A stretch of 64,000 nucleotides of DNA from Pasteurella bettyae CCUG 2042 (GTDB taxonomy: Bacteria > Pseudomonadota > Gammaproteobacteria > Enterobacterales > Pasteurellaceae): NCBI RefSeq assembly GCF_000262245.1, contig NZ_AJSX01000030.1:62001-126000 (forward strand), given 5' to 3'. Positions 1 through 64,000 of the stretch are shown in pieces; the first letter of the stretch is position 1; every line of letters begins with the position of its first letter. The notes below the pieces were generated by a model. It did not search any database. It was not told the DNA's origin and saw nothing but the letters and a program-made list of their open reading frames with translations. The position numbers were made by a program, and so were the translations under genes.

Positions 1-1343
1 TGTATGGTCTGAAAGCCGTAGGGTTGCCAGATCAACGACGTTTAGTGTTACCAGATGACTGGCCAGATGAAGTATTTCCACTTCGTAAAGATGCTATGGA
101 TTATCGTTTGCGTCCAGATCCAACAAGTGCAGTTGAGACTTATGAATTCATCAATGAAAAAGGTGAAGCTCGTATTGTGCCAATTGGTCCATTGCATATT
201 ACTTCCGATGAACCAGGACATTTCCGTTTATTTGTGGATGGTGAGGACATCGTCGATGCCGATTACCGTTTATTCTATGTTCACCGTGGTATGGAAAAGC
301 TAGCAGAAACTCGTATGGATTATGACCAAGTGACATTCTTGGCTGACCGTGTATGTGGTATCTGTGGTTTTACCCATAGCGTCGCTTATTCAAATGCAGT
401 AGAAAATGCATTGGGTATTCAAATTCCACAACGAGCTGAATGGATCCGTGCAATTTTACTTGAAGTCGAACGTTTACATAGCCACCTATTGAATTTAGGT
501 TTGGCAAGCCACTTTACTGGCTTCGATACAGGCTTTATGCAATTCTTCCGTGTTCGTGAAAAATCCATGACTTTAGCGGAAGTTTTAACTGGTGCACGTA
601 AAACTTATGGAATTAATCTAATTGGTGGTGTTCGCCGTGATATGTTAAAACACCAACGTGAACAATGCCGTAAGATTATTGCTGAAATGCGTGAAGAATT
701 AATCACTTTAAGCGATATTTTAATGAATACGCCTAATATGGAACAACGTACCGTGGGTGTCGGGATCTTAGATCGTCAAGTTGCTCGTGATTTCAGCCCA
801 GTAGGCCCTATGGTTCGTGCCAGTGGCTTTGACCGTGATGTTCGTTCGGTTCATCCATTCTCAGGTTATGGAGACATTCCATTTAATATTCATGTAGAAC
901 AAAACGGTGATGTATTATCTCGTTTGAAAGTTCGTATTAATGAAGTTTTTGAATCCATGAATATTATTGATTATATGGTGGATAATTTACCAAAAGGTGA
1001 ATTATTAGTTGAAGGGTTTAATTATACCCCGGGTCGTTTTGCATTAGGCATTACAGAAGCCCCTCGAGGTGAAGATATTCACTGGGCAATGCTAGGTAAT
1101 AACCAAAAATTATTCCGTTGGCGTTGTCGTGCTGCGACCTATGCAAACTGGCCAACATTACGTTATATGCTTCGTGGAAATACCGTTTCTGATGCGGCAT
1201 TAATCATTGGTAGCCTTGACCCATGTTATTCTTGTACTGACCGTGTTACGGTGGTAGATGTGAATAAACGTAAGGCTAAAAATGTAGCTTATAAAGAAAT
1301 TGAACGTTATGGTATTGAGCGTAAAAACTCACCATTGAAATAA
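1..1343 (+). CDS. hycE: Formate hydrogenlyase large subunit HycE/HyfG (5' end outside window)
   Basis: Catalytic large subunit of a group 4 [NiFe] hydrogenase, part of the membrane-bound formate hydrogenlyase complex on the cytoplasmic face. The reading frame is open from base 3 with no stop, so the gene starts before the window; the visible part begins at the end of the NuoC-like N-terminal domain. The first nickel-ligand motif RVCGICGFTHS lies near 348-380 and the second, DPCYSCTDR, near 1218-1244. The tail after the second motif ends ERKNSPLK, matching the C-terminal extension of E. coli HycE that HycI removes after nickel insertion. A 30-kDa (NuoC-like) fusion makes HycE/HyfG the assignment rather than NuoD. 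HycE and HyfG cannot be separated confidently here. The ferredoxin, small subunit and maturation genes follow closely. Confidence 0.93.
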   Translation, partial: YGLKAVGLPDQRRLVLPDDWPDEVFPLRKDAMDYRLRPDPTSAVETYEFINEKGEARIVPIGPLHITSDEPGHFRLFVDGEDIVDADYRLFYVHRGMEKLAETRMDYDQVTFLADRVCGICGFTHSVAYSNAVENALGIQIPQRAEWIRAILLEVERLHSHLLNLGLASHFTGFDTGFMQFFRVREKSMTLAEVLTGARKTYGINLIGGVRRDMLKHQREQCRKIIAEMREELITLSDILMNTPNMEQRTVGVGILDRQVARDFSPVGPMVRASGFDRDVRSVHPFSGYGDIPFNIHVEQNGDVLSRLKVRINEVFESMNIIDYMVDNLPKGELLVEGFNYTPGRFALGITEAPRGEDIHWAMLGNNQKLFRWRCRAATYANWPTLRYMLRGNTVSDAALIIGSLDPCYSCTDRVTVVDVNKRKAKNVAYKEIERYGIERKNSPLK

Positions 1344-1354
1344 GGAAGTGGTCT

Positions 1355-1966
1355 ATGTTTAAGTTATTAAAGACAGTTTTTAAAGCTGGGGATGTAACCA
1401 CAAAATATCCCTTCAAACCTTATGAAGTGGATCCTGATTTTCGTGGTAGACCAGAATTAAATTCAGATCAATGTATTGTGTGCGGTGCCTGTACAATTGC
1501 TTGTCCAGCCAATGCATTAACCTTGAATACTAATGCTGAACAAGGTGATCGTACATGGTCATTATTTTTAGGACGTTGTATTTTCTGTGGTCGATGTGAA
1601 GAAGTGTGTCCAACGAAAGCGATTCGTTTAACACAAGACTTCGAGCTTTCAGTGAAAAATAAGCAAGATTTATATCAAGAAACTACATTTAAAACAGCTA
1701 GTTGCCAACAATGTGGTACGCCATTTATTTCTTATAAAGAATTAAATTATGCGGTAGATCTTCTTAAACAACAAGCTTATGACCCTGAAGATGTCAATAA
1801 AAAGCTCGCTGTATTACATACTTGTCCAGATTGTAAACGCCAAAATAGTTTGAATAAAACGGCTAGAATGGAAGATAAAATGCAACTTCCATTGAGTGAT
1901 TTCAGTATTGAAAAAATTGAAACCGTTGCAAAAGAGCTTGAATATGTTGGGGGAGAAATAAGATGA
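1355..1966 (+). CDS. hycF: Formate hydrogenlyase iron-sulfur subunit HycF/HyfH
   Basis: Electron-transfer subunit with two [4Fe-4S] ferredoxin motifs, [12 protein letters not shown] near residues 40-51 and [12 protein letters not shown] near residues 74-85. A further cysteine set, CQQCGTP and CPDCKR, lies in the C-terminal half and could bind zinc or another cluster. At 203 residues it is somewhat longer than the roughly 180 residues of E. coli HycF/HyfH, mostly through the C-terminal tail. The gene starts 11 bases after hycE and its stop overlaps the hycG start (ATGA), so the genes are translationally coupled. It should relay electrons between the FdhF side and the small subunit HycG. Confidence 0.9.
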
Positions 1967-2739
1967 ATACACAAATTCCTATGCCCGTAAATGGCGTATC
2001 TACGCCGTTTACGATAGATGAAAGCATTGCCAAAATGAAACAAACCTTACTCAAGGATATTCAACGTTCAGCTTATGTATATCGTGTAGACTGTGGTGGT
2101 TGTAATGGTTGTGAAATTGAAATTTTTGGCACCATTACTCCAGCATTTGACGCAGAACGTTTTGGTATTAAGGTTGTCGCCTCTCCTCGCCATGCAGATA
2201 TTTTGCTATTTACAGGCTCTGTGACTCGTGCAATGCGTACCCCTGCCATGCGTGCCTATCAAGCTGCACCAGATCCTAAAATTTGTATTTCTTATGGTGC
2301 TTGTGGTTGTGGTGGCGGTATTTTCCACGATCTTTACTGTGTATGGGGCGGAACAGATCAAATTGTTCCTGTTGATGTCTATATTCCAGGTTGTCCACCA
2401 ACACCCGCAGCAACTATTTATGGTTTTGCGATGGCATTAGGCTTATTGGATCAAAAATTAAAAGGAAAACAAGAGATTGCAGATTCCACTGCAGCAGCAA
2501 AAGTTCGTTTTCCTAAGATTCCTCATGATCTTCGTATTACGCTTGAACGTGAAGCTCGTCGTTTAGCAGGTTATCGCCAAGGTGGAGATATTGCGGATAA
2601 ATTTATGAGTATGATGTGCGAAAATCAAGAAGAGCCTTTTGCAGTACGTCTTGGTGAATTTTTAGAGCGAGAATCCGATCCTCGTTTAAGTGAGATTGTG
2701 ACAAGATTGCATCGAATTAGCCAACCATTCTCAGGTTAG
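1963..2739 (+). CDS. hycG: Formate hydrogenlyase small subunit HycG/HyfI
   Basis: [NiFe]-hydrogenase small-subunit family (NuoB-like), carrying the [4Fe-4S] cluster nearest the NiFe site. Cluster ligands are visible as [10 protein letters not shown] near residues 44-53, YGACGCGGG near 107-115 and PGCPPTP near 144-150. At 258 residues it is about the length of E. coli HycG (255). The start ATG overlaps the hycF stop by four bases. Downstream is a USS inverted pair, then hycH. The partner large subunit is HycE just upstream. Confidence 0.92.
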
Positions 2740-2746
2740 CTCATAG

Positions 2747-2794
2747 AAAGTGCGGTCTATTTTGAAAAAATTTTATCAAAATGAACCGCACTTT
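2747..2794. repeat. Head-to-head pair of uptake signal sequences
   Basis: AAAGTGCGGT at 2747-2756 and its reverse complement ACCGCACTTT at 2785-2794 face each other across a 28-base AT-rich spacer between hycG and hycH. The arms could fold into a 10-bp stem, but the long loop and the lack of a good T-run make strong termination doubtful. It may give partial polarity within the operon. Confidence 0.6.
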
Positions 2795-2817
2795 GATTAG
2801 TCAATAAGGATTATTCA

Positions 2818-3237
2818 ATGACAACACAAGTTATCTTTTACCTTCTTAATCAACGATTTATGGAAAAAGAAGAACGTGATGATATTCCAGAAGAAGCAAA
2901 GCAAGTCGTATATTACTCTTTAGCGATTGGGCATCATGTGGGGATTGTTGATTGCTTTAAGAAATTAATTGTTTGTGATTATGATGAATATCAAAAATTT
3001 GTAGAAAGTTTTCCAGAGGGGGAGGCACGACGTAAGTTTGCTGGATTAATTAAATTTGGTGAAATTGTTATTGATGTTAGTCATGTCAATTTATTAGCGA
3101 AAGCACTAGATGACAATAAGGGAAATTTCTCTCTGCTTCATCAACAATGGGCAGAAACTTTATTGGATACATTAGCATCAATACAACGTGAGCCAGTTAT
3201 GTATATTATGGTTAAACGTCGAGATAACAAGGAATAG
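2818..3237 (+). CDS. hycH: Formate hydrogenlyase maturation protein HycH
   Basis: HycH/HyfJ family accessory protein needed for maturation of the large hydrogenase subunit; its molecular action is not well defined. The 139-residue length and the opening MTTQVIFYLLNQRFMEKE fit the family (136-137 residues in E. coli). It lies between the structural genes and hycI, as in the E. coli hyc operon. No cofactor-binding motif is visible. A good ribosome site (AAGGA) precedes the ATG. Confidence 0.82.
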   Translation: MTTQVIFYLLNQRFMEKEERDDIPEEAKQVVYYSLAIGHHVGIVDCFKKLIVCDYDEYQKFVESFPEGEARRKFAGLIKFGEIVIDVSHVNLLAKALDDNKGNFSLLHQQWAETLLDTLASIQREPVMYIMVKRRDNKE

Positions 3238-3245
3238 AAGCGCTT

Positions 3246-3704
3246 ATGACAACTGAAAATGTAATGCTTGCAGTAGGCAATTCAATGATGGGCGATGATG
3301 GTGCAGGTCCTTTACTTGCGGAAATGATGGAGGCGAATCCTATCCCTAATTGGACAGTGGTAGATGGCGGTTCGGCACCTGAAAATTATTCTCATACTGT
3401 ACGTGCACTACGCCCGAAACGTTTATTAATTGTTGATGCCTCAGATATGCAACAAGATATTGGATCTTTAAGAATTATTGATAAAGATTTGATTGCCGAA
3501 ATGTTGTTTATGAGTACGCATAATATGCCACTTAACTATTTAATTGAGCAACTTGAAGAAGATATTGAAGAAATTATTTTTGTGGGAATTCAGCCTGATT
3601 TAGTGTCGTTTGGTTTTCCTATGACAGAAAAAGTGAAAGCTGCTGTCGAGCACCTTTATTCGCTAATTAAAGATAATAGAATTAACGATATTCAGGCGTT
3701 ATAA
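3246..3704 (+). CDS. hycI: Hydrogenase maturation endopeptidase HycI
   Basis: Aspartic-type nickel-dependent protease of the HycI/HybD family (M52), which removes the C-terminal extension of HycE after nickel insertion. The family signature GNSMMGDDGAGPLLAE is present near residues 11-26; the acidic residue following GDD in this segment is expected to contact nickel. A DASD motif near residue 60 and the STHNMPL histidine near residue 95 supply further expected ligands. Length 152 residues (E. coli 156). It starts 8 bases after hycH and ends the operon before the fdhF promoter region. Confidence 0.9.
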   Translation: MTTENVMLAVGNSMMGDDGAGPLLAEMMEANPIPNWTVVDGGSAPENYSHTVRALRPKRLLIVDASDMQQDIGSLRIIDKDLIAEMLFMSTHNMPLNYLIEQLEEDIEEIIFVGIQPDLVSFGFPMTEKVKAAVEHLYSLIKDNRINDIQAL

Positions 3705-3740
3705 CATTTCACTAAAGCAAAGTGAAAATTAATAAAAAAT

Positions 3741-3808
3741 ATGTTTTAAATCAATAAATACTCATTTTTTATAGGGGATTGTTGATTAATTGAGCGTATT
3801 ATAGAAGA
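3741..3808 (+). promoter_or_regulatory. Candidate fdhF promoter with an FNR-like box
   Basis: ATGTTTTAAATCAA at 3741-3754 matches 8 of 10 fixed positions of the FNR box TTGATNNNNATCAA. A TATTAT -10-like hexamer sits at 3797-3802, which would place the box centre near -61.5, a usual class I activator position. No sigma-54 -24/-12 element is visible, unlike E. coli fdhF. Assignment is inference from position and partial match. Confidence 0.35.
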
Positions 3809-3870
3809 GAACAAATTAACCATTCTGAGTGATTAGTTTGAGATTTATTATTAACTGAAGGACATTCATT

Positions 3871-6024
3871 ATGAAAAAAGTGATTACTGTCTGTCCGTAT
3901 TGCGCATCAGGTTGTAAGATCAATTTATTGGTTGAAAACAACAAAATTGTGGGTGCTGAAGGCGCAAACGGAAAAACCAATGAGGGAGAACTCTGCCTCA
4001 AAGGGTATTTTGGATGGGATTTCGTCCATGATACTCGTATCCTAACTCCTCGGCTTACTCAGCCAATGATTCGCTATAAAAGAGGCGAAGCATTCACACC
4101 AGTAAGTTGGGATGAAGCCATTTCTTATACTGCAAGACGTCTTTCTGAAATTAAAGAAAAGTATGGTAATGAATCTATCATGGTAACGGGGTCATCTCGT
4201 GGTCCAGGTAATGAAGTTAACTATGTGATGCAAAAATTTGCACGTGCAGTATTACGAAACAACAATGTTGACTGTTGTGCGCGCGTTTGACACGGTCCTT
4301 CTGTAACAGGTCTGCTCAAATCGGTCGGAAACGGCGCAATGTCTAACTCAATCGTAGAGATTGAAGACACCAAATGTGTATTTATTTTTGGCTATAATGC
4401 ATCGACATCTCACCCAATTGTGGCGAGACGAATTAATCATGCCAAAGCGAAGGGTGCAAAAATCATTGTTTGTGATCCTCGTAAAATCGAGACAGCACGT
4501 ATTGCAGATATTTATGCACCATTAAATAACGCAAGTAATGTCGCATTTCTTAATGCGATGATGAACGTCATCCTAGAAGAAGGTCTGCAAGATCAAGCAT
4601 TTATTGATGCTCATACAGAGAACTTTGAGCAATTCTATGAGATTATCAAGTCTTATACGCCAGAATCTACTCAACATATTACAGGTATTGAACCAGAAAT
4701 GTTGCGTGAAATTGCTCGTACCTATGCCAAAGCGGAAACTGCAACCATTTTATGGGGTATGGGGGTTTGTCAATTTAGACAAGGGGTTGAAACTGTACGA
4801 GCTTTAGCCAGTTTAGCAATGCTTACAGGTAATCTTGGTAAACCAAATGTTGGGGTAAACCCTGTACGTGGTCAAAATAACGTACAAGGTGCTTGTGACA
4901 TGGGGGCTTTATTTAATACCTTGCCAGGCTACCAACGTTTAAATGACCCTGTAGCCATGGCAAAATTTGCGAAAGCTTATGGTATTCCTGAAATGAATCC
5001 AAAACCAGGTGTACCGTTAAGTGAAGTGCCAGAAGCCATAATGGAAGATAAAATTAAAGCTTTCTACATTATGGGGGAAGATACTTTACAAACAGAGCCA
5101 GATATCAATGCAGTTAAAAAAGCTTTTGAAAAAGTAGAATTTTTAATTGTTCAAGATATTTTTATGACACAAACTGCAGCAGAAGCTGATGTTTTATTAC
5201 CAGCAACTTCTTGTGCTGAGCATGAAGGGGTATATAGTGCGGCGGACCGTGGTTTCCAACGTTTTTATAAAGCAGTTGAACCAGTAGGCGATGTTAAAGA
5301 TGACTGGCAAATTATTAGTGAAATTGCAACTGCAATGGGTTACCCAATGCATTACAATAATACTAAAGAAATTTGGGATGAATTACGTTCATTATGTGAT
5401 CTTTACAAAGGTGCAACTTACGAAAAAATGGAAGGATTGGGTTATATCCAATGGCCTTGTACTGATGAAGGTCCTGAAGATCAAGGTACCAGCTTTTTGT
5501 ATAAAAACCAAGTCTTTGACCGTCCAAATGGTAAGGCAGAGTTCTTTGCTTGCGACTGGGAACCACCAATGGAAACATTGACAGATGAATTCCCATTAGT
5601 CTTATCTACCGTACGTGAAGTTGGACATTATTCATGTCGTTCAATGACAGGTAACTGCCGAGCATTGGCAGCACTTGCAGATGAACCAGGATATGTTCAA
5701 ATGAACGATGAAGATGCAAAAGCATTAGGCATTAAGAATAATGATCTTGTGTGGATTGCTTCACCTCGTGGTAAAGTTATTTCACGTGCCGATGTCAGCA
5801 GCCGTACCAATAAAGGTGCTTGCTACATGACATATCAATGGTGGATTGGTAAATGTAATGAACTTACAGCAGAACACTTAAATCCTGGTTCTAGAACACC
5901 AGAATATAAGTATAGTGCGGTCCGTATTGATAAAATAGAAGATCAACGTTGGGCTGAGCATTATGTTGTAACGGAATACACTAAACTCAAACAACGTTTA
6001 AAAGATACCGCACTTGTGGCGTAA
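3871..6024 (+). CDS. fdhF: Selenocysteine-containing formate dehydrogenase H (TGA readthrough at 4288)
   Basis: Molybdopterin formate dehydrogenase that oxidises formate to CO2 and feeds electrons to the hydrogenase. The frame is interrupted only by TGA at 4288-4290, codon 140, exactly the selenocysteine position of E. coli FdhF. The residues around it read CCARV-Sec-HGPSV, and translation resumes in the same frame to 6024, giving 717 residues (E. coli 715). The N-terminal [4Fe-4S] ligands Cys8, Cys11, Cys15 and Cys42 and the following Lys44 match the E. coli spacing. Bases after the TGA keep the AGGTCTGC apical element at the same distance as in the E. coli SECIS hairpin. An automatic caller would split it into 139-aa and 561-aa ORFs. 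Expression requires selA, selB and selC elsewhere. Confidence 0.95.
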
Positions 6025-6042
6025 TTATTGAAAATTGAATGG

Positions 6043-6067
6043 AAAAGGCACATTTAGTGCCTTTTTT
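6043..6067 (+). terminator. Rho-independent terminator after fdhF
   Basis: AAGGCAC at 6045-6051 and GTGCCTT at 6057-6063 form a 7-bp stem with a five-base loop, followed directly by a T-run. Confidence 0.85.
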
Positions 6068-6116
6068 ATTGGCTTTTTTTAGTGATTTTAGGTTGATTAA
6101 TAAACATATTTTTTCT

Positions 6117-6155
6117 TGACTCTAAAGTTACTTCATAGTTTAAGATGAGTATGAA
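6117..6155 (+). promoter_or_regulatory. Candidate promoter and operator of the nickel-uptake operon
   Basis: TTGACT at 6117-6122 and TAAGAT at 6141-6146, spaced 18 bases, form a plausible sigma-70 promoter. An imperfect inverted repeat, TACTTCAT (6129-6136) with ATGAGTA (6145-6151), covers the -10 region, and a GTATGA hexamer is at 6150-6155. A metal-responsive repressor such as NikR is the obvious candidate, but no nikR is in the window. Confidence 0.4.
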
Positions 6156-6178
6156 TTTTTAACAAGGAGAGCTAAAAA

Positions 6179-6862
6179 ATGAAAAAAACTACCTTATTTC
6201 TAACCGCACTTTTTGCTTTTTCAGCTAATGCACATAATGTTTGGTTAGAGCCAGATACGGGAAATCACTTAGGATATGTGATGAAGTTTGGCCATGAAGA
6301 AACGGAAACTTATCCTGAACATAAAGTCAAAGAGATTAAGCTATTGAATCAGAAAGGGCAACTATCTGATGCAAAATATAATTTTGAGAAAGGTGAAGCT
6401 CATTTCTTAGCTGATAATGCTTCCATGGTATTTTTAAAATTTGATAACGGTGTTTGGTCTAAATTACCAAATGGTAAATATGTAGAAAAAACAAAAGCTC
6501 AAGAACCTACCGCAGAATCGACTTCTAACCCTGTAAAATTAGGTAAAGCTATTTTACATTGGGATGAACAAGCAATGAAAAATCATAATATGGAATATGA
6601 ACTTATTCCTCAACAAAAGCCTGAAGTAGGAACACCGCTTCCAATCTTAGTTTTGCATCAAGGTAAGCCTGTTGAAGGTATTAAGGTAGGCATTGATGGT
6701 GATGATGCTTCTTTTAAAGCAACTAATCAGAAAGGAATTGTTGAATATACTCCAGTAAAAGGAACTAATAAAATATTAGCTAAATTTGCTGAAAAAGTGG
6801 TGGGCAATCCAGATTATTCAGATCGTAAAATTTCATATATGTTAACATTTGATGCGAAATAA
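6179..6862 (+). CDS. nikK: Periplasmic nickel-transport accessory protein NikK (DUF4198-like)
   Basis: Exported protein of the DUF4198/GGGtGRT-like family that accompanies ECF nickel transporters in Pasteurellaceae. A signal peptide is clear: MKK, a hydrophobic core, then cleavage after SANA, leaving a mature N-terminus HNVWLEP that could bind metal. The rest of its 227 residues looks like a beta-rich periplasmic domain, with a histidine-containing FGHEE segment near residue 40. A USS lies in the signal-peptide codons (6203-6211). The stop overlaps the nikL start (TAATG). The role in nickel delivery is inferred from the operon and from the H. influenzae nikKLMQO arrangement. Confidence 0.72.
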   Translation: MKKTTLFLTALFAFSANAHNVWLEPDTGNHLGYVMKFGHEETETYPEHKVKEIKLLNQKGQLSDAKYNFEKGEAHFLADNASMVFLKFDNGVWSKLPNGKYVEKTKAQEPTAESTSNPVKLGKAILHWDEQAMKNHNMEYELIPQQKPEVGTPLPILVLHQGKPVEGIKVGIDGDDASFKATNQKGIVEYTPVKGTNKILAKFAEKVVGNPDYSDRKISYMLTFDAK

Positions 6863-7362
6863 TGAAAATATTACAAATTCTTACCGTACTTTTTACTTTG
6901 GTTACAGGCTTGTTCTGTAGCCAAAGTTGCTTTGCGCATAGTCTTTATATTTTTGCTCAATATGATGGACAAGCCATTACTGGAAAATCTTATTATTCAG
7001 ATATGACGCCTGCAGCTGAAACTTATGTGGAAGCTTTTCGAGAAGGTGAATCAAGCCCCGCGGTTTCAGGAAAAACAGATAAAAAAGGTTTATTTCATTT
7101 ACCTATAACAGGCGAAGCAAATTTTAAAGTGGTAATTGAAGGTGAAGAAGGACATCGTGCAACGGTGATGGCAGACAGAATTTCATCCTCAAATGCCGAT
7201 AATGGTGCATTAATGCTTATTCGAGAGGATATTAATCGTCTTAAAGATAAAATCTATCTTCATGATATTTTAGGTGGAATTGGATATATCTTTGGGATTA
7301 TTGGGCTTCTCGCTTGGTTTAAAAATTATTCTAATCGCAAGAATAAAAGGGAGAATGTGTAG
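6862..7362 (+). CDS. nikL: Nickel transporter accessory membrane protein NikL
   Basis: Small exported/membrane protein of 166 residues. An N-terminal signal or anchor segment (residues 5-25, ending SCFA|HSLYIFA) is followed by a Cna/transthyretin-like beta domain and a single C-terminal transmembrane helix near residues 134-153 (GGIGYIFGIIGLLAWF) ending in a basic tail. This is the NikL/NikN-type layout found beside CbiM-type S components. It overlaps nikK by one base and is two bases from cbiM. It probably helps present nickel to the transporter; that function is inferred from synteny. Confidence 0.68.
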   Translation: MKILQILTVLFTLVTGLFCSQSCFAHSLYIFAQYDGQAITGKSYYSDMTPAAETYVEAFREGESSPAVSGKTDKKGLFHLPITGEANFKVVIEGEEGHRATVMADRISSSNADNGALMLIREDINRLKDKIYLHDILGGIGYIFGIIGLLAWFKNYSNRKNKRENV

Positions 7363-7364
7363 CC

Positions 7365-7976
7365 ATGCATCTATCAGAAGGTGTATTGCATAGCCAAACA
7401 CTTATCGCTGGTGCTGTATTTGCCGTAATAGGTTTAAGCATTGGCATTCGGAAAATGGATTATCAAAAATTACCCCTAACAGCACTTTTTGCCTCGGCTT
7501 TTTTTGTTGCAGGAACAATTCATGTACCAGTGGGTATCAGTAGTGTACATTTGATTTTGAATGGAATGGCAGGTTTGTTTCTTGGCTGGGCAGTATTCCC
7601 AGCGTTTTGTATCGCATTATTATTGCAGGTGATTTTATTTTCTTTCGGTGGATTTACCGTATTAGGTGTGAATTTATGTGTAATGGCATTACCCGCAGTG
7701 TTAATTCATTATATGTTTCGCCGTATTTTACAAGAGCATTCTAGCGTATTGACTAAAGTTTTAGTGGGCGCGAGTGCTGGTTTTTTGGGCGTTGGATTAG
7801 CCGCATTGTTTGCTTCACTTGTATTAGCTTTTGATGGTGGAAGTCGTTATCAGGATCTGATTTTATTGTTAATCCTTAGCCATCTGCCTATTTTTATTGT
7901 AGATTCAGTGATCAGTGCGATTGTGATTGTCATTTTAGGTAAAATGTATCCAAGCTTATTGAATTTACGTACATGA
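7365..7976 (+). CDS. cbiM: ECF transporter substrate-specificity component CbiM/NikM
   Basis: Membrane S component that binds and translocates the metal ion. The N-terminus MHLSEGVLH is the family signature: in CbiM/NikM proteins the amino group, His2 and a nearby histidine form the square-planar Ni/Co site. About six or seven hydrophobic helices span the 203 residues, and IHVPVGISSVHLILNGMAG near residue 50 is a conserved CbiM segment. The stop overlaps the cbiQ start (ATGA). Nickel rather than cobalt is inferred from the adjacent hydrogenase and hypA and from the absence of cobalamin genes. NikM is an equivalent name. Confidence 0.88.
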   Translation: MHLSEGVLHSQTLIAGAVFAVIGLSIGIRKMDYQKLPLTALFASAFFVAGTIHVPVGISSVHLILNGMAGLFLGWAVFPAFCIALLLQVILFSFGGFTVLGVNLCVMALPAVLIHYMFRRILQEHSSVLTKVLVGASAGFLGVGLAALFASLVLAFDGGSRYQDLILLLILSHLPIFIVDSVISAIVIVILGKMYPSLLNLRT

Positions 7977-8674
7977 TGAAATTGGCTTTTTTTACCCCGC
8001 ATTTTCGACTACTTTATGCTTTTGGTATAGGTCTTATCATTAGTGCGATCACGGATATTCCAACTTTAGCATGGCTAACATGCATCGCTTATATCGCTTT
8101 GTTGCTTTTTTTATATTTTAACCAGCAATCTATTATCCCTTATGTTAAACGTTGGTTATCTCTTAATGTATTTACCTTATTATTATGGTTAACTTTAAGT
8201 TGGCAAGTCAGTAATTCTGGGATTGATTTTTCTCCTCTAGGTATTCACACTGCATTGTTAATTACATTTAGAATGAACTTGATCTTTTGTAGTTTTTGCC
8301 TTCTATTGTATGACATTAATGATGTACGCTTAGTACAGGCAATTAGCCAACTACCATTACCCAATAAGTTTATTCAATTATTTATTCTAACAGTGCGTTA
8401 TATCAGTTTGCTAGCTGAAGAAAACCGACGCATTAGTATTGCTATGCAGGCGAGGGGATTTCAAGCTAAATGTAATTGGCGTACCTTTGAAGTGTTAGCT
8501 CAGCGAGTAGCATTATTATTAGTAAGAGCTTTGATTAAAGTGGAAGTGGTAGAAATGGCTCTTAGAGCAAGAGGATTTAAGTTCCAATCACAGTCTAGTT
8601 TATTAGAAAAACCATGGTGGAAATATGTGGAAATTTTTACCGCACTTTTTGCCATCGCATGGATAATTAAATGA
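7973..8674 (+). CDS. cbiQ: ECF transporter transmembrane coupling component CbiQ/NikQ
   Basis: T component linking the ATPase to the S component. Several hydrophobic helices lie in residues 10-125, and the two conserved Ala-Arg-Gly coupling motifs are visible as MQARGFQ near residue 159 and LRARGFK near residue 197. Length 233 residues fits CbiQ. It overlaps both neighbours by four bases, indicating coupled translation. A USS lies inside the last hydrophobic stretch (8639-8647). NikQ is an equivalent name. Confidence 0.88.
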   Translation: MMKLAFFTPHFRLLYAFGIGLIISAITDIPTLAWLTCIAYIALLLFLYFNQQSIIPYVKRWLSLNVFTLLLWLTLSWQVSNSGIDFSPLGIHTALLITFRMNLIFCSFCLLLYDINDVRLVQAISQLPLPNKFIQLFILTVRYISLLAEENRRISIAMQARGFQAKCNWRTFEVLAQRVALLLVRALIKVEVVEMALRARGFKFQSQSSLLEKPWWKYVEIFTALFAIAWIIK

Positions 8675-9300
8675 TGGTATTAGAGATTAAAGAACTTTCA
8701 GTATCACGCTACAGTAAACCTGTTTTACAAAATATCAGTTTTCAATTACATGAAGATGAACGCTTGTTTTTACAAGGAGAGATTGGTTGTGGTAAAACCA
8801 CATTGTTACATACCTTGCTAGGTTTTATACCATTCCAACAAGGAAATATACGATTATTTGGTCAATCTTGCCGCACTGAAAAGGATTTTATGCCATATCG
8901 TGGTAAAATTGGTCTATGTTTTCAGTCTCCTGATGATCAGCTTTTTGGTCCGACAGTCTTGGAAGATGTAGCATTTGGCTTAATTAATCAAGGTATTAAT
9001 AACCAAACAGCAAAAGAAATGGCATTACAACAACTAGAAATACTTGGCGTAGAAGCATTAAAAGATCGTCCAATCCATGTGTTATCAGGTGGAGAGAAAA
9101 ATATGGTGGCATTAGCAGGGGTGTTAGTCATGCAACCTAAACTGCTTTTCTTGGATGAGCCAACTAATGGATTGGATCAAAAAAATATAAAAAAACTGAC
9201 CGCACTTTTGAAAGCATTAAACCTTCCTATGCTGATTGCTTCCCATGATCTTGCCTTTTCTCAACAAATGGCAGACTCTGTACTTTGGCTAGATAAATAA
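8671..9300 (+). CDS. cbiO: ECF transporter ATP-binding protein CbiO/NikO
   Basis: ABC ATPase powering the nickel importer. Walker A GEIGCGKTT is near residue 36, the Q-loop within CFQSPDDQLF near residue 91, the signature LSGGEKN near residue 136, Walker B LLFLDEPTNGLD near residue 157, and the switch histidine in ASHDLAFS near residue 191. At 209 residues it is short for the family because it lacks a C-terminal extension. It is the last gene of the operon and converges on hypA. NikO is an equivalent name. Confidence 0.9.
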   Translation: MMVLEIKELSVSRYSKPVLQNISFQLHEDERLFLQGEIGCGKTTLLHTLLGFIPFQQGNIRLFGQSCRTEKDFMPYRGKIGLCFQSPDDQLFGPTVLEDVAFGLINQGINNQTAKEMALQQLEILGVEALKDRPIHVLSGGEKNMVALAGVLVMQPKLLFLDEPTNGLDQKNIKKLTALLKALNLPMLIASHDLAFSQQMADSVLWLDK

Positions 9301-9334
9301 TTCATCATAAAATGGTAATTAGTTAGACAATATT

Positions 9335-9676
9335 TTACTCTACGGCAATTTCTTTAATTCTGAGTTCATCGCCACTTTGACGTTGTAGATGAATGCTTCC
9401 ACATTCTGGACAAGCATCTTGATGTGCTTTAATTTCTACTAGCTTTTCACAATGCCAACAGTAAGCTTGTGCGGGAATAGGGATAAAGTGTAGCTTACAA
9501 TTTTCCATTAGGGTATCTTTACTACAAACATCAAAGCAAAATTCAATAGCATCAGGTTCAATACAAGATAGCGGACCAATCTCTAGCCAAAGATCTGTCA
9601 CTTTAGACACATTATTCTTACGACACTGTTCTTCAACAATTTCCATAATATTCTGAGTGAGCGACATTTCATGCAT
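9335..9676 (-). CDS. hypA: Hydrogenase nickel-insertion protein HypA
   Basis: Nickel metallochaperone that works with HypB to load nickel into the hydrogenase large subunit precursor. The N-terminus MHEMSLTQNIMEI has the family Met-His-Glu nickel site, and a structural zinc site is formed by CWHC near residue 74 and CPEC near residue 90. Length 113 residues is typical. It is transcribed opposite to the nickel transporter. hypB, hypC, hypD and hypE are not in the window. Confidence 0.93.
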   Translation of the reverse strand: MHEMSLTQNIMEIVEEQCRKNNVSKVTDLWLEIGPLSCIEPDAIEFCFDVCSKDTLMENCKLHFIPIPAQAYCWHCEKLVEIKAHQDACPECGSIHLQRQSGDELRIKEIAVE

Positions 9677-9723
9677 AATTTATCCTTAAAAGTACGGTAG
9701 AAAAGTAGAAAATTTTGATAAAA

Positions 9724-9749
9724 AATTGGGTATCCTAAGATACCCAAAT
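9724..9749 (-). terminator. Terminator after lysS
   Basis: GGGTATC and GATACCC arms (9728-9734 and 9739-9745) close a four-base loop, flanked by A/T-runs. It lies just beyond the lysS stop in the leftward direction. Confidence 0.8.
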
Positions 9750-9757
9750 TTCATCAA

Positions 9758-11269
9758 TTAAACTTTATGTTTCATTGCTGGGAATAGAATAACATCACGA
9801 ATAGAAGGCGCGTTTGCATATAACATTGCCAAACGATCGATTCCTAGACCTTCACCCGCAGTTGGAGGAAGACCATGTTCAAGCGCGGTAACAAAATCAT
9901 CGTCTTTGAACATTGCTTCATCATCACCAGCATCTTTTGCTGCGACTTGTGCATCAAAACGTTCTGCTTGGTCTTCAGCATCATTTAATTCTGAGAAACC
10001 GTTACCGATTTCACGACCGCCGATAAATAATTCAAAACGATCAGTTACTTCTGGATTTTCATCATTACGACGAGCCAATGGTGAAATTTCAGCAGGATGA
10101 GCCATTAAGAAAGTTGGTTGAATAAGATGGTGTTCCGCCACTTCTTCAAAAATTGCATTTACAAGAGAACCTAAGCCCCAAGATTTTTGAATCGCAATAC
10201 CTAATTTAGTAGCTACTGCCTTAGCACGATCTAAATCATATAAATCTTCTTTAACGATGCCTTTTGCTGCACCATATTTAATAACGGCATCGTGCATAGT
10301 GATACGTTCAAATGGTTTACCAAAATCAAATTCATATTCACCATAAGGGACGATAGTAGTGCCTAAAATATCTAATGCTAATTTACGTAGCAATTCTTCA
10401 GTGTTATCCATTAAATCATGATAATCTGCATAAGCTTGATAGTATTCGATCATCGTAAATTCAGGATTGTGACGAACAGAAACCCCTTCGTTACGGAAGT
10501 TACGGTTTAATTCGAATACTCGTTCAAAACCGCCTACGACTAAACGTTTTAAGTAAAGTTCAGGGGCAATACGTAAATACATATCAATGTCTAACGCATT
10601 ATGATGAGTCACAAATGGACGAGCTGCCGCACCGCCTGGAATCACTTGTAACATAGGTGTTTCAACTTCAATAAAACCTTTGCCAATAAAGTATTCACGA
10701 ATACCAGCAATAACTTTTGAACGAATTACAAATGTGCGACGTGATTCATCATTAGAAATTAAATCTAAATAACGTTGACGATAACGAATTTCCTGATCGC
10801 TTAAACCATGGAATTTATCTGGTAATGGGCGAAGTGCTTTGGTTAATAATTGAACTTCATGAGCTTTAACTGTTAGTTCATTGGTTTTTGTTTTGAATAA
10901 GCTGCCTTTAATACCAACAATATCACCTAAATCCCAACTTTTGACATATTCTGCGTAAACACCTTCAGGTAAATTATCACGAGCAACATATAGTTGAATA
11001 CGTCCACTCATATCTTGAATTGTGATGAAAGTTGCTTTACCCATGGTACGACGAGTCATAATACGACCAGCAACTGAAACTGAAATATCCTTTTCGCTTA
11101 ATTCTTCACCTTCAAGAGCATCATATTGATGATGTAAATCTTCCGTTAATGCATCACGGCGAAATGTATTTGGGAATGCGTTACCTTTGGCACGCAAAGC
11201 AGCAAGTTTTTCACGACGCACAGCCATTTCACCATGAAAATCTAATTCTGGGGTTTGTTGTTCTGACAT
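9758..11269 (-). CDS. lysS: Lysyl-tRNA synthetase, class II
   Basis: Charges tRNA-Lys with lysine in the cytoplasm. The 503-residue protein has an N-terminal OB-fold anticodon-binding domain (near residues 60-150) and a class II catalytic core. Motif 2 reads [21 protein letters not shown] near residues 260-280, and motif 3 lies in [10 protein letters not shown] near residues 478-487. It lies downstream of prfB, the usual prfB-lysS arrangement, with about 107 bases between them. Nothing unusual is seen. Confidence 0.96.
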
Positions 11270-11376
11270 TTTATTTTACCTTTATGTAGGGTGGATGTTT
11301 GCCACCATGTAAACTTTATATTTGAATTTTTAAATTTTAGAATGATGTTGCTGAGCTAATTAGCCCAGCTTACAAT

Positions 11377-12475
11377 TTACAAACCAGCTTTCAAGCTAGC
11401 TTCAATAAACTTATCTAAATCACCGTCTAATACGGCTTGTGTATTACGATTCTCAACACCTGTACGTAAATCTTTAATGCGTGCATCATCTAGAACATAA
11501 GAGCGAATTTGACTGCCCCAACCAATATCAGATTTGGAATCTTCCAATGCTTGTTTGTCTGCATTTTTCTTTTGTAATTCCATTTCATAGAGCTTAGCCT
11601 TCAACTGCTTCATACATTGATCTTTGTTTTTATGTTGCGAACGATCGTTTTGGCATTGCACCACAATTCCACTTGGAATATGGGTAATACGTACCGCACT
11701 TTCTGTACGATTAACATGTTGACCACCAGCACCTGAAGCTCGATAAACATCGATACGCAGATCCGCTGGATTAATTTCGATATCAATATCATCATCAATT
11801 TCAGGATAAATGAAAGCAGCTGCAAATGATGTATGGCGACGATTATTGCTATCGAAAGGGCTTTTACGCACTAAACGGTGAATTCCAGTTTCTGTCCGTA
11901 GCCAGCCAAAAGCATATTCACCAGAAACACGAATTGTTGCTGATTTTAAACCTGCAACATCACCATCTGAGACTTCCATAAGTTCTGTTTTAAAGCCTTT
12001 GCTTTCTGCCCAACGTAAATACATTCGAAGTAGCATTTCCGTCCAGTCTTGCGCTTCAGTACCGCCAGATCCTGCTTGCAGATCCACATAACAATCGCAA
12101 GCATCATGTTCACCACTAAACATACGACGAAATTCAAGAATTTCTAATTGTTTTTCTAAATCTTCTAGTTCAGCCACAGCTTCATTAAAGGTTTCTTCAT
12201 CTTCACCTTCGATGGCTAATTCCAGTAAACCATCAACATCTTCTAAACCTTGATCGAGTTTTTTAATGGTGTTCACTACAATTTCTAATGCAGAACGTTC
12301 TTTCCCTAATGCTTGTGCTTTTTCAGGGTTATTCCATACATCTGGTTGTTCAAGTTCAGCATTCACTTCTTCTAAACGTTCAAGTTTAGATTCAAAGTCA
12401 AAGATACCCCCTAAGGATATTGGTTCGTTCAGTAAGATCTGAGATTTTATTTTTAATCGGATTAATTTCAAACAT
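11377..12475 (-). CDS. prfB: Peptide chain release factor 2, with programmed +1 frameshift
   Basis: Recognises UGA and UAA stop codons and triggers peptide release. The true start is the ATG at 12475-12473: the first 25 codons, [20 protein letters not shown] then LRGYL, end at an in-frame TGA (12400-12398). A +1 shift enters the main frame at GAC (12399), giving [13 protein letters not shown] and a 365-residue product, the same size as E. coli RF2. The GGQ peptide-release motif is present in [10 protein letters not shown] near residue 250. ORF callers that ignore frameshifting put a false N-terminus in this region. lysS follows downstream. Confidence 0.96.
12398..12412 (-). promoter_or_regulatory. 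RF2 autoregulatory frameshift site
   Basis: Read on the minus strand the site is AGG GGG TAT CTT TGA C: a Shine-Dalgarno-like AGGGGG three bases before the slippery CTT codon and the codon-26 TGA. This is the classical prfB site, at which low RF2 promotes the +1 shift. Confidence 0.95.
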
Positions 12476-12669
12476 ATAAAATAAGATAATTATTTACAAT
12501 AAATAAAGTGCTAATTATAGGCTATTTTGATGATGTTGGATAGTGGGCTATTAGGCGTGATAAAAAGAAATGTAGGGTTTTTATTGAGTAAATATTGTTA
12601 TTATTTCTTGCACAATTTCTTAATCTTTCTATAATTCATCACTTATCCATTAATTTAGGAATGCTAAAA

Positions 12670-13353
12670 ATGAAAAAAATGCTAACCGCACTTTCTTTAA
12701 TGTTTATTACAACTGTTACTTTAGCTGATGATGCACAAATTAAAGCACAATTAAACAAATTAGGTGCAACTGACATTGAAGTCAAAGAATCTCCTATTAA
12801 AGGAATGAAAACTGTTGTTACAAATGAGGGTGTTTTGTATACAACAGAAGATGGAAAATATGCGATTCAAGGTAAGCTTTTTGAATTAACGGATAAAGGT
12901 GCGGTAGATGTGAGTGGTAAGGCACTATATAGTACTTTAGAAAGTTATAAAGATGAAATGATAGTTTACCCTGCAAAAAATGAGAAATATGTGGTGACCA
13001 TTTTCATGGATATTACTTGTGCATATTGTCAAAAATTACATAATGAAGTGAAAGAATATAATGACTTAGGCATTACTTTACGCTATTTGGCTTTTCCTCG
13101 TGGTGGATTAGATACTAATACAGCAAAACAAATGGAAACCATCTTTACCGCATCAGATAAAGCTTTTGCATTGACTGAAGCACAAAATGGTCATTTACCA
13201 AAAGAATTGAAAACACCCAATATTGTTAAGAAACATTATAAGTTAGGTATTCAATACGGAGTCCGTGGTACGCCAAGTATTATTACTAGTTCTGGTGAAT
13301 TAATAGGCGGTTATGTGCCAGCAAAAGATTTATTACGCATGCTAGAAGGATAG
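12670..13353 (+). CDS. dsbC: Thiol:disulfide interchange protein DsbC
   Basis: Periplasmic disulfide isomerase that corrects wrong disulfides; normally kept reduced by DsbD. The ATG at 12670 is chosen because AGGA lies 9 bases upstream and it gives a normal signal peptide, MKKMLTALSLMFITTVTLA, cleaved before DDAQIK. The N-terminal part fits the DsbC dimerisation domain, and the active site is CAYC in DITCAYCQKLH near residue 117. A cis-proline is expected in RGTPSII near residue 200. The product is 227 residues (E. coli precursor 236). A USS lies in the signal-peptide codons. recJ follows, as in H. influenzae. Confidence 0.9.
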   Translation: MKKMLTALSLMFITTVTLADDAQIKAQLNKLGATDIEVKESPIKGMKTVVTNEGVLYTTEDGKYAIQGKLFELTDKGAVDVSGKALYSTLESYKDEMIVYPAKNEKYVVTIFMDITCAYCQKLHNEVKEYNDLGITLRYLAFPRGGLDTNTAKQMETIFTASDKAFALTEAQNGHLPKELKTPNIVKKHYKLGIQYGVRGTPSIITSSGELIGGYVPAKDLLRMLEG

Positions 13354-13433
13354 TCTTGTTAGCCTTAAAGGCTAAGGTGCATCTGGCTTAAGTTAATATT
13401 GCTCTACAATATCTATTTCCTATTCAATAAATA

Positions 13434-15152
13434 ATGAATAAACTTATTCAACGTCGTTCTGTTCCTTATGGTGCATCGGTTTGCGAGCACCCTTTGTTAG
13501 ATCGTTTGTATCGTTCTCGTCATATCGAAAATTCTCAACAATTAGACCGCACTTTGCAAGCGATGTTAGCTCCTCAGCTTTTACAAGGTATTGATGAGGC
13601 TGTAAATTTATTGCTTAAAGCACGAGATCAACAGCAAAATATAGTGATTGTTGGTGACTTTGATGCTGATGGTGCAACGAGTACTGCATTAGCTGTTACT
13701 GCATTACGCCAGCTAGGATTTAATTCTGTAAATTATTTAATTCCTAATCGTTTTGATCAGGGCTATGGATTAAGTGTTGCAGTTGCTAAAATTGCCTGTG
13801 AACAGCAAGCCGAGTTGCTTATTACGGTGGATAATGGTGTGTCTTCTTTTGAAGGTGTCGCTTTTTTAAAAGAGCATGGGGTAAATGTTTTAATTACCGA
13901 TCATCATTTACCACCAGAAACATTGCCTAATGCAGATGCGATTGTTAACCCGAATTTGACAACATGCGAGTTTCCATCAAAAGCTTTAGCGGGTGTAGGT
14001 GTCATCTTTTATTTAATGCTGGCATTGCGTGCAAAATTACGTGAGCTAGGTATATTTGATGCTAAAACACAGCCTAATTTTACAGAATTATTAGATCTAG
14101 TTGCATTAGGTACGATTGCTGATGTTGTACCTCTTGATCAAAATAATCGAATACTCGCTTATCAGGGGCTTGCACGAATTCGTGCTGGGCGTTGTCGACA
14201 TGGTATTCGAGCTTTAATAGAAGTTACGAATAAAGATATTCATCAATTAAGTGCCAGTGATCTTGGCTTCTCGATTGCTCCTCGTTTGAATGCCGCAGGT
14301 CGTTTAGATAGCATGTCAGTTGGAGTGGAATTGCTTTTAGCTGATTCAATGGAAGTCGCTAGAGGACTTGCTTTAGAACTTGATAGTTTAAATCAAACAC
14401 GTAAAGAGATTGAGCAAGGAATGAAAATGGAGGCATTAGAAATTTGCCGAAATTTGACCGCACTTAAATCTGATTTACCTATGGGAATTGCCCTTTATCA
14501 AGCTGACTGGCACCAAGGAGTGCTTGGAATTTTAGCTGCACGAATTAAAGATCAATTTCATCGTCCTGTAGTGGCGTTTACGCAGGAGCAAGAGGGAATT
14601 TTGAAGGGCTCTGCCCGTTCTATTGAGGGATTGCATATACGTGATGTTTTAGCACATATGAATACCTTATATCCAAATATGATCTTAAAATTTGGTGGGC
14701 ATGCAATGGCTGCGGGCTTAACCATTCATGAAGCATCATATGCGGAATTCCAACATCTCTTTAACCAAGTGGTCACCGAATGGCTTGATATGGATGGTTT
14801 ACAGGGCATTGTGTGGACTGATGGAGAATTATCTTTAGAGCTGATGACACTTGATACAGCTGAATTATTGAAACAATCTGGGCCCTGGGGACAAGCTTTT
14901 CCAGAGCCGATATTTGATGGCGAGTTTAAAATTTTACAACAACGTTTAGTAGGGGAACACCATTTAAAAATGTTAGTGGAGCCTATAAAGGGCGGACCTC
15001 TTATGGATGCCATTGCTTTTAATATTGATACCCGCTATTATCCTGACTTATCTATTCGTACAGCAGTATTAGCGTATAAATTAGATATAAATGAATTTCG
15101 AGGTAATCGAGATATTCAATTATTAGTGGATTATATCCAACCTATTAGTTAA
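13434..15152 (+). CDS. recJ: Single-stranded-DNA-specific exonuclease RecJ
   Basis: 5'-3' single-strand exonuclease used in recombination and mismatch/base-excision repair. DHH-family motifs are visible: motif I GDFDADGATST near residue 76, VDNGVSS near residue 136, the DHH motif TDHHLPP near residue 156, and the DHHA1 motif FGGHAMAAGL near residue 422. Length 572 residues (E. coli 577). It follows dsbC by 80 bases and may share its transcript. USS copies occur at 13546 and 14457. Confidence 0.95.
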   Translation: MNKLIQRRSVPYGASVCEHPLLDRLYRSRHIENSQQLDRTLQAMLAPQLLQGIDEAVNLLLKARDQQQNIVIVGDFDADGATSTALAVTALRQLGFNSVNYLIPNRFDQGYGLSVAVAKIACEQQAELLITVDNGVSSFEGVAFLKEHGVNVLITDHHLPPETLPNADAIVNPNLTTCEFPSKALAGVGVIFYLMLALRAKLRELGIFDAKTQPNFTELLDLVALGTIADVVPLDQNNRILAYQGLARIRAGRCRHGIRALIEVTNKDIHQLSASDLGFSIAPRLNAAGRLDSMSVGVELLLADSMEVARGLALELDSLNQTRKEIEQGMKMEALEICRNLTALKSDLPMGIALYQADWHQGVLGILAARIKDQFHRPVVAFTQEQEGILKGSARSIEGLHIRDVLAHMNTLYPNMILKFGGHAMAAGLTIHEASYAEFQHLFNQVVTEWLDMDGLQGIVWTDGELSLELMTLDTAELLKQSGPWGQAFPEPIFDGEFKILQQRLVGEHHLKMLVEPIKGGPLMDAIAFNIDTRYYPDLSIRTAVLAYKLDINEFRGNRDIQLLVDYIQPIS

Positions 15153-15229
15153 TTTTTATACAATTTTAAGTGTTTAGATGTAAAATTTAGCATCTGTTTA
15201 TTGGGTTTTATGATAAGTATTGGTAATCA

Positions 15230-15928
15230 ATGAAAATTTGTCGTTATCTACCTATGCTATTAGGTGTTCATTCTGTCTTTGCACAAGACAATTCGGTCAC
15301 ACCAAGTATGCCTCAAGATATCTCAGTAGCTGAAACTCGAGTTGCTGAGAATCAATTTGAGGATGGTCGAGATTATTTCTCTTATAATTCACCGATTAAA
15401 GGTGAAAATCCTATTGATCACAAAATTTTGATTCAATCTTTTTTTGATTATGATTGCCGTGTTTGTGTTAATACACAAGATATTTTAGAACTTTATAGCC
15501 GTATTAATCCGAATAAAGTAGTCATTGTTGAACATCCTATTGCTACGAAAGAAACCCCCTATACTGCAAGAGTTTATTATAGCCTTAAACGTTTAAATCA
15601 TTCCGATATTGCAGATGCCTTATTGTTTGAAACAGCAGATCCTGAACGTTATCAAGCCTTAACAAATTTAGACAATTTGGTAGCTTATTTGCAAGAACAA
15701 CAAGTTGATGGTCAAGCGTTTATGGATACTTATAATTCTACAGAGATTCAAAAACAGGTGAATGAAGCTATCTATCGAACAGAAAAATATGGCGTATTTA
15801 CCTATCCTTTTGTAGTGATTCAAGGGCGATATGTATTAACTAATAGTACGTTATATAATGATGATTATACTTTTGCTGTATTAGATTATTTAGTAGGCAA
15901 ATTATCTAAAAATGAAAATTTACAATAA
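15230..15928 (+). CDS. Exported thioredoxin-fold protein with CRVC motif
   Basis: Predicted periplasmic DsbA/DsbG-like thiol oxidoreductase. The start MKICRYLPMLLGVHSVFA looks like a short signal peptide, cleaved before QDNSV. A CxxC pair, CRVC, occurs in FDYDCRVCVNTQDIL near residue 76 after the usual FFDYxC strand of DsbA-like proteins, and a cis-proline candidate lies in VFTYPFVVIQG near residue 188. The intervening residues appear helical, as in DsbA. The substrate is unknown. It sits 77 bases after recJ, close to dsbC, and 9 bases before mtnN. A cytoplasmic role is unlikely given the leader. Confidence is high for the fold and low for the exact role. Confidence 0.65.
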   Translation: MKICRYLPMLLGVHSVFAQDNSVTPSMPQDISVAETRVAENQFEDGRDYFSYNSPIKGENPIDHKILIQSFFDYDCRVCVNTQDILELYSRINPNKVVIVEHPIATKETPYTARVYYSLKRLNHSDIADALLFETADPERYQALTNLDNLVAYLQEQQVDGQAFMDTYNSTEIQKQVNEAIYRTEKYGVFTYPFVVIQGRYVLTNSTLYNDDYTFAVLDYLVGKLSKNENLQ

Positions 15929-15937
15929 GGAAATTTT

Positions 15938-16630
15938 ATGAAAATTGGTATTGTTGGTGCCATGGCGCAGGAAGTTGAAATTTTAGCCAACTTAATGGAA
16001 GATAAAAAAATCACACAGATAGCAAGTAGTACTATCTATGAAGGTAGTATTCATGGTAAACAAATTGCATTACTTCAATCGGGGATTGGTAAAGTAGCGG
16101 CTGCAGTAGGAACAACGCTGTTAATTCAGCTTACTAAACCTGATATGATATTAAATACTGGTTCTGCAGGTGGAGTTGCACAAGGACTAAAAGTAGGAGA
16201 TATCGTAATTTCCACTGAAACCGCTTATCATGATGCTGATGTCACTGCATTTGGATATGTCAAAGGTCAACTTCCGGCTTGTCCTGCAACCTTTATTTCT
16301 GATAAAAAACTTACCGCACTTGCAGAACAAGTAGCCCGAGAGCAAGGCCACCATGTAAAGCATGGATTGATTTGTTCTGGTGATAGTTTTATTGCTGGTA
16401 GTGAATCTTTAGCTCAAATTCAAGCGGATTTTCCACAAGTTACAGCAGTAGAAATGGAAGCCGCAGCGATTGCGCAAGTGTGTCATGTATTTAATATTCC
16501 TTTCCTCGTGGTACGTGCAATTTCTGATGCGGGGGATGGAGAAGCAAGTATGTCCTTTGAAGAATTTCTTCCGATTGCAGCAAAACAATCTTCACAAATG
16601 ATAGTGGGAATGATTGATAAATTATCATAA
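15938..16630 (+). CDS. mtnN: 5'-methylthioadenosine/S-adenosylhomocysteine nucleosidase
   Basis: Hydrolyses MTA and SAH to adenine plus the thio-sugar, recycling methyl-cycle by-products and providing the precursor for AI-2 via LuxS. The 230-residue sequence starts [16 protein letters not shown], has the nucleoside phosphorylase-like GSAGG segment near residue 75 and [12 protein letters not shown] near residue 172, and ends with the catalytic Asp in [11 protein letters not shown] near residue 197. A strong AAGGAA ribosome site precedes the ATG. It converges on prs across a bidirectional terminator. Confidence 0.95.
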
Positions 16631-16777
16631 AAATTGATTATAAATGAGAATATTTCAGGAGAGATTCCTTATTCTTTCGATAATCAAAATAATAAAATTT
16701 TCTAAAAAAATACCGCAGTTTTTATGTCACCTATTCAAAACTACTCTCAGTTCTAAAGTTTTGTATGAGATAAATAA

Positions 16778-16806
16778 AAAACCACAATCTAGGTTGTGGT
16801 TTTTTA
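16778..16806. terminator. Bidirectional terminator between mtnN and prs
   Basis: AAAACCACAA and TTGTGGTTTT arms flank the loop TCTAGG, with T-rich sequence on both strands. It serves converging mtnN and prs. Confidence 0.88.
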
Positions 16807-16829
16807 TTTTTAGTGCGTTAACGAATCAA

Positions 16830-17780
16830 TTATTCTTCAAACATCGCAGAGATAGATTCTTCATTACTGATGCGGCGGATTGCTTCAGCAAGCATAGCTG
16901 ATAAGGTTAGCGTACGTACTTTACCTAATGCTTTAATTTCTTTTGTGAGTGGGATAGTATCTGTGACAACCACTTCATCTAATGCAGGATTAGCAATATT
17001 TTGTAATGCTGAACCAGAGAATACAGCGTGAGTTGCATAAGCAAATACTCGTTTTGCGCCACGCTCTTTTAATGCTTCTGCGGCTTTTACTAAAGTACCA
17101 CCCGTATCGATCATATCATCAACTAAGATACAATCACGATCTGCAACTTCACCAATAATATGCATAACTTGAGAGACATTCGCTTTAGGACGGCGTTTAT
17201 CAATGATAGCCATATCAGTATCATTTAATAATTTAGCAACTGCACGAGCACGAACAACCCCACCAATATCAGGTGAAACAACAATTGGGTTATCGAGATC
17301 GGTTTTCTTCATAATATCATCTAGCAGTACAGGAGAACCAAACACGTTATCTACTGGAACATCGAAGAAACCTTGAATTTGTTCTGCATGTAAGTCGCAT
17401 GTTAATACACGGTCAACACCAACACTTGATAAGAAGTCAGCGACAACTTTTGCGGTGATTGGAACACGAGCTGAACGCACACGGCGGTCTTGGCGAGCAT
17501 AACCAAAATAAGGAATGACAGCCGTAATACGACCTGCTGAAGCACGGCGTAAGGCATCAACCATTACAATCAACTCCATTAGGTTGTCATTGGTTGGTGC
17601 ACAAGTTGATTGAATGATAAATACGTCACAACCACGTACATTTTCATTAATTTGAACTTGAATTTCGCCATCGCTAAAACGACCTACGGTAGCATCGCCT
17701 AGAGAAATATATAGGCGTTCTGAAATTCGTTTTGCTAATTCTGGCGTTGCATTACCAGCAAAGAGTTTAATGTCAGGCAT
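16830..17780 (-). CDS. prs: Ribose-phosphate pyrophosphokinase
   Basis: Makes PRPP from ribose 5-phosphate and ATP, for purine, pyrimidine, histidine, tryptophan and NAD synthesis. The 316-residue class I enzyme shows the ATP loop FGYARQDRR near residues 95-103, the metal-binding histidine in [13 protein letters not shown] near residue 130, and the PRPP signature [14 protein letters not shown] near residues 215-228. It is the last gene of the leftward lolB-ispE-prs group. Confidence 0.97.
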
Positions 17781-17850
17781 TTTTAATAACCTCAGGTTTT
17801 AGATTGTAATTAAGGGTTTAGGAAATAAATTAATATTTACGGTTTTGTTA

Positions 17851-18744
17851 TTATAGCTGTTTCAGCATTTGGTGTAATGGAGAAACGTTTAAGCCTTTAG
17901 CAACAAAACCAGAAAATTCTTTTGCTTTTAAATTCAATACCGCTTGTGCCGCTTGTTCGTTTTCAAATTCAGCAAATACGCAAGCACCGCTCCCCGTCAA
18001 TCTTGACGGTGAATATTGTACCAACCAGTTGAGAAGTTGTTCAACCTCTGGATATTGTTTTCTTACAATTCTTTCACAGTCGTTTTTGTATTCTTGTTGT
18101 AATAACTGTTGGAGTGATTTTTTCGGTGTATCACGTGTTAGTTCTGGTGCTGAGAAAACTTTTGCGGTCGAAATAGATACATTGGGTTTAATAACTAAAT
18201 ACCATTTTTCAGGAACTTCACAATAAGTGATTTTTTCACCAACACCTTCTGCAAAAGAGGCCTTGCCATGTATAAATATAGGCACATCTGCACCAAGTTG
18301 AAGCCCCAGTTCTGCCAGTTCTTCAATCGTTAAATTAGTTTTCCAAAGATAATTTAAAGCGAGTAGTGTAGTCGCCGCATTAGATGAGCCACCACCAACA
18401 CCACCACCTATTGGTAATACTTTATCAAGATGCATTTCTGCACCTAATTTACATTTTGTTTTTTGTTGTAATAAGCGGGCAGCTCGATAAATGAGATTAT
18501 CTTGTATTTTTAAATTTGGAATAGTGGGAGTTAGTAATATTTGATCATCATTATGACGGACTTTGATAGTTAACCAATCACCATAATCTAAAAATTGAAA
18601 TAGCGTTTGTAATTCGTGGTAGCCATCAGCACGACGGCCATTAATATATAAGAATAAGTTGAGTTTTGCAGGGCAAGGGAAGCTGATAGCCTCCCCTTGC
18701 TTATAATCTGTTGAAAGTGCGCTAGAAAATTGATGATTTTTCAT
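17851..18744 (-). CDS. ispE: 4-diphosphocytidyl-2-C-methyl-D-erythritol kinase
   Basis: GHMP kinase of the MEP isoprenoid pathway. The N-terminal motif [20 protein letters not shown] lies near residues 22-41, and the glycine-rich phosphate loop [20 protein letters not shown] near residue 110. The C-terminal GHMP motif is in [13 protein letters not shown] near residue 257. Length 297 residues. It starts 3 bases after the lolB stop, the conserved lolB-ispE-prs order of gammaproteobacteria. A start at a later Met is possible because the first ~20 residues are poorly conserved. Confidence 0.94.
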
Positions 18745-18747
18745 TGA

Positions 18748-19380
18748 TTAGAATTTCCAATTATCTACGCGAATTTTTAAAGTTTGGTTGTCATTTTTAA
18801 GCAAGATATCTTTAGGTAATGCTGGTGTCTGATCTGCGTGATAATTTAAATAATCCGCAGTCCAAAGGGTTCCATCAACAGGATAAGTAAAACTTGCTAA
18901 ATAATGGTTTTCACCTACTTGATAATTGGCTTTTTCATCGGGTTGCCCTTTTAACCAGTAAGCAAATTGTTCGAGGGGAACATCCATTCCTACGATTTCA
19001 CGTACTAACATTTTCGCATCAGCCTCAGAACGTTGATGACCTTTATTATCAGAAATTGTCATTCCAGTTTTATGCATTTGCATTAATAGGCTACTGGAAC
19101 TCACGGTGGAATAGAGTTTTAAGGTGTAATTGGTGGCACTATTATAATTCCATTCAAAACGACTAGAAAAACGTTCTTTATTACTAATATAGCCAATTTG
19201 ACCTTGGTTACTATAATGTTGGATCTGTTTAATTTGTTTTAGATGTTGTTGCCATTGCGCATCTGATTTATCAATAGTTTTGACATCAGTTGGGCGTGTA
19301 TCACGAATATCAAGTGATGAACACGCACTTAAAAATGTACTAACAAAGAGAACAGTAAGAAAAGATTTTAAGTTTTTCAT
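18748..19380 (-). CDS. lolB: Outer-membrane lipoprotein receptor LolB
   Basis: Accepts lipoproteins from LolA at the outer membrane and inserts them. The lipoprotein signal is clear: MKNLKSFLTVLFVSTFLSAC, with lipobox LSAC and lipidated Cys20. Residues from about 45 onward form the LolA/LolB half-barrel, with GQIGYI, LMQMHKTGMTI and EIVGMDVPLEQFAYWLKG segments. Length 210 residues. Its partner LolA is encoded at 30.1 kb in this window. Confidence 0.92.
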   Translation of the reverse strand: MKNLKSFLTVLFVSTFLSACSSLDIRDTRPTDVKTIDKSDAQWQQHLKQIKQIQHYSNQGQIGYISNKERFSSRFEWNYNSATNYTLKLYSTVSSSSLLMQMHKTGMTISDNKGHQRSEADAKMLVREIVGMDVPLEQFAYWLKGQPDEKANYQVGENHYLASFTYPVDGTLWTADYLNYHADQTPALPKDILLKNDNQTLKIRVDNWKF

Positions 19381-19530
19381 ATCAATGAGATGGGTTTTTA
19401 ACTCATCAGTTTAAATGGATTATTGGGATTAGATTGTTCATCTTTAAAAACAAGGATATTGTACGAATTTATACAGAATTAGTAAAGCATTGTTGTTAAA
19501 GTGCGGTTAGTTTTGTAAAAATTTTGCAAA

Positions 19531-20790
19531 TTAAGAAGGAACAAATTGCGCTAGAATTTCTGCTTTTTTAGCTTTGATTGCTAATGTTCTACGTTTGTTT
19601 AATTCCTCTCTGATTCCTTGTTTTTCAAAACCATCATCAATAACTTGTTGAACCTGCACCATTAATGCCGCTTGATAAAGTGCCCAAATGTAATCTTGTT
19701 GAGGGTAAGTTTGCTGCTCAAAGCCTGTTCTACCACGTGTATCAGCAATACAGACTAGTATTAATTCTTGGAATCGTTGTGGTTTACGCCAAATATCTAA
19801 TCGATTAAATAATTTCATGACTGTTGTTGGCTTCAATTCAAAAATTTTGTGAATATGAGAGTGGTATTCGCAACAGAATTCAGCCAGTTCTTTATAATAG
19901 GTCGGAACTTTTAAACGATTACATAAATTTTTTGTCGGCAGAATACCTCTTTGTTCGTGCTGATAATGGCGAGGTAAAATATCTTTAGGCGTTAATGCTT
20001 TACCTAAATCATGGCAAATTGCAGCAAAGCGTACCGCAGTTTTATTAAAATGAGAATTTTCTGTGAGTTGTACGGCCTGTTGCAATACTAGCATTGTATG
20101 TACAAAACTATCTATTTCTGGATGATATTGTGCGGGATTAGGTATGCCAGACAAGGCATCTATTTCAGGCAACAAAAAAGCTAATGCGCCTACTTTACGT
20201 AAGGTTTCAAAATAGACTTCAGGATTTTTTTCACTTAATGCTTTTTCGGTTTCGAGCCAAACTCGTTCAGTGGTAAGGTGTTGTAATTCACCCGCTTGAG
20301 TAATTTGTTGCATTAATTCAAAGGTTTCATTTGCAATGGTAAAACCTAATTGATGATAACGAGCAGCAAATCTTGCGACACGTAATACTCGTAAAGGATC
20401 TTCAGCAAAAGCAGGGGAAATATGACGTAAAGTGCGGTTGTTTAAATCAGAAATTCCACCATAAGGATCATAAAGTTTACCAGTGTTATCTTGAGCGATA
20501 GCATTGATAGTAAGATCACGACGAATAAGATCTTGCTCTAAGGTAATATCAGGAGAAAAATCACAAATAAAGCCTGTATAACCTGCACCTGATTTTCTTT
20601 CTGTACGAGCAAGAGCATATTCTTCTTTTGTTTGCGGATTGAGAAAAACAGGAAAGTCTCTACCCACTTGCTGATAGCCTTTAGCAATAAGTTGCTCTGG
20701 TGTTGAGCCTACAACAACCCAATCTCGATCTTTGACGGGAAGATTGAGAAGCTGATCACGGATAGCACCACCGACGAGGTAGATTTGCAT
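19531..20790 (-). CDS. cca: CCA tRNA nucleotidyltransferase (multifunctional, with HD domain)
   Basis: Adds or repairs the 3' CCA of tRNAs. The N-terminal nucleotidyltransferase motif reads YLVGGAIRD then KDRDWVVVG near residues 3-27, with the tRNA-binding [10 protein letters not shown] at residue 89 and [14 protein letters not shown] near residue 135. The C-terminal part carries an HD phosphohydrolase motif, [12 protein letters not shown] near residue 250, so the enzyme is of the long gammaproteobacterial type (419 residues). A USS at 20430 lies within the gene. Confidence 0.94.
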
Positions 20791-20815
20791 ATTGAATACA
20801 CCTGTTCTATGACAT

Positions 20816-20841
20816 AAAAAGGCGGATTAATCCACCTTTTT
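20816..20841 (-). terminator. Terminator between the SH3 gene and cca
   Basis: AAAAAGGCGGATT and ATCCACCTTTTT arms form a near-perfect stem (one mismatch), T-rich on both sides. It lies after the stop of the leftward SH3-domain gene, upstream of which is the pit terminator. Confidence 0.75.
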
Positions 20842-20846
20842 ATTTA

Positions 20847-21458
20847 TTATGCCCAGCCGCTGTTACGACGACGTTTAGGTAAAATGAGTGGAATAATTAA
20901 GCCAAGTAATAAACCTACACCTAATACAGAACCACCGTAAATAAACCATTGAATTGCAATTTCACGTTTGCCAGCATCCAGCATTGCCTCTAAATCACGA
21001 TTTTTATTTTTAGTTATTTCTAATTCACGTTTAAGCTGTGAATTTTCTTCTAATAATTGGCTACTTTTTTGATCGGCATCTTTAGCACGACGTTGCATTT
21101 CTGTTGTTCGTTGTTGCCAGTCTGTATCTAAACGATTTAGTTTAGTGGTTAATTCTTGTACCTGTGCTTTTAAACGAGGGGTTTCTTCTTTGCTACTTGG
21201 CGTATTGGTTAATTCTGAATTTAAAATCCATGCTTCACGATTTTTTCCATCTCTAATCAAGGTATATTTTTCTTTGCGATCTAATACCGTAACGGCTTCG
21301 CCAGCTTGAATAGCACCTGCAATTTTGAAATTATCACCCGCACCTTTACGTAAATAAGTATTTAAGTTTTCTGTTACATACTGTGTTTCAGCATGAACAA
21401 CTTGGATGGATAATCCAAGAATTGTGCTTGAAAGGATGATATTAATAAATTTTTGCAT
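20847..21458 (-). CDS. SH3-domain membrane protein (TIGR04211/YgiM family)
   Basis: Exported bacterial SH3-domain protein anchored in the inner membrane. The start is set at the ATG at 21458 (AAGG upstream), giving a signal peptide that ends VVHA before ETQYVTENL. An SH3 domain spans about residues 25-85 (YLRKGAGDNFKIAGAI, AWILNSEL), followed by a long coiled coil (about 90-165) and one C-terminal transmembrane helix (about 172-194) with a basic RRRR tail. This layout is that of E. coli YgiM. Its function is unknown; a role near the cell wall is plausible. It lies next to cca, as ygiM does in E. coli. Confidence 0.8.
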   Translation of the reverse strand: MQKFINIILSSTILGLSIQVVHAETQYVTENLNTYLRKGAGDNFKIAGAIQAGEAVTVLDRKEKYTLIRDGKNREAWILNSELTNTPSSKEETPRLKAQVQELTTKLNRLDTDWQQRTTEMQRRAKDADQKSSQLLEENSQLKRELEITKNKNRDLEAMLDAGKREIAIQWFIYGGSVLGVGLLLGLIIPLILPKRRRNSGWA

Positions 21459-21540
21459 AATTGAAACCTTGAATGTCATTGAAAAATAATTATTTTATGT
21501 AACAAAATATTATAAATAAAACTATCCTGAGATAACGATA

Positions 21541-21565
21541 AAGTGCGGAATAATTACCGCACTTT
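21541..21565 (-). terminator. USS-derived terminator after the Pit gene
   Basis: AAGTGCGG (21541-21548) faces CCGCACTT (21558-21565) across a short loop, with T/A-runs outside. It lies directly beyond the leftward phosphate transporter gene. Confidence 0.8.
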
Positions 21566-21581
21566 TTAATATATTTGATAG

Positions 21582-22844
21582 CTATCTAAAAATTGCATCT
21601 AAACAATAGTATATGATAATTGCAAAGAATGCTCCTGCAGGCAAGGTGACTACCCAAGAAACAACGATATTGCGAATAACATTTAGGTTTAGAGCAGCGA
21701 TACCTCGTGCAAATCCAATACCTAAAACAGCACCGACTAGTGTTTGAGTTGTTGATATTGGCAGACCTGTACCTGATGCTACCACAACAGTTGCAGCTGT
21801 GGCAAATTGTGCGGCAAACCCACGGCTAGGTGTTAAATCGGTGATACCTGTACCAATAGTCGCCATCACTTTATAACCCATTACAATTAAGCCCAATGCT
21901 ATACCAGCGGCTCCTAAAGGCAGTACCCACCATGCATTAGGTGTAACAGCAGAAATATTACCACCATTTTCTATAATCGTAACCACTGAGGCTAGAGGAC
22001 CAATTGCATTTGCTACGTCATTTGAACCATGAGCAAATGCCATAGCACAAGCTGTCATTAACATTAAAATGCTAAATATATGTTCTACACCACCAAAAGC
22101 ACCTTTGCGCACTTTGTTAATAAAGTTTTTACTGCGAAAATAGAAATGGCTGATAATGCCTGAAATTATGCTTAAAGTTAAGGAAATGGCGAGAGTTTGT
22201 TGTAAGGTTAAGTTTAATCCAACGTGTTTTAACCCTTTAGATACAGTCACAATTGCTACAATAAATACAGTTAATCCCATAAAATAAGGACCATATTTTT
22301 GAGCGTTACGTAATGGAGATTCTGTATCAAAGATCAGTTTTTGAGTAATGTAGAAAATGAGATAGGCAAGAATACCTGCGATAAAAGGGGTAATAAACCA
22401 ACTTCCTACAATACCTGTAATTGCTCCCCATTTTACAGCACCACCACCTGCTGTAATGCAAGCAAAACCAATAATAGCGCCCACGATAGAATGGGTAGTT
22501 GATACTGGCCACCCCCAACGAGAGGCAATAAGTAGCCAACAACCAGAAGCAAACAGAGAAGCCATCATGCCGAATACTAATGTTTCGGGTTCAGTAATAA
22601 AGTCAGTTGGATTAATAATTCCACTTTTTATTGTTTCAGTTACTTCTCCACCAGCGAGATAAGCACCAGAAGCTTCGAAAATTAAAGCAATAATAATTGC
22701 TTGTTTAGCTGTAATTGTCCCCGAGCCAACAGAAGTTCCCATTGCATTTGAAACATCGTTAGCACCCACTCCAAAAGCCATGAAAAAGGCGAAAACAGCA
22801 GTAATTACGATAAGTATTGTGCCGTAATTTTGTAATAATTCCAT
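21582..22844 (-). CDS. pit: Inorganic phosphate transporter, Pit family
   Basis: Low-affinity, proton- or sodium-coupled phosphate symporter in the inner membrane. The duplicated PHO-4 family signature is present: GVGANDVSNAMGTSVG near residue 26 and FAHGSNDVANAIGPLAS near residue 268. Around ten or more hydrophobic helices are visible over 420 residues. It follows a DUF47 gene by 24 bases, a standard pairing. The ion coupled and the symbol are inferred from the family; no substrate residue unique to pitA or pitB is seen. Confidence 0.88.
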   Translation of the reverse strand: MELLQNYGTILIVITAVFAFFMAFGVGANDVSNAMGTSVGSGTITAKQAIIIALIFEASGAYLAGGEVTETIKSGIINPTDFITEPETLVFGMMASLFASGCWLLIASRWGWPVSTTHSIVGAIIGFACITAGGGAVKWGAITGIVGSWFITPFIAGILAYLIFYITQKLIFDTESPLRNAQKYGPYFMGLTVFIVAIVTVSKGLKHVGLNLTLQQTLAISLTLSIISGIISHFYFRSKNFINKVRKGAFGGVEHIFSILMLMTACAMAFAHGSNDVANAIGPLASVVTIIENGGNISAVTPNAWWVLPLGAAGIALGLIVMGYKVMATIGTGITDLTPSRGFAAQFATAATVVVASGTGLPISTTQTLVGAVLGIGFARGIAALNLNVIRNIVVSWVVTLPAGAFFAIIIYYCLDAIFR

Positions 22845-22868
22845 AGTAAATTCCCTATGTTATAGTTA

Positions 22869-23549
22869 TTATGAACGAGCAAGCATTAACTCAATACGGG
22901 AGCCTACTCGTTGGGCTTGGTCAGCCAAGACGCCAATCCATTCAAAAATTTTATATAAGGACATCACATCAATTGGATTATATTGCCCTTCAATTTGGCG
23001 TAGCATTAAGCGTAATTTTATTTGTATTTGATCTGTATCGTCCTCAATTTGATCTAATTCAGTAATCATATTATTTACTAAGATTAATTCACGCCCTTTA
23101 AATCCAGTTTCTAACAGAGAATCCATTTCTTCAATAACTCTATGGGCTTGAACTGTTGCATCTAAGCTACGGCAAACAAATTTCATAAACTCAGTTTGTA
23201 ATGCTGGTGGAATAGTAAATTGACGACCAATTAGTCGCCCTGCAATATCCTTTGCATAGTTTGCTAATTTGTCTTGTTGTGTGACTAATTCAAGTAAATC
23301 ACGACGATCAATTGGTAAAAATAGACCACGGGGAAGTTTCAAACGAATTTCACGTTTTATTGCATCAGCTTGACGTTCCGTTTCTGAAATTTGTAAACGA
23401 ATTTGTTCTGCTAGTTTCCAATCGCTTTCAAAAACAGCTTCAACGAATGGGACTAATAGGCTACAAGCTTCCGTGACTTTATCTGAATGTCGTTGTAGAG
23501 GTTTTAAAGGCGAATGTGCAAATAATCCTAAGATATTGTTTATTGCCAT
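22869..23549 (-). CDS. DUF47 (PhoU-like) protein, Pit accessory protein
   Basis: Helical PhoU-like protein of 226 residues in the TIGR00153/DUF47 family. Conserved features include HSDKVTEACSLLVPFVEA near residue 21, QADAIKREIRLKLPRGLFLPIDRRDLLEL near residues 65-95, and DQIEDDTDQIQIKLR near residue 175. Such proteins are encoded next to Pit transporters and are thought to modulate them. It is cotranscribed with pit, which starts 24 bases downstream. No membrane segment is visible. Confidence 0.85.
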   Translation of the reverse strand: MAINNILGLFAHSPLKPLQRHSDKVTEACSLLVPFVEAVFESDWKLAEQIRLQISETERQADAIKREIRLKLPRGLFLPIDRRDLLELVTQQDKLANYAKDIAGRLIGRQFTIPPALQTEFMKFVCRSLDATVQAHRVIEEMDSLLETGFKGRELILVNNMITELDQIEDDTDQIQIKLRLMLRQIEGQYNPIDVMSLYKIFEWIGVLADQAQRVGSRIELMLARS

Positions 23550-23715
23550 AAATTAACTCCGAAAAAAATCAGTTGTTGATTAAAATTTTCAGCATATTAC
23601 CCTATGTTAGGTAAAAATTCACGGTTTAAATTAAAAAAGATTTATAATCTGTTAAGAATATATGCTAAGTTAATCAATACAATAGATTAACAAATTGATA
23701 ATCAAGGATTTTTAT

Positions 23716-24768
23716 ATGAGTAATGAAATAGAACTTAAATTGGCAGTGAATCAGCAATTTGCAGAAGTTTTTGCTCAAGAAATTACTAATTTTCATATCA
23801 TTGAGCATAAAAAAGTTTTTTTAGGTAATTGCTATTATGATAGTTCCGATCGTTACTTTGCTCAGCGAAAAATGGGATTACGTGTTCGTACTGAAGATGA
23901 TAAATTTACCATGACTTTAAAAACTGATGGTAAAGTCACAGGGGGATTACATATTCGTCCTGAGTATAATATTGAATTAGACTCAATGCAGCCAGATTTA
24001 ACAAAATTATCAGCATGTTGTGATGAATTATCTGATTTACCTAAAGATCTTCAAGTTCAGCCTATTTTTAGTACGGATTTTGAACGACAATTTTGGTTAG
24101 TAGAATGCGGACATAATTCAGAAGTGGAGATTGCTTTAGATCTAGGCGAAATTAAAGCGGGTAAAAAGATTGAAGCAATTTCGGAAGTTGAATTTGAGCT
24201 TAAACATGGTGATATTTCAGAATTATTAACGTTGGTAAGTGGTTTAAGCTTAACTGATGGTATTCGCTTAAGTTCAGCAAGTAAAGCTAAACGTGGTTAT
24301 CAATTAGCCAATCCATCTTCTATTAAGCTTGTTAATTGGTTGGAACAATGGCGTGATATTTTAAAATTAGAAGCTTCGGGTATGTCTGCAACAAATGAGT
24401 TAGCCATGTTATTTAATCATGAACAACAATTAATTGAAGAAACCGTAGCACTTAAACCTGAATATTTTGCTTTAGATTTTATTAAAACTGTAGAACGTAT
24501 CGGTTCATTTTTTAATTTATATCATCATTATGCCGAACAGACTTCATTGTTTAATCATTTAATAAATGGAAAAGCGAATATCGATGAATCAATCCTTGCT
24601 GAACTTGCCGAAAGTAATACTTATCTTTATGAACAAATTCGTAATTTAATTCGTTTTCATAGCGAAACCAAAGATAATTTACAATCTATGCAAAAGCTCA
24701 ACGCTTTGCTGCATAGAGGCGAATATGTACGTCGTATGATTAATTTAATTCGTTTAACTCTTGATTAG
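23716..24768 (+). CDS. ygiF: CYTH-domain inorganic triphosphatase (YgiF-like)
   Basis: Likely hydrolyses inorganic triphosphate. The ATG at 23716 follows CAAGGA by 7 bases and opens MSNEIELKLAV, containing the ExExK signature of CYTH enzymes. The CYTH tunnel domain covers about residues 1-195 (GLRVRTEDDKFTMTLKT near 54, EVEFELKHGD near 160). The remaining helical region (about 210-350) is a shortened CHAD-like domain. At 350 residues it is shorter than E. coli YgiF (433). It is 8 bases upstream of radA and probably cotranscribed. Confidence 0.82.
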   Translation: MSNEIELKLAVNQQFAEVFAQEITNFHIIEHKKVFLGNCYYDSSDRYFAQRKMGLRVRTEDDKFTMTLKTDGKVTGGLHIRPEYNIELDSMQPDLTKLSACCDELSDLPKDLQVQPIFSTDFERQFWLVECGHNSEVEIALDLGEIKAGKKIEAISEVEFELKHGDISELLTLVSGLSLTDGIRLSSASKAKRGYQLANPSSIKLVNWLEQWRDILKLEASGMSATNELAMLFNHEQQLIEETVALKPEYFALDFIKTVERIGSFFNLYHHYAEQTSLFNHLINGKANIDESILAELAESNTYLYEQIRNLIRFHSETKDNLQSMQKLNALLHRGEYVRRMINLIRLTLD

Positions 24769-24776
24769 GATAGTCC

Positions 24777-26162
24777 ATGGCTAAAGCTCCCAAAACTGCT
24801 TATGTATGTAATGACTGTGGTGCAGAATATTCCCGTTGGCAAGGTCAGTGTTCCGCTTGTAAAGCTTGGAATACTATTAGTGAAATTCGCTTAGTCTCTG
24901 CAAAACAAGCACCAAACCGTAATGATCGGTTTAGCGGTTATGCAGGTGAAACGCAAGCTAAAATTCAGACCCTAGCAGAAATTAGTTTGCAGGAAACGCC
25001 TCGTTTTTCTAGTGGTTTTAAAGAATTAGATCGTGTACTCGGTGGCGGTATCGTTCCTGGTAGTGCGATTCTTATTGGTGGTCATCCAGGAGCAGGTAAA
25101 AGTACCTTATTGTTACAAGTAATGTGTGGTTTAGCAAAAAATATGACCGCACTTTATGTAACAGGAGAAGAATCATTACAACAGGTTGCGATGCGTGCAA
25201 ATCGTTTAGGGCTTCCTACCGCTCAACTTAAAATGTTATCAGAAACCTCCGTGGAACAAATTTGTCATTTAGCGGATCAACTTAAACCGCAAATTATTGT
25301 TATTGATTCAATTCAAGTGATGCATCTTGCGGATATCCAATCTTCACCTGGTAGTGTGGCACAAGTGCGAGAATGTGCCTCTTTTTTAACTCGTTATGCG
25401 AAAACTCGTCAAACAGCTATCATTATGGTGGGGCATGTGACTAAAGATGGCACTTTAGCTGGTCCTAAAGTGTTAGAGCATGCTATTGATTGTTCCTTAT
25501 TATTAGAAGGTGAGTCAGATTCTCGCTTTCGAACCTTACGCAGCCATAAAAATCGTTTTGGTGCTGTCAATGAACTTGGGGTATTTGGCATGACTGAACA
25601 AGGCTTGCGGGAAGTGAAAAATCCTTCTGCAATCTTTTTAAGTCGAGGTGAAGAACAAACCCCTGGTAGTTCCGTGATGGTGCTCTGGGAAGGGACTCGA
25701 CCATTATTAGTAGAGATTCAAGCTTTAGTGGATCATTCAATGCTAGCGAATCCTCGTCGTGTTGCTGTAGGTTTAGAGCAAAATCGTTTAGCTTTATTGC
25801 TTGCCGTTTTACACCGCCATGGTGGGTTACAAATGTCAGATCAAGATGTCTTTGTGAATGTCGTTGGTGGGGTGAAAGTGACAGAAACCAGTGCAGATTT
25901 AGCCTTATTATTAGCTTTGATCTCTAGCTTTCGTAATCGCGCACTACCACAAGATCTGGTGGTTTTTGGTGAAGTTGGATTAGCGGGTGAAATTCGACCT
26001 GTACCAAGTGGTCAGGAACGAATTTCTGAGGCGGCAAAACATGGCTTTAAACGAGCTATTGTTCCTTATGGAAATAAGCCCAAAAGTGCGGTAGAAAATA
26101 TGAAAGTTTTTACCGTAAAGAAATTATCAGATGCATTGGATATTTTAGATAGTTTGGATTAG
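24777..26162 (+). CDS. radA: DNA repair protein RadA
   Basis: RecA-like ATPase promoting branch migration in recombination and, in competent bacteria, natural transformation. The N-terminal C4 zinc finger reads CNDCGAEYSRWQGQCSACKAW near residues 11-31, Walker A is GHPGAGKST near residue 102, the RadA-specific motif is HKNRFGAVNELG near residue 257, and the C-terminal Lon-like domain has LALISSFRNRALP near residue 380. Length 461 residues. It carries USS copies at 25146 and 26084. Confidence 0.95.
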   Translation: MAKAPKTAYVCNDCGAEYSRWQGQCSACKAWNTISEIRLVSAKQAPNRNDRFSGYAGETQAKIQTLAEISLQETPRFSSGFKELDRVLGGGIVPGSAILIGGHPGAGKSTLLLQVMCGLAKNMTALYVTGEESLQQVAMRANRLGLPTAQLKMLSETSVEQICHLADQLKPQIIVIDSIQVMHLADIQSSPGSVAQVRECASFLTRYAKTRQTAIIMVGHVTKDGTLAGPKVLEHAIDCSLLLEGESDSRFRTLRSHKNRFGAVNELGVFGMTEQGLREVKNPSAIFLSRGEEQTPGSSVMVLWEGTRPLLVEIQALVDHSMLANPRRVAVGLEQNRLALLLAVLHRHGGLQMSDQDVFVNVVGGVKVTETSADLALLLALISSFRNRALPQDLVVFGEVGLAGEIRPVPSGQERISEAAKHGFKRAIVPYGNKPKSAVENMKVFTVKKLSDALDILDSLD

Positions 26163-26178
26163 TCATGATAAAAATCAA

Positions 26179-26215
26179 TGTGCGGTGAAATTTTTAAAAA
26201 TTCTACCGCACTTTT
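26179..26215. terminator. USS-derived terminator between converging genes
   Basis: TGCGGT and ACCGCA arms (with the exact USS ACCGCACTT at 26205-26213) enclose GAAATTTTTAAAAATTCT, itself self-complementary, giving an extended hairpin between radA and the leftward 111-aa gene. Confidence 0.75.
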
Positions 26216-26217
26216 GA

Positions 26218-26553
26218 TTAGATACATCCACCGCAGCTACCACAACGCCAATCAGCTTTATTGACAGCTTGATAGAATAGACGCATATTTTCTTCTTCAA
26301 TGGGAATATTATTCTCAATGAAGACGTCAGTTAACCAATCGATATTTGCCAAAATCCAATCATCTTCAGCTAATCCTTCCAAATAGAGTTCATCTTCAGG
26401 ATCGATAAAATTATAGATCCCTCTTGTTCCCATATCTTTTTCTGCTCGTTCTTGAGGAAGATTAATTGGTTGATTGTTAAAATTAATCAGCCAATGCCCT
26501 AAACATAATGTATTGCCATTAGTAGACCATTTTGCTGTAAAAGGATTACTCAT
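26218..26553 (-). CDS. Conserved hypothetical protein with C-terminal CGSCGGC motif
   Basis: Small acidic protein of 111 residues without a signal peptide or membrane segment. I do not recognise a characterised family. The sequence contains LCLGHWLINFNNQPINLPQ near residues 17-35, an acidic DPEDELYLEGLAEDDW stretch near 50-66, and ends CGSCGGCI. The three closely spaced terminal cysteines could bind metal or a cluster. The ATG has no strong ribosome site. It converges on radA and is divergent from lrp. Its similar codon use suggests a resident core gene rather than a recent import. Confidence 0.7.
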   Translation of the reverse strand: MSNPFTAKWSTNGNTLCLGHWLINFNNQPINLPQERAEKDMGTRGIYNFIDPEDELYLEGLAEDDWILANIDWLTDVFIENNIPIEEENMRLFYQAVNKADWRCGSCGGCI

Positions 26554-26781
26554 GATTTTTAATCTGTTCTAATTGTTAAAAATTTGTAAGTAATAATACG
26601 CTTTCCCTAAAAAACTAATATACAAAAAACAGGTGATTTTTAGAGATAAATTTGAGAATTATAAGAAATATAGAAAATTATCATTGTTTATCGGGATGTT
26701 AGGCGTAAAAAAACATATAACTGACTAAAAAATAGTGTAAAATTAAATTAATCTTCTATTTCTACAATGATGGTGAATTTT

Positions 26782-27261
26782 ATGGATAAAAAATTGCCTA
26801 AAGGCTTTGATGCTATTGATATTAAAATCCTTAACGAACTCCAACGTAATGGCAAAATTTCTAATATTGACTTGTCTAAAAAAGTTGGATTATCTCCAAC
26901 ACCTTGTTTAGAGCGTGTTAAACGGCTTGAAAAGCAGGGCGTAATTATGGGCTATAAAGCATTATTAAACCCTGAACTCTTAAATTCTCCATTATTGGTT
27001 ATTGTTGAAATTACCCTTGTTCGTGGTAAACCAGACGTTTTTGAAGAATTTAATGCTGCGGTACAGGCTCTTGAGGAAATTCAAGAATGTCACCTTGTCT
27101 CTGGAGACTTTGATTATTTGCTCAAAACTCGTGTAGCGGATATGGCGGAATATCGTAAATTATTAGGAACCACCTTATTGCGTTTACCTGGAGTAAATGA
27201 CACCCGTACTTATGTAGTAATGGAAGAAGTGAAACAAACTAATTTTTTACAATTAAAATAA
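26782..27261 (+). CDS. lrp: Leucine-responsive regulatory protein
   Basis: Global feast/famine regulator with an N-terminal helix-turn-helix and C-terminal ligand-binding (RAM) domain. The start is set at the ATG at 26782, preceded by GGTGA 5 bases upstream; an ATG at 26767 would add five residues. The HTH region reads ILNELQRNGKISNIDLSKKVGLSPTPCLERVKRLEKQG near residues 15-52, and HLVSGDFDYLLKTRV near residue 111 is the effector-domain motif. Length 159 residues (E. coli 164). It is located 9 bases upstream of ftsK, a widespread lrp-ftsK pairing. Confidence 0.93.
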   Translation: MDKKLPKGFDAIDIKILNELQRNGKISNIDLSKKVGLSPTPCLERVKRLEKQGVIMGYKALLNPELLNSPLLVIVEITLVRGKPDVFEEFNAAVQALEEIQECHLVSGDFDYLLKTRVADMAEYRKLLGTTLLRLPGVNDTRTYVVMEEVKQTNFLQLK

Positions 27262-27270
27262 TAAATAGAC

Positions 27271-30096
27271 ATGATAAAAAAATTTTCAGTTGGCTTTACG
27301 CCAAAACATTATCTTGTGGAAATCTTGTTTGGATTGACCGCACTTTTAGGCTTTTATCTTATTATTGCCTGGTCAAGTTATAGTCCTATTGATAGCACTT
27401 GGTCTGTTTCAAGTTATCAAACTGAAATTATTAATAAGGCTGGTAAGTTTGGCGCTTGGATGGTCGATCTTTTCTTTGTCTTTTTTGGTTATGTTGGGCA
27501 TTTATTACCTTTTCTACTATTAATTGCACCTATTTATTTTATTCGTACTAAACGTGTTGATAGTTTGACTTGGACTCGCTTTAGTTTACGTATGTTTGGT
27601 TTTATCGTATTAATTTGTGGGCTGACTGCATTAGCCTCATTAAGTTTAAATAATACCAGTTATCATCTTGCTGGTGGTGTTTTAGGTGCAACTATAGTGA
27701 AAGCTTTTTATCCTTTATTGGGTAAATTTGGGCTACTTTGTTTTGCTTTCGTATTTTCTGTGATTGGATTTATTTTCTGTTCAGGGGCTTCACTAATTCG
27801 TTTACTGGTACGTTTCTACAATTGGTTAACCGAAAAAAATGAAGAAAAACAACCCGAGATAGTTGAAAATGAAAATATTGAAGAATGGATTGAAACGGAG
27901 ATTGATGAAGAGCGAGCCATGATACATGCCCAGCAAGAATTGCAACCGCATGTCAATAATCTTGATGAAAAACCATCCTCAATAAATATTGTCGGGCTTT
28001 CATCTCATCAAAATGTTTTAATGCTTCCTCAAGATCAGCTTAAACCTGAGAGTTTTGGTCAATATGCAGTAGATGAAAATAATGATTTACCTGAGGTAAG
28101 AATTTCTTCTTTAGAACAAGATAATATGATGCCTCAAGATTATCAATCTCCTGAGTTTTTAGATCCAGCTAGAAGTTCGGTAGTTTTATCTGAAGAAGAA
28201 TTATCTGAAAATGAAAATTTTGCTCAAGTACATATTCCTGAAGTTAGTTTGACACCAGTTCGTCCGTTATCACCTATAGGCGAGGGAACGGCAGAGGCGC
28301 ATTCTGCAGCATCGAATATTTCAGAAATTGACATTTCAACTGAATTTGATACCAGTGAGCTTGCTACACAGTTTGCTCAACAAGAAGCAGAACGTGAACG
28401 TATTCGTTTAGAAAAAGCGCAAGTTTTAGGTGTTGCAGATATTCCTGAACCTTTAATTAACGAGCTTGCTAATTCGACAGTGAGTTTACAACCTCAATTA
28501 GACTTAGCACCAGAACCTGAAGTAGAAAATAATAATGGTTTACGTACATTACCTATTGATAAAGTAATGGAGCTTTTTGGTAATAATAAGACAGTAGTAA
28601 AACCAACAACTGAGTTGCCAAGTTTAGACTTATTAGATTATCGAGCTACACGTGTTCAAGAAGCCACTGAACAAGAAATTCAAGAAACTTCACAACGTAT
28701 TGAACAGCAACTTCGTAATTTTAATGTGAAAGCTGTAGTTAAAGATGTATTGGTTGGTCCTGTTGTCACCCGCTATGAACTGGAATTACAACCTGGTGTA
28801 AAAGCATCTAAAGTAACCAGTATTGATACGGACTTAGCTCGTGCATTAATGTTTAAATCTATTCGTGTGGCAGAAACTATTCCAGGTAAGCCTTATATCG
28901 GTATTGAAACGCCAAACGCTCTTCGTCAAATTGTATCATTACGCGAAGTGTTAGATAGTGATGAGTTCCGTTATACTAAAGCACTATTGCCGATGGCATT
29001 AGGTAAGGATATCAGTGGTAAACCTATTATTATTGATTTAGCTAAAACCCCTCATTTATTAGTTGCGGGTTCCACTGGGTCAGGTAAATCGGTAGGGATT
29101 AATACCATGATTCTTAGCTTATTGTATAAGGTAAAACCTGAACAAGTAAAATTTATTATGATTGATCCTAAAGTGGTGGAATTGTCGGTTTATAATGATA
29201 TTCCTCATTTGTTAACGGAAGTCGTGACGGATATGAAAAAAGCGGCGAATGCTCTGCGTTGGTGTGTAGATGAAATGGAACGTCGCTATCAATTATTAGC
29301 AAAATTACGTGTTCGTAATATTGAAGGCTTTAATGAACGCCTCGATGAATATCGAGCCGAAAACCTTGTGGTGCCAGATCCTTTATGGAGACCTGGTGAT
29401 TCAATGGATGCTACTGCACCTATATTAGAAAAATTGAGTTATATTGTTTTAATTGTAGATGAGTTCGCTGACTTAATGATGGTTGCGGGTAAACAAATTG
29501 AAGAATTAATAGCTCGTTTAACGCAAAAAGCACGAGCAGTGGGCATTCACGTGATTTTAGCAACACAACGTCCTTCTGTAGATGTGATTACCGGATTGAT
29601 TAAGTCAAACATTCCAAGTCGTATTGCGTTCACTGTTGTGCAACGTAATGACTCTCGTACTATCTTAGATCAAAATGGTGCTGAAGCCTTATTAGGTCGT
29701 GGTGATATGTTATATTTAGGTAACGGAACTACAGATTTAATTCGTGTTCATGGCGCTTATATGTCAGATGATGAAGTCGTTCGAGTCGCAGATGATTGGC
29801 GTGCTCGAGGTAAACCGAACTATATTTCAGCAATTCTTGAAAGTTCTGATGAAGATTCTGTTGATGATGAGTTAGGTGGAGATGGAAATCCTGATGAATT
29901 AGATGACTTATTTGATGAAGTGGTGGAATTTGTTAGCCGTACTGGTACAACATCAACCTCTTCAATTCAACGTCGTTTCCGTGTTGGATTTAATCGTGCA
30001 GCTCGTATTATGGATCAGCTTGAAGAGCAAGGTATTGTATCGGAAATGCGAAATGGTAAACGTGAAATTTTGGTTCGTAACAATCAAGAATATTAA
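27271..30096 (+). CDS. ftsK: DNA translocase FtsK
   Basis: Septum-located DNA pump that clears chromosome ends and activates XerCD at dif. The N-terminus has four or five membrane helices (residues 15-185); a long acidic, low-complexity linker follows (about 190-460); and the FtsK motor carries Walker A AGSTGSGKS near residue 600 and Walker B IVLIVDEFADLM near residue 730. The gamma winged-helix domain (FVSRTGTTSTSSIQRRFRVGFNRAARIMD) is at about 888-916. At 941 residues it is shorter than E. coli FtsK (1329) because of a short linker, as in H. influenzae. A USS is in the first membrane helix (27337). Confidence 0.96.
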   Translation: MIKKFSVGFTPKHYLVEILFGLTALLGFYLIIAWSSYSPIDSTWSVSSYQTEIINKAGKFGAWMVDLFFVFFGYVGHLLPFLLLIAPIYFIRTKRVDSLTWTRFSLRMFGFIVLICGLTALASLSLNNTSYHLAGGVLGATIVKAFYPLLGKFGLLCFAFVFSVIGFIFCSGASLIRLLVRFYNWLTEKNEEKQPEIVENENIEEWIETEIDEERAMIHAQQELQPHVNNLDEKPSSINIVGLSSHQNVLMLPQDQLKPESFGQYAVDENNDLPEVRISSLEQDNMMPQDYQSPEFLDPARSSVVLSEEELSENENFAQVHIPEVSLTPVRPLSPIGEGTAEAHSAASNISEIDISTEFDTSELATQFAQQEAERERIRLEKAQVLGVADIPEPLINELANSTVSLQPQLDLAPEPEVENNNGLRTLPIDKVMELFGNNKTVVKPTTELPSLDLLDYRATRVQEATEQEIQETSQRIEQQLRNFNVKAVVKDVLVGPVVTRYELELQPGVKASKVTSIDTDLARALMFKSIRVAETIPGKPYIGIETPNALRQIVSLREVLDSDEFRYTKALLPMALGKDISGKPIIIDLAKTPHLLVAGSTGSGKSVGINTMILSLLYKVKPEQVKFIMIDPKVVELSVYNDIPHLLTEVVTDMKKAANALRWCVDEMERRYQLLAKLRVRNIEGFNERLDEYRAENLVVPDPLWRPGDSMDATAPILEKLSYIVLIVDEFADLMMVAGKQIEELIARLTQKARAVGIHVILATQRPSVDVITGLIKSNIPSRIAFTVVQRNDSRTILDQNGAEALLGRGDMLYLGNGTTDLIRVHGAYMSDDEVVRVADDWRARGKPNYISAILESSDEDSVDDELGGDGNPDELDDLFDEVVEFVSRTGTTSTSSIQRRFRVGFNRAARIMDQLEEQGIVSEMRNGKREILVRNNQEY

Positions 30097-30125
30097 TTTC
30101 ACTTTTGATAAGAAAAGGAAAGTAA

Positions 30126-30749
30126 ATGAAAAAATTTATGCTAAAAATGACCGCACTTTTAGCGGTTTCATGCAGTTCTCTAGTTTGGGCTGATGCAACA
30201 AATGAATTACAACAGCGTTTAGCTCAAGTCAATTACTTTAGTGCCGATTTTACTCAGAATGTCAGTTCTGCAAATGGGAAAAATGTTCAAAATGGAAGTG
30301 GTAAATTACAGATCAAACGTCCTAATTTATTTCGCATGGATAATAAAGCACCGCAAGAAACTCAGATTATTTCTGATGGCAAAACATTATGGTTTTATGA
30401 TCCTTTCGTAGATCAAGTAACCGCAAATTGGGTGAAAGATGCGGTAAATAATACTCCCTTTGTATTATTAACTAGTGATGATAAAGCTAACTGGAATCAA
30501 TATACAGTTCAACAAAATGCGGATACTTTCGTATTAAAACCAAAAGCGAAAAACAGTAATATCAAACAATTTGATATTCGGATTGATAGTAATGGTGTGT
30601 TAAAAGGTTTTAGTACTATTGAAAAAGATGGTCAATCAAATCTTTATATCTTACGTAATATTACAAATAATCCATTAGCAGATAGTTTATTCCAATTCTC
30701 AGTGCCTAAAGGTGCAGAATTTGATGATCAACGTAAAAAGAAAAAATAA
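30126..30749 (+). CDS. lolA: Outer-membrane lipoprotein carrier protein LolA
   Basis: Periplasmic chaperone that carries lipoproteins from LolCDE to LolB. The signal peptide [22 protein letters not shown] is cleaved before DATNELQQ. Family segments include [11 protein letters not shown] near residue 38, [22 protein letters not shown] near residues 58-79, and [17 protein letters not shown] near residue 84. Length 207 residues. A USS is embedded in the signal-peptide codons (30150-30158). It is 29 bases after ftsK and followed by a terminator. Confidence 0.93.
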
Positions 30750-30769
30750 TTAAGTTATACTAAACTAAA

Positions 30770-30797
30770 GGTGGGCAAGTAGGCCCACCATTTTTTT
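30770..30797 (+). terminator. Terminator after lolA
   Basis: GGTGGGC and GCCCACC arms with a six-base loop are followed by A then seven T. It separates lolA from rarA. Confidence 0.88.
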
Positions 30798-30831
30798 AAC
30801 TATTTAAATTTGCTTGCTTCAGGTAATTTCT

Positions 30832-32172
30832 ATGTCTAATTTTAGTTTCGATTTTACAGAAAATGATTTTAAACCCCTTGCTGCCAGAATGCGTCCGACC
30901 AATTTAGATGAATACTGTGGTCAGCAACATTTACTTGGTGTTGGTAAACCTTTACGTAAAGCGATTGAGGCAGGGCATGCCCATTCGATGATTTTCTGGG
31001 GGCCTCCAGGCACAGGGAAAACCACGTTAGCTGAAATTATTGCTCATCGAATCAATGCTGAAGTAGAACGTATTTCTGCGGTAACTAGCGGAATTAAAGA
31101 AATTAGAGAAGCTATTGAGCGAGCCAAACAAAATCGTTTAGCCGATCGGCGCACTATTTTATTTGTAGATGAAGTTCATCGTTTTAATAAAAGTCAGCAA
31201 GATGCTTTTTTACCACATATTGAAGATGGTACGATTATTTTTATTGGTGCAACTACAGAAAACCCGTCTTTTGAATTAAATAGTGCGTTGCTCTCCCGTG
31301 CTCGAGTTTATATTTTAAAATCATTAACAACAGAAGATGTTGTTCAGGTTTTAAAACAAGCTTTAAATAATAAAGAACGTGGTTTAGGCAATCAAAAACT
31401 GAATTTAGAAGAGGGAATTCTCGAAGTTTTGGCAGATTATGTGCATGGCGATGCTCGTTTATCATTAAACTGCCTAGAATTAATGGTCGATATGGCTGAT
31501 GAAACAGAAAATGGTAAAAAAATCGACCACACTTTGTTAACTGAAGTTCTTGGAGAACGGCAAGCACGTTTTGATAAGCAAGGCGATCGCTTCTATGATC
31601 TCATTTCTGCAGTACATAAATCTATTCGAGGTTCAGCACCTGATGCAGCTTTATATTGGTATGCACGGATTATTACTGCTGGCGGTGATCCTTTGTATGT
31701 AGCACGCCGTTTATTAGCGATTGCCTCTGAAGATGTGGGTAATGCTGATCCTCGAGCAATGCAAGTCGCTATTGCTGCTTGGGATTGTTTTACCCGTGTC
31801 GGTGCAGCTGAGGGTGAACGAGCAATTGCACAAGCTATTGTGTATTTAGCGGTTGCTCCCAAAAGTAACGCTGTATATCGAGCATTTAATCAAGCCAAAC
31901 AACTTGCAAAAGAGAGTGCTGATTTTGATGTGCCACTTCATTTACGTAATGCACCAACCAATTTAATGGAAAATTTAGGTTATGGCACAGAATATCGTTA
32001 TGCTCATGATGAACCAAATGCTTATGCCGCGGGAGAAAATTATTTTCCTATTGAGCTGAAAGATACTATCTTATATGAACCTACTGATCGTGGAATGGAA
32101 ATAAAAATTAAAGAAAAATTAGATTGGTTAAAAGCACAAAATAAGCAGAGTAATAAGCAACGCTATAAATAG
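30832..32172 (+). CDS. rarA: Replication-associated recombination ATPase RarA/MgsA
   Basis: AAA+ ATPase of the clamp-loader family acting at stalled replication forks. The start is the ATG at 30832 ([12 protein letters not shown]), preceded by AGGTAA; an upstream alternative would add six residues. Walker [11 protein letters not shown] is near residue 57, Walker [16 protein letters not shown] near residue 107, sensor 1 [12 protein letters not shown] near residue 138, and the C-terminal MgsA domain includes [15 protein letters not shown] near residue 280. Length 446 residues. Confidence 0.94.
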
Positions 32173-32202
32173 TTTCTAAAGAGAATTATAAGCACTTGTT
32201 GA

Positions 32203-33567
<1,365 letters not shown>

Positions 33568-33587
33568 TCATATTGAGACAAATATAG

Positions 33588-33618
33588 AAAAGGACGCAAT
33601 ATGCGTCCTTTATTTTTT
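33588..33618 (+). terminator. Terminator after serS
   Basis: AAAGGACGCA pairs with TGCGTCCTTT almost without a loop, followed by a T-rich tract. Confidence 0.85.
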
Positions 33619-33737
33619 CTATTAATGGCTAAAATAGGCACATTCCTCTCTAATTAGGCAGAAATTTTTGAAAAACTCACCGCACTTTTTCGGTGTTAGA
33701 GATGTTCGAAAGTGTGTATTATTGAGTAAATAAGTGA

Positions 33738-35816
33738 TTATTTAATAGCTGTTCCTTTTAATAACTTTCGCATCCAACTTCTATTCGGATTAAGTGCATG
33801 AATAATATCTTCGCTAAGTGGTAAAGGTTCGGCATAAATTAATGAGGCTAATGTTTCCCCTAAAATTGGAGCAGAAGTAAGACCTCGAGAGCCTAACGCA
33901 CCCACCAAATAAAGGTTATTATAATTTGCAGCATTTGGAATAGCTTGTTTACGACGGCGTAAATTAAAGATATTTTTATATTCTTCTGCTTGTTGCTCAA
34001 AATTAGGCACATTTCCTACCATCGGAATACGATCACGCACAGCGCAACGTACGCCTATACGAGCCAAATTATCACTAGTATCTACATCCTTTGTCCAATC
34101 TAATCCAAGGTTATGTTGAATCTTCAATTGGTTATCTTGTTGTTCTTGATGGCTGAATTCTCGATCTTCACAATCTCGTACATGGCTTGCCCCAATGCAA
34201 TGATATTGTTTAGCCGCATCAGCAGGGGTAAGATAGCCATCGTAGCAAACTACAGATTTCAATTTTAATAGTTTTTCTGATGTAGGAATTTGGCTCACCT
34301 GACCACGTACTGAATATACAGGAATATGGGATGTTTGTTCAAACTGATTAAGTTTATGACCATTGGCAATAATGACCAAGTCATGATGAAATTGTTGAGC
34401 TTGTTCATCAATTAATATCCAACCTGAATTATGTTGAGAAAGTGCGGTGATTTTTTCAGAATTTTTTAAAATCAGACCGTACTTTTGGGCAAAAGCAAAG
34501 CTATTTTGCACAAATTGGCGAGGCGCAAGCCAAGCACCTTTGGGAATAAATCCACCACCACAAGGCAGTGCCAATCCCACTTTTTCACTAAGTGCTTGTT
34601 GAGTTAAGGTTTGATATAAACTGAGCGGCCAATCGTAGCTTGAAATTTTTGCTAATTTCACCGCACTTTTCTCATCATAAGCACAGAGTGCAACACCACA
34701 GAACTCGTGCTCAAACGCAATGCCTTGTTGAATAGCCCATTGCAATTGTTGCTGACCATAAGCAAAGGCGTGAATATAAAAGCGGATGTTATGAAGATCA
34801 TCATCACTAAGTTGAGGATAGAAGGCACCTTGTTTATTACCTGAGGCATTTAGTGCCATTTGTTGATCTTCACAATAGACTGTGACTTGCGCACCTCTCC
34901 GCATAAGTGAAAGTGCGGTAAATAATGAAGAAATTCCGCCACCAATAATCGCAATATTGGCTTTTTGAGGTAAGTCGGCTGATTGAGAATAGTTCCACGG
35001 TTGATGGATTTTTGTTAAGTACTCTGGTGAATGTTGAATAAAATGTGTTTCATCAGAAAATCGTTTTTCATGATTAATAGAAATATTATTATTAACTTTA
35101 ATTCCATGAATACATTCCCGTTTTTTTCCAAACCCTTTTCTTTTGGTAATGTTGAAACCAACAGATTCTAATCCTTTTTTTACAGCGCTTGCTGCCGTAA
35201 AAGTAGCAAATGTACCAGATAATTTTGTGTATCGAGAAATATGTTGATATAAATTTTCATTCCACATTTCTGGATTTTTGCTAGGTGCAAAACCATCTAA
35301 GAACCAAGCATCAATTTTCTCAATCATATAATCGCCTAATTGAGGTAAGTTATCAGCAATATCGCCAAACCAAAGATCTAAAGTCGTTTCTTCGAAATGA
35401 AAACGATAGCAACCCACAATAGGTTCAAGCCACAGCCGTTGTAGCTGTTCTGCAATAGATTGAAATTCTGGATAAGCTTGATGTGCTAATTTTAATTCTG
35501 CTAAATTAATAGGAAATTTTTCAAAGGAAATAAAAAATAAGCGAGTTAGTGAACTATGAGGGTACTGTTCACGAAATTGTCTAAATAATGTGGTTACTGC
35601 AAAAAAATTTAAACCAGTGCCAAAACCTGTTTCTGCAATAACAAAATGTTGCCCTTGATAGGCTTTCCAACGTTCCCATAGTTGATTGCCTTCCTGAAAT
35701 ACATAACGACTTTCAGCAAGCCCATCTTGAGTTGAAAAGTAAATATCATCAAATTGTTCAGAAACAGGAGTGTTATCTTGATTAAAATGAATACTGGCAG
35801 GGCTAACTTTTAGCAT
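33738..35816 (-). CDS. mnmC: Bifunctional tRNA wobble-uridine modification protein MnmC
   Basis: Completes synthesis of mnm5s2U at the tRNA wobble position. The N-terminal half (about residues 1-245) is the SAM-dependent methyltransferase (MnmD-like), with [10 protein letters not shown] near residue 63 and [15 protein letters not shown] near residue 171. The C-terminal half (about 280-660) is the FAD-dependent oxidoreductase, with the dinucleotide motif [17 protein letters not shown] near residue 287 and a C-terminal [16 protein letters not shown] segment. Length 692 residues (E. coli 668). Three USS copies lie inside. Confidence 0.95.
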
Positions 35817-35902
35817 ATTTGATTATTTCCTTTGTATTTTTGTTATTTAGTTTTATATCATACGCTTAATTATAAATTTATTCCAAAAAGGAATGTTTCC
35901 CT

Positions 35903-35968
35903 ACTGGTCGTATGTTAAAATTAACACTTGCAATATTTTATTTTCATAGTAAATTAGCTTTCAGCTAA
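35903..35968 (+). promoter_or_regulatory. Candidate fabB promoter with FadR-like half-site and palindrome
   Basis: TTGCAA (35928-35933) and TAAATT (35950-35955) are spaced 16 bases. Upstream, ACTGGTC (35903-35909) resembles a FadR half-site at an activating position near -50. The palindrome TTAGCT-TTC-AGCTAA (35954-35968) covers the expected start of transcription. The factor bound to the palindrome is not known. Confidence 0.35.
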
Positions 35969-36023
35969 CAAATGTAAGTTGAAATGATTGAAAAGTTTCA
36001 CTTAAAACGATAAGGAAAAAATA

Positions 36024-37244
36024 ATGAAAAGAGCAGTTATTACTGGTTTCGGTGTAATTTCAAGTATAGGTAACAACAAAGAAGAAGTTTTAGCTTCTTT
36101 AAAAGCAGGTAAATCAGGTATTGAAACTGTACCAAGCTTTGTTGAAATGGGTATGCGTAGCCATATCGCAGGTACAATCAAAATCAATCCAGCAGAACAC
36201 ATCGACCGTAAAGTTTATCGTTTTATGGGAGATGCAGCTTCTTATGCTTATCTTGCAATGAAAGAAGCTATTGAAGACGCTAATTTATCTGAAGATCAAG
36301 TTTCTAATGATCGTACAGGTTTAGTTATTGGGGCGGGTACAGGATCAGCACATAGTCAATTAGTGGCTTGTGATGCGGTACGTGGCCCGCGTGGTGTCAA
36401 ATCAATTGGCCCTTATGCAGTGACAAAAACTATGGCATCAAGTGCATCAGCTTGTTTAGCAACACCGTTTAAAATTCGTGGTGTGAACTACTCAATGAGT
36501 TCAGCTTGTGCAACATCAGCACATTGTATTGGTCATGCTTGGGAATTAATTCAATTAGGTAAACAAGATATTGTATTTGCAGGTGGTGCAGAAGAATTGT
36601 CTTGGGAATGTGCAACTGAATTCGATGCAATGGGCGCCCTTTCAACTAAATATAACAATACGCCAGAAAAAGCATCTCGTGCATATGATGCAAATCGTGA
36701 TGGTTTTGTGATTGCAGGTGGTGGTGCTGTAGTTGTTGTTGAAGAATTAGAACATGCATTAGCTCGTGGAGCAAAAATTTATGCTGAACTGATTGGCTAC
36801 GGAGCAACTTCAGATGGTTATGATATGGTAGCTCCAAGCGGTGAAGGTGCAGAACGTTGTATGAAACAAGCCATGGCTAATATTGATACACCAATTGATT
36901 ACATTAATGTTCATGGTACATCAACTCCAGTAGGTGATGTAAAAGAATTAGCTGCAATTAAAGCTGTATTCGGTGATAAAGTGCCTGCGATTTCTTCAAC
37001 TAAATCAATGACTGGTCATTCTTTAGGTGCTGCTGGTGCTCATGAAGCTATTTACACATTACTTATGTTAGAAAATGATTTTATTGCTCCAAGTATTAAT
37101 ATCGAAACATTAGATGAACAAGCTGAAGGGGTAAATATTGTTACTCAAACGAAAGAAAATGCTGGCTTACAAGTAGTAATGTCAAATAGCTTTGGTTTCG
37201 GTGGTACGAATGCGACCTTAGTATTTAAACGTTATATGAAATAA
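36024..37244 (+). CDS. fabB: 3-oxoacyl-[acyl-carrier-protein] synthase I
   Basis: Condensing enzyme for elongation of fatty acids, essential for unsaturated ones. The active-site cysteine lies in [15 protein letters not shown] near residue 163, the catalytic histidines in [11 protein letters not shown] near residue 298 and [13 protein letters not shown] near residue 333, and the C-terminal signature [15 protein letters not shown] near residue 390. Length 406 residues fits FabB (E. coli 406) rather than FabF. A USS terminator follows. The mobile island begins about 300 bases further on. Confidence 0.96.
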
Positions 37245-37268
37245 TTATTTAGTCCATATTGAATAAAA

Positions 37269-37299
37269 AAAGTGCGGTTTTTATACCGCACTTTTTTTT
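37269..37299 (+). terminator. USS-derived terminator after fabB
   Basis: AAAGTGCGGT (37269-37278) faces ACCGCACTTT (37285-37294) over a six-base loop, then a run of eight T. Bases 37300-37470 show no gene. Confidence 0.93.
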
Positions 37300-37474
37300 G
37301 TAAGGTTTTGCCATAGAGTAGTAGTGAAAATACATTTATTGAGCTTTAGTGATTCTTTAAACATCTTTATTTACTCTAGAACAAGTGTGGTAGTAATAAA
37401 AAGTAAACTACCATAAAGTACATTATCAAGTATAAAAATGCACGGATTGAATGGAGCTAATTGGAACAACGAAA

Positions 37475-37503
37475 AAGGCTAGAACCTTATAAATTCTAGC
37501 CTT
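37475..37503 (-). terminator. Stranded leftward terminator, probably the original leuU terminator
   Basis: AAGGCTAGAA and TTCTAGCCTT form a 10-bp stem with a nine-base loop; reading leftward it is followed by a T-run (complement of the A-run at 37472-37476). No leftward gene ends here now. It sits 36 bases beyond the tRNA-like attL fragment, where the terminator of an uninterrupted leuU would lie. Confidence 0.7.
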
Positions 37504-37538
37504 GTGAATCTTTTTAAAATGTTATTGAAACATATCAT

Positions 37539-37554
37539 TGGTGCCTGGGCGAGA
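37539..37554. repeat. attL: fragment of the tRNA-Leu 3' end
   Basis: TGGTGCCTGGGCGAGA matches the tRNA-Leu 3' end at 52687-52703 (TGGTGCTCTGGGCGAGA) except for one missing T. The deletion would break the acceptor stem, as expected for a copy no longer under selection. Confidence 0.75.
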
Positions 37555-37613
37555 AGCGATCTGATTAAATAACTTATTGAAATTAAATGATTATTTAATA
37601 TCTTCTGTTATAG

Positions 37614-37633
37614 CGTGTAACTAAATGTGTAAC
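37614..37633 (+). repeat. Left copy of a 20-bp direct repeat (probable integrase arm site)
   Basis: CGTGTAACTAAATGTGTAAC, identical but for one base to 52543-52562. Each copy holds two GTGTAAC units 12 bases apart. It lies about 60 bases inside attL, a usual place for tyrosine-integrase arm-type sites. Confidence 0.7.
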
Positions 37634-37690
37634 AATTAATTTCATTTTATGAAAATAACAAAATATGCCTATAATAAATTTTTTTTCTAT

Positions 37691-37797
37691 TTAACTCTTC
37701 ATCTCTTCACCTTTTCTAAAAAATAATTATATATCAATAAGTTATAGGGTGAAGAGTTAAAAACAACTATTCACCAACTCTTCACCACTCTTCACCC
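37691..37797. repeat. Left iteron cluster (GGTGAAGAGTT family)
   Basis: Contains a 21-bp element (37691-37711: AACTCTTCAT followed by CTCTTCACC) that is the exact reverse complement of 51211-51231. It also has GGGTGAAGAGTTAA (37747-37760), AACTCTTCACC (37776-37786) and ACTCTTCACCC (37787-37797). An AT-rich stretch lies between the copies, as in replication origins. Confidence 0.78.
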
Positions 37798-37879
37798 TTT
37801 CAGAAAATAAATTTTTACTGTCCTTTTGTATGGTTGCTGATCAAAAAATAATCAATCAAACTTTGCTTACTTATCATAA

Positions 37880-37975
37880 CTAAACGTATCTAAGCTATTA
37901 AAATTTAAGGTATTTACTTTAAATTTTATGTGCTTATATTGTGATATGGGCTACTTGTAGCCGTCTTAATTAAGA
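37880..37975 (+). promoter_or_regulatory. Regulatory region of the capsid operon
   Basis: CTAAACGTATCTAAGC (37880-37895) is one of four related CGYATCTA sites in the island, followed by a TAAAAT -10-like hexamer. Two perfect palindromes precede the ribosome site: GGCTAC-TT-GTAGCC (37949-37962) and TCTTAATTAAGA (37964-37975). Together with attL and the iterons these fill the 750-base gap between fabB and the capsid gene. Confidence 0.45.
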
Positions 37976-37994
37976 TGAGTTAAAGGACAAATTT

Positions 37995-39185
37995 ATGTTT
38001 AAAAAATTAATCGAGTTACGCCAACAAAAGGCAGAAAAAGTCGCAGAAATGCGTGCAATGCTTGATAAAGCAGAAAAAGAAAATCGTTCATTGGATGAAA
38101 CTGAATCAGTAGATTTTGATAAATTGAAAGATTTAGTGAAACAATTGAGTGATGAAATCAGTAAATACGAAACCGTAGCAGATGAAGAACGTAATCTTGG
38201 TGCGCAATCTAACCCATTAGAAACCCGCAGCACGAAACAATTTTCAAATGATGAATTGCGCCATTACATTAAAACTGGTGAACTTCGCAATTTAACGACG
38301 GCTAACGGTGAAGATGGCGGCTATTCTGTTATCCCTCAATTAGACAAAGAGGTCATGAAACGCTTAACAGATGATAGCGTCATGCGCCAGCTTTGTAATG
38401 TCGTTCGCTTGCCTATCGGTGCGAAAGAATACAAAAAATTAGTATCTGCTGGCGGTGCAACCGTTGAACATAGCACCGAGGGCACAGCACGCAACGGCAC
38501 AGCAACCCCTAAACTGCATGAAGTAACCATTGCATTAAATTCAATCTATGCTTATCCGAAAACCACGCAAGAAATCTTAGATTTTTCTTCTATTGATGTT
38601 TTAGGCTGGTTAACTGATGAAATCAGTGAATCATTCACTGAAACCGAAGAAAGCGATTTAACGTTAGGTGATGGCGATAAAAAATCAAAAGGTTTACTTG
38701 CTTATACCCGTTCAACTGATGGCGATAAAACCCGTACATTCGGACAACTTCAAAAAATGGAAGTGGCAAGCGCGGACAAAATCACTGCAGATAATTTGAT
38801 CGACTTGTTCTATATGCTGCACTCAAAATATCGTAAAAATGCAGTGTGGGTGATGTCTTCTACAATCGCTGCAATGTTACAAAAATTGAAAAATAAAAAC
38901 GGTGATTTTATTTGGCGTGATGGTTTAACTGCAGATGCACCCGCTACGCTTTTAGGTCGTCCCGTTCACTTCCTTGAAACATTGCCAGCAAGTGGCGCGA
39001 ATAAACCCGTTTTAGCCTTTGGTGACTTCAAGCGCGGTTATTTCATTGTTGATCATGAAACAGGCGTTCGCACTCGACCTGATAACATTACAGAACCAGG
39101 TTTCTATAAAGTTCACACCGATAAATATTTAGGCGGTGGCGTGGTGGATAGTAACGCAATCAAATTTATTGAGACGTTAGCTTAA
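37995..39185 (+). CDS. HK97-type major capsid protein
   Basis: Main shell protein of the satellite head. The N-terminal ~75 residues are charged and helical (coiled-coil delta scaffold domain), followed by a likely protease cleavage zone near residues 70-80. The HK97-fold core begins with GEDGGYSVIPQLDKEVMKRL near residue 103, and the family segments AYPKTTQEILDFSSIDV near 188 and MSSTIAAMLQKLKNKNGDFIW near 292 follow. The C-terminal FGDFKRGYFIVDHETGVRTRPDNITEPG is characteristic. Length 396 residues is typical. Unlike most siphoviruses, it comes before the protease and portal genes. AAAGGA precedes the ATG. Confidence 0.93.
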   Translation: MFKKLIELRQQKAEKVAEMRAMLDKAEKENRSLDETESVDFDKLKDLVKQLSDEISKYETVADEERNLGAQSNPLETRSTKQFSNDELRHYIKTGELRNLTTANGEDGGYSVIPQLDKEVMKRLTDDSVMRQLCNVVRLPIGAKEYKKLVSAGGATVEHSTEGTARNGTATPKLHEVTIALNSIYAYPKTTQEILDFSSIDVLGWLTDEISESFTETEESDLTLGDGDKKSKGLLAYTRSTDGDKTRTFGQLQKMEVASADKITADNLIDLFYMLHSKYRKNAVWVMSSTIAAMLQKLKNKNGDFIWRDGLTADAPATLLGRPVHFLETLPASGANKPVLAFGDFKRGYFIVDHETGVRTRPDNITEPGFYKVHTDKYLGGGVVDSNAIKFIETLA

Positions 39186-39197
39186 TCAACAATTCAT

Positions 39198-39220
39198 AAG
39201 GGGCATTAAGCCCCTTTTTT
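39198..39220 (+). terminator. Terminator between capsid and protease genes
   Basis: AAGGGGC and GCCCCTT arms with an ATTAA loop, then a T-run. It lies within the head operon, so capsid mRNA should exceed that of the downstream genes. Confidence 0.87.
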
Positions 39221-39242
39221 GTTAAAGGATACAAGAAAGAAA

Positions 39243-39806
39243 ATGAATCAGCAGAAATTTGAAATTCGTTCATCAGAAATCATCGCGGACGATCAGAAAT
39301 TAACGGGTTATGTTGTGAAATGGAACAGCCCTTCAGAAGTGCTTTACTGTGATTTTGTAGAATCCTTTGCGCCTAAGGCATTCAGTGAAAGTTTAGCCAG
39401 TGGCGAAGATGTTCGCGCACTCTTTGAACACGACTACACCAAGTTACTCGGTCGCACTAGTGCGGGAACATTAAAACTAGAAGAAGATTCAATCGGCTTA
39501 CGCTTTGAACTCACCCCGCCTAATACAACTATTGGGAAAGATTTATTAGTTAGCGTCTCGCGTGGTGATATTACAGGCATGTCCTTTGGATTTAGAGCCA
39601 GTCAAGAAGAATGGGATTTTGATGTAGAGCCTTGCCAACGAACTGTACAAAAAGCCGAACTCTTTGAGGTTACAGTAACAAGCATTCCCGCCTATCCTGA
39701 AAGTAGCGTAGAAATTGCTAAGCGTTCGATGATTGCAGCAAAAGAAAAAACACAAGAACATTCTACCGCACTTTTGAAACAGTGGCTTGATGTGATGGAG
39801 TCTTAA
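39243..39806 (+). CDS. HK97-family prohead protease
   Basis: Assembly protease (S78/U35 family) that removes the capsid scaffold domain. The ATG at 39243 is chosen over an upstream TTG. Family features are the opening FEIRSSEIIADDQKLTGYVVKWNSPSEVL, the catalytic histidine in ALFEHDYTKLLGRT near residue 65, and the serine in VSRGDITGMSFGF near residue 108. Length 187 residues fits. A USS near the 3' end (39765) hints at long residence in Pasteurellaceae. The stop is two bases from the portal start. Confidence 0.9.
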   Translation: MNQQKFEIRSSEIIADDQKLTGYVVKWNSPSEVLYCDFVESFAPKAFSESLASGEDVRALFEHDYTKLLGRTSAGTLKLEEDSIGLRFELTPPNTTIGKDLLVSVSRGDITGMSFGFRASQEEWDFDVEPCQRTVQKAELFEVTVTSIPAYPESSVEIAKRSMIAAKEKTQEHSTALLKQWLDVMES

Positions 39807-39807
39807 T

Positions 39808-41028
39808 ATGTGGAATCCTTTTAGACGAAAAGAGCAACGTAGCGAGCCAACCACAATAGAAGAGCTTTTATCTTACATGGGCATAAACAATACAGGTGCG
39901 GGCGAATTTGTCAGCCCACAAACTGCAGAATCGTTACCTGCCGTGATGAATGCCGTTACCGTCATTTCAGAGGCGGTCGCATCAATGCCTTGTTATCTAT
40001 ACGCACTAAAAGAAGATGGACGAGAAAGAATCTATCGTCATCCTGTTGAATATCTTCTCAATGAAATGCCAAACCGCAGCCAAACACCGTATCAATTCAA
40101 AAATACGATGATGCGCCATTGTTTGCTAAATGGTAACGCTTATGCCGTGATTGAGTGGAATAACAAGGGCGAACCAATAAGCCTTACTCCCTATCAACCC
40201 AGTGCGGTAAATATCTTCCGTAAAGTAACCGGTGAATATATTTATCAGATTACTGATTTAGACGGCAAAACGAAAAACTATCTACAAGACGAAGTTTTAC
40301 ATTTACGCCATAGTTCTGTTGATGGATTTATGGGGCGTTCTCCGATAACAGTTTGCCGTGAAACGGTGGGATTAGGTTTAGCCCAGCAACGCCATGGTGC
40401 AGCCATTATGAAAAACGGATTGATGGCAAGCGGGCTTATTTCAACAGCAGAATGGTTAGATGATGCGAAAGCACAGAAAGCCGTCAAAGCCCTTGAACGT
40501 TATAAGGGGGCAAAGAATGCGGGTAAAACGCCTATTCTTGAAGGCTCAATGGAATATAAACAATTAGGCATGACAAACCAAGATGCTGAATGGTTAGCTA
40601 GTCGCACGTTTACCATTTCCGATATAGCCCGAATCTACAATATTAGCCCGATTTTCTTACAAGATTATTCGAATAGTAGCTATGCGAATTTCAGTGAGGC
40701 AAGCCGCGCATTTCTTTCTCAAACCTTGCGCCCTTGGCTTACTAACTTTGAGCAACAACTCAAAGATGCCTTGATGATTGATTTAGGTAGCAACACCAAT
40801 AAACGTTACTTAATCGAATTTGATACAAGCGACTTATTGCGCACCAGTCAAAGTGAGCGCTTCAAGAGTTACGATGTGGCAATTAAAGCCGGTGTAATGT
40901 GCCCGAATGAAGTTCGCCGCCATGAAGGCTTACCGCCTTATGTTGGTGGTGATGAATTTAGCCAAGCATGGAAACAAACCGTAGAAGTGAAACAAGATAC
41001 AGGGGCGAGCGATGGCGGTAATGATTAA
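39808..41028 (+). CDS. Phage portal protein (HK97 family)
   Basis: Dodecameric ring through which DNA enters the head. It shows the HK97 portal pattern: N-terminal FVSPQTAESLPAVMNAVTVISEAVASMP near residues 31-58, RQTPYQFKNTMMRHCLLNGNAYA-like segment near 90-112, VLHLRHSSVDGFMGRSPI near 165, ISDIARIYNISPIFLQD near residue 271 and a charged C-terminus. Length 406 residues is typical. The adaptor gene overlaps its 3' end by 17 bases. No frameshift or truncation is seen. Confidence 0.92.
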   Translation: MWNPFRRKEQRSEPTTIEELLSYMGINNTGAGEFVSPQTAESLPAVMNAVTVISEAVASMPCYLYALKEDGRERIYRHPVEYLLNEMPNRSQTPYQFKNTMMRHCLLNGNAYAVIEWNNKGEPISLTPYQPSAVNIFRKVTGEYIYQITDLDGKTKNYLQDEVLHLRHSSVDGFMGRSPITVCRETVGLGLAQQRHGAAIMKNGLMASGLISTAEWLDDAKAQKAVKALERYKGAKNAGKTPILEGSMEYKQLGMTNQDAEWLASRTFTISDIARIYNISPIFLQDYSNSSYANFSEASRAFLSQTLRPWLTNFEQQLKDALMIDLGSNTNKRYLIEFDTSDLLRTSQSERFKSYDVAIKAGVMCPNEVRRHEGLPPYVGGDEFSQAWKQTVEVKQDTGASDGGND

Positions 41029-41368
41029 GGCGGGGAAATATAACAAGGTAATCACAATTCAGCGAAGAAATAAAGAAAAAGAAAAAGCCCGTAATTATGG
41101 TGAAACTAGAAAAACTGAATGGGAAGATGTTGCTACTGTTCACGCAAGTGTAGAACCAATACAAGGGCGAGAATATTTTAGCGGCCCGTTTCAATTAGGT
41201 GAAGATATTATTCGAATAAGAATTCGTTATTTACCTAATATTAACCGAAGAATGCGGGTTAAGTATGGTGAACGATTGTTAGAAATTAATGCTGTAATTG
41301 ACAGTAAAGAAGAACACAAAGAACTTCAGTTAATGTGTAAGGAGAATTCTCTAAATGCTTATTTCTAA
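41012..41368 (+). CDS. Head-tail adaptor / head closure protein
   Basis: Phage head-tail joining family (SPP1 gp16/HK97 gp7-like) of 118 residues. The opening MAVMIKAGKYNKVITIQRRN, the WEDVATVHASVEPIQGREYF segment near residues 37-56, and the repeated beta-strand pattern (IRIRIRYLPNINRRMRVKYGERLLEINAV) are the family features. The ATG at 41012 follows AGGGG at 6 bases. It should close the filled head and offer a docking face for a helper-derived tail. It overlaps the portal gene and the following connector gene. Confidence 0.85.
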   Translation: MAVMIKAGKYNKVITIQRRNKEKEKARNYGETRKTEWEDVATVHASVEPIQGREYFSGPFQLGEDIIRIRIRYLPNINRRMRVKYGERLLEINAVIDSKEEHKELQLMCKENSLNAYF

Positions 41369-41672
41369 TTTAATTGAACTAGGTGAAGTTAAAGCGCAAT
41401 TAAGTATCGACCATAACTTAGATGATACGCTACTAAATGGCTACATAGTGGCAGCGATTGAAGTTGCTCAAAAGCATATCGGGAAAACTTTCGGAGATAG
41501 TGACACAGAAAAAACAATCGTATTCAATCAAGCGATTAAAGTCGGTTGCTTGATGTATATCGCTTACTTATATGCTAACCGTGAAGCCGTGACAGATTTA
41601 GCTAATCTTAAGCCAGCCCCAATGACTATTTCAGCATTATGGGAAGTATATAGAGAACCGTGCGTTTATTAG
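41355..41672 (+). CDS. Head-tail connector protein (gp6-like)
   Basis: Small helical protein of 105 residues in the phage gp6/DNA-packaging connector family, which binds beneath the portal. Typical segments are LGEVKAQLSIDHNLDDTLLNGYIVAAIEVAQKHIG near residues 8-42 and an Ala-rich helix VGCLMYIAYLYANRE near 74. It overlaps the adaptor gene by 14 bases. The family order is usually connector then adaptor; here the adaptor precedes it. Confidence 0.83.
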   Translation: MLISNLIELGEVKAQLSIDHNLDDTLLNGYIVAAIEVAQKHIGKTFGDSDTEKTIVFNQAIKVGCLMYIAYLYANREAVTDLANLKPAPMTISALWEVYREPCVY

Positions 41673-41682
41673 GTGGTGAATT

Positions 41683-42039
41683 ATGCCAGCTCAACCTTTA
41701 AGACGTTGTACCTATCCTAACTGTAGAAATCGTGTTAAGTCTGGACGATGTGAAGAACATAAACCGAAAGACACAAGGGAAAGCAGTAGCAAGCGTGGCT
41801 ACGATCAAAAATGGCGTAAGTATAGAACTGAATATCTAAAGCATAATCCGTTATGTGTGATGTGTTTAGAGAAAGGCAAATATACGCCCGCAACAGTTAT
41901 CGACCATATTCAACCTGTAGAGAATGGACAAGCAGATCCGCGCTTTTGGGATATAAACAATCATCAGCCTTTATGCCGTGATTGTCATAGTTATAAAACA
42001 AGAATTATAGATAAGCGCGGATATGGTGCGAAGAAATAA
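41683..42039 (+). CDS. HNH endonuclease of the packaging module
   Basis: HNH nuclease encoded next to terminase genes in cos-type phages, where it assists TerL/TerS in cutting packaged DNA ends. The ββα-metal core is visible as VIDHIQPVENGQADPRFWD near residues 70-88, followed by NNHQPLCRDCHSYKT near 89-103. Cysteine pairs CTYPNC (near 9) and CVMC (near 58) with CRDC suggest structural zinc. Length 118 residues. It lies upstream of terS across a 140-base gap with a G/C-run inverted repeat. Confidence 0.9.
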   Translation: MPAQPLRRCTYPNCRNRVKSGRCEEHKPKDTRESSSKRGYDQKWRKYRTEYLKHNPLCVMCLEKGKYTPATVIDHIQPVENGQADPRFWDINNHQPLCRDCHSYKTRIIDKRGYGAKK

Positions 42040-42082
42040 AAATTGATTTAAATCAAATTATTGAAGTAATCGCAGTTAGATA

Positions 42083-42136
42083 GGTGGGGGGAGTTTTGAA
42101 AAGAGATGTGTAAGCGTTGGAGACCGCCCCCCCCAC
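42083..42136. other. G-run/C-run inverted repeat, candidate cos or packaging site
   Basis: GTGGGGGG (42084-42091) and CCCCCCAC (42129-42136) are perfect complements separated by 37 bases, in the gap between the HNH gene and terS. It is a striking GC block in AT-rich DNA. Cos sites of HNH/TerS/TerL phages usually lie near these genes; an attenuator for terS is the alternative. Confidence 0.45.
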
Positions 42137-42179
42137 TTAATTTTTATGTAAGGCAATTTTTTTGAAAATAAGGAAATGT

Positions 42180-42548
42180 ATGAGTAAGAGAAGAAACTAT
42201 AAAACCCCTGATTTTTTAGATGGTATCGCTAAAACCCAATGGAAAAGTCGAATTAAACAACTTTCAGAGCGTGGCGATATTAAAGCAGAAGATTTAACGA
42301 ACCTTGAAATTTATTGCGAAAACTACGCAATTTGGCGTCATTCCGTAGCAGATTTAGCCAAAAATGGCTTTATTATTGTGAATAGTCAAGGCACGCAATC
42401 AAGAAATCCAGCTTTGTCAGCGAAAGCAGATGCCGAAAAGGTGATGATTAAGATGTCATCATTGCTAGGTTTCGACCCTGTAAGCCGCAGAAAAAATCCT
42501 ATTGAAGTAGATGAGAACGATATCTTAGATGAAATCCTAACAATGTAG
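42180..42548 (+). CDS. terS: Terminase small subunit (P27 family)
   Basis: DNA-recognition subunit of the packaging motor. The ATG at 42180 follows AAGGA by 5 bases and starts MSKRRNYKTPDFLDGIAKTQWKSRIKQL. The P27-type helical segment LTNLEIYCENYAIWRHSVADLAKNG (near residues 39-63) and the tail KADAEKVMIKMSSLLGFDPVSRRK (near 83-106) are present. Length 122 residues. It should direct the island's own DNA, rather than helper DNA, into island capsids. terL follows after 7 bases. Confidence 0.88.
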   Translation: MSKRRNYKTPDFLDGIAKTQWKSRIKQLSERGDIKAEDLTNLEIYCENYAIWRHSVADLAKNGFIIVNSQGTQSRNPALSAKADAEKVMIKMSSLLGFDPVSRRKNPIEVDENDILDEILTM

Positions 42549-42555
42549 GCGAAAT

Positions 42556-44223
42556 ATGGAAATATGGCACGCATACGCAGAGAAAATCAAATCTGGTGAG
42601 TTAGTGGCTTGTAAGAAGATAAAACAAGCCGTAGAGCGTTATTTTAACGATTTAAACAATCCCGATTATTTCTTTGATGATGGAGCGGTTAATAAGTTTT
42701 TAGCTTTCTCGAAACTATGCCCGCACGTTAAAGGACACTTACGCGGACAGCCTATTATCCTTTCAGATTGGCAAGTCTTTCTCTTTGCCAACATTCTAGG
42801 CTTTAAGCGTAAAGACACAGGATTAAGAAAATATCGCTCCGCTTACGTTCAAGTAGCCCGTAAAAATGCGAAATCAACAATCGCTGCAGTTTTGGCTAAT
42901 TGGTTTTTATTGGCTGAAGATGGTCAGCAAGATATTTACACTGCAGCAGTAAGCCGTGATCAAGCCCGAATTGTTTTTGATGATGCGCGTCAGATGTGTT
43001 TATTGTCACCATTATTAAGAAAACGGGTAAACATTCAGCAACATAAAATGATCTACCCGAAAAATAACAGCTTAATGCGCCCGTTGGCTGCCAAATCAAG
43101 CACCATTGAGGGAACTAACCCAAGCCTTGCGATTGTGGACGAATATCACTTACACGCTGATAACAGCGTATATAGCGCATTAGAGCTAGGGCAAGGAGCA
43201 CGCCCTGAAGGTTTACTCTTTGCGATTACAACTGCAGGAAGTAACACAATTTCAGCCTGTAAGCAGCATTATGATTATTGCTGCCAAATTCTAGACGGCA
43301 ACGAACAGAATGACAGTATTTTCATCATGATTTTTGAACTGGACGAAGAAAGCGAAATAGACGATCCGCAAAACTGGATTAAAGCGAACCCCAACATAGG
43401 AAAATCTATTCCTTTCCTTGATTTTGAAAACACTATTAAAAAAGCCCGTGGCATTCCGTCAGAGTGGGTAGAAATGCTTACCAAGCGTTTTAATGTATGG
43501 TGCAACGGTCAAACACCGTGGCTAAATTTAGATGCGTGGGCATTGTGTAAGCGAGATTATTCAGAAAGCGATTTACTGCACCTTGATTGTTATATGGGGC
43601 TAGACTTATCCAGCACAAGCGATTTAACCTGCGTATGCTATACCTTTCCCCATGAAAACAAAGTGCGGTTATATTGCCGTCATTATATCCCTGAATATCA
43701 ACTTCAGAACGTGGCAAATAAAAACCGTGCTATCTATCGTCAATGGGTGCGCCAAGGTTGGTTACAGACAACGCAAGGCGATTGTATTGATTATGACAAA
43801 ATACGCGATGATATTCTGAAAGATGCTGAACGTTTCAATATCAAGATGACAGGCTTTGATGTATGGAACGCAACTCATTTACGAACACAATTACAAAGTG
43901 CGGGGCTTGAAGTAGAGCCATTCCCGCAAACATACCAACGATTTAGCCCTGTAGCAAAATCAGCAGAAGTGCTAATCAACCGCCAAGCAATCGAACACAA
44001 CGGCGATCCCGTTCTTGCGTGGGCGTTATCTAATGTAGTGATGGAAACAGACGCAAACGCCAACATAAAACCAAATAAGAAGAAAGCAGCAAACAAAATC
44101 GATCCCGCTATAGCGTTCTTGATGTCATTCGGCACTTATCAACTTGAATATGGCGATTTGATTTTCGAGCTTTCAGATGAACATAAACACGCATTAGAAC
44201 AATTTAATGGTATTGATTTATAA
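42556..44223 (+). CDS. terL: Terminase large subunit (HK97-like)
   Basis: ATPase and nuclease of the packaging motor. A deviant Walker A, VARKNAKST, is near residue 101, as in HK97-type TerL. Walker B with catalytic acid is LAIVDEYHLH near residue 191, and a C-terminal RNase H-like nuclease domain starts around CYMGLDLSSTSDLTCVCY near residue 345, with further acids in FDVWNAT near 436. Length 555 residues. No tail genes follow. Two USS-like sequences (exact at 43661) lie inside. Confidence 0.94.
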   Translation: MEIWHAYAEKIKSGELVACKKIKQAVERYFNDLNNPDYFFDDGAVNKFLAFSKLCPHVKGHLRGQPIILSDWQVFLFANILGFKRKDTGLRKYRSAYVQVARKNAKSTIAAVLANWFLLAEDGQQDIYTAAVSRDQARIVFDDARQMCLLSPLLRKRVNIQQHKMIYPKNNSLMRPLAAKSSTIEGTNPSLAIVDEYHLHADNSVYSALELGQGARPEGLLFAITTAGSNTISACKQHYDYCCQILDGNEQNDSIFIMIFELDEESEIDDPQNWIKANPNIGKSIPFLDFENTIKKARGIPSEWVEMLTKRFNVWCNGQTPWLNLDAWALCKRDYSESDLLHLDCYMGLDLSSTSDLTCVCYTFPHENKVRLYCRHYIPEYQLQNVANKNRAIYRQWVRQGWLQTTQGDCIDYDKIRDDILKDAERFNIKMTGFDVWNATHLRTQLQSAGLEVEPFPQTYQRFSPVAKSAEVLINRQAIEHNGDPVLAWALSNVVMETDANANIKPNKKKAANKIDPAIAFLMSFGTYQLEYGDLIFELSDEHKHALEQFNGIDL

Positions 44224-44238
44224 CTACAGAGGGAAACT

Positions 44239-44706
44239 ATGGCAGTTCAAATAAAAGGCTTGAGAGAACTTGAGCAAAACTTAAAAAAACTAAACAAGGA
44301 TATAAACAAAGTCGCTGCAAAAGCAATTAGAAAAGGACTAAATAGCGCGGCCAAATCGATTGAAAAAACAATCAAGCCGAATGTTCCAACGTTGAAGACA
44401 AGTACCAATTTCCGACAAAAAGGAACTATTAAAAACAACGTTCGACATAAAACAAGGGTAGCTAAAGATGGCTTAAGTGGTATCACTGCAATTCGAGTTA
44501 TGCGAACAAACGGCCGTAGAATGGCAAAAATTGGGGAAAATACGCGAGATAAATCAGATCCGTTTTACTGGTGGATGGTTGAATATGGCACAGTAAAAAT
44601 GAAAGGTCGCCATTATATGGAAAAAGGCTTTAAATCTGGTGAGGCACAGGCTCTGAAGATTGCAAAAGAAGTTGCAGAAGAAGAATTTAAAAAAGCGTTC
44701 AAATAA
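44239..44706 (+). CDS. HK97 gp10-like protein (head-tail junction)
   Basis: Family found after head-closure genes in siphophages, thought to act at the neck or tail terminator. The N-terminus MAVQIKGLRELEQNLKKLNKDINKVAAKAIRKGLNSAAK and the segment DKSDPFYWWMVEYGTVKMKGRHYMEKGF near residues 99-126 are typical. Length 155 residues. It lies after terL rather than after the adaptor. It could provide the interface that lets a helper tail attach. A strong terminator follows, ending the head operon. Confidence 0.8.
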   Translation: MAVQIKGLRELEQNLKKLNKDINKVAAKAIRKGLNSAAKSIEKTIKPNVPTLKTSTNFRQKGTIKNNVRHKTRVAKDGLSGITAIRVMRTNGRRMAKIGENTRDKSDPFYWWMVEYGTVKMKGRHYMEKGFKSGEAQALKIAKEVAEEEFKKAFK

Positions 44707-44712
44707 TAGAAA

Positions 44713-44744
44713 AGCCCGACATTTCACAATGTTGGGCTATTTTG
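44713..44744 (+). terminator. Terminator of the head/packaging operon
   Basis: AGCCCGACATT and AATGTTGGGCT arms with a four-base loop, followed by ATTTTG. Confidence 0.9.
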
Positions 44745-44917
44745 TCTAAAAACTTACATGCAGGACGCGATTAGGCACTTGTAGATCGCAGCTCCTTAAA
44801 GTTTGCGGCAAACTTCCGAAAAAGTAAGCCGCTCACGTTTAGAAGACTTTGAAAATATTTCTAAATTCAAAGCGAGACTATTATAAAACTTTTCTGATGA
44901 ACAAAAAATAGCCGTAG

Positions 44918-44980
44918 CTTAACGCATCTAAACTTTGATAAAATAGAACAAGAAATAAACAGGAAAACAAGGGGGAAAGT
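44918..44980 (+). promoter_or_regulatory. CGCATCTA motif and candidate promoter of the cargo genes
   Basis: CTTAACGCATCTAAAC (44918-44933) matches the site upstream of the capsid operon at 12 to 13 positions of 16 and is likewise followed by a TAAAAT hexamer. A strong AAGGGGGAAAG ribosome site precedes the ATG at 44981. The 44745-44917 stretch holds no ORF that I can support. Confidence 0.4.
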
Positions 44981-45361
44981 ATGATTAAATCCGTTTTATC
45001 CGCATTTGGTTCATTTGTATTTTCTGCTTTAGATTTTTTGTTATTTTTAGCCATATTGCTTTTTGTTGGCTTGTTAGTTTTCATCTTTTGGCCAATATTA
45101 AAATGGCCTTTACTGGCTTTTCTAATAGGCGCTATCGCCTTCTTTTGTTATCTAATATACAAGATAAAAGAAAAACCAAAACCGCTAGAACAAGACGAAG
45201 TATTATCCAGCTGGGCAGAACAGGAATTGCAACGCCCTATCATTCAACGGATTTTACAAAAACAAGAGGAAAATAAACCGTTCATTAGCGGAACGATAAC
45301 GCATATTGGAAATGACGGAAAAGAAACTCGATTAGGCAATATCACTATCCATTTAAAGTAA
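44981..45361 (+). CDS. Small two-helix membrane protein, island cargo
   Basis: Unrecognised protein of 126 residues. Two hydrophobic segments are visible at about residues 15-38 and 43-65 (LLFLAILLFVGLLVFIF; PLLAFLIGAIAFFCYLIY), followed by a basic, soluble C-terminal domain of about 60 residues with ISGTITHIGNDGKETRLGNITIHLK at the end, which looks beta-rich. The preceding AAGGGGG gives strong translation. It lies outside the conserved head and replication modules, where PICIs carry exchangeable cargo. A role in phage interference or superinfection exclusion is possible but not shown. Confidence 0.7.
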   Translation: MIKSVLSAFGSFVFSALDFLLFLAILLFVGLLVFIFWPILKWPLLAFLIGAIAFFCYLIYKIKEKPKPLEQDEVLSSWAEQELQRPIIQRILQKQEENKPFISGTITHIGNDGKETRLGNITIHLK

Positions 45362-45383
45362 AGGAATAATTAATCAAATAAAG

Positions 45384-45463
45384 CGCATCTAGGCTGATCC
45401 CCGAAAGCAAGAAACCTTATCTTGTTGGTGCGCTCCTACCAATAAGGACGAATGCGAAAGGGG
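45384..45463 (+). ncRNA. C4-like structured RNA / leader of the 340-aa gene
   Basis: Within 110 non-coding bases, CCTTA (45415-45419) pairs with TAAGG (45443-45447) and TTGGT (45425-45429) with ACCAA (45438-45442), with loop GCGCTCCT. An outer stem CCCC (45399-45402) with GGGG (45460-45463) closes it. Alternative pairs are CAAGA/TCTTG and CGCAT/ATGCG. Layout and several stretches recall phage P1/P7 C4 antisense RNA. The GGGG is also the ribosome site of the gene starting at 45469, so folding would block its translation. Confidence 0.5.
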
Positions 45464-45468
45464 CGTTT

Positions 45469-46491
45469 ATGACAATTAAAACTTCATTAAGCAATAAAAG
45501 ATTTAGCTTTTCTTTAGAGAAAGCATTGGACTACATTAACAATAGAATTGATGAAAAAATTAATTTAGATGATTTGTTATATTTCATAAAGGATGGGCAG
45601 GTTAAAACTGTAATCAAGATTGTTTGCGGTTCTCTTGGTGGACGGTTATTTTTAACTTCTATAGGTGATGTAAATTATTTACAACCTGTATATTTTATTC
45701 CCTGTGGCGGATTAAGAATAAAACACAACGTTAAAACATATAGAAAGCACAAAGGAGTAGATATTAGTAAAGATATTTTTGGCTCTTGCGCCTGCTTTTC
45801 ATCATCAGCCCCAAACCAAAAAAGAAGTATATCTAGGTACAAAAACATAAATATTCAATTTGAAGTTAAAAATTCAAAACGAGAAATAAATCTGACAAAA
45901 GATATATATCCTAATGTTGATTTTTTTGGGTGGTTTTATATTAGCCCTTCAAGTTATACAGGAAAAGAAAAAAATATAATAAAATCTGACTCAATATTTA
46001 TTGATCCAATTGATAAGTTTGTCAGCGCCAGTGATGACGATGTAGAAATACAATTTATTCTAACAGATGAAGATGATGATCTGTATGTAGATCTTCCCAA
46101 AATTGAGGTTAGTTTAGACTCCATTGAAATTTTAAAAAAAGATTTAGATGTATTTTTAGAATTAGAAAAAGATGTTGGGAAAAATTATACTGACTACGAA
46201 AATGAAATAAAAAACTTACGCCAACAACTAGAGATAAAAGACAATCAGATAACTAAACTAAAGAACAATTATAATAATAAAAACATTCCAATTTTATTGA
46301 GTGCCTATAGAACTGACGATCCTTTAAAGATAGCCATAGAGGTCAGAAATAAATACTGGGCAAATTATCCAGATAATGTAAAAAGTAATACTCAAATTAG
46401 AGATTATATAATAAGGGATTATCGCGTTACTCAAACCCTTGCCACAGAGATAGAAAAAATAGCTTGTCCAATTAATAGAAAGAAAAACTAA
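45469..46491 (+). CDS. Unknown 340-aa cargo protein with coiled coil
   Basis: I do not recognise the family. The N-terminal ~40 residues are helical; about 45-215 look globular and beta-rich with several cysteines (IPCGG, GSCACFSS) and an FFGWFYISPSSYTGKE segment near 146. Residues about 215-265 form a predicted coiled coil (YENEIKNLRQQLEIKDNQITKLKNN). The last ~75 residues form a separate helical module, KIAIEVRNKYW through EIEKIACPIN, of a kind seen attached to other phage accessory proteins. Base composition is more AT-rich than in its neighbours, a sign of separate acquisition. Its ribosome site lies in a predicted RNA stem. It is a candidate phage-interference gene, unproven. Confidence 0.72.
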   Translation: MTIKTSLSNKRFSFSLEKALDYINNRIDEKINLDDLLYFIKDGQVKTVIKIVCGSLGGRLFLTSIGDVNYLQPVYFIPCGGLRIKHNVKTYRKHKGVDISKDIFGSCACFSSSAPNQKRSISRYKNINIQFEVKNSKREINLTKDIYPNVDFFGWFYISPSSYTGKEKNIIKSDSIFIDPIDKFVSASDDDVEIQFILTDEDDDLYVDLPKIEVSLDSIEILKKDLDVFLELEKDVGKNYTDYENEIKNLRQQLEIKDNQITKLKNNYNNKNIPILLSAYRTDDPLKIAIEVRNKYWANYPDNVKSNTQIRDYIIRDYRVTQTLATEIEKIACPINRKKN

Positions 46492-46518
46492 ATTTACATT
46501 TAACCCATTGATTTTATT

Positions 46519-46549
46519 ATACCCTGCCTATATAGACAGGGTATTTTTT
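46519..46549 (+). terminator. Terminator after the 340-aa cargo gene
   Basis: ATACCCTG (46519-46526) pairs with CAGGGTAT (46537-46544), followed by a T-run. Confidence 0.88.
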
Positions 46550-46595
46550 ATTCTCTCCCTATCTCTCGCCCCTATATCCATAATGATTTAATACC

Positions 46596-46669
46596 CTCGT
46601 AACGTTACGCAACCAATCGAGTTATTGAATAGCTCAATGTCATTAATCAACAATTATAGAGGTTACGAG
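46596..46669 (+). promoter_or_regulatory. alpA upstream operator candidates
   Basis: A perfect 12-bp palindrome CGTAACGTTACG lies at 46598-46609. CTCGTAAC (46596-46603) recurs inverted as GTTACGAG (46662-46669), touching the alpA start codon. The pair suggests a repressor or autoregulatory site bracketing the alpA promoter and leader. Confidence 0.5.
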
Positions 46670-46891
46670 ATGAACGAAGCTCAAAAATTAAATCTGAAAT
46701 TAAACCCTCAACAAAAACTAATCTCTGGTGAAACCGCTTGCCATATTGTTGGCTTTGGTCGCACCAAACTCAACGAGCTTGTAAAAGCTAAGAAATTCCC
46801 TCAACCGATCCGCTTTTCACAAAACTTTGTTCGTTGGGATTTAGAAGAAGTGAATCAATGGATTGAAGAACAGAAGGCTGCACGTGCTTAA
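46670..46891 (+). CDS. alpA: AlpA-family transcriptional regulator
   Basis: MerR-like helix-turn-helix protein of 73 residues, the usual activator of P4-like satellites and PICIs, also acting as excisionase in some. The start is the ATG at 46670 with GAGG 7 bases upstream. The sequence ISGETACHIVGFGRTKLNELVKAKKFPQPIRFSQNFVRWDLEEVNQWIEE covers nearly the whole winged HTH, with the conserved F-P-x-P and R-W elements. It probably switches on the downstream replication genes and perhaps excision. The stop overlaps a possible small ORF. Confidence 0.92.
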   Translation: MNEAQKLNLKLNPQQKLISGETACHIVGFGRTKLNELVKAKKFPQPIRFSQNFVRWDLEEVNQWIEEQKAARA

Positions 46892-46973
46892 TCATTGGTT
46901 AATAGAAAAGAAAAACGCCATAGCAAGGAAAAAAGAACTATGGCGTAACAATTTAGAAACGATTCTAATTTAA
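46884..46973 (+). CDS. Possible 29-aa small protein overlapping alpA
   Basis: A GTG at 46884, overlapping the alpA stop, opens a frame reading VLNHWLIEKKNAIARKKELW and then RNNLETILI to TAA at 46971. It could be translated by coupling to alpA. It is basic and helical. A perfect 8-bp hairpin (CGCCATAG 46916-46923 with CTATGGCG 46938-46945) lies inside, so the segment may instead act as a structured RNA. Confidence 0.3.
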   Translation: MLNHWLIEKKNAIARKKELWRNNLETILI

Positions 46974-46985
46974 GGAGGTAACCAT

Positions 46986-47936
46986 ATGGGTGGTTACAAA
47001 ACTATTTTATCAGAAATCTTTATAAAAAACACTTTACAAAGTGCGGTGAAATGTGGCATTATTTCCCTGCAGTCGCAAAAAACGACTGCCGAGCCTCGAA
47101 ACTCGACTTATTTACAATTGGCGCAGAGCACGCCTAAAGCGTGTTTTTTTATGCGTAACATTCGCACACCTAAAGAATTTGCGGATTTTGTTTTTATTCA
47201 TCAAATCTACAAATCTCTCTCAATGGTAGCGTGTAGCGGTAAAGGTTCGCCCTTTGCTGTGTTCCAATTGTCGCAGTTTTCGAGACCGTTACACGTTACC
47301 GCCAAAGCCTCGAAACTTTCCGCGGTAACTCTCAAGTGTTTACAATTGGAGTTACTCAAAATGTATCAATTCATTTTTGCGGCTATTCGCCGTACCGATC
47401 TAACCAATCAAATTCAAAAAATTCGCATCACTGCCGACACAGAACAAGCGGCACGCTCCCAATTCGCCCGTGATTTTATTCTTGTGCTTGCCGGCAAAAT
47501 CAATCTTCAAAACACCGTGAAAAACAACCGCACTTTTTCAACTAATGGAAATAATCACAGCTTGCCAGCAGGGCGGAATGTGGGTAATATTGAAAGCACT
47601 ACTACTATCGAGGGCAACCGCAACCCTTATCAATGCGGTATTTTTTTACCTAAAATTCATTCCTTGCACTCTCCTAAAAAATTAGGTGCGTTGTCTCATA
47701 TCGAATTTGCGGTACAGATGATAAGCCGAAATAAGGCGGAGTTTATCCGCACGAATAAGGCTAGCCGTTCGATAGCGGTAGTTGAGTCTGTATCGCACCC
47801 AATTCAGGGCGATACTCTTACATTAACTAAATCTATCGGAAATCCAACAATGAAAATCTACCCTCAAAACAACCGCACTTTAGCGGCACTTCCTACCCTT
47901 TCTGTATCTGCTGAAATGGAGGTGGCACATGCTTAG
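46986..47936 (+). CDS. Host cell division inhibitor Icd-like / Ash-family protein
   Basis: The frame runs 316 residues from an ATG with a very strong site (AAGGAGG, 46973-46979). The recognisable part begins MYQFIFAAIRRTDLTNQIQK at 47361, with RITADTEQAARSQFARDFILVLAGKINLQ after it. This is the segment shared by Icd-like proteins of P4/P1-type elements, and a second start at 47361 has GGAG upstream. The first 125 codons overlay the seqA-seqB-seqC RNA elements and an attenuator, so their peptide sequence may not matter. The C-terminal ~180 residues are low in recognisable motifs. Toxic inhibition of division is assigned only by family name. It overlaps the next gene by eight bases. Confidence 0.65.
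   Translation: MGGYKTILSEIFIKNTLQSAVKCGIISLQSQKTTAEPRNSTYLQLAQSTPKACFFMRNIRTPKEFADFVFIHQIYKSLSMVACSGKGSPFAVFQLSQFSRPLHVTAKASKLSAVTLKCLQLELLKMYQFIFAAIRRTDLTNQIQKIRITADTEQAARSQFARDFILVLAGKINLQNTVKNNRTFSTNGNNHSLPAGRNVGNIESTTTIEGNRNPYQCGIFLPKIHSLHSPKKLGALSHIEFAVQMISRNKAEFIRTNKASRSIAVVESVSHPIQGDTLTLTKSIGNPTMKIYPQNNRTLAALPTLSVSAEMEVAHA
47069..47349 (+). ncRNA. P4-type immunity RNA region (seqA, attenuator, seqB, seqC)
   Basis: Two segments share the words GCCTCGAAACT and TTTACAATTGG: seqA at 47093-47121 and seqC at 47307-47349. Between them, CCAATTGT (47264-47271) and TTTTCGAG (47277-47284) are complementary to parts of both, as seqB of the P4 CI RNA is. seqB lies in the loop of a stem GCGGTAA (47236-47242)/TTACCGC (47296-47302), with an inner AAAGG/CCTTT hairpin. 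A hairpin (GCAGTCG/CGACTGC, 47069-47089) precedes seqA, and a terminator CACGC/GCGTG plus seven T (47129-47150) follows it. The layout fits premature termination controlled by an antisense-like RNA. Confidence 0.68.
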
Positions 47937-48258
47937 TTATGGCACTATTCAAATGGCATTAAATGACGTAGTTGCTCGTGATGATATTGATGAAATGGAG
48001 CTTATAAAGTTACGTAAAGAAAGCGAAATGCTTTGCGAAACTATCGAGTTAGGACTAATGGAATTAGGCGATATGGTAAGCTGTTTAGGGCATTTTGCTG
48101 ATTCTAAGCAGGGTTTTGATAATCAAGCGATGAGCAATGACAATGTAAAACATATCGGAGCATTAATTCAGGCCAACGCATATTTTCTAAACACATTGCG
48201 CAATGTATCAGCAGACGCCACCTATCACCTTAACAGTGGAAATAAGGGGGCGAAATGA
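47929..48258 (+). CDS. Small island protein of unknown function (109 aa)
   Basis: Acidic, helical protein without membrane segments or cysteine motifs of known type. The middle part, LIKLRKESEMLCETIELGLMELGDMVSCLGHFAD, is a likely helix, and the C-terminal half contains MSNDNVKHIGALIQANAYFLNTL. I do not recognise a family. It overlaps the Icd-like gene by eight bases and the next gene by four (ATGA), so it belongs to the AlpA-Pri replication operon. A regulatory or replication-accessory role is plausible from position only. Confidence 0.68.
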   Translation: MLSYGTIQMALNDVVARDDIDEMELIKLRKESEMLCETIELGLMELGDMVSCLGHFADSKQGFDNQAMSNDNVKHIGALIQANAYFLNTLRNVSADATYHLNSGNKGAK

Positions 48259-48458
48259 TGAGTAACACTAAATTCCCTTATAGCCTTGTTTTTACCTATG
48301 ACAACGGCGACCAATTCACAGCAGGGCAATATTGTTCACTTAGAGACGCACTACAAGCCAAAATCAGGGCGAAAGCTGAGATTGGCGAAACAGATATTAC
48401 CGGCAGACGTTTAGAAACTATCACCGTTTTAACGGAGGGCGACAATGAAACCAACTAA
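48255..48458 (+). CDS. Small island protein of unknown function (67 aa)
   Basis: A 67-residue protein starting MMSNTKFPYSLVFTYDNGDQF, with a mixed alpha/beta look and a central helix SLRDALQAKIRAKAEIG. Two adjacent ATG codons overlap the previous stop, and its own 3' end overlaps the next gene by 14 bases, which argues for genuine coupled translation. No family recognised. It is one of four small genes between the Icd-like gene and the primase. Confidence 0.6.
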   Translation: MMSNTKFPYSLVFTYDNGDQFTAGQYCSLRDALQAKIRAKAEIGETDITGRRLETITVLTEGDNETN

Positions 48459-48945
48459 TCCAATGGCACAGCTTGAGCAATGGAAAGCTAACCATAAAGC
48501 CACCAGCAACAACGAAACTCAAAATGAATCGGTTAAAAATACGCAAGGAAACGCACGTAGCGAGGTTAAAAGCAAATATCAAGGGAAACTATACGCTAAT
48601 CCATTAGCCTTTAAATGTAGCCAGTTTACGCGCCAATTCAAGTTGATTTTAGATAGCAACCGCAAGTGTTTAGAGGTTTATCCCGATGACTTCCATCACA
48701 AAATCAAGTTTAGAGATGAACTTACTGATTTAGTGGTGAGATTAAAAACAGGCGGAAAGTTATTTAATGAAATGGTTAAGGCGCAAGGTGCAAAACTTAG
48801 CTCAAATAACCAAGAAACAATCAGAAACTTTAATCAAGCTAATGACTACTTAATCCATAAGTTCGGTGAAGTTATCGCACAAATAAACCAACTCAATATT
48901 GAACGCATTGAGGGTGATAAATTGCAAGGGGGAAATAATGAGTAA
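48445..48945 (+). CDS. Island protein of unknown function (166 aa)
   Basis: Hydrophilic, largely helical protein. The first ~45 residues are low-complexity and Asn/Ser-rich; the rest (AFKCSQFTRQFKLILDSNRKCLEVYPDDFHHKIKFRDELTDLVVRL) is probably a folded helical domain. No signal peptide, membrane segment or known catalytic motif is visible. It overlaps the genes on both sides (14 and 8 bases). Position in the replication operon suggests a DNA-metabolism or regulatory role, without direct support. Confidence 0.65.
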   Translation: MKPTNPMAQLEQWKANHKATSNNETQNESVKNTQGNARSEVKSKYQGKLYANPLAFKCSQFTRQFKLILDSNRKCLEVYPDDFHHKIKFRDELTDLVVRLKTGGKLFNEMVKAQGAKLSSNNQETIRNFNQANDYLIHKFGEVIAQINQLNIERIEGDKLQGGNNE

Positions 48946-49330
48946 CACTGCTTTTATTTTAACTGCTGGCTATCACGTTATTGATGATTTATTTATGCTG
49001 ACTGTTGTCGCAATGCGAGAAAGCAAAGGGGATATTTTAAGCCTTCATCGCGCTTATGCTCGACAAGGGAAACTCACAAATATCAGAGCCATTAATTTAA
49101 ACCATTACACACTAGAAATTAGCTTAGGCAATGCACGCGCGCCCATTATTCACGCAGAGGGAAGAAGAGAACGTGCGGAGGCTGAGGAGGCGATAGCGCC
49201 TTTTAAAACAATCTACCCTACTGCTCAAATTCGAGTGATTCAGTTCAAGGACGCATTTTTATTTAAGCAATGCGCAGGAATTGGATTAGGGATTGATGCG
49301 GAGCAAGGAGGCAAACAATGGCTAAATTAA
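48938..49330 (+). CDS. Island protein of unknown function (130 aa), upstream of the primase
   Basis: The ATG at 48938 is chosen because AAGGGGG lies 5-11 bases upstream; the longer frame from 48899 lacks this. The protein begins MSNTAFILTAGYHVIDDLFMLTVVAMRES and contains ARAPIIHAEGRRERAEAEEAIAPFKTIYPTAQIRVIQF. It looks like a compact alpha/beta domain. No family recognised. It overlaps the primase start by 13 bases, indicating coupled translation with Pri-Rep. Confidence 0.65.
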   Translation: MSNTAFILTAGYHVIDDLFMLTVVAMRESKGDILSLHRAYARQGKLTNIRAINLNHYTLEISLGNARAPIIHAEGRRERAEAEEAIAPFKTIYPTAQIRVIQFKDAFLFKQCAGIGLGIDAEQGGKQWLN

Positions 49331-51087
49331 TCAATGCACCGCACCTTGCGGATCAACCACATGAACCTTACTCTGATATTTTTATTCTTGCTGGGCGTAA
49401 AGCCTGGCAAGCATGGGATAAAGGAAAGGGTGAAGAATGGCTCTTGTTATGTTCTTTAATTTACGGATTAGATAGAAATATAAAACCAGTTATTCTTGCT
49501 GAAAACCAGTTAGAGAATATTTCTTCTATCCGCATAGTAAAAGAAGATCAACAATCAGTAAAACTTGTTCAATATGGTGAACTGGCACAAGCTGAAATAA
49601 CGGCTATTTGTCAAAACTTAGCTAAAAACTCTAATGCGATAGATGTCAAACTTCTTGATGCTGCAGCGCAGACTAAAGAAGATTTAAGTGGTTATATTCA
49701 ACGCTTACGCAATGATAAAGAGACTGCAGATCTCGCAGAGCAATTAGCACCGCCAGAGAAATTAAAAGAAAAAGACGGAACGAACAAAAAATCACGAGCC
49801 TTTCAAAAGTGGTTAAATTTAGATATGTCACTACAGCGTGGTTGCAGAGAAATCTATGCTTATGATGGCAAAACGTGGAATAAACAAGAAAATGATGACT
49901 TGGAAGAGAAAGCAGTTAAATTTCTTGATGAAAATGAATTTAACTATAGCGATTCTACAATAGATCGTTTGATCAACACGCTAAAAGCCCAACTTCCCCG
50001 AATGGGCGAAACTTCTAGCGATTTAATCGCTTTTGATAATGGCGTACTAAACCGTAATACATTGGAATTTGAACCGCATAACCGTCAAAATTGGTTAACG
50101 GCTTGTATCCCCCATAATTATGATGAACAGGCAACAAATACACCGCACTTTGATAAGTGGCTGAACTTTGTATCAGATGGAAACAAAGAGAAAGCAAGAA
50201 ACATTTTAGCCGTGTTATATGCGATTTTAACCAATCGCTATAACTGGCAGATATTCTTTGAAATCACGGGGAAAGGCGGTAGCGGGAAATCTGTTTTTGC
50301 GAGTATTGCAACGCTATTAGCTGGTGATAAAAATACTGCATCTAGCAAATTAGAAAATTTTGATGATGAACGGGGGTTAGCAGGGCTTGAAAATAAAATG
50401 CTGATTATTTGCGCTGAACAAGCTAAATATGGTGGAGATGGTGGCGGATTAAAAGCAATTAGTGGCGGTGATACAGTAAGAGTACGTTATAACTATAAAG
50501 ATCCGTTCAATACGAAAATCACGGCTTTAGTTATGCTGATAAATAACGAACCTTGCCGATTTACCGAACGTTCGGGCGGTATTAATCGCAGACGCGTGAT
50601 TTTTGACTTCAAAAAGAGTGTTCCTGAAGATGAACGGGATTCGCATTTTATGGATAAAATCACTCTTGAAGTAGGCGGAATTATTCGTAAAGTGCTTGAT
50701 ACATTCTCTGAACCAACAGACGCAAAAAAAGCTTTAATGGCGCAGATGAATAGCCAAGAAGCCTTAGAAGTGAAAAAGTTATCCGACCCACTTACAGACT
50801 TCTTCGGATATTTCTACACTACAGAGCAAATGAATGGGCTTTTTATTGGCGTGGCGAATATGGGGCTTGATAGAATCAGAACGCATCTTTACCCCGCTTA
50901 TTTAGCTTACACAAGGGCAATGAATATCAGTGAATTAGGCTTAAGAAACTTTGTAACGGGCATTGAGCAAGCCTTAAAACAACATGGGAATGAATATGAT
51001 TTTATAAAGAAATCTACTAAAACAGGAGTGCGAACGAATGTTCATTACAAGGATTTTGATAACTTTCGGAATGAGGTATCAAATTAA
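49318..51087 (+). CDS. Pri-Rep: P4-like primase/SF3 helicase replication protein
   Basis: Replication initiator of the island. The C-terminal half is a D5/P4-alpha type SF3 helicase: Walker A EITGKGGSGKSVFAS near residue 317, Walker B-like NKMLIICAEQ near residue 362, motif C TALVMLINNEPCRFTERSGGINRRRVIF near residues 402-430. The N-terminal ~180 residues hold an accessory or degenerate primase region without a clear zinc finger. A P4-type DUF5906 helicase is the closest description. The iteron cluster directly downstream (51134-51231) is its likely binding site. Length 589 residues, with no tell-tale disruption. Confidence 0.87.
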   Translation: MAKLINAPHLADQPHEPYSDIFILAGRKAWQAWDKGKGEEWLLLCSLIYGLDRNIKPVILAENQLENISSIRIVKEDQQSVKLVQYGELAQAEITAICQNLAKNSNAIDVKLLDAAAQTKEDLSGYIQRLRNDKETADLAEQLAPPEKLKEKDGTNKKSRAFQKWLNLDMSLQRGCREIYAYDGKTWNKQENDDLEEKAVKFLDENEFNYSDSTIDRLINTLKAQLPRMGETSSDLIAFDNGVLNRNTLEFEPHNRQNWLTACIPHNYDEQATNTPHFDKWLNFVSDGNKEKARNILAVLYAILTNRYNWQIFFEITGKGGSGKSVFASIATLLAGDKNTASSKLENFDDERGLAGLENKMLIICAEQAKYGGDGGGLKAISGGDTVRVRYNYKDPFNTKITALVMLINNEPCRFTERSGGINRRRVIFDFKKSVPEDERDSHFMDKITLEVGGIIRKVLDTFSEPTDAKKALMAQMNSQEALEVKKLSDPLTDFFGYFYTTEQMNGLFIGVANMGLDRIRTHLYPAYLAYTRAMNISELGLRNFVTGIEQALKQHGNEYDFIKKSTKTGVRTNVHYKDFDNFRNEVSN

Positions 51088-51091
51088 AAAT

Positions 51092-51116
51092 AGCGGGTTA
51101 AAATCCCGCTTTTTTT
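51092..51116 (+). terminator. Terminator after Pri-Rep
   Basis: AGCGGG (51092-51097) and CCCGCT (51105-51110) with a T-run, separating the replication operon from the iterons. Confidence 0.88.
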
Positions 51117-51133
51117 ATGACTGTTCACCCTTT

Positions 51134-51231
51134 GGGTGAAGAGTTGGTGAAGAGTTAAATCCAACTGATCACCGCTTAATTTATTGATTTATAATGAAAA
51201 AATTGCCAAAGGTGAAGAGATGAAGAGTTAA
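51134..51231. repeat. Right iteron cluster, candidate replication origin
   Basis: GGGTGAAGAGTT (51134-51145) is followed directly by GGTGAAGAGTTAA (51146-51158). A 21-bp copy at 51211-51231 (GGTGAAGAGA then TGAAGAGTTAA) is exactly the reverse complement of 37691-37711. AT-rich DNA lies between. In SaPI-like islands the origin adjoins the rep gene and consists of such iterons around an AT-rich stretch. Confidence 0.78.
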
Positions 51232-51259
51232 AGATAAAAAAAGTTTTTTAATATACTAA

Positions 51260-52486
51260 TTATAAATTTAAGTTCATTCCGCATTGTTCGCAATAGTCAC
51301 CTATAAGCTGCATTACAGGCTTTCGCTCTTCTAAATAATCATAGCGATTGTAAGTATTTTCTAATTCGTCCCCACCTTCCAATAAATGAGAAAGAACGGT
51401 TTCAGATACGTTACGTTCAATTTTTTTAGATGCTAAGAATGTTTTAATAAAAGCGCGTATTCCGTGGGCAGTGAGTTTACCCTTATAGCCGATACGTTTT
51501 AGAGCTACATTTACGGTTGCTTTATTCATGGGTTGATTTTTTGATGAGCGACCAGCAAAAACAAAAGAGCTATTTTCAGAAAACATTTTCATGACTTCTA
51601 ATAATTGGATTGCTTGAGATGATAACGGCACAGTATGCGCGCGTTTTTTATCTGCTTTCCCTTTCATTTTCTCTTTAGGAATATGCCATAGCTTATTAGT
51701 AAAATCGATTTCAGACCATTCAGCATTAACGGCTTCATTAGGGCGCAGGGCTGTTAAGAAAGACCAACAAATTAGTAAATAAGTTTTCTTTTCTATGCGG
51801 GCGTTAGCTAAATCTTGAAATAATTTAGGCAATTCATCAGATTTAATCGTAGGGTGGGGAGTAGATGATTTTATATGAAAATTCTTTACAGCTAATCTAC
51901 AGTTATGGCTTTCTATAATGCCTTGCGTAATAGCATGATCCATAATGGCACTTACAAGCTGATGTATTTTTTTCAGTGTGTTACTTCTATCTGCTATTTT
52001 TTCATAAATGCTTACTAATTCTTTAACTTTGATTTCTGATACGTGTGTATCACCAATATAAGGGAATATATGATTTTCTAGGCGTTCCCAATTCTTTTTT
52101 CGTGTTTCTGGATTTTTGGCTTTTTCTTTGTAAATACCGCTGAAGTAGCTTTCAGCAACAGAACGAAAGGTATCTTTCAGACGGCTTTCATGTTCTTGCT
52201 GAATGCGTATTTTTTCTTGTTGCGGATCTATATCTTTCGCAAGTAGAGAACGATATTCTTCACGTTTTGCCCGCGCGTCAGAAAGTAATAGAGCAGGATA
52301 ATGCCCGATAGTTAGATTTGTTCTTTTATTCGTAATAGGGGATATGTAGTTAAAAATCCATATTTTAGATCCTGTAGGTTTCACTCTAAGAATTAGCCCG
52401 TTACCGTCAGCTAATATATATTCTTTGTCTTTTGGTTTAGCATTTTCTATTTGAGTTTTGTTTAGTGCTTTGGTTGTTCTAGCCAT
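51260..52486 (-). CDS. int: Tyrosine integrase (P4-like, DUF4102 N-terminus)
   Basis: Site-specific recombinase inserting the island at leuU. The N-terminal DUF4102 arm-binding part includes LADGNGLILRVKPTGSKIWIFNY (residues ~25-47) and LTIGHYPALLLSDARAKREEYRSLLAKDIDP. Catalytic residues are visible as Arg in LTALRPNEAV near 246, His and Arg in AHGIRAF near 343, LSHLLEGG near 366, and the nucleophile Tyr in ENTYNRYDY near 379. Length 408 residues. It is transcribed away from the tRNA, on the opposite strand to the rest of the island. A regulated promoter region with arm sites lies between it and leuU. Confidence 0.94.
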   Translation of the reverse strand: MARTTKALNKTQIENAKPKDKEYILADGNGLILRVKPTGSKIWIFNYISPITNKRTNLTIGHYPALLLSDARAKREEYRSLLAKDIDPQQEKIRIQQEHESRLKDTFRSVAESYFSGIYKEKAKNPETRKKNWERLENHIFPYIGDTHVSEIKVKELVSIYEKIADRSNTLKKIHQLVSAIMDHAITQGIIESHNCRLAVKNFHIKSSTPHPTIKSDELPKLFQDLANARIEKKTYLLICWSFLTALRPNEAVNAEWSEIDFTNKLWHIPKEKMKGKADKKRAHTVPLSSQAIQLLEVMKMFSENSSFVFAGRSSKNQPMNKATVNVALKRIGYKGKLTAHGIRAFIKTFLASKKIERNVSETVLSHLLEGGDELENTYNRYDYLEERKPVMQLIGDYCEQCGMNLNL

Positions 52487-52542
52487 ATTTTGATCTTACA
52501 AGATGTTAGACACAGAATAATTTATAGTAACACGTTTCAAAT

Positions 52543-52562
52543 CGTGTAACTAAACGTGTAAC
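52543..52562 (+). repeat. Right copy of the 20-bp direct repeat (integrase arm site)
   Basis: CGTGTAACTAAACGTGTAAC differs by one base from 37614-37633. It lies about 125 bases inside the tRNA end, just upstream of int. Confidence 0.7.
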
Positions 52563-52582
52563 TAAAATTTGCGATAGGAAAT

Positions 52583-52600
52583 GTTTAGATACGTTTAGCT
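52583..52600 (-). promoter_or_regulatory. CGTATCTA motif upstream of int
   Basis: Read toward int the sequence is GCTAAACGTATCTAAAC, nearly the same as the site upstream of the capsid operon (37880) and in the same orientation relative to its gene. It is about 100 bases upstream of the int start. Confidence 0.45.
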
Positions 52601-52612
52601 AAGATAAGAAAA

Positions 52613-52641
52613 AAGCCTGTAAACGTTGATTTTACAGGCTT
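52613..52641 (-). terminator. Replacement terminator for leuU carried by the island
   Basis: AAGCCTGTAAA and TTTACAGGCTT form an 11-bp stem with a seven-base loop; in the leftward direction a T-run follows. It terminates the secG-leuU transcript now that the original site has been displaced 15 kb. Confidence 0.85.
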
Positions 52642-52686
52642 TATCAGATTTTTTCGTTTAGCTGTGTTGAGCTAAATTTAGTCAAA

Positions 52687-52703
52687 TGGTGCTCTGGGCG
52701 AGA
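52687..52703. repeat. attR core inside tRNA-Leu
   Basis: TGGTGCTCTGGGCGAGA forms the 3' end of the tRNA and its T-arm edge; it pairs with attL at 37539-37554. Confidence 0.72.
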
Positions 52704-52772
52704 CTTGAACTCGCACGGCCTACGGCCACCACCCCCTCAAGATGGCGTGTCTACCAATTCCACCACCAGAGC
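52687..52772 (-). tRNA. leuU: tRNA-Leu (anticodon GAG)
   Basis: The leftward gene is 86 bases with encoded CCA (TGG at 52687-52689 on the plus strand). The acceptor stem GCTCTGG/CCAGAGC, D-loop GGAATTGGTAGACA, long class II variable arm and T-loop GTTCAAGTC are visible. The anticodon stem-loop CCATC-TTGAGGG-GGTGG gives anticodon GAG. Like E. coli leuU it follows secG. Its 3' end is the island's attachment site. Confidence 0.96.
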
Positions 52773-52789
52773 ATTTTAGAATTTAATTT

Positions 52790-53131
52790 TTATTGAGGTA
52801 TATCTGCGTTTTTATTTTCAACTGGTGCAGGTTTAGCAGGTTGTTGTAGCTGTTCTGCTGCTTGAGATAAATCCTCAAATGCACCTTGTTTTACATTATT
52901 TTTATGTGAGTTCATATTGCCAAGAGCAATACTAATAAGAAAGAAGATTGTAGCTAGAAGAGCTGTTGTACGCGATAAAAAGTTTGCAGAACCAGCTGAA
53001 CCAAATACTGTACCTGAAGCACCACCACCGAAAGATGCCCCTGCATCAGCACCTTTACCTTGCTGAACCAGAATGAAACCAATTAAAGCGATTGAAACTA
53101 GTAAATAAATAATTAATAAAGCTTGATACAT
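52790..53131 (-). CDS. secG: Preprotein translocase subunit SecG
   Basis: Small inner-membrane subunit of SecYEG. The start is the ATG at 53131 (MYQALLIIYLLVSIALIGFILVQQGKG); an upstream ATG in the longer frame is not expected from the family. Two membrane helices (about residues 3-20 and 55-73) are joined by the conserved GKGADAGASFGGGASGTVFGSAGSANFLSR loop. Length 113 residues. The C-terminal tail is Ala/Pro/Gln-rich. leuU is 17 bases downstream. Confidence 0.93.
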   Translation of the reverse strand: MYQALLIIYLLVSIALIGFILVQQGKGADAGASFGGGASGTVFGSAGSANFLSRTTALLATIFFLISIALGNMNSHKNNVKQGAFEDLSQAAEQLQQPAKPAPVENKNADIPQ

Positions 53132-53241
53132 TATATTTTCTCTTCTTTGCAAATTGCAATTATATAAAACGTGCAAATACTAGCTGATTTTTGCTGTCAT
53201 CGCAAGTCATTTTATGTAAATTGTGGCGGATCGTGTTAATT

Positions 53242-55176
53242 TTAAACATTTGTTTTATTTTCAATGTTTTTATTATTTTTAGTTTTCCCTTTAAAAGATT
53301 TAGCTTGGGAATTATTGGTTACACTCGTTAATTTACGCAGTGCCGAATAATTAACATATTGTATGAGTTCAGGTAGTAACTGAATCAAGGTTGACATAAA
53401 TTGTTGGTAACTTGTTTGCTTACGGCTAATACTATCCAATTGGGATTCCCAATGTGCGGTCATATCAGGTTGAGTCGCAATATCAGGAAGTGCCTGAATT
53501 AAGATTCTACCTGCTTCAGTACTATGAATATTACGACCTTTTTTATATAAGAAACCTCGTTTGAATAGTAATTCAATAATACCCGCACGAGTCGCCTCAG
53601 TGCCTAACCCATCGGTTTCACGTAAGATCTTTTTTAATTCTTTATCTTGCACAAAGCGTGCTATACCTGTCATTGCAGATAATAGGGTTGCATCTGTAAA
53701 AGGTTTAGGGGGTTGAGTTTTTTTACTTATAATTTCCCCTTTTTGACAATGTAGTACTTGCCCTTTTTTTACCACGGGTAATGGTGGCTCTAATTGTTCA
53801 TCATCATCTTCTTTACCCAACAATTCTTTCCAGCCAGCTACTTGTAAATTGCGTGCTTGAGCAATAAATTTTCCTCCAGCAATAACAAAATCAATTTTAC
53901 TTTTACGATATTCTGCATCTGGGCAGAATTGCATTAAATATTGGCGAGCAATTAATGTATAAATATTGAGCTCATGTACGTTTAAATTCACAGGGCGATT
54001 TTTTGCCGTCGGGATAATGGCATGGTGTGCTTCCACTTTTTTATCATTCCAACAACGATTTTTTTGCTCAATATTGACCGCACTTGGTAGCTGTTGGTAA
54101 TGGTTAGAATGTACTTGAATTGCCGCGAGCACTTTTTCACGATCAGCAAAATGTTCTTCAGGTAGATAACGACAATCTGAACGTGGATAAGTAATGAGTT
54201 TGTGCTTTTCATATAGATTTTGGCACGTATCTAAAACATCTTGTGCAGACATTCCAAAGCGTTTTGCCGCATCAATTTGTAAAGCCGAAAGTGAATAGGG
54301 TAAAGGTGCGGTTTCTTTTTCACGTTTGTCCACATATTCTGTCACTTCCGCAGGTTGATCTGTAATGCGTTTAACCACATTTTCTGCCAACCCTTTGGAA
54401 AGCACTCGACCATCTTCATCTTGATAATCTTCACAAGCTTTACTTGGCTGCCAAAGTGCGGTCAGTTTTTGCGGAATTTCTTCTTGGGTTTGGATATGGG
54501 CGAGCACTTCAAAGAAATCTTTGGGTTGAAAATTTTCAATTTCTAGGTCACGACGCACAATTAATCCTAATACGGGTGTTTGTACCCGTCCCACAGAAAG
54601 CACACCATTATAACCTGCTTGGCGACCGTGAATGGTATAGGCTCTGGTCATATTAATTCCATATAACCAGTCAGCACGAGCTCGAGCAAGCGCTGAAGTT
54701 GCTAAAGCGATAAAGTGTGTATTAGGCTGCAATTTTTTTACGGCTTTTTCTACCGCACTTGGATTGAGGTCGCTGACTAAACAACGTTGAATAGCGTTAC
54801 GTTTATTAATAGATAATTTAGCATAATTGAAAACTTCATCTACTAATAATTGACCTTCTCTATCAGGGTCTCCTGCATTGACTAATTGATCTGCTTGATG
54901 AATAAGATTTTCAACAGTTTTCAGTTGTTTCGCTACTTCTTTACGTGGAATGAGTTGCCATTTTTCAGGCACGATGGGTAGATGCTCAAGACGCCATTGT
55001 TTAAAAATAGGGTTGTAAGCATCAGGTTCTGCTTGCTCTAATAAATGCCCTACACACCAAGTTACGCAATCATTATTGCCACACTTAATGAAACCATCAC
55101 CACGCTGATGTGGTTTAGGTAACACGTCAGCAATGGCTCTGGCTAAGCTAGGTTTTTCGGCTACAAATAATCGCAT
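53242..55176 (-). CDS. topB: DNA topoisomerase III
   Basis: Type IA topoisomerase that decatenates replication and recombination intermediates. The Toprim domain begins [20 protein letters not shown] with the metal acids in [17 protein letters not shown] near residues 102-118, and the catalytic tyrosine lies in [13 protein letters not shown] near residue 328. The C-terminal end is basic and Asn/Lys-rich and lacks an obvious zinc finger. Length 644 residues (E. coli 653). Three exact USS copies lie within. Confidence 0.95.
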
Positions 55177-55359
55177 TTCATGTTGGTCTCTTAATTAAAA
55201 ATTCGGGAAATTCTACTGCACTTTTTATTTCATTCAAATAAGCTTTCTAATATTGTGAGCTTCTGTTAGAGAATATTGCTGATGTTTAGGGAATATATTC
55301 GTAAATAAAATTAACAGAATTTATTTTATGTTAAAAAAACAGTAAAACTATTTTTATAA

Positions 55360-55373
55360 ATGATATGGATCAA
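55360..55373 (+). promoter_or_regulatory. FNR box upstream of the second formate dehydrogenase operon
   Basis: ATGATATGGATCAA matches 9 of 10 fixed positions of TTGATNNNNATCAA. It lies 121 bases before the start codon. Anaerobic activation is inferred. The rest of the 55177-55493 gap is AT-rich, with no ORF or clear -35/-10 pair. Confidence 0.55.
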
Positions 55374-55493
55374 AAATTAAAGACATATTTTTTGTAGGCC
55401 ATTTACAGTTGAAAATATTTTATGTCAATATGAAGTCATTTATTTTTGTTCGATTTTTTTCTTTATTTTAGTGTTATTTGGGAGTGATTCGGT

Positions 55494-57332
55494 ATGGCTA
55501 AATTCTTTCTTACCCCTGCGGATAACTATGATGTAAAAATTGGTCAATTAGTTGATAAGTTTGTCAATAAAGTTAGAAGTTTTCCTCCTGGTACTTGTCC
55601 TTTGGTTGTGCAATATGCCTCCTTACGTTCTTCAATGAGCCAAACCTGTGGCAAGTGTGTTCCTTGTCGTGATGGTATTCCTCATTTGTCTTTTTTATTG
55701 CGAGATATTTTAGCTGGAGAAGGCGATGATAATACGATGTATCAAATTCGTGAATTAGCAGAAATGATTCGTGATGGTTCAGATTGTGCGATTGGTTATC
55801 AACCGGCTATTGAAATTTTAGATAGTATTGAAGAATTTAAAGAAGAATACGAAAGTCATATACATCATAAATCTTGTCAAAAGGTTATCGGTCAGAGAAT
55901 TCCATGTATCAATATGTGTCCAGCCCATGTGGATATTCCTGGTTATATCGCTCATATTGGTGATGGAAATTATGCGGAGGCAATTAACTTAATTCGTCGA
56001 GATAATCCTTTACCTACGGCTTGTGGGCTGGTATGTGAACATCCTTGTGAAGAACGTTGTCGTCGCCGTTTAATTGATGATGCGATTAATATTCGTGGTT
56101 TAAAAAAATATGCGGTAGATCAAATCGCTGCGGATACAGTGAAAGTCCCAGCTCCATTACCAGATACAGGTAAAAAGGTTGCAGTTATTGGCGGTGGGCC
56201 TGCAGGATTAACTTGTGCTTATTTTTTAGCGCAAATGGGTCATCGAGTTACCATTTATGAACGCCAAAAAGCTTTGGGTGGTATGTTGCGTTATGGTATT
56301 CCTAATTATCGTTTTCCTAAAGATCGTTTAGATCAAGATTTAAACGCAGTGTTGTCGGCAGGCAACATTGAAGTGAAATATGGTGTGATGGTGGGCGATG
56401 ATATTTCTGTGGAAGAAATTCGTCGTAACTATGATGCGATGTTTGTAGGCATCGGTGCGCAAAAAGGCAAAATTTTGCGTATAGAGGGCGCTGATGGGAA
56501 TAATGTATTCTCTGCGGTGCAAATGCTTGATGATATCGGCAATAATATTATTCCTGATTATACGGATAAAGTAGTTGTGGTGATTGGTGGGGGGAACGTG
56601 GCAATGGATGCAGCACGTTCTGCGGTGCGTTGTAAAGCCAAAGATGTGCGTATTGTTTACCGTAGAAGACAAGAAGACATGACTGCACTTCATACTGAAA
56701 TTGAAGCGGCGATTATGGAAGGAATAGAACTGATTACCCTTGCAGCACCTGTGAAAATTGAAAAAGATGAATCAGGCAATTGTAGAGGCTTAACGGTTCA
56801 ACCACAGATGACCGGTCCTTATGATCATGGTGGTCGTCCAAGCCCAGTAAAAGCGAATAAACCTGAGTTTACTATCGATTGTGATGTAATTTTAATTGCA
56901 GTGGGACAAGATATTATTAGTGTGCCATTTGAAGAATTTGGTATGCCAGCAGAGCGTGGTGTGTTTAAATCCGATCTGACAACTGCAGTGCCTGATATGA
57001 ATGGTGTATTTGTCGGCGGTGATTGTGCGACAGGGCCTTCAACTGCAATTAAAGCAATTGCCGCAGGAAAAGTAGCTGCTCATAATATTGATGAATATCT
57101 TGGTTATCATCATGAATTTCCTTGCGAGACAAAAGCGCCGCCACCAAAACAAAACGTTCGCATACAGATTGGCCGTGCCAATATTACCGAAAGACCTGCC
57201 TATATTCGTAAATGCGATTTTGAGCATGTGGAAAATCCTTATACTTATGAAGAAGCTATGCAAGAAGCGGAACGCTGTTTACGTTGTGATCATTTCGGTT
57301 GTGGCGTTTTACAAGGGGGGCGTAATTTATGA
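55494..57332 (+). CDS. FAD/NAD(P)-binding partner of formate dehydrogenase (GltD-like with NuoF Fe-S domain)
   Basis: Electron-transfer flavoprotein of 612 residues. Residues ~25-115 resemble the NuoF C-terminal iron-sulfur domain (SSMSQTCGKCVPCRDGIPHL, then Cys in DGSDCAIGYQ), without the NuoF FMN/NADH domain. A glutamate-synthase small-subunit region follows: N-terminal cysteines in PCINMCPAHVDIPGY and ACGLVCEHPCEERCRR (~140-200), FAD motif VAVIGGGPAGLTCAYFLA near 229, and NAD(P) motif VVVVIGGGNVAMDAARSA near 362. FAD returns in FVGGDCATGPSTAIKAIAAGK near 504. The layout recalls FdhB of the Moorella NADP-dependent formate dehydrogenase. It overlaps the next gene by four bases. Confidence 0.8.
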   Translation: MAKFFLTPADNYDVKIGQLVDKFVNKVRSFPPGTCPLVVQYASLRSSMSQTCGKCVPCRDGIPHLSFLLRDILAGEGDDNTMYQIRELAEMIRDGSDCAIGYQPAIEILDSIEEFKEEYESHIHHKSCQKVIGQRIPCINMCPAHVDIPGYIAHIGDGNYAEAINLIRRDNPLPTACGLVCEHPCEERCRRRLIDDAINIRGLKKYAVDQIAADTVKVPAPLPDTGKKVAVIGGGPAGLTCAYFLAQMGHRVTIYERQKALGGMLRYGIPNYRFPKDRLDQDLNAVLSAGNIEVKYGVMVGDDISVEEIRRNYDAMFVGIGAQKGKILRIEGADGNNVFSAVQMLDDIGNNIIPDYTDKVVVVIGGGNVAMDAARSAVRCKAKDVRIVYRRRQEDMTALHTEIEAAIMEGIELITLAAPVKIEKDESGNCRGLTVQPQMTGPYDHGGRPSPVKANKPEFTIDCDVILIAVGQDIISVPFEEFGMPAERGVFKSDLTTAVPDMNGVFVGGDCATGPSTAIKAIAAGKVAAHNIDEYLGYHHEFPCETKAPPPKQNVRIQIGRANITERPAYIRKCDFEHVENPYTYEEAMQEAERCLRCDHFGCGVLQGGRNL

Positions 57333-60139
57333 TTAATTTAAATATTGATGGAATGAATGTTCAAGTTGCTGAAGGTACAACTATTCTTGATGCTGCAAAA
57401 TCAATAGGTATCAATATTCCTACATTATGTTACTTAAAAAATGTGAGTGATATTGGTTCTTGTAGACTTTGTGTGGTTGATATTGAAGGATATGAAAAAT
57501 TACCTACATCTTGTAATACGCTTGTACAAGATGGCATGATTATTCGAACTCAAACAGATAAAGTGGTGCGATCTCGCCGTATGGCATTGGATTTAATTTT
57601 ATCTCATCATAATTTAATTTGTTTTTCTTGCCCTTCTAATGGCGCTTGTGAACTGCAAAATGTCGCGCATCAATGCGGAATTAGTGAATCTAGTTTCCCT
57701 AATTTTCGGTTACCTGGAATTGAAGTACCTCATGTGGAAGATAATCCTTTTTTAGGATATCGACCAGATCTGTGTATTCATTGTCAACGTTGTATTAATA
57801 CTTGTGCAAATGTTAGTGGTTGTAATTCTATTCAACTCACCTCAAGAGGCATTTTTAGGGCGATTGAAACCCCATTTGGTACAAATTGGAAAGAAACGAA
57901 TTGTGAGTCTTGTGGTAATTGTGCTGAAGCTTGCCCAACAGGTGCTATTTATAAAAAAGAAGCCAAGGCATACCGCAGTTGGGAAATTCAACGAGTAAGA
58001 ACCACATGTCCACATTGTGCGGTAGGTTGCCAATATAATTTATTAGTGAAAGATAATAAATTAGTGGGTGCTGAGGGGGTAGATGGCCCATCAAATAATA
58101 ATCGTCTTTGTGTAAAAGGTCGTTTCGGTTCCTATAAATTTGTGATGTCTCAGGATCGGTTAACAGATCCATTAATTAAAGATCGTGGAACGGGAAAATT
58201 TAGAAAGGCTAGTTGGGATGAAGCTTTAGATCTTGTAGCTTCAAAATTTATGGCATTAAAACGTCAATATGGCTCAGATTCGTTAGCTGGTTTTGCTTGT
58301 TCAAGATCGCCAAATGAAGATATTTACATGGTTCAAAAAATGGTACGTGCATGTTTTGGTACGAATAATGTTGATAACTGTGCTCGTGTATGCCATTCAG
58401 CTTCTGTAGAAGGGTTAGCGAAAACCTTAGGTTCGGGGGCAATGACTAATACTATTTATGATATTACTCATGATGTGGATGTGATTTTATTGGTGGGTTC
58501 AAATCCTGAAGAGGCGCATCCTGTCATTGGTATGCAAATCCGTGAAGCGGTGCGTAATGGTACAAAACTGATTGTAGTAGATCCTCGTGATATAGGTTTA
58601 ACCAAACAAGCTGATATTCATTTAAAATTACGTCCTGGTAGTAATATTGCTTTTGCCAATGGTATGTGTCATCTCTTTATTGAAGAAGGATTAATTGACG
58701 AGAAATTTATTGCCGAAAATACAGAAGATTTTAAAGAACTAAAAAAAATCTTAAAGAGTTATACGCCAGAACGAGTTGCTAAGATTTGCAATATTGATCC
58801 TGATGATCTTCGAGCTGCTGCAAGAATGTATGCTACGGCAAAAAAAGCACCAATTATTTATTGTTTAGGCGTAACAGAACACTCAACAGGGACGGAAGGC
58901 GTCATGTCAATGTCTAATATGGCAATGATGGTAGGAAAATTAGGTCGTGAAGGTTGTGGTGTCAACCCATTGCGTGGGCAAAATAATGTGCAAGGAGCTT
59001 GTGATATGGGAGCGATGCCAGATAAATATTCTGGTTATCAATTAGTCTCAGATCCTATTGTTAGGAATAAATTTGAAAAGGCATGGGGGATTAAATTACC
59101 ATCGCAAACGGGGATGCATGCTACAGATATTTTCCCAAGTGCAATTAAAGGAAATATTAAAGGATTATATATTTGTGGTGAAGATCCTGTCGTGACGGAT
59201 CCCGATACAGCACATGTGATAAAAGCATTAAAATCATTAGATTTTTTAGTGGTTCAAGAGTTATTTATGACAGAAACTGCAATGTTAGCAGATGTGGTAT
59301 TGCCAGGGCGTTCTTATGCTGAAAAAGATGGTACATTCACTAACACTGAACGTCGTGTCCAACGAGTCCGTAAAGCGGTCACATTACCTGGAAATAGTCG
59401 TTTAGATACGGATATTATCTGTGATTTAATGCGTCGTATGGGTTATAACCAACCTACTTTAAGTGCTTCAGAGATCTTTGATGAGATGGCATCTGTTACG
59501 CCATCATTCCATGGAATTAGTTATGCTCGTTTGGAAAATGAGCCAACCAAATCATTACAATGGCCATGTACAGATAAATTTCATCCAGGTACGCCAATTA
59601 TGCATGTAGGGAAATTTGTGCGAGGTTTAGGTTATTTTTATCCGACAGAATATAAACCAGCGCAGGAATTACCTGATAAAGAATATCCAATGATGTTAAC
59701 TACAGGGCGTATTTTGTATCATTATAATACTAGTGCGATGACAAAACGTACAGAAGGGTTAATGGAAATTGCAGGACACTCATTTGTAGAAATTAATACA
59801 CAAGATGCTGAGCATTTAGGTATTAAGGATGGTGAACGTGTAACCGTATCTTCTCGTCGTGGTACGATAACATCAGAAGCACGAGTTTCTGATAAAACTA
59901 ATCCAGGGGAATGTTGGATGCCATTTCATTTCCCTGATGGTAATAGTAACTGGCTTACTAATGCCGCATTAGATAAATATGCTCGAATACCAGAGTATAA
60001 AGTTTGCGCTTGTCGAATTGATAAATTATCAAAAGAACAGGCTTATGATGGACGAGGTCGATATATTTCACAAAAAATCATTGCAACACAATGGCATAAA
60101 AGAATGGATAAATCCTTAACTCGGGTGATAATGAGATAA
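57329..60139 (+). CDS. Molybdopterin formate dehydrogenase alpha subunit, cysteine type, with NuoG-like N-terminus
   Basis: A 936-residue formate dehydrogenase catalytic subunit. Ferredoxin-like [2Fe-2S] ligands are in CYLKNVSDIGSCRLC (34-48) and the following TSC. NuoG-type and double [4Fe-4S] motifs follow (CIHCQRCINTC, CESCGNCAEACP, about 147-205), then the Mo-domain cluster CPHCAVGCQYN near 227. The catalytic position is Cys355 (TGC at 58391) in NCARVCHSASVEG, where fdhF has selenocysteine. The long ferredoxin-bearing N-terminus and adjacent flavoprotein indicate soluble NAD(P)-linked formate oxidation or CO2 reduction. Which nucleotide is used cannot be read from the sequence. Confidence 0.85.
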   Translation: MINLNIDGMNVQVAEGTTILDAAKSIGINIPTLCYLKNVSDIGSCRLCVVDIEGYEKLPTSCNTLVQDGMIIRTQTDKVVRSRRMALDLILSHHNLICFSCPSNGACELQNVAHQCGISESSFPNFRLPGIEVPHVEDNPFLGYRPDLCIHCQRCINTCANVSGCNSIQLTSRGIFRAIETPFGTNWKETNCESCGNCAEACPTGAIYKKEAKAYRSWEIQRVRTTCPHCAVGCQYNLLVKDNKLVGAEGVDGPSNNNRLCVKGRFGSYKFVMSQDRLTDPLIKDRGTGKFRKASWDEALDLVASKFMALKRQYGSDSLAGFACSRSPNEDIYMVQKMVRACFGTNNVDNCARVCHSASVEGLAKTLGSGAMTNTIYDITHDVDVILLVGSNPEEAHPVIGMQIREAVRNGTKLIVVDPRDIGLTKQADIHLKLRPGSNIAFANGMCHLFIEEGLIDEKFIAENTEDFKELKKILKSYTPERVAKICNIDPDDLRAAARMYATAKKAPIIYCLGVTEHSTGTEGVMSMSNMAMMVGKLGREGCGVNPLRGQNNVQGACDMGAMPDKYSGYQLVSDPIVRNKFEKAWGIKLPSQTGMHATDIFPSAIKGNIKGLYICGEDPVVTDPDTAHVIKALKSLDFLVVQELFMTETAMLADVVLPGRSYAEKDGTFTNTERRVQRVRKAVTLPGNSRLDTDIICDLMRRMGYNQPTLSASEIFDEMASVTPSFHGISYARLENEPTKSLQWPCTDKFHPGTPIMHVGKFVRGLGYFYPTEYKPAQELPDKEYPMMLTTGRILYHYNTSAMTKRTEGLMEIAGHSFVEINTQDAEHLGIKDGERVTVSSRRGTITSEARVSDKTNPGECWMPFHFPDGNSNWLTNAALDKYARIPEYKVCACRIDKLSKEQAYDGRGRYISQKIIATQWHKRMDKSLTRVIMR

Positions 60140-60141
60140 AC

Positions 60142-60184
60142 AAAAGTGCGGTAAGAATTTTAAAAATTTATACCGCACTTTTTT
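60142..60184. terminator. USS-derived terminator between formate dehydrogenase and ydfG
   Basis: AAAAGTGCGGTA (60142-60153) faces TACCGCACTTTT (60171-60182), with T-rich flanks on both strands. The spacer contains an inner AATTTTAAAAATT. Confidence 0.88.
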
Positions 60185-60193
60185 ATCTACAAC

Positions 60194-60940
60194 TTAATGT
60201 TTTACTACTTTTAACGCATTGCTGCTTTGACTAATTGGCATGATTTCAATACGATTAATATTGACATGAGCAGGTTGTTGGTAGATCCAAAGAATCGTAT
60301 TGGCAATATCTTCTGGCTGGATTGACTCAGTATCTTTATAAAGATTAGCTGCTCGCTCATCATCACCTTTAAAACGTACATTAGAAAATTCTGTTCCACC
60401 GCAAAGCCCTGGTTCAATATTAGTCACTCGCACTTTAGTACCAGATAAATCTGCACGCAAGTTTAAACTAAATTGTTTTACAAAGGCTTTCGTTGCACCA
60501 TAAACATTACCACCAGGATATGGATAAGTACCTGCAATTGAGCCAAGGTTAATAATATGGCCTTTATCACGTTCAACCATTTGTGGCAGAATTTTTCTTG
60601 TGAGATAAATAAGACCAATAATATTGGTATTCACCATAGTGAGCCAGTCTTCAATTTTCACTTGATGAGCAGGTTCTAAACCTAAGGCTAAACCAGCATT
60701 ATTTACCAATAACTCAATTTCAGACCATTGCTTAGGTAAGCTATCGATAGCTTTATCAATATCAACCGTGTTGGAAATATCCATTTGTAATGGATAGAAG
60801 TTATCACCTAGTTGTTGTTTTAATTCATTGAGTTTTTCTAAACGACGGGCTGCACCAATGACTTTATAGCCAGCTTTGACTAAGGTGATACAAGTTGATT
60901 TCCCAAAACCTGCAGAGGCACCAGTTACTAAAATTGCCAT
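60194..60940 (-). CDS. ydfG: Short-chain dehydrogenase (YdfG-like, NADP-dependent)
   Basis: SDR enzyme that oxidises 3-hydroxy acids such as serine and 3-hydroxypropionate with NADP. The Rossmann motif TGASAGFGKST is near residue 6, NNAGLALG near residue 86, and the catalytic Ser-Tyr-Lys in LGSIAGTYPYPGGNVYGATKAFVKQ near residues 135-159. Length 248 residues equals the E. coli protein. Basic residues RRLEK after the second strand favour NADP. The specific substrate is inferred. Confidence 0.9.
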   Translation of the reverse strand: MAILVTGASAGFGKSTCITLVKAGYKVIGAARRLEKLNELKQQLGDNFYPLQMDISNTVDIDKAIDSLPKQWSEIELLVNNAGLALGLEPAHQVKIEDWLTMVNTNIIGLIYLTRKILPQMVERDKGHIINLGSIAGTYPYPGGNVYGATKAFVKQFSLNLRADLSGTKVRVTNIEPGLCGGTEFSNVRFKGDDERAANLYKDTESIQPEDIANTILWIYQQPAHVNINRIEIMPISQSSNALKVVKH

Positions 60941-61006
60941 ATTGTTCTCCTTGGTTATAGATTAAAAGAAAGGTGGTATCTATCTTACTACGAATATAAA
61001 GAACTG

Positions 61007-61741
61007 TTACAGATTTTTTAGATAACCTTGACCTAAAGCATTCATTTGATGAATGATCCAAATTTGTTTTTTACGTACCACTAAACTTGGTTTATTTACT
61101 TTATAGATAATCGGATTCGGTAAGACTGCAGCTAACATCGCTGCTTCTGATTGCGTCAAATTTTTAGCGGACTTTTTAAAATAATACTGACTAGCAGCTT
61201 CCACACCAAAAATGCCTTTGCCAAATTCAGCAATGTTTAAATAGACCTCAAGAATACGTCGTTTAGACCATAATGTTTCCAACATTAGTGTTACAGGCAC
61301 TTCTAAGCCTTTTCTTACCCAACTTTGACCATGCCATAAATAGAGATTTTTAGCCGTTTGTTGGGAAATCGTAGAGGCTCCTCGTATTCGTTTCGATTTT
61401 TGGTTATATTTCACCGCACTTTGAATCGCATTCCAGTCAAAACCATTATGATGAGGAAAGCTTTGATCTTCTGCCGCAATGACGGCTAATTGCATATGAG
61501 GCGAGATTTCATCAAGGCTTGTCCAATCATATTTAATATCATAATCAAAATCTAATATCGCTAAATGGGCAATTTTTTGCTCTGCCATATAAGCAGAAAA
61601 AGGAATAGGAACAATGCGAAAGAATAGCGTAATCGCAATGGAAAAGATAAAAAAATAGATTAAAAAAGTACCGCACTTTGTATCAAAAATGCGGCAACTT
61701 TTATGTTCACAAAAATGAAACTTAAAGGTTATTTTTTTCAT
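61007..61741 (-). CDS. mtgA: Monofunctional peptidoglycan glycosyltransferase MtgA
   Basis: Polymerises lipid II into glycan strands. The start is the ATG at 61741 (a TTG one codon earlier is less likely). A membrane anchor lies at about residues 27-50 after a cysteine-rich leader, and the GT51 motifs follow: [15 protein letters not shown] near residue 90, [17 protein letters not shown] near 119, [13 protein letters not shown] near 141, and [25 protein letters not shown] near 155. Length 244 residues (E. coli 242). It overlaps the trpR stop by about 20 bases. Confidence 0.93.
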
Positions 61742-62027
61742 CAATTTGAGCTTTAACCCAATTCATAAATTCAGGTGGCATCAATTTCAACATATTAGAA
61801 CCTCTGGTAATCGTTGCAGCACTGGTGCTAAGATTTTGTTGAATTTCACGCTGTGGAATTTTTTTATCAAGTAATTGAGCAACAATTTGTAATCGTAGCC
61901 CAATTGCATCTCGTTCGTCAGGAGTGAGCAGAAGCGTTAATAACTCTTGTTCTTTTCCTTTGTTAAATGCAGTTCGTAAAACCTCAATAAATGTTGTCCA
62001 TTGTTTCATGTTACGACTAATATACAT
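61722..62027 (-). CDS. trpR: Trp operon repressor
   Basis: Tryptophan-dependent repressor, a helical dimer of 101 residues. The helix-turn-helix is visible in [23 protein letters not shown] near residues 58-80, and the Trp-binding [21 protein letters not shown] near residues 33-53. The ATG at 62027 follows AAGGAG by 6 bases. A trp-operator-like palindrome lies 20-40 bases upstream, so the gene probably represses itself. mtgA overlaps its 3' end. Confidence 0.95.
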
Positions 62028-62047
62028 ATCAAACTCCTTGATTATTT

Positions 62048-62065
62048 ATACTATTAAACTAGTAT
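62048..62065 (-). promoter_or_regulatory. trp operator overlapping the slt stop codon
   Basis: ATACTAGTTTAATAGTAT (read leftward) matches 14 of 18 bases of the E. coli operator palindrome GTACTAGTTAACTAGTAC. A TATAAT hexamer lies just upstream. The slt stop (62059-62061) lies within it. Confidence 0.65.
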
Positions 62066-64000
62066 AGCTTATTATATTCCTCTTTGGAAAATATTTGTTG
62101 TGGCTTGTTTTGTAAAATTTGGTAATAGGTATCATAAGCGAGAACATTTTGTACATAGCCCCGCGTTTCATAGAAGGGAATAGAAGCGACAAATTCAGCC
62201 ATTGTGAGTTTACCATTAGATTTTGCTAACCATTGGTCAACACGATTTGCGCCAGCATTATATGCCGCAGCGATGAGAATTCGATTATCTCCATATTTAT
62301 CGTATAACTCTTGTAAATGTGTTGTTCCAAGCATAATGTTATTAAATGGATCCAATAACTGATTTTCTTGATTATAAGGCAAATTATTGCGTTGAGCTGT
62401 TAATTTTGCCGTGCTAGGTAAAAGTTGCATCAAACCTTGAGCATTAGCACTTGAACTTACATAAGGCTTCCAAGCACTTTCTTGGCGAGCAATCGCCATT
62501 GCAAAAGTGCGGGTGATTTTTTTATCTTTTAAAAATAAATCAAACCATTTTTCATAGGCGTTAGGCAAACGTAATTTTAAATAGTTCCAGGCTTTAGCCT
62601 GAATTGTCCCTTCCACTTGTAAATCATACCAGCAATGCTTTTCAGCAAACTTAATTAATGCAATTTGTTCATTGAAATTAGCTTGATTAAAAAGCTCACG
62701 CCATTCTGTATTCATGTTATTGTGATCATTAAAATAACGAAGTTCTTCAATGCGGGCTAGTTCATTAGCATATTTATCCGCCACAGATGTTAAATCTGTT
62801 ACTTTCTGTGTGGAAGATGGGCTTTGCGAATTAGAATGACTTGTTTCTTGTTGAGATGATGTTGTTTCAATCTCTTTTGTTTCTTGCACTTTTATTTGGT
62901 AAGGTATGCCAAGCTCTTGAGCAGCTAGCATAGCGTAAAACCCTCGTTGGCTAGAAATTGATTTCAGTATATTTTTAGATTTTTCGGTAGAAAATTGTGA
63001 TGTTTTTGTAAGCCAATATTGCCATTCATCCATGGCTTTTTTTTCATCAGAAAGCAATGCTAACCAGGGTGTAATATCTTCTTTTTCACGAATAGCCATG
63101 CGAATACGGCGTTCTATCAGTTTATCTTCCTTAACGGTTTTTAATACTGTGTCACGCCATTGTTGTACACTTATATTAGGGCTATCAAATAGTTGATTAA
63201 TGATTAAGGTTTGCCAATTGTTTGTTTCTTCTGGTGTTAAGTTGAAAGCTATTGCCCAGTTATCCACTTTAGACAATAAGCTTTTAATATCCATTACATC
63301 CGTATCTTTAATGGTTTTGATAAAACTTGGAAAAATAGCCAGTAAAATACGCTTATTTTGTTGATTAATTTCTAGATTATCTGTATTTAGGGAAAAATCT
63401 CGACTGGAGATTTTTTGTGCATAACGACGTAAATCAGCTAAATCTTTTAACCATGTTTGTAGAGTAGGCTCTTGTGTCATGGAAGATAAATGCGTTAATA
63501 GCCCTACATTATTTTGATCAAAGGCAAGTAATGCTCGTTGCTGAATTAGTGAATTGCTCAAACCGCCCATTTGATTCCATTGCTCAAATAAAGGATCACA
63601 AACTTTCGGTAAACTCTTGCCAGTTAGCCATAATTGTTCTAACTGTGATTGTGTCAACGTGCCAACTATAACTTGAGGTTGATTCACTAAATTTTTTTCT
63701 AAATTGACCGCACTTTTAGGCAAAATAATCTGCATGTTTTTTCCATTTATCGCAAGCTCAGCTTGTTGTATAGCACATTGCGTATAGGTATCTGTAGGTA
63801 GTTGCTGTTTGCTATCTAAAATAGTTTGCCAATGTTCCGCTTTTTGTTGTGCTTCTAGCCATTGTTTGCTTAGATTTTTAGATAAAGGGAAATTACTATG
63901 TTGATTTTGATAAGTCTTTATATCTGCAAAATTTAAATTGGCGAGGTTAGCAGTGAATAATTGATATTCAGCGTAAGGATAAAGCGGATAGTCTTTTATC
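62059..64000 (-). CDS. slt: Soluble lytic murein transglycosylase (5' end outside window)
   Basis: Periplasmic enzyme that cleaves peptidoglycan, forming 1,6-anhydroMurNAc. The frame is open to the window edge (IKDYPLYPYAEYQL at the edge is the conserved N-terminal region of mature Slt), so the signal peptide is outside. The N-terminal part is the superhelical U/L domain; the C-terminal catalytic domain holds Glu in AIARQESAWKPYVSSSANAQGLMQLLPSTA, followed by IMLGTTHLQELYDKYGDNRILIAAAYNAG. The MQIILP start at 63735 is an internal methionine. trpR lies 32 bases downstream. Confidence 0.93.
   Translation of the reverse strand, partial: IKDYPLYPYAEYQLFTANLANLNFADIKTYQNQHSNFPLSKNLSKQWLEAQQKAEHWQTILDSKQQLPTDTYTQCAIQQAELAINGKNMQIILPKSAVNLEKNLVNQPQVIVGTLTQSQLEQLWLTGKSLPKVCDPLFEQWNQMGGLSNSLIQQRALLAFDQNNVGLLTHLSSMTQEPTLQTWLKDLADLRRYAQKISSRDFSLNTDNLEINQQNKRILLAIFPSFIKTIKDTDVMDIKSLLSKVDNWAIAFNLTPEETNNWQTLIINQLFDSPNISVQQWRDTVLKTVKEDKLIERRIRMAIREKEDITPWLALLSDEKKAMDEWQYWLTKTSQFSTEKSKNILKSISSQRGFYAMLAAQELGIPYQIKVQETKEIETTSSQQETSHSNSQSPSSTQKVTDLTSVADKYANELARIEELRYFNDHNNMNTEWRELFNQANFNEQIALIKFAEKHCWYDLQVEGTIQAKAWNYLKLRLPNAYEKWFDLFLKDKKITRTFAMAIARQESAWKPYVSSSANAQGLMQLLPSTAKLTAQRNNLPYNQENQLLDPFNNIMLGTTHLQELYDKYGDNRILIAAAYNAGANRVDQWLAKSNGKLTMAEFVASIPFYETRGYVQNVLAYDTYYQILQNKPQQIFSKEEYNKLY

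Follow-up and report, generated by a model that had tools for sequence, protein, structure and literature searches.

What kind of element is a stretch of DNA that carries genes for a phage head and for DNA packaging, together with an integrase, and none of the tail and lysis modules of an ordinary HK97-type prophage? We addressed this question for a locus in Pasteurella bettyae CCUG 2042, within a window of 64,000 nucleotides (the whole stretch of DNA that was analysed). Capsid-forming PICIs (cf-PICIs), reportedly the subject of Alqurainy et al. 2023, spread genes among bacteria with tails borrowed from phages: a helper induces them, and their DNA goes into small heads of their own that receive the helper's tails. 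The features that define them include their own capsid, protease, portal, and head-tail connectors (PMC10690885). The original prediction, made from the letters of the window, was that the locus is such an element, and it is supported by the genes present, the insertion site, the size, and the phylogeny alike. The window element is a cf-PICI, a known kind, and an intact cf-PICI with the cycle proposed below is the best explanation as a whole, with a probability of about 0.9.

Borders and insertion site

The intact 15.2-kb element is integrated at the 3' end of tRNA-Leu(GAG), and its predicted limits, 37539-52703, coincide with two att copies. The left copy, attL (37539-37554, unstranded; TGGTGC-CTGGGCGAGA), repeats the 3' end of tRNA-Leu imperfectly, and attR (52687-52703, unstranded; TGGTGCTCTGGGCGAGA) lies within the 3' end of the tRNA itself (52687-52772, - strand). 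In the relative G017, which has an empty site, the tRNA-Leu terminator stands immediately behind the tRNA. The homologous hairpin in the window (37472-37501, - strand) is 15.2 kb from the tRNA and to the left of attL, which shows the insertion independently of the att copies.

An integrase, an AlpA-type regulator, a primase-replication gene, and a specific att site are all present, as in cf-PICIs. The three proteins, named beforehand as integrase, AlpA, and P4-like primase-helicase, are intact ORFs with matches above family cut-offs: a tyrosine integrase (51260-52486, - strand; PF00589, PF13356), an AlpA-type regulator (46625-46891, + strand; PF05930, phrog_66), and a P4-family primase-helicase (49318-51087, + strand; D5_N, Pox_D5, TIGR01613). 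Integrase and AlpA together would excise the element. Classical Gram-negative PICIs have no phage structural genes and are transcribed in one direction with int at the left end (Fillol-Salom 2018); here phage structural genes are carried, and int is reversed and lies at the right end.

Head and packaging genes

The predicted head and packaging set (capsid, protease, portal, adaptor, connector, HNH, TerS, TerL, and a gp10-like protein) consists of intact ORFs that reach Pfam cut-offs, and NCBIfam concurs for the head genes, TerS, and the primase. All lie on the + strand. The element has its own HK97-fold major capsid protein (37995-39185; PF05065, TIGR01554; PDB 9gyi, E 7e-135), prohead protease (39219-39806; PF04586, TIGR01543), portal (39808-41028; PF04860, TIGR01537), head closure protein Hc1 (41012-41368; PF05521, phrog_25), and head-tail adaptor or connector Ad1 (41355-41672; PF05135, TIGR01560, phrog_40), the structural and connector genes of a cf-PICI according to Pfam, NCBIfam, and PHROG. 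It likewise has its own packaging genes (Pfam, NCBIfam), namely an HNH endonuclease of the packaging module (41683-42039; PF01844, phrog_144), a P27-family terminase small subunit TerS that starts at 42180 (42180-42548; PF05119, TIGR01558), and a terminase large subunit TerL (42556-44223; PF20441, PF03354, and tree placement).

Between HNH and TerS is a candidate cos site (42083-42173, + strand) with the element GGTGGGGGGAGTTTT..CCGCCCCCCCC..AATTTTTATG..GCAATTTTTTTGAAAATAA. This cos-like element is kept in Pasteurellaceae and Enterobacterales cf-PICIs, and the ends of record LR881103 fall inside the same HNH-TerS interval as the candidate. We propose that HNH, TerS, and TerL cut here and fill small heads that would be made of the element's own capsid, protease, and portal.

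The head genes could instead belong to a classical PICI and merely redirect the helper head or mix with it, as was first proposed for PmCI172, a satellite with a capsid homologue and 38-nm heads whose small particles also held helper DNA (PMC6092414). We consider this very improbable. Capsid, protease, portal, Hc1, Ad1, HNH, TerS, and TerL are all intact, and a redirector would need no TerL or portal of its own. About 50 close relatives in Pasteurellaceae loci have the same syntenic block, which is also found in Enterobacterales cf-PICIs and is thus kept across two orders.

Phylogeny and relatives

In TerL, capsid, and portal trees the element groups with cf-PICIs, among them one from E. coli O157 with a capsid almost identical to the solved structure PDB 9gyi. 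Support for the satellite clade is 100 for TerL (stem 1.19), 86 for capsid, and 73 for portal, and among the sampled sequences the clade holds no full-size phages; identity to the closest TerL from an ordinary phage is 36%. The head and packaging proteins thus belong to clades of satellites that are separate from those of ordinary phages. The TerL and capsid trees and the gene-order comparison, both proposed as checks of the original prediction, agree with it, since the proteins group with satellites rather than full-size prophages and the head-packaging block has the same internal order as in known cf-PICIs. Two records annotated as phages have the same block as well, Pmp8 at 15.3 kb and vB_KppS-Ant, an induced prophage, at 16.5 kb.

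These data also bear on whether the locus is what is left of a full prophage after loss of the tail and lysis genes. Phage-like head genes and the presence of other prophages in the host would fit such an origin. Against it, dozens of species have the same tail-less genes, with intact ORFs and att ends that belong to the set, the clade is free of full-size phages in our samples, and no tail genes lie nearby, so that we give this explanation hardly any weight. Linked tail or lysis genes were sought as the sign of a split prophage; tail queries found no match in the window and the satellites form their own clade, and a split prophage was rejected.

Tail docking and possible helpers

Tail queries found no tail-tube, tape-measure, fiber, or lysis genes in the window element. 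The statement in the original prediction that the element has no tail or lysis gene holds to that extent but needs a footnote, because an HK97 gp10-like tail-completion or Neck1 protein is encoded at 44239-44706 (+ strand; PF04883 above cut-off, phrog_5 E 1e-21). This is the sole tail-type gene in 15.2 kb, and the element otherwise resembles cf-PICIs of approximately 14 kb without tail or lysis modules. Hc1, Ad1, and the gp10-like protein would ready the head for the tail junction, with tail and lysis supplied by a resident or infecting phage.

Across relatives, the gp10-like gene is associated with the Hc1 allele and not with the capsid, where the only control for phylogeny is the capsid and portal from those elements. 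The link between the Hc1 allele and the tail-completion gene yields a testable rule for matching helper tails to satellite heads.

Three other tape-measure genes in the host genome mark possible tail donors. All are P2-like or Mu-like, that is, contractile, and one is interrupted by another mobile element; a profile search of the genome for the siphophage tail families PF05100 and PF06791 found none. The gp10-like protein is of siphophage type, at odds with the contractile tails of these donors, which is a point against the best explanation.

The finding of only contractile-tail prophages, one of them interrupted, raises the question of whether this cf-PICI, intact as it looks, is stranded in a host with no compatible helper tail. 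EcCIEDL933 is likewise not mobilized by the prophages of its own host (PMC11389934). Infecting phages can act as helpers, however, and PmCI172, a satellite of P. multocida, has a known Mu-like helper and uses Mu-like tails (PMC6092414). We regard stranding as rather unlikely, though a serious contender, and it is compatible with the identity of the element as a cf-PICI.

Early operon and replication

Between the gp10-like gene and alpA, the + strand carries a small accessory membrane protein (44981-45361) with homologs in relatives and no family above cut-off, an int-alpA RNA motif (45382-45448; RF02996, 38.1 bits) found at the same place in relatives, and orf340 (45469-46491). The latter is a recurrent protein of the alpA slot with a 14-member family, and is perhaps a regulator or cargo. 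It has no Pfam, PDB, or PADLOC match, and its AlphaFold model (pLDDT 72) has no significant fold match in PDB or viral libraries. The first gene of the early operon is an Icd/Ash-like ORF (47361-47936, + strand; phrog_1743/6928, weak PF10554). Four small ORFs of 109, 67, 166, and 143 aa follow (47929-49330, + strand), with homologs in relatives and no families in Pfam or PHROG.

Iterons GGTGAAGAGTT (51135-51230, unstranded) lie 3' of the primase and are a candidate origin. A second iteron cluster (CTCTTCACC/GGTGAAGAG; 37693-37796, unstranded) has 9-mers in common with the pri-int interval and, judged by its repeats, is a candidate for the second half of a bipartite origin. Clusters of this type occur in several relatives with the element-specific variants GGTGAAGAC, GGTGAACAA, and GGTGAACAC. 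On the circle these iterons would flank int/att, and the P4-type primase would replicate the element from them.

A C4-type antisense RNA as candidate repressor

RNA control circuits had been predicted for the element, and a C4-type RNA with covarying targets makes a stronger case for them than the sequence alone could reveal. This C4/P4-CI-type antisense RNA (47219-47306, + strand; RF01695, 59.7 bits; fold z -5.6; trans-covariation) sits between alpA and the primase, and its 8-nt loop is hypervariable. It has the C4 fold, with pairing arms on the + strand (loop b', 47264-47271; a', 47278-47284) complementary to sites around the ribosome-binding site of the next gene. Upstream, a leader RNA (47069-47150, + strand; RF01394, an isrK match, with complementarity and fold) contains targets a (47095-47101) and b (47114-47121), followed by a terminator hairpin (47128-47150), all on the + strand. 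The downstream targets (47309-47351, + strand) are a (47309-47315) and b (47342-47350), the latter overlapping the Shine-Dalgarno GGAG of the next gene at 47348-47351.

Across 59 contexts with 31 loops, loop and target matched exactly at 90 of 118 sites, compared to a mean of 4.6 and a maximum of 17 in the shuffled control. In a further set of 80 sites, exact matches numbered 73 upstream and 54 downstream; the swapped control for these gave 6 upstream and 4 downstream out of 2480. Both cis targets therefore covary with the loop across 31-32 specificities. The R1 model also matches alpA/Icd/primase islands that may not be capsid-forming, which counts against the best explanation.

In the integrated state, transcription from the leader upstream of 47069 into the early operon would yield the C4-type RNA. 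Its loop b' would pair at two places, the leader site just before the terminator and the Shine-Dalgarno in front of the Icd-like ORF, blocking translation of that ORF, and transcription would end ahead of the primase. A helper signal would then override the silencing. AlpA has been shown to be an activator in EcCICFT073, and by analogy is the likely activator here. The small RNA thus probably keeps the element silent, with loop and targets changing together between elements, and this co-change suggests how this class of satellites controls itself. On sequence grounds, the C4-type RNA is a strong candidate for the repressor of these satellites. The existence of a global repressor of Gram-negative PICIs has been called unclear (PMC6092414); the element and its relatives give a concrete, testable candidate in an antisense RNA with matched targets.

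For Acinetobacter, it has been suggested that C4-like RNAs whose loops have diverged act on other RNAs (PMC5320573), and the RNA could similarly target other elements or mRNAs of the host instead of its own operon. With both cis targets covarying with the loop and one of them covering the Shine-Dalgarno of the next gene, this seems very improbable. Exclusion of elements with the same specificity was also considered, as strong RNA superinfection immunity should make loops within one genome differ. It was not supported: 11 of 57 within-genome pairs have an identical C4 loop, against 2.25 expected, an excess explained in part by duplicated elements and by pairs in which the a' arms differ.

We lean, with reservations, towards a wider joint model for Pasteurellaceae cf-PICIs and related alpA/primase islands. 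Instead of a protein repressor, a P4/P1-type antisense RNA would silence them; it would have dozens of specificities, each with two cis targets, one located ahead of a terminator and the other over the Shine-Dalgarno of the first early gene. In addition, exchangeable tail-docking genes (Hc1 allele, gp10-like protein, tail terminator) would co-vary independently of the capsid and tune the fit to helper tails.

Comparison with known systems

The E. coli O157 element (locus L165) and vB_KppS-Ant have head-packaging block order, P4-type primase, integrase, and size in common with the window element, with TerL 68-70% and capsid about 56-62% identical, and the cos-like element is also common to Enterobacterales cf-PICIs. 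The layout is rotated, however. In the window element int/att lies between primase and capsid with int reversed, whereas Enterobacterales cf-PICIs have it between TerL and alpA, and their int is co-directional. The gp10-like gene is a further difference from cf-PICIs of the L165/vB_KppS-Ant type, as is the C4 RNA, which was not detected in L165 or in locus L163. Even a permissive threshold revealed none in L165, so RNA control does not extend to all cf-PICIs, a further point against the best explanation.

PmCI172 of P. multocida is similar by its published description, as a Pasteurellaceae satellite with a capsid homolog, 38-nm heads, and a Mu-like helper (PMC6092414). Pasteurella Pmp7/Pmp8 and P. 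multocida cf-PICIs belong to the same family and have the same rotated layout, with TerL 86-87% and capsid 84% identical. Pmp8 differs in having a tail-terminator gene (phrog_37) before the capsid, which the window element lacks.

Like P4-like satellites, the element combines a P4-family primase with an antisense RNA immunity region. P4 itself lacks capsid genes, and a general Pfam search of the 19 proteins of the element found no match to P4 sid, psu, or delta. P4 is known for its antisense immunity order, P4-family primase, and GGTGAA-type iterons, and the primase and iterons of this type are found in the window element. The order of leader target, antisense RNA, and target at the next gene's Shine-Dalgarno is that of the CI and C4 RNAs in P4 and phage P1/P7 immunity, though in the family of the window element the loop specificities are many and differ between elements.

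Gene content and classification

The element at 37539-52703 is a capsid-forming PICI (cf-PICI), a kind of satellite already known. Its 19 ORFs, all open and of normal length (19/19), include nine that make up an HK97-type head and packaging module. The others are two accessory genes, AlpA, an Icd-like protein, four small ORFs, a P4-family primase-helicase, and a tyrosine integrase, the last encoded on the strand opposite to the rest. The head and packaging set, AlpA, P4-like primase-helicase, and integrase named in the original prediction are all present as intact ORFs. The recurrent protein of the alpA slot, orf340 (45469-46491), belongs to a divergent family found in the same place in many relatives. 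Structure modeling predicted an N-terminal helix-strand domain, a coiled coil, and a C-terminal helical bundle; a search for a known fold match to orf340 found none. cf-PICIs have already been described from Pasteurella (PMC10803314), and this element is a new member. Two features across the family may surprise specialists: its system of RNA specificities and its docking association.

Trees of the satellites with eight full-size siphophages and myophages placed the satellites in a clade apart. The TerL tree recovered one satellite clade (support 100, stem 1.19), with support of 86 for the capsid and 73 for the portal. Only 4 of 50,697 phage records carry a TerL at least 70% identical, three of them satellite-like at 10-17 kb and the fourth, taken from the match list alone, Klebsiella P12620-1 at 106 kb; among the matches listed, the next TerL is at 36%. 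A 15,242-bp IMG/VR contig (L082) encodes a TerL 100% identical to that of the window and is most likely the same genome, so the element had been flagged by pipelines before.

Probable RNA control

Rfam matches in the element comprise isrK, C4, and int-alpA RNAs, and relatives also carry the latter two. In phage P1, C4 RNA is processed by RNase P at GGW, and b' covers the ribosome-binding site (PMC5320573). The C4 RNA here has a fold z of -5.6, with UUCCAAUUGU in its open loop. The loop complement, ACAATTGG, occurs at 47114, right before a terminator hairpin, and again at 47342, overlapping the Shine-Dalgarno of an ORF starting at 47361; a second arm, CTCGAAA, adjoins both sites. We infer that the C4-type RNA represses its operon.

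The loop sequence varies between elements, and the target sites vary with it. Loop and target matched exactly at 90 of 118 sites (59 contexts, 31 loops); shuffling gave 4.6 matches on average and 17 at most. In a second set of 80 sites from 35 genomes, fetched independently though sharing some elements with the first, exact matches numbered 73 upstream and 54 downstream, compared with 6 and 4 of 2480 for swapped loops. This covariation upholds the predicted RNA control. Since C4 model matches occur in 85 of 140 Pasteurellaceae genomes, often in alpA/Icd/primase contexts, the RNA appears to be a control module of a wider island group. A prediction that elements with the same loop avoid one genome failed.

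In three loci (L076, L091, and L117), one element carries a pair of C4 RNAs separated by about 0.5 kb; the loops of the pair differ in L076 and L117. A single Pasteurellaceae genome, G023, which is probably strain Macca, has 29 C4 model matches. The Macca loci (L013-L016, L075-L079) hold several cf-PICIs, some in tandem.

Proposed tail docking and possible helpers

The element has a gp10-like tail-completion gene; in lambda and SPP1, the counterpart of HK97 gp10 is the tail-completion protein (PMC11661146). About 30 relatives additionally encode a tail terminator (phrog_37) ahead of the capsid, and the two genes co-occur (29:3 vs 4:10, Fisher p 5e-5). Across 55 distinct elements, head-closure proteins were more similar between elements that agree in having or lacking the gp10-like gene than between elements that differ in this respect (0.095, p<0.0005); the capsid (0.003) and portal (0.002) of the same elements, used as controls, were not. 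These sequence associations suggest a docking cassette whose recombination is independent of the head.

The island's capsid family occurs in the host genome only in the island. Three other tape-measure genes there belong to one P2-like and two Mu-like prophages, assigned from ORF sequences and order, and no lambda-type tail family was found in this genome. A further element, which encodes a serine recombinase as well as a MobA/MobL-like relaxase, interrupts one Mu-like prophage (host locus L193:4328-9450). The helper of PmCI172 of P. multocida is a Mu-like phage (PMC6092414).

Insertion site and candidate packaging and replication sites

A tRNA-Leu(GAG) adjoins the integrase end of the island, where TGGTGCTCTGGGCGAGA at 52687 is the tRNA 3' end; an imperfect copy lies at 37539. 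In relative genome G017, the tRNA-Leu terminator hairpin directly follows the tRNA, and its window counterpart (37472-37501) is separated from the tRNA by the whole element. Most family members searched retain the right flank (tRNA and secG-like gene). The left-flank gene, a fabB-like beta-ketoacyl-ACP synthase, sits elsewhere in them, so local synteny past the terminator differs between genera.

The HNH-TerS interval of nearly all relatives inspected contains GGTGGGGG.AGTTTT, a spacer, and then CCGCCCGCCCCCTCAAATTTTTACGCACGG.AATTTTTTTGAAAATAA, a candidate cos site. Linear record LR881103 starts and finishes around the corresponding interval, as would be expected if virion ends lie there. Iterons of GGTGAAGAGTT occur beyond the 3' end of the primase gene (51135-51230) and ahead of the capsid gene (37693-37796), so that on the circle the two clusters flank int/att. 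They resemble P4 origin repeats. In some relatives, both sides carry variants of the iteron core (GGTGAACAA, GGTGAAGAC, GGTGAACAC); in many, a 9-mer shared between the two sides was not seen.

Comparison with known cf-PICIs

Four 16-17 kb records filed as plasmids in Arsenophonus and Klebsiella (NZ_CP038627, NZ_CP123539, CP018459, NZ_CP069874) carry a cf-PICI-like TerL about 70-72% identical and are possibly sequenced excised circles. In two loci (L130, L131), the cf-PICI head module is directly followed by another set of terminase and portal genes, which are HK97-like; each locus is a satellite next to a prophage. Many Enterobacterales cf-PICIs (L061, L067, L068, L045, and others) have a gene directly after TerL that shares 40-66% identity with tail protein I of HK97/lambda and possibly serves in tail-assembly interference or docking.

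Some 50 Pasteurellaceae loci share the order cap-protease-portal-Hc1-Ad1-HNH-TerS-TerL-(gp10-like)-accessory-alpA-Icd-primase-<int; in a minority of the loci from this family, int is instead co-directional and precedes the capsid. Enterobacterales elements, including that of E. coli O157:H7 (L165), whose capsid is almost the same as that of PDB 9gyi, read int>-regulator-Icd-primase-cap...TerL. Drawn as circles, the two layouts agree in gene order except for the int/att point and int direction: in Enterobacterales cf-PICIs int/att lies between TerL and the regulator, whereas in the Pasteurellaceae order it separates primase from capsid and int runs the other way.
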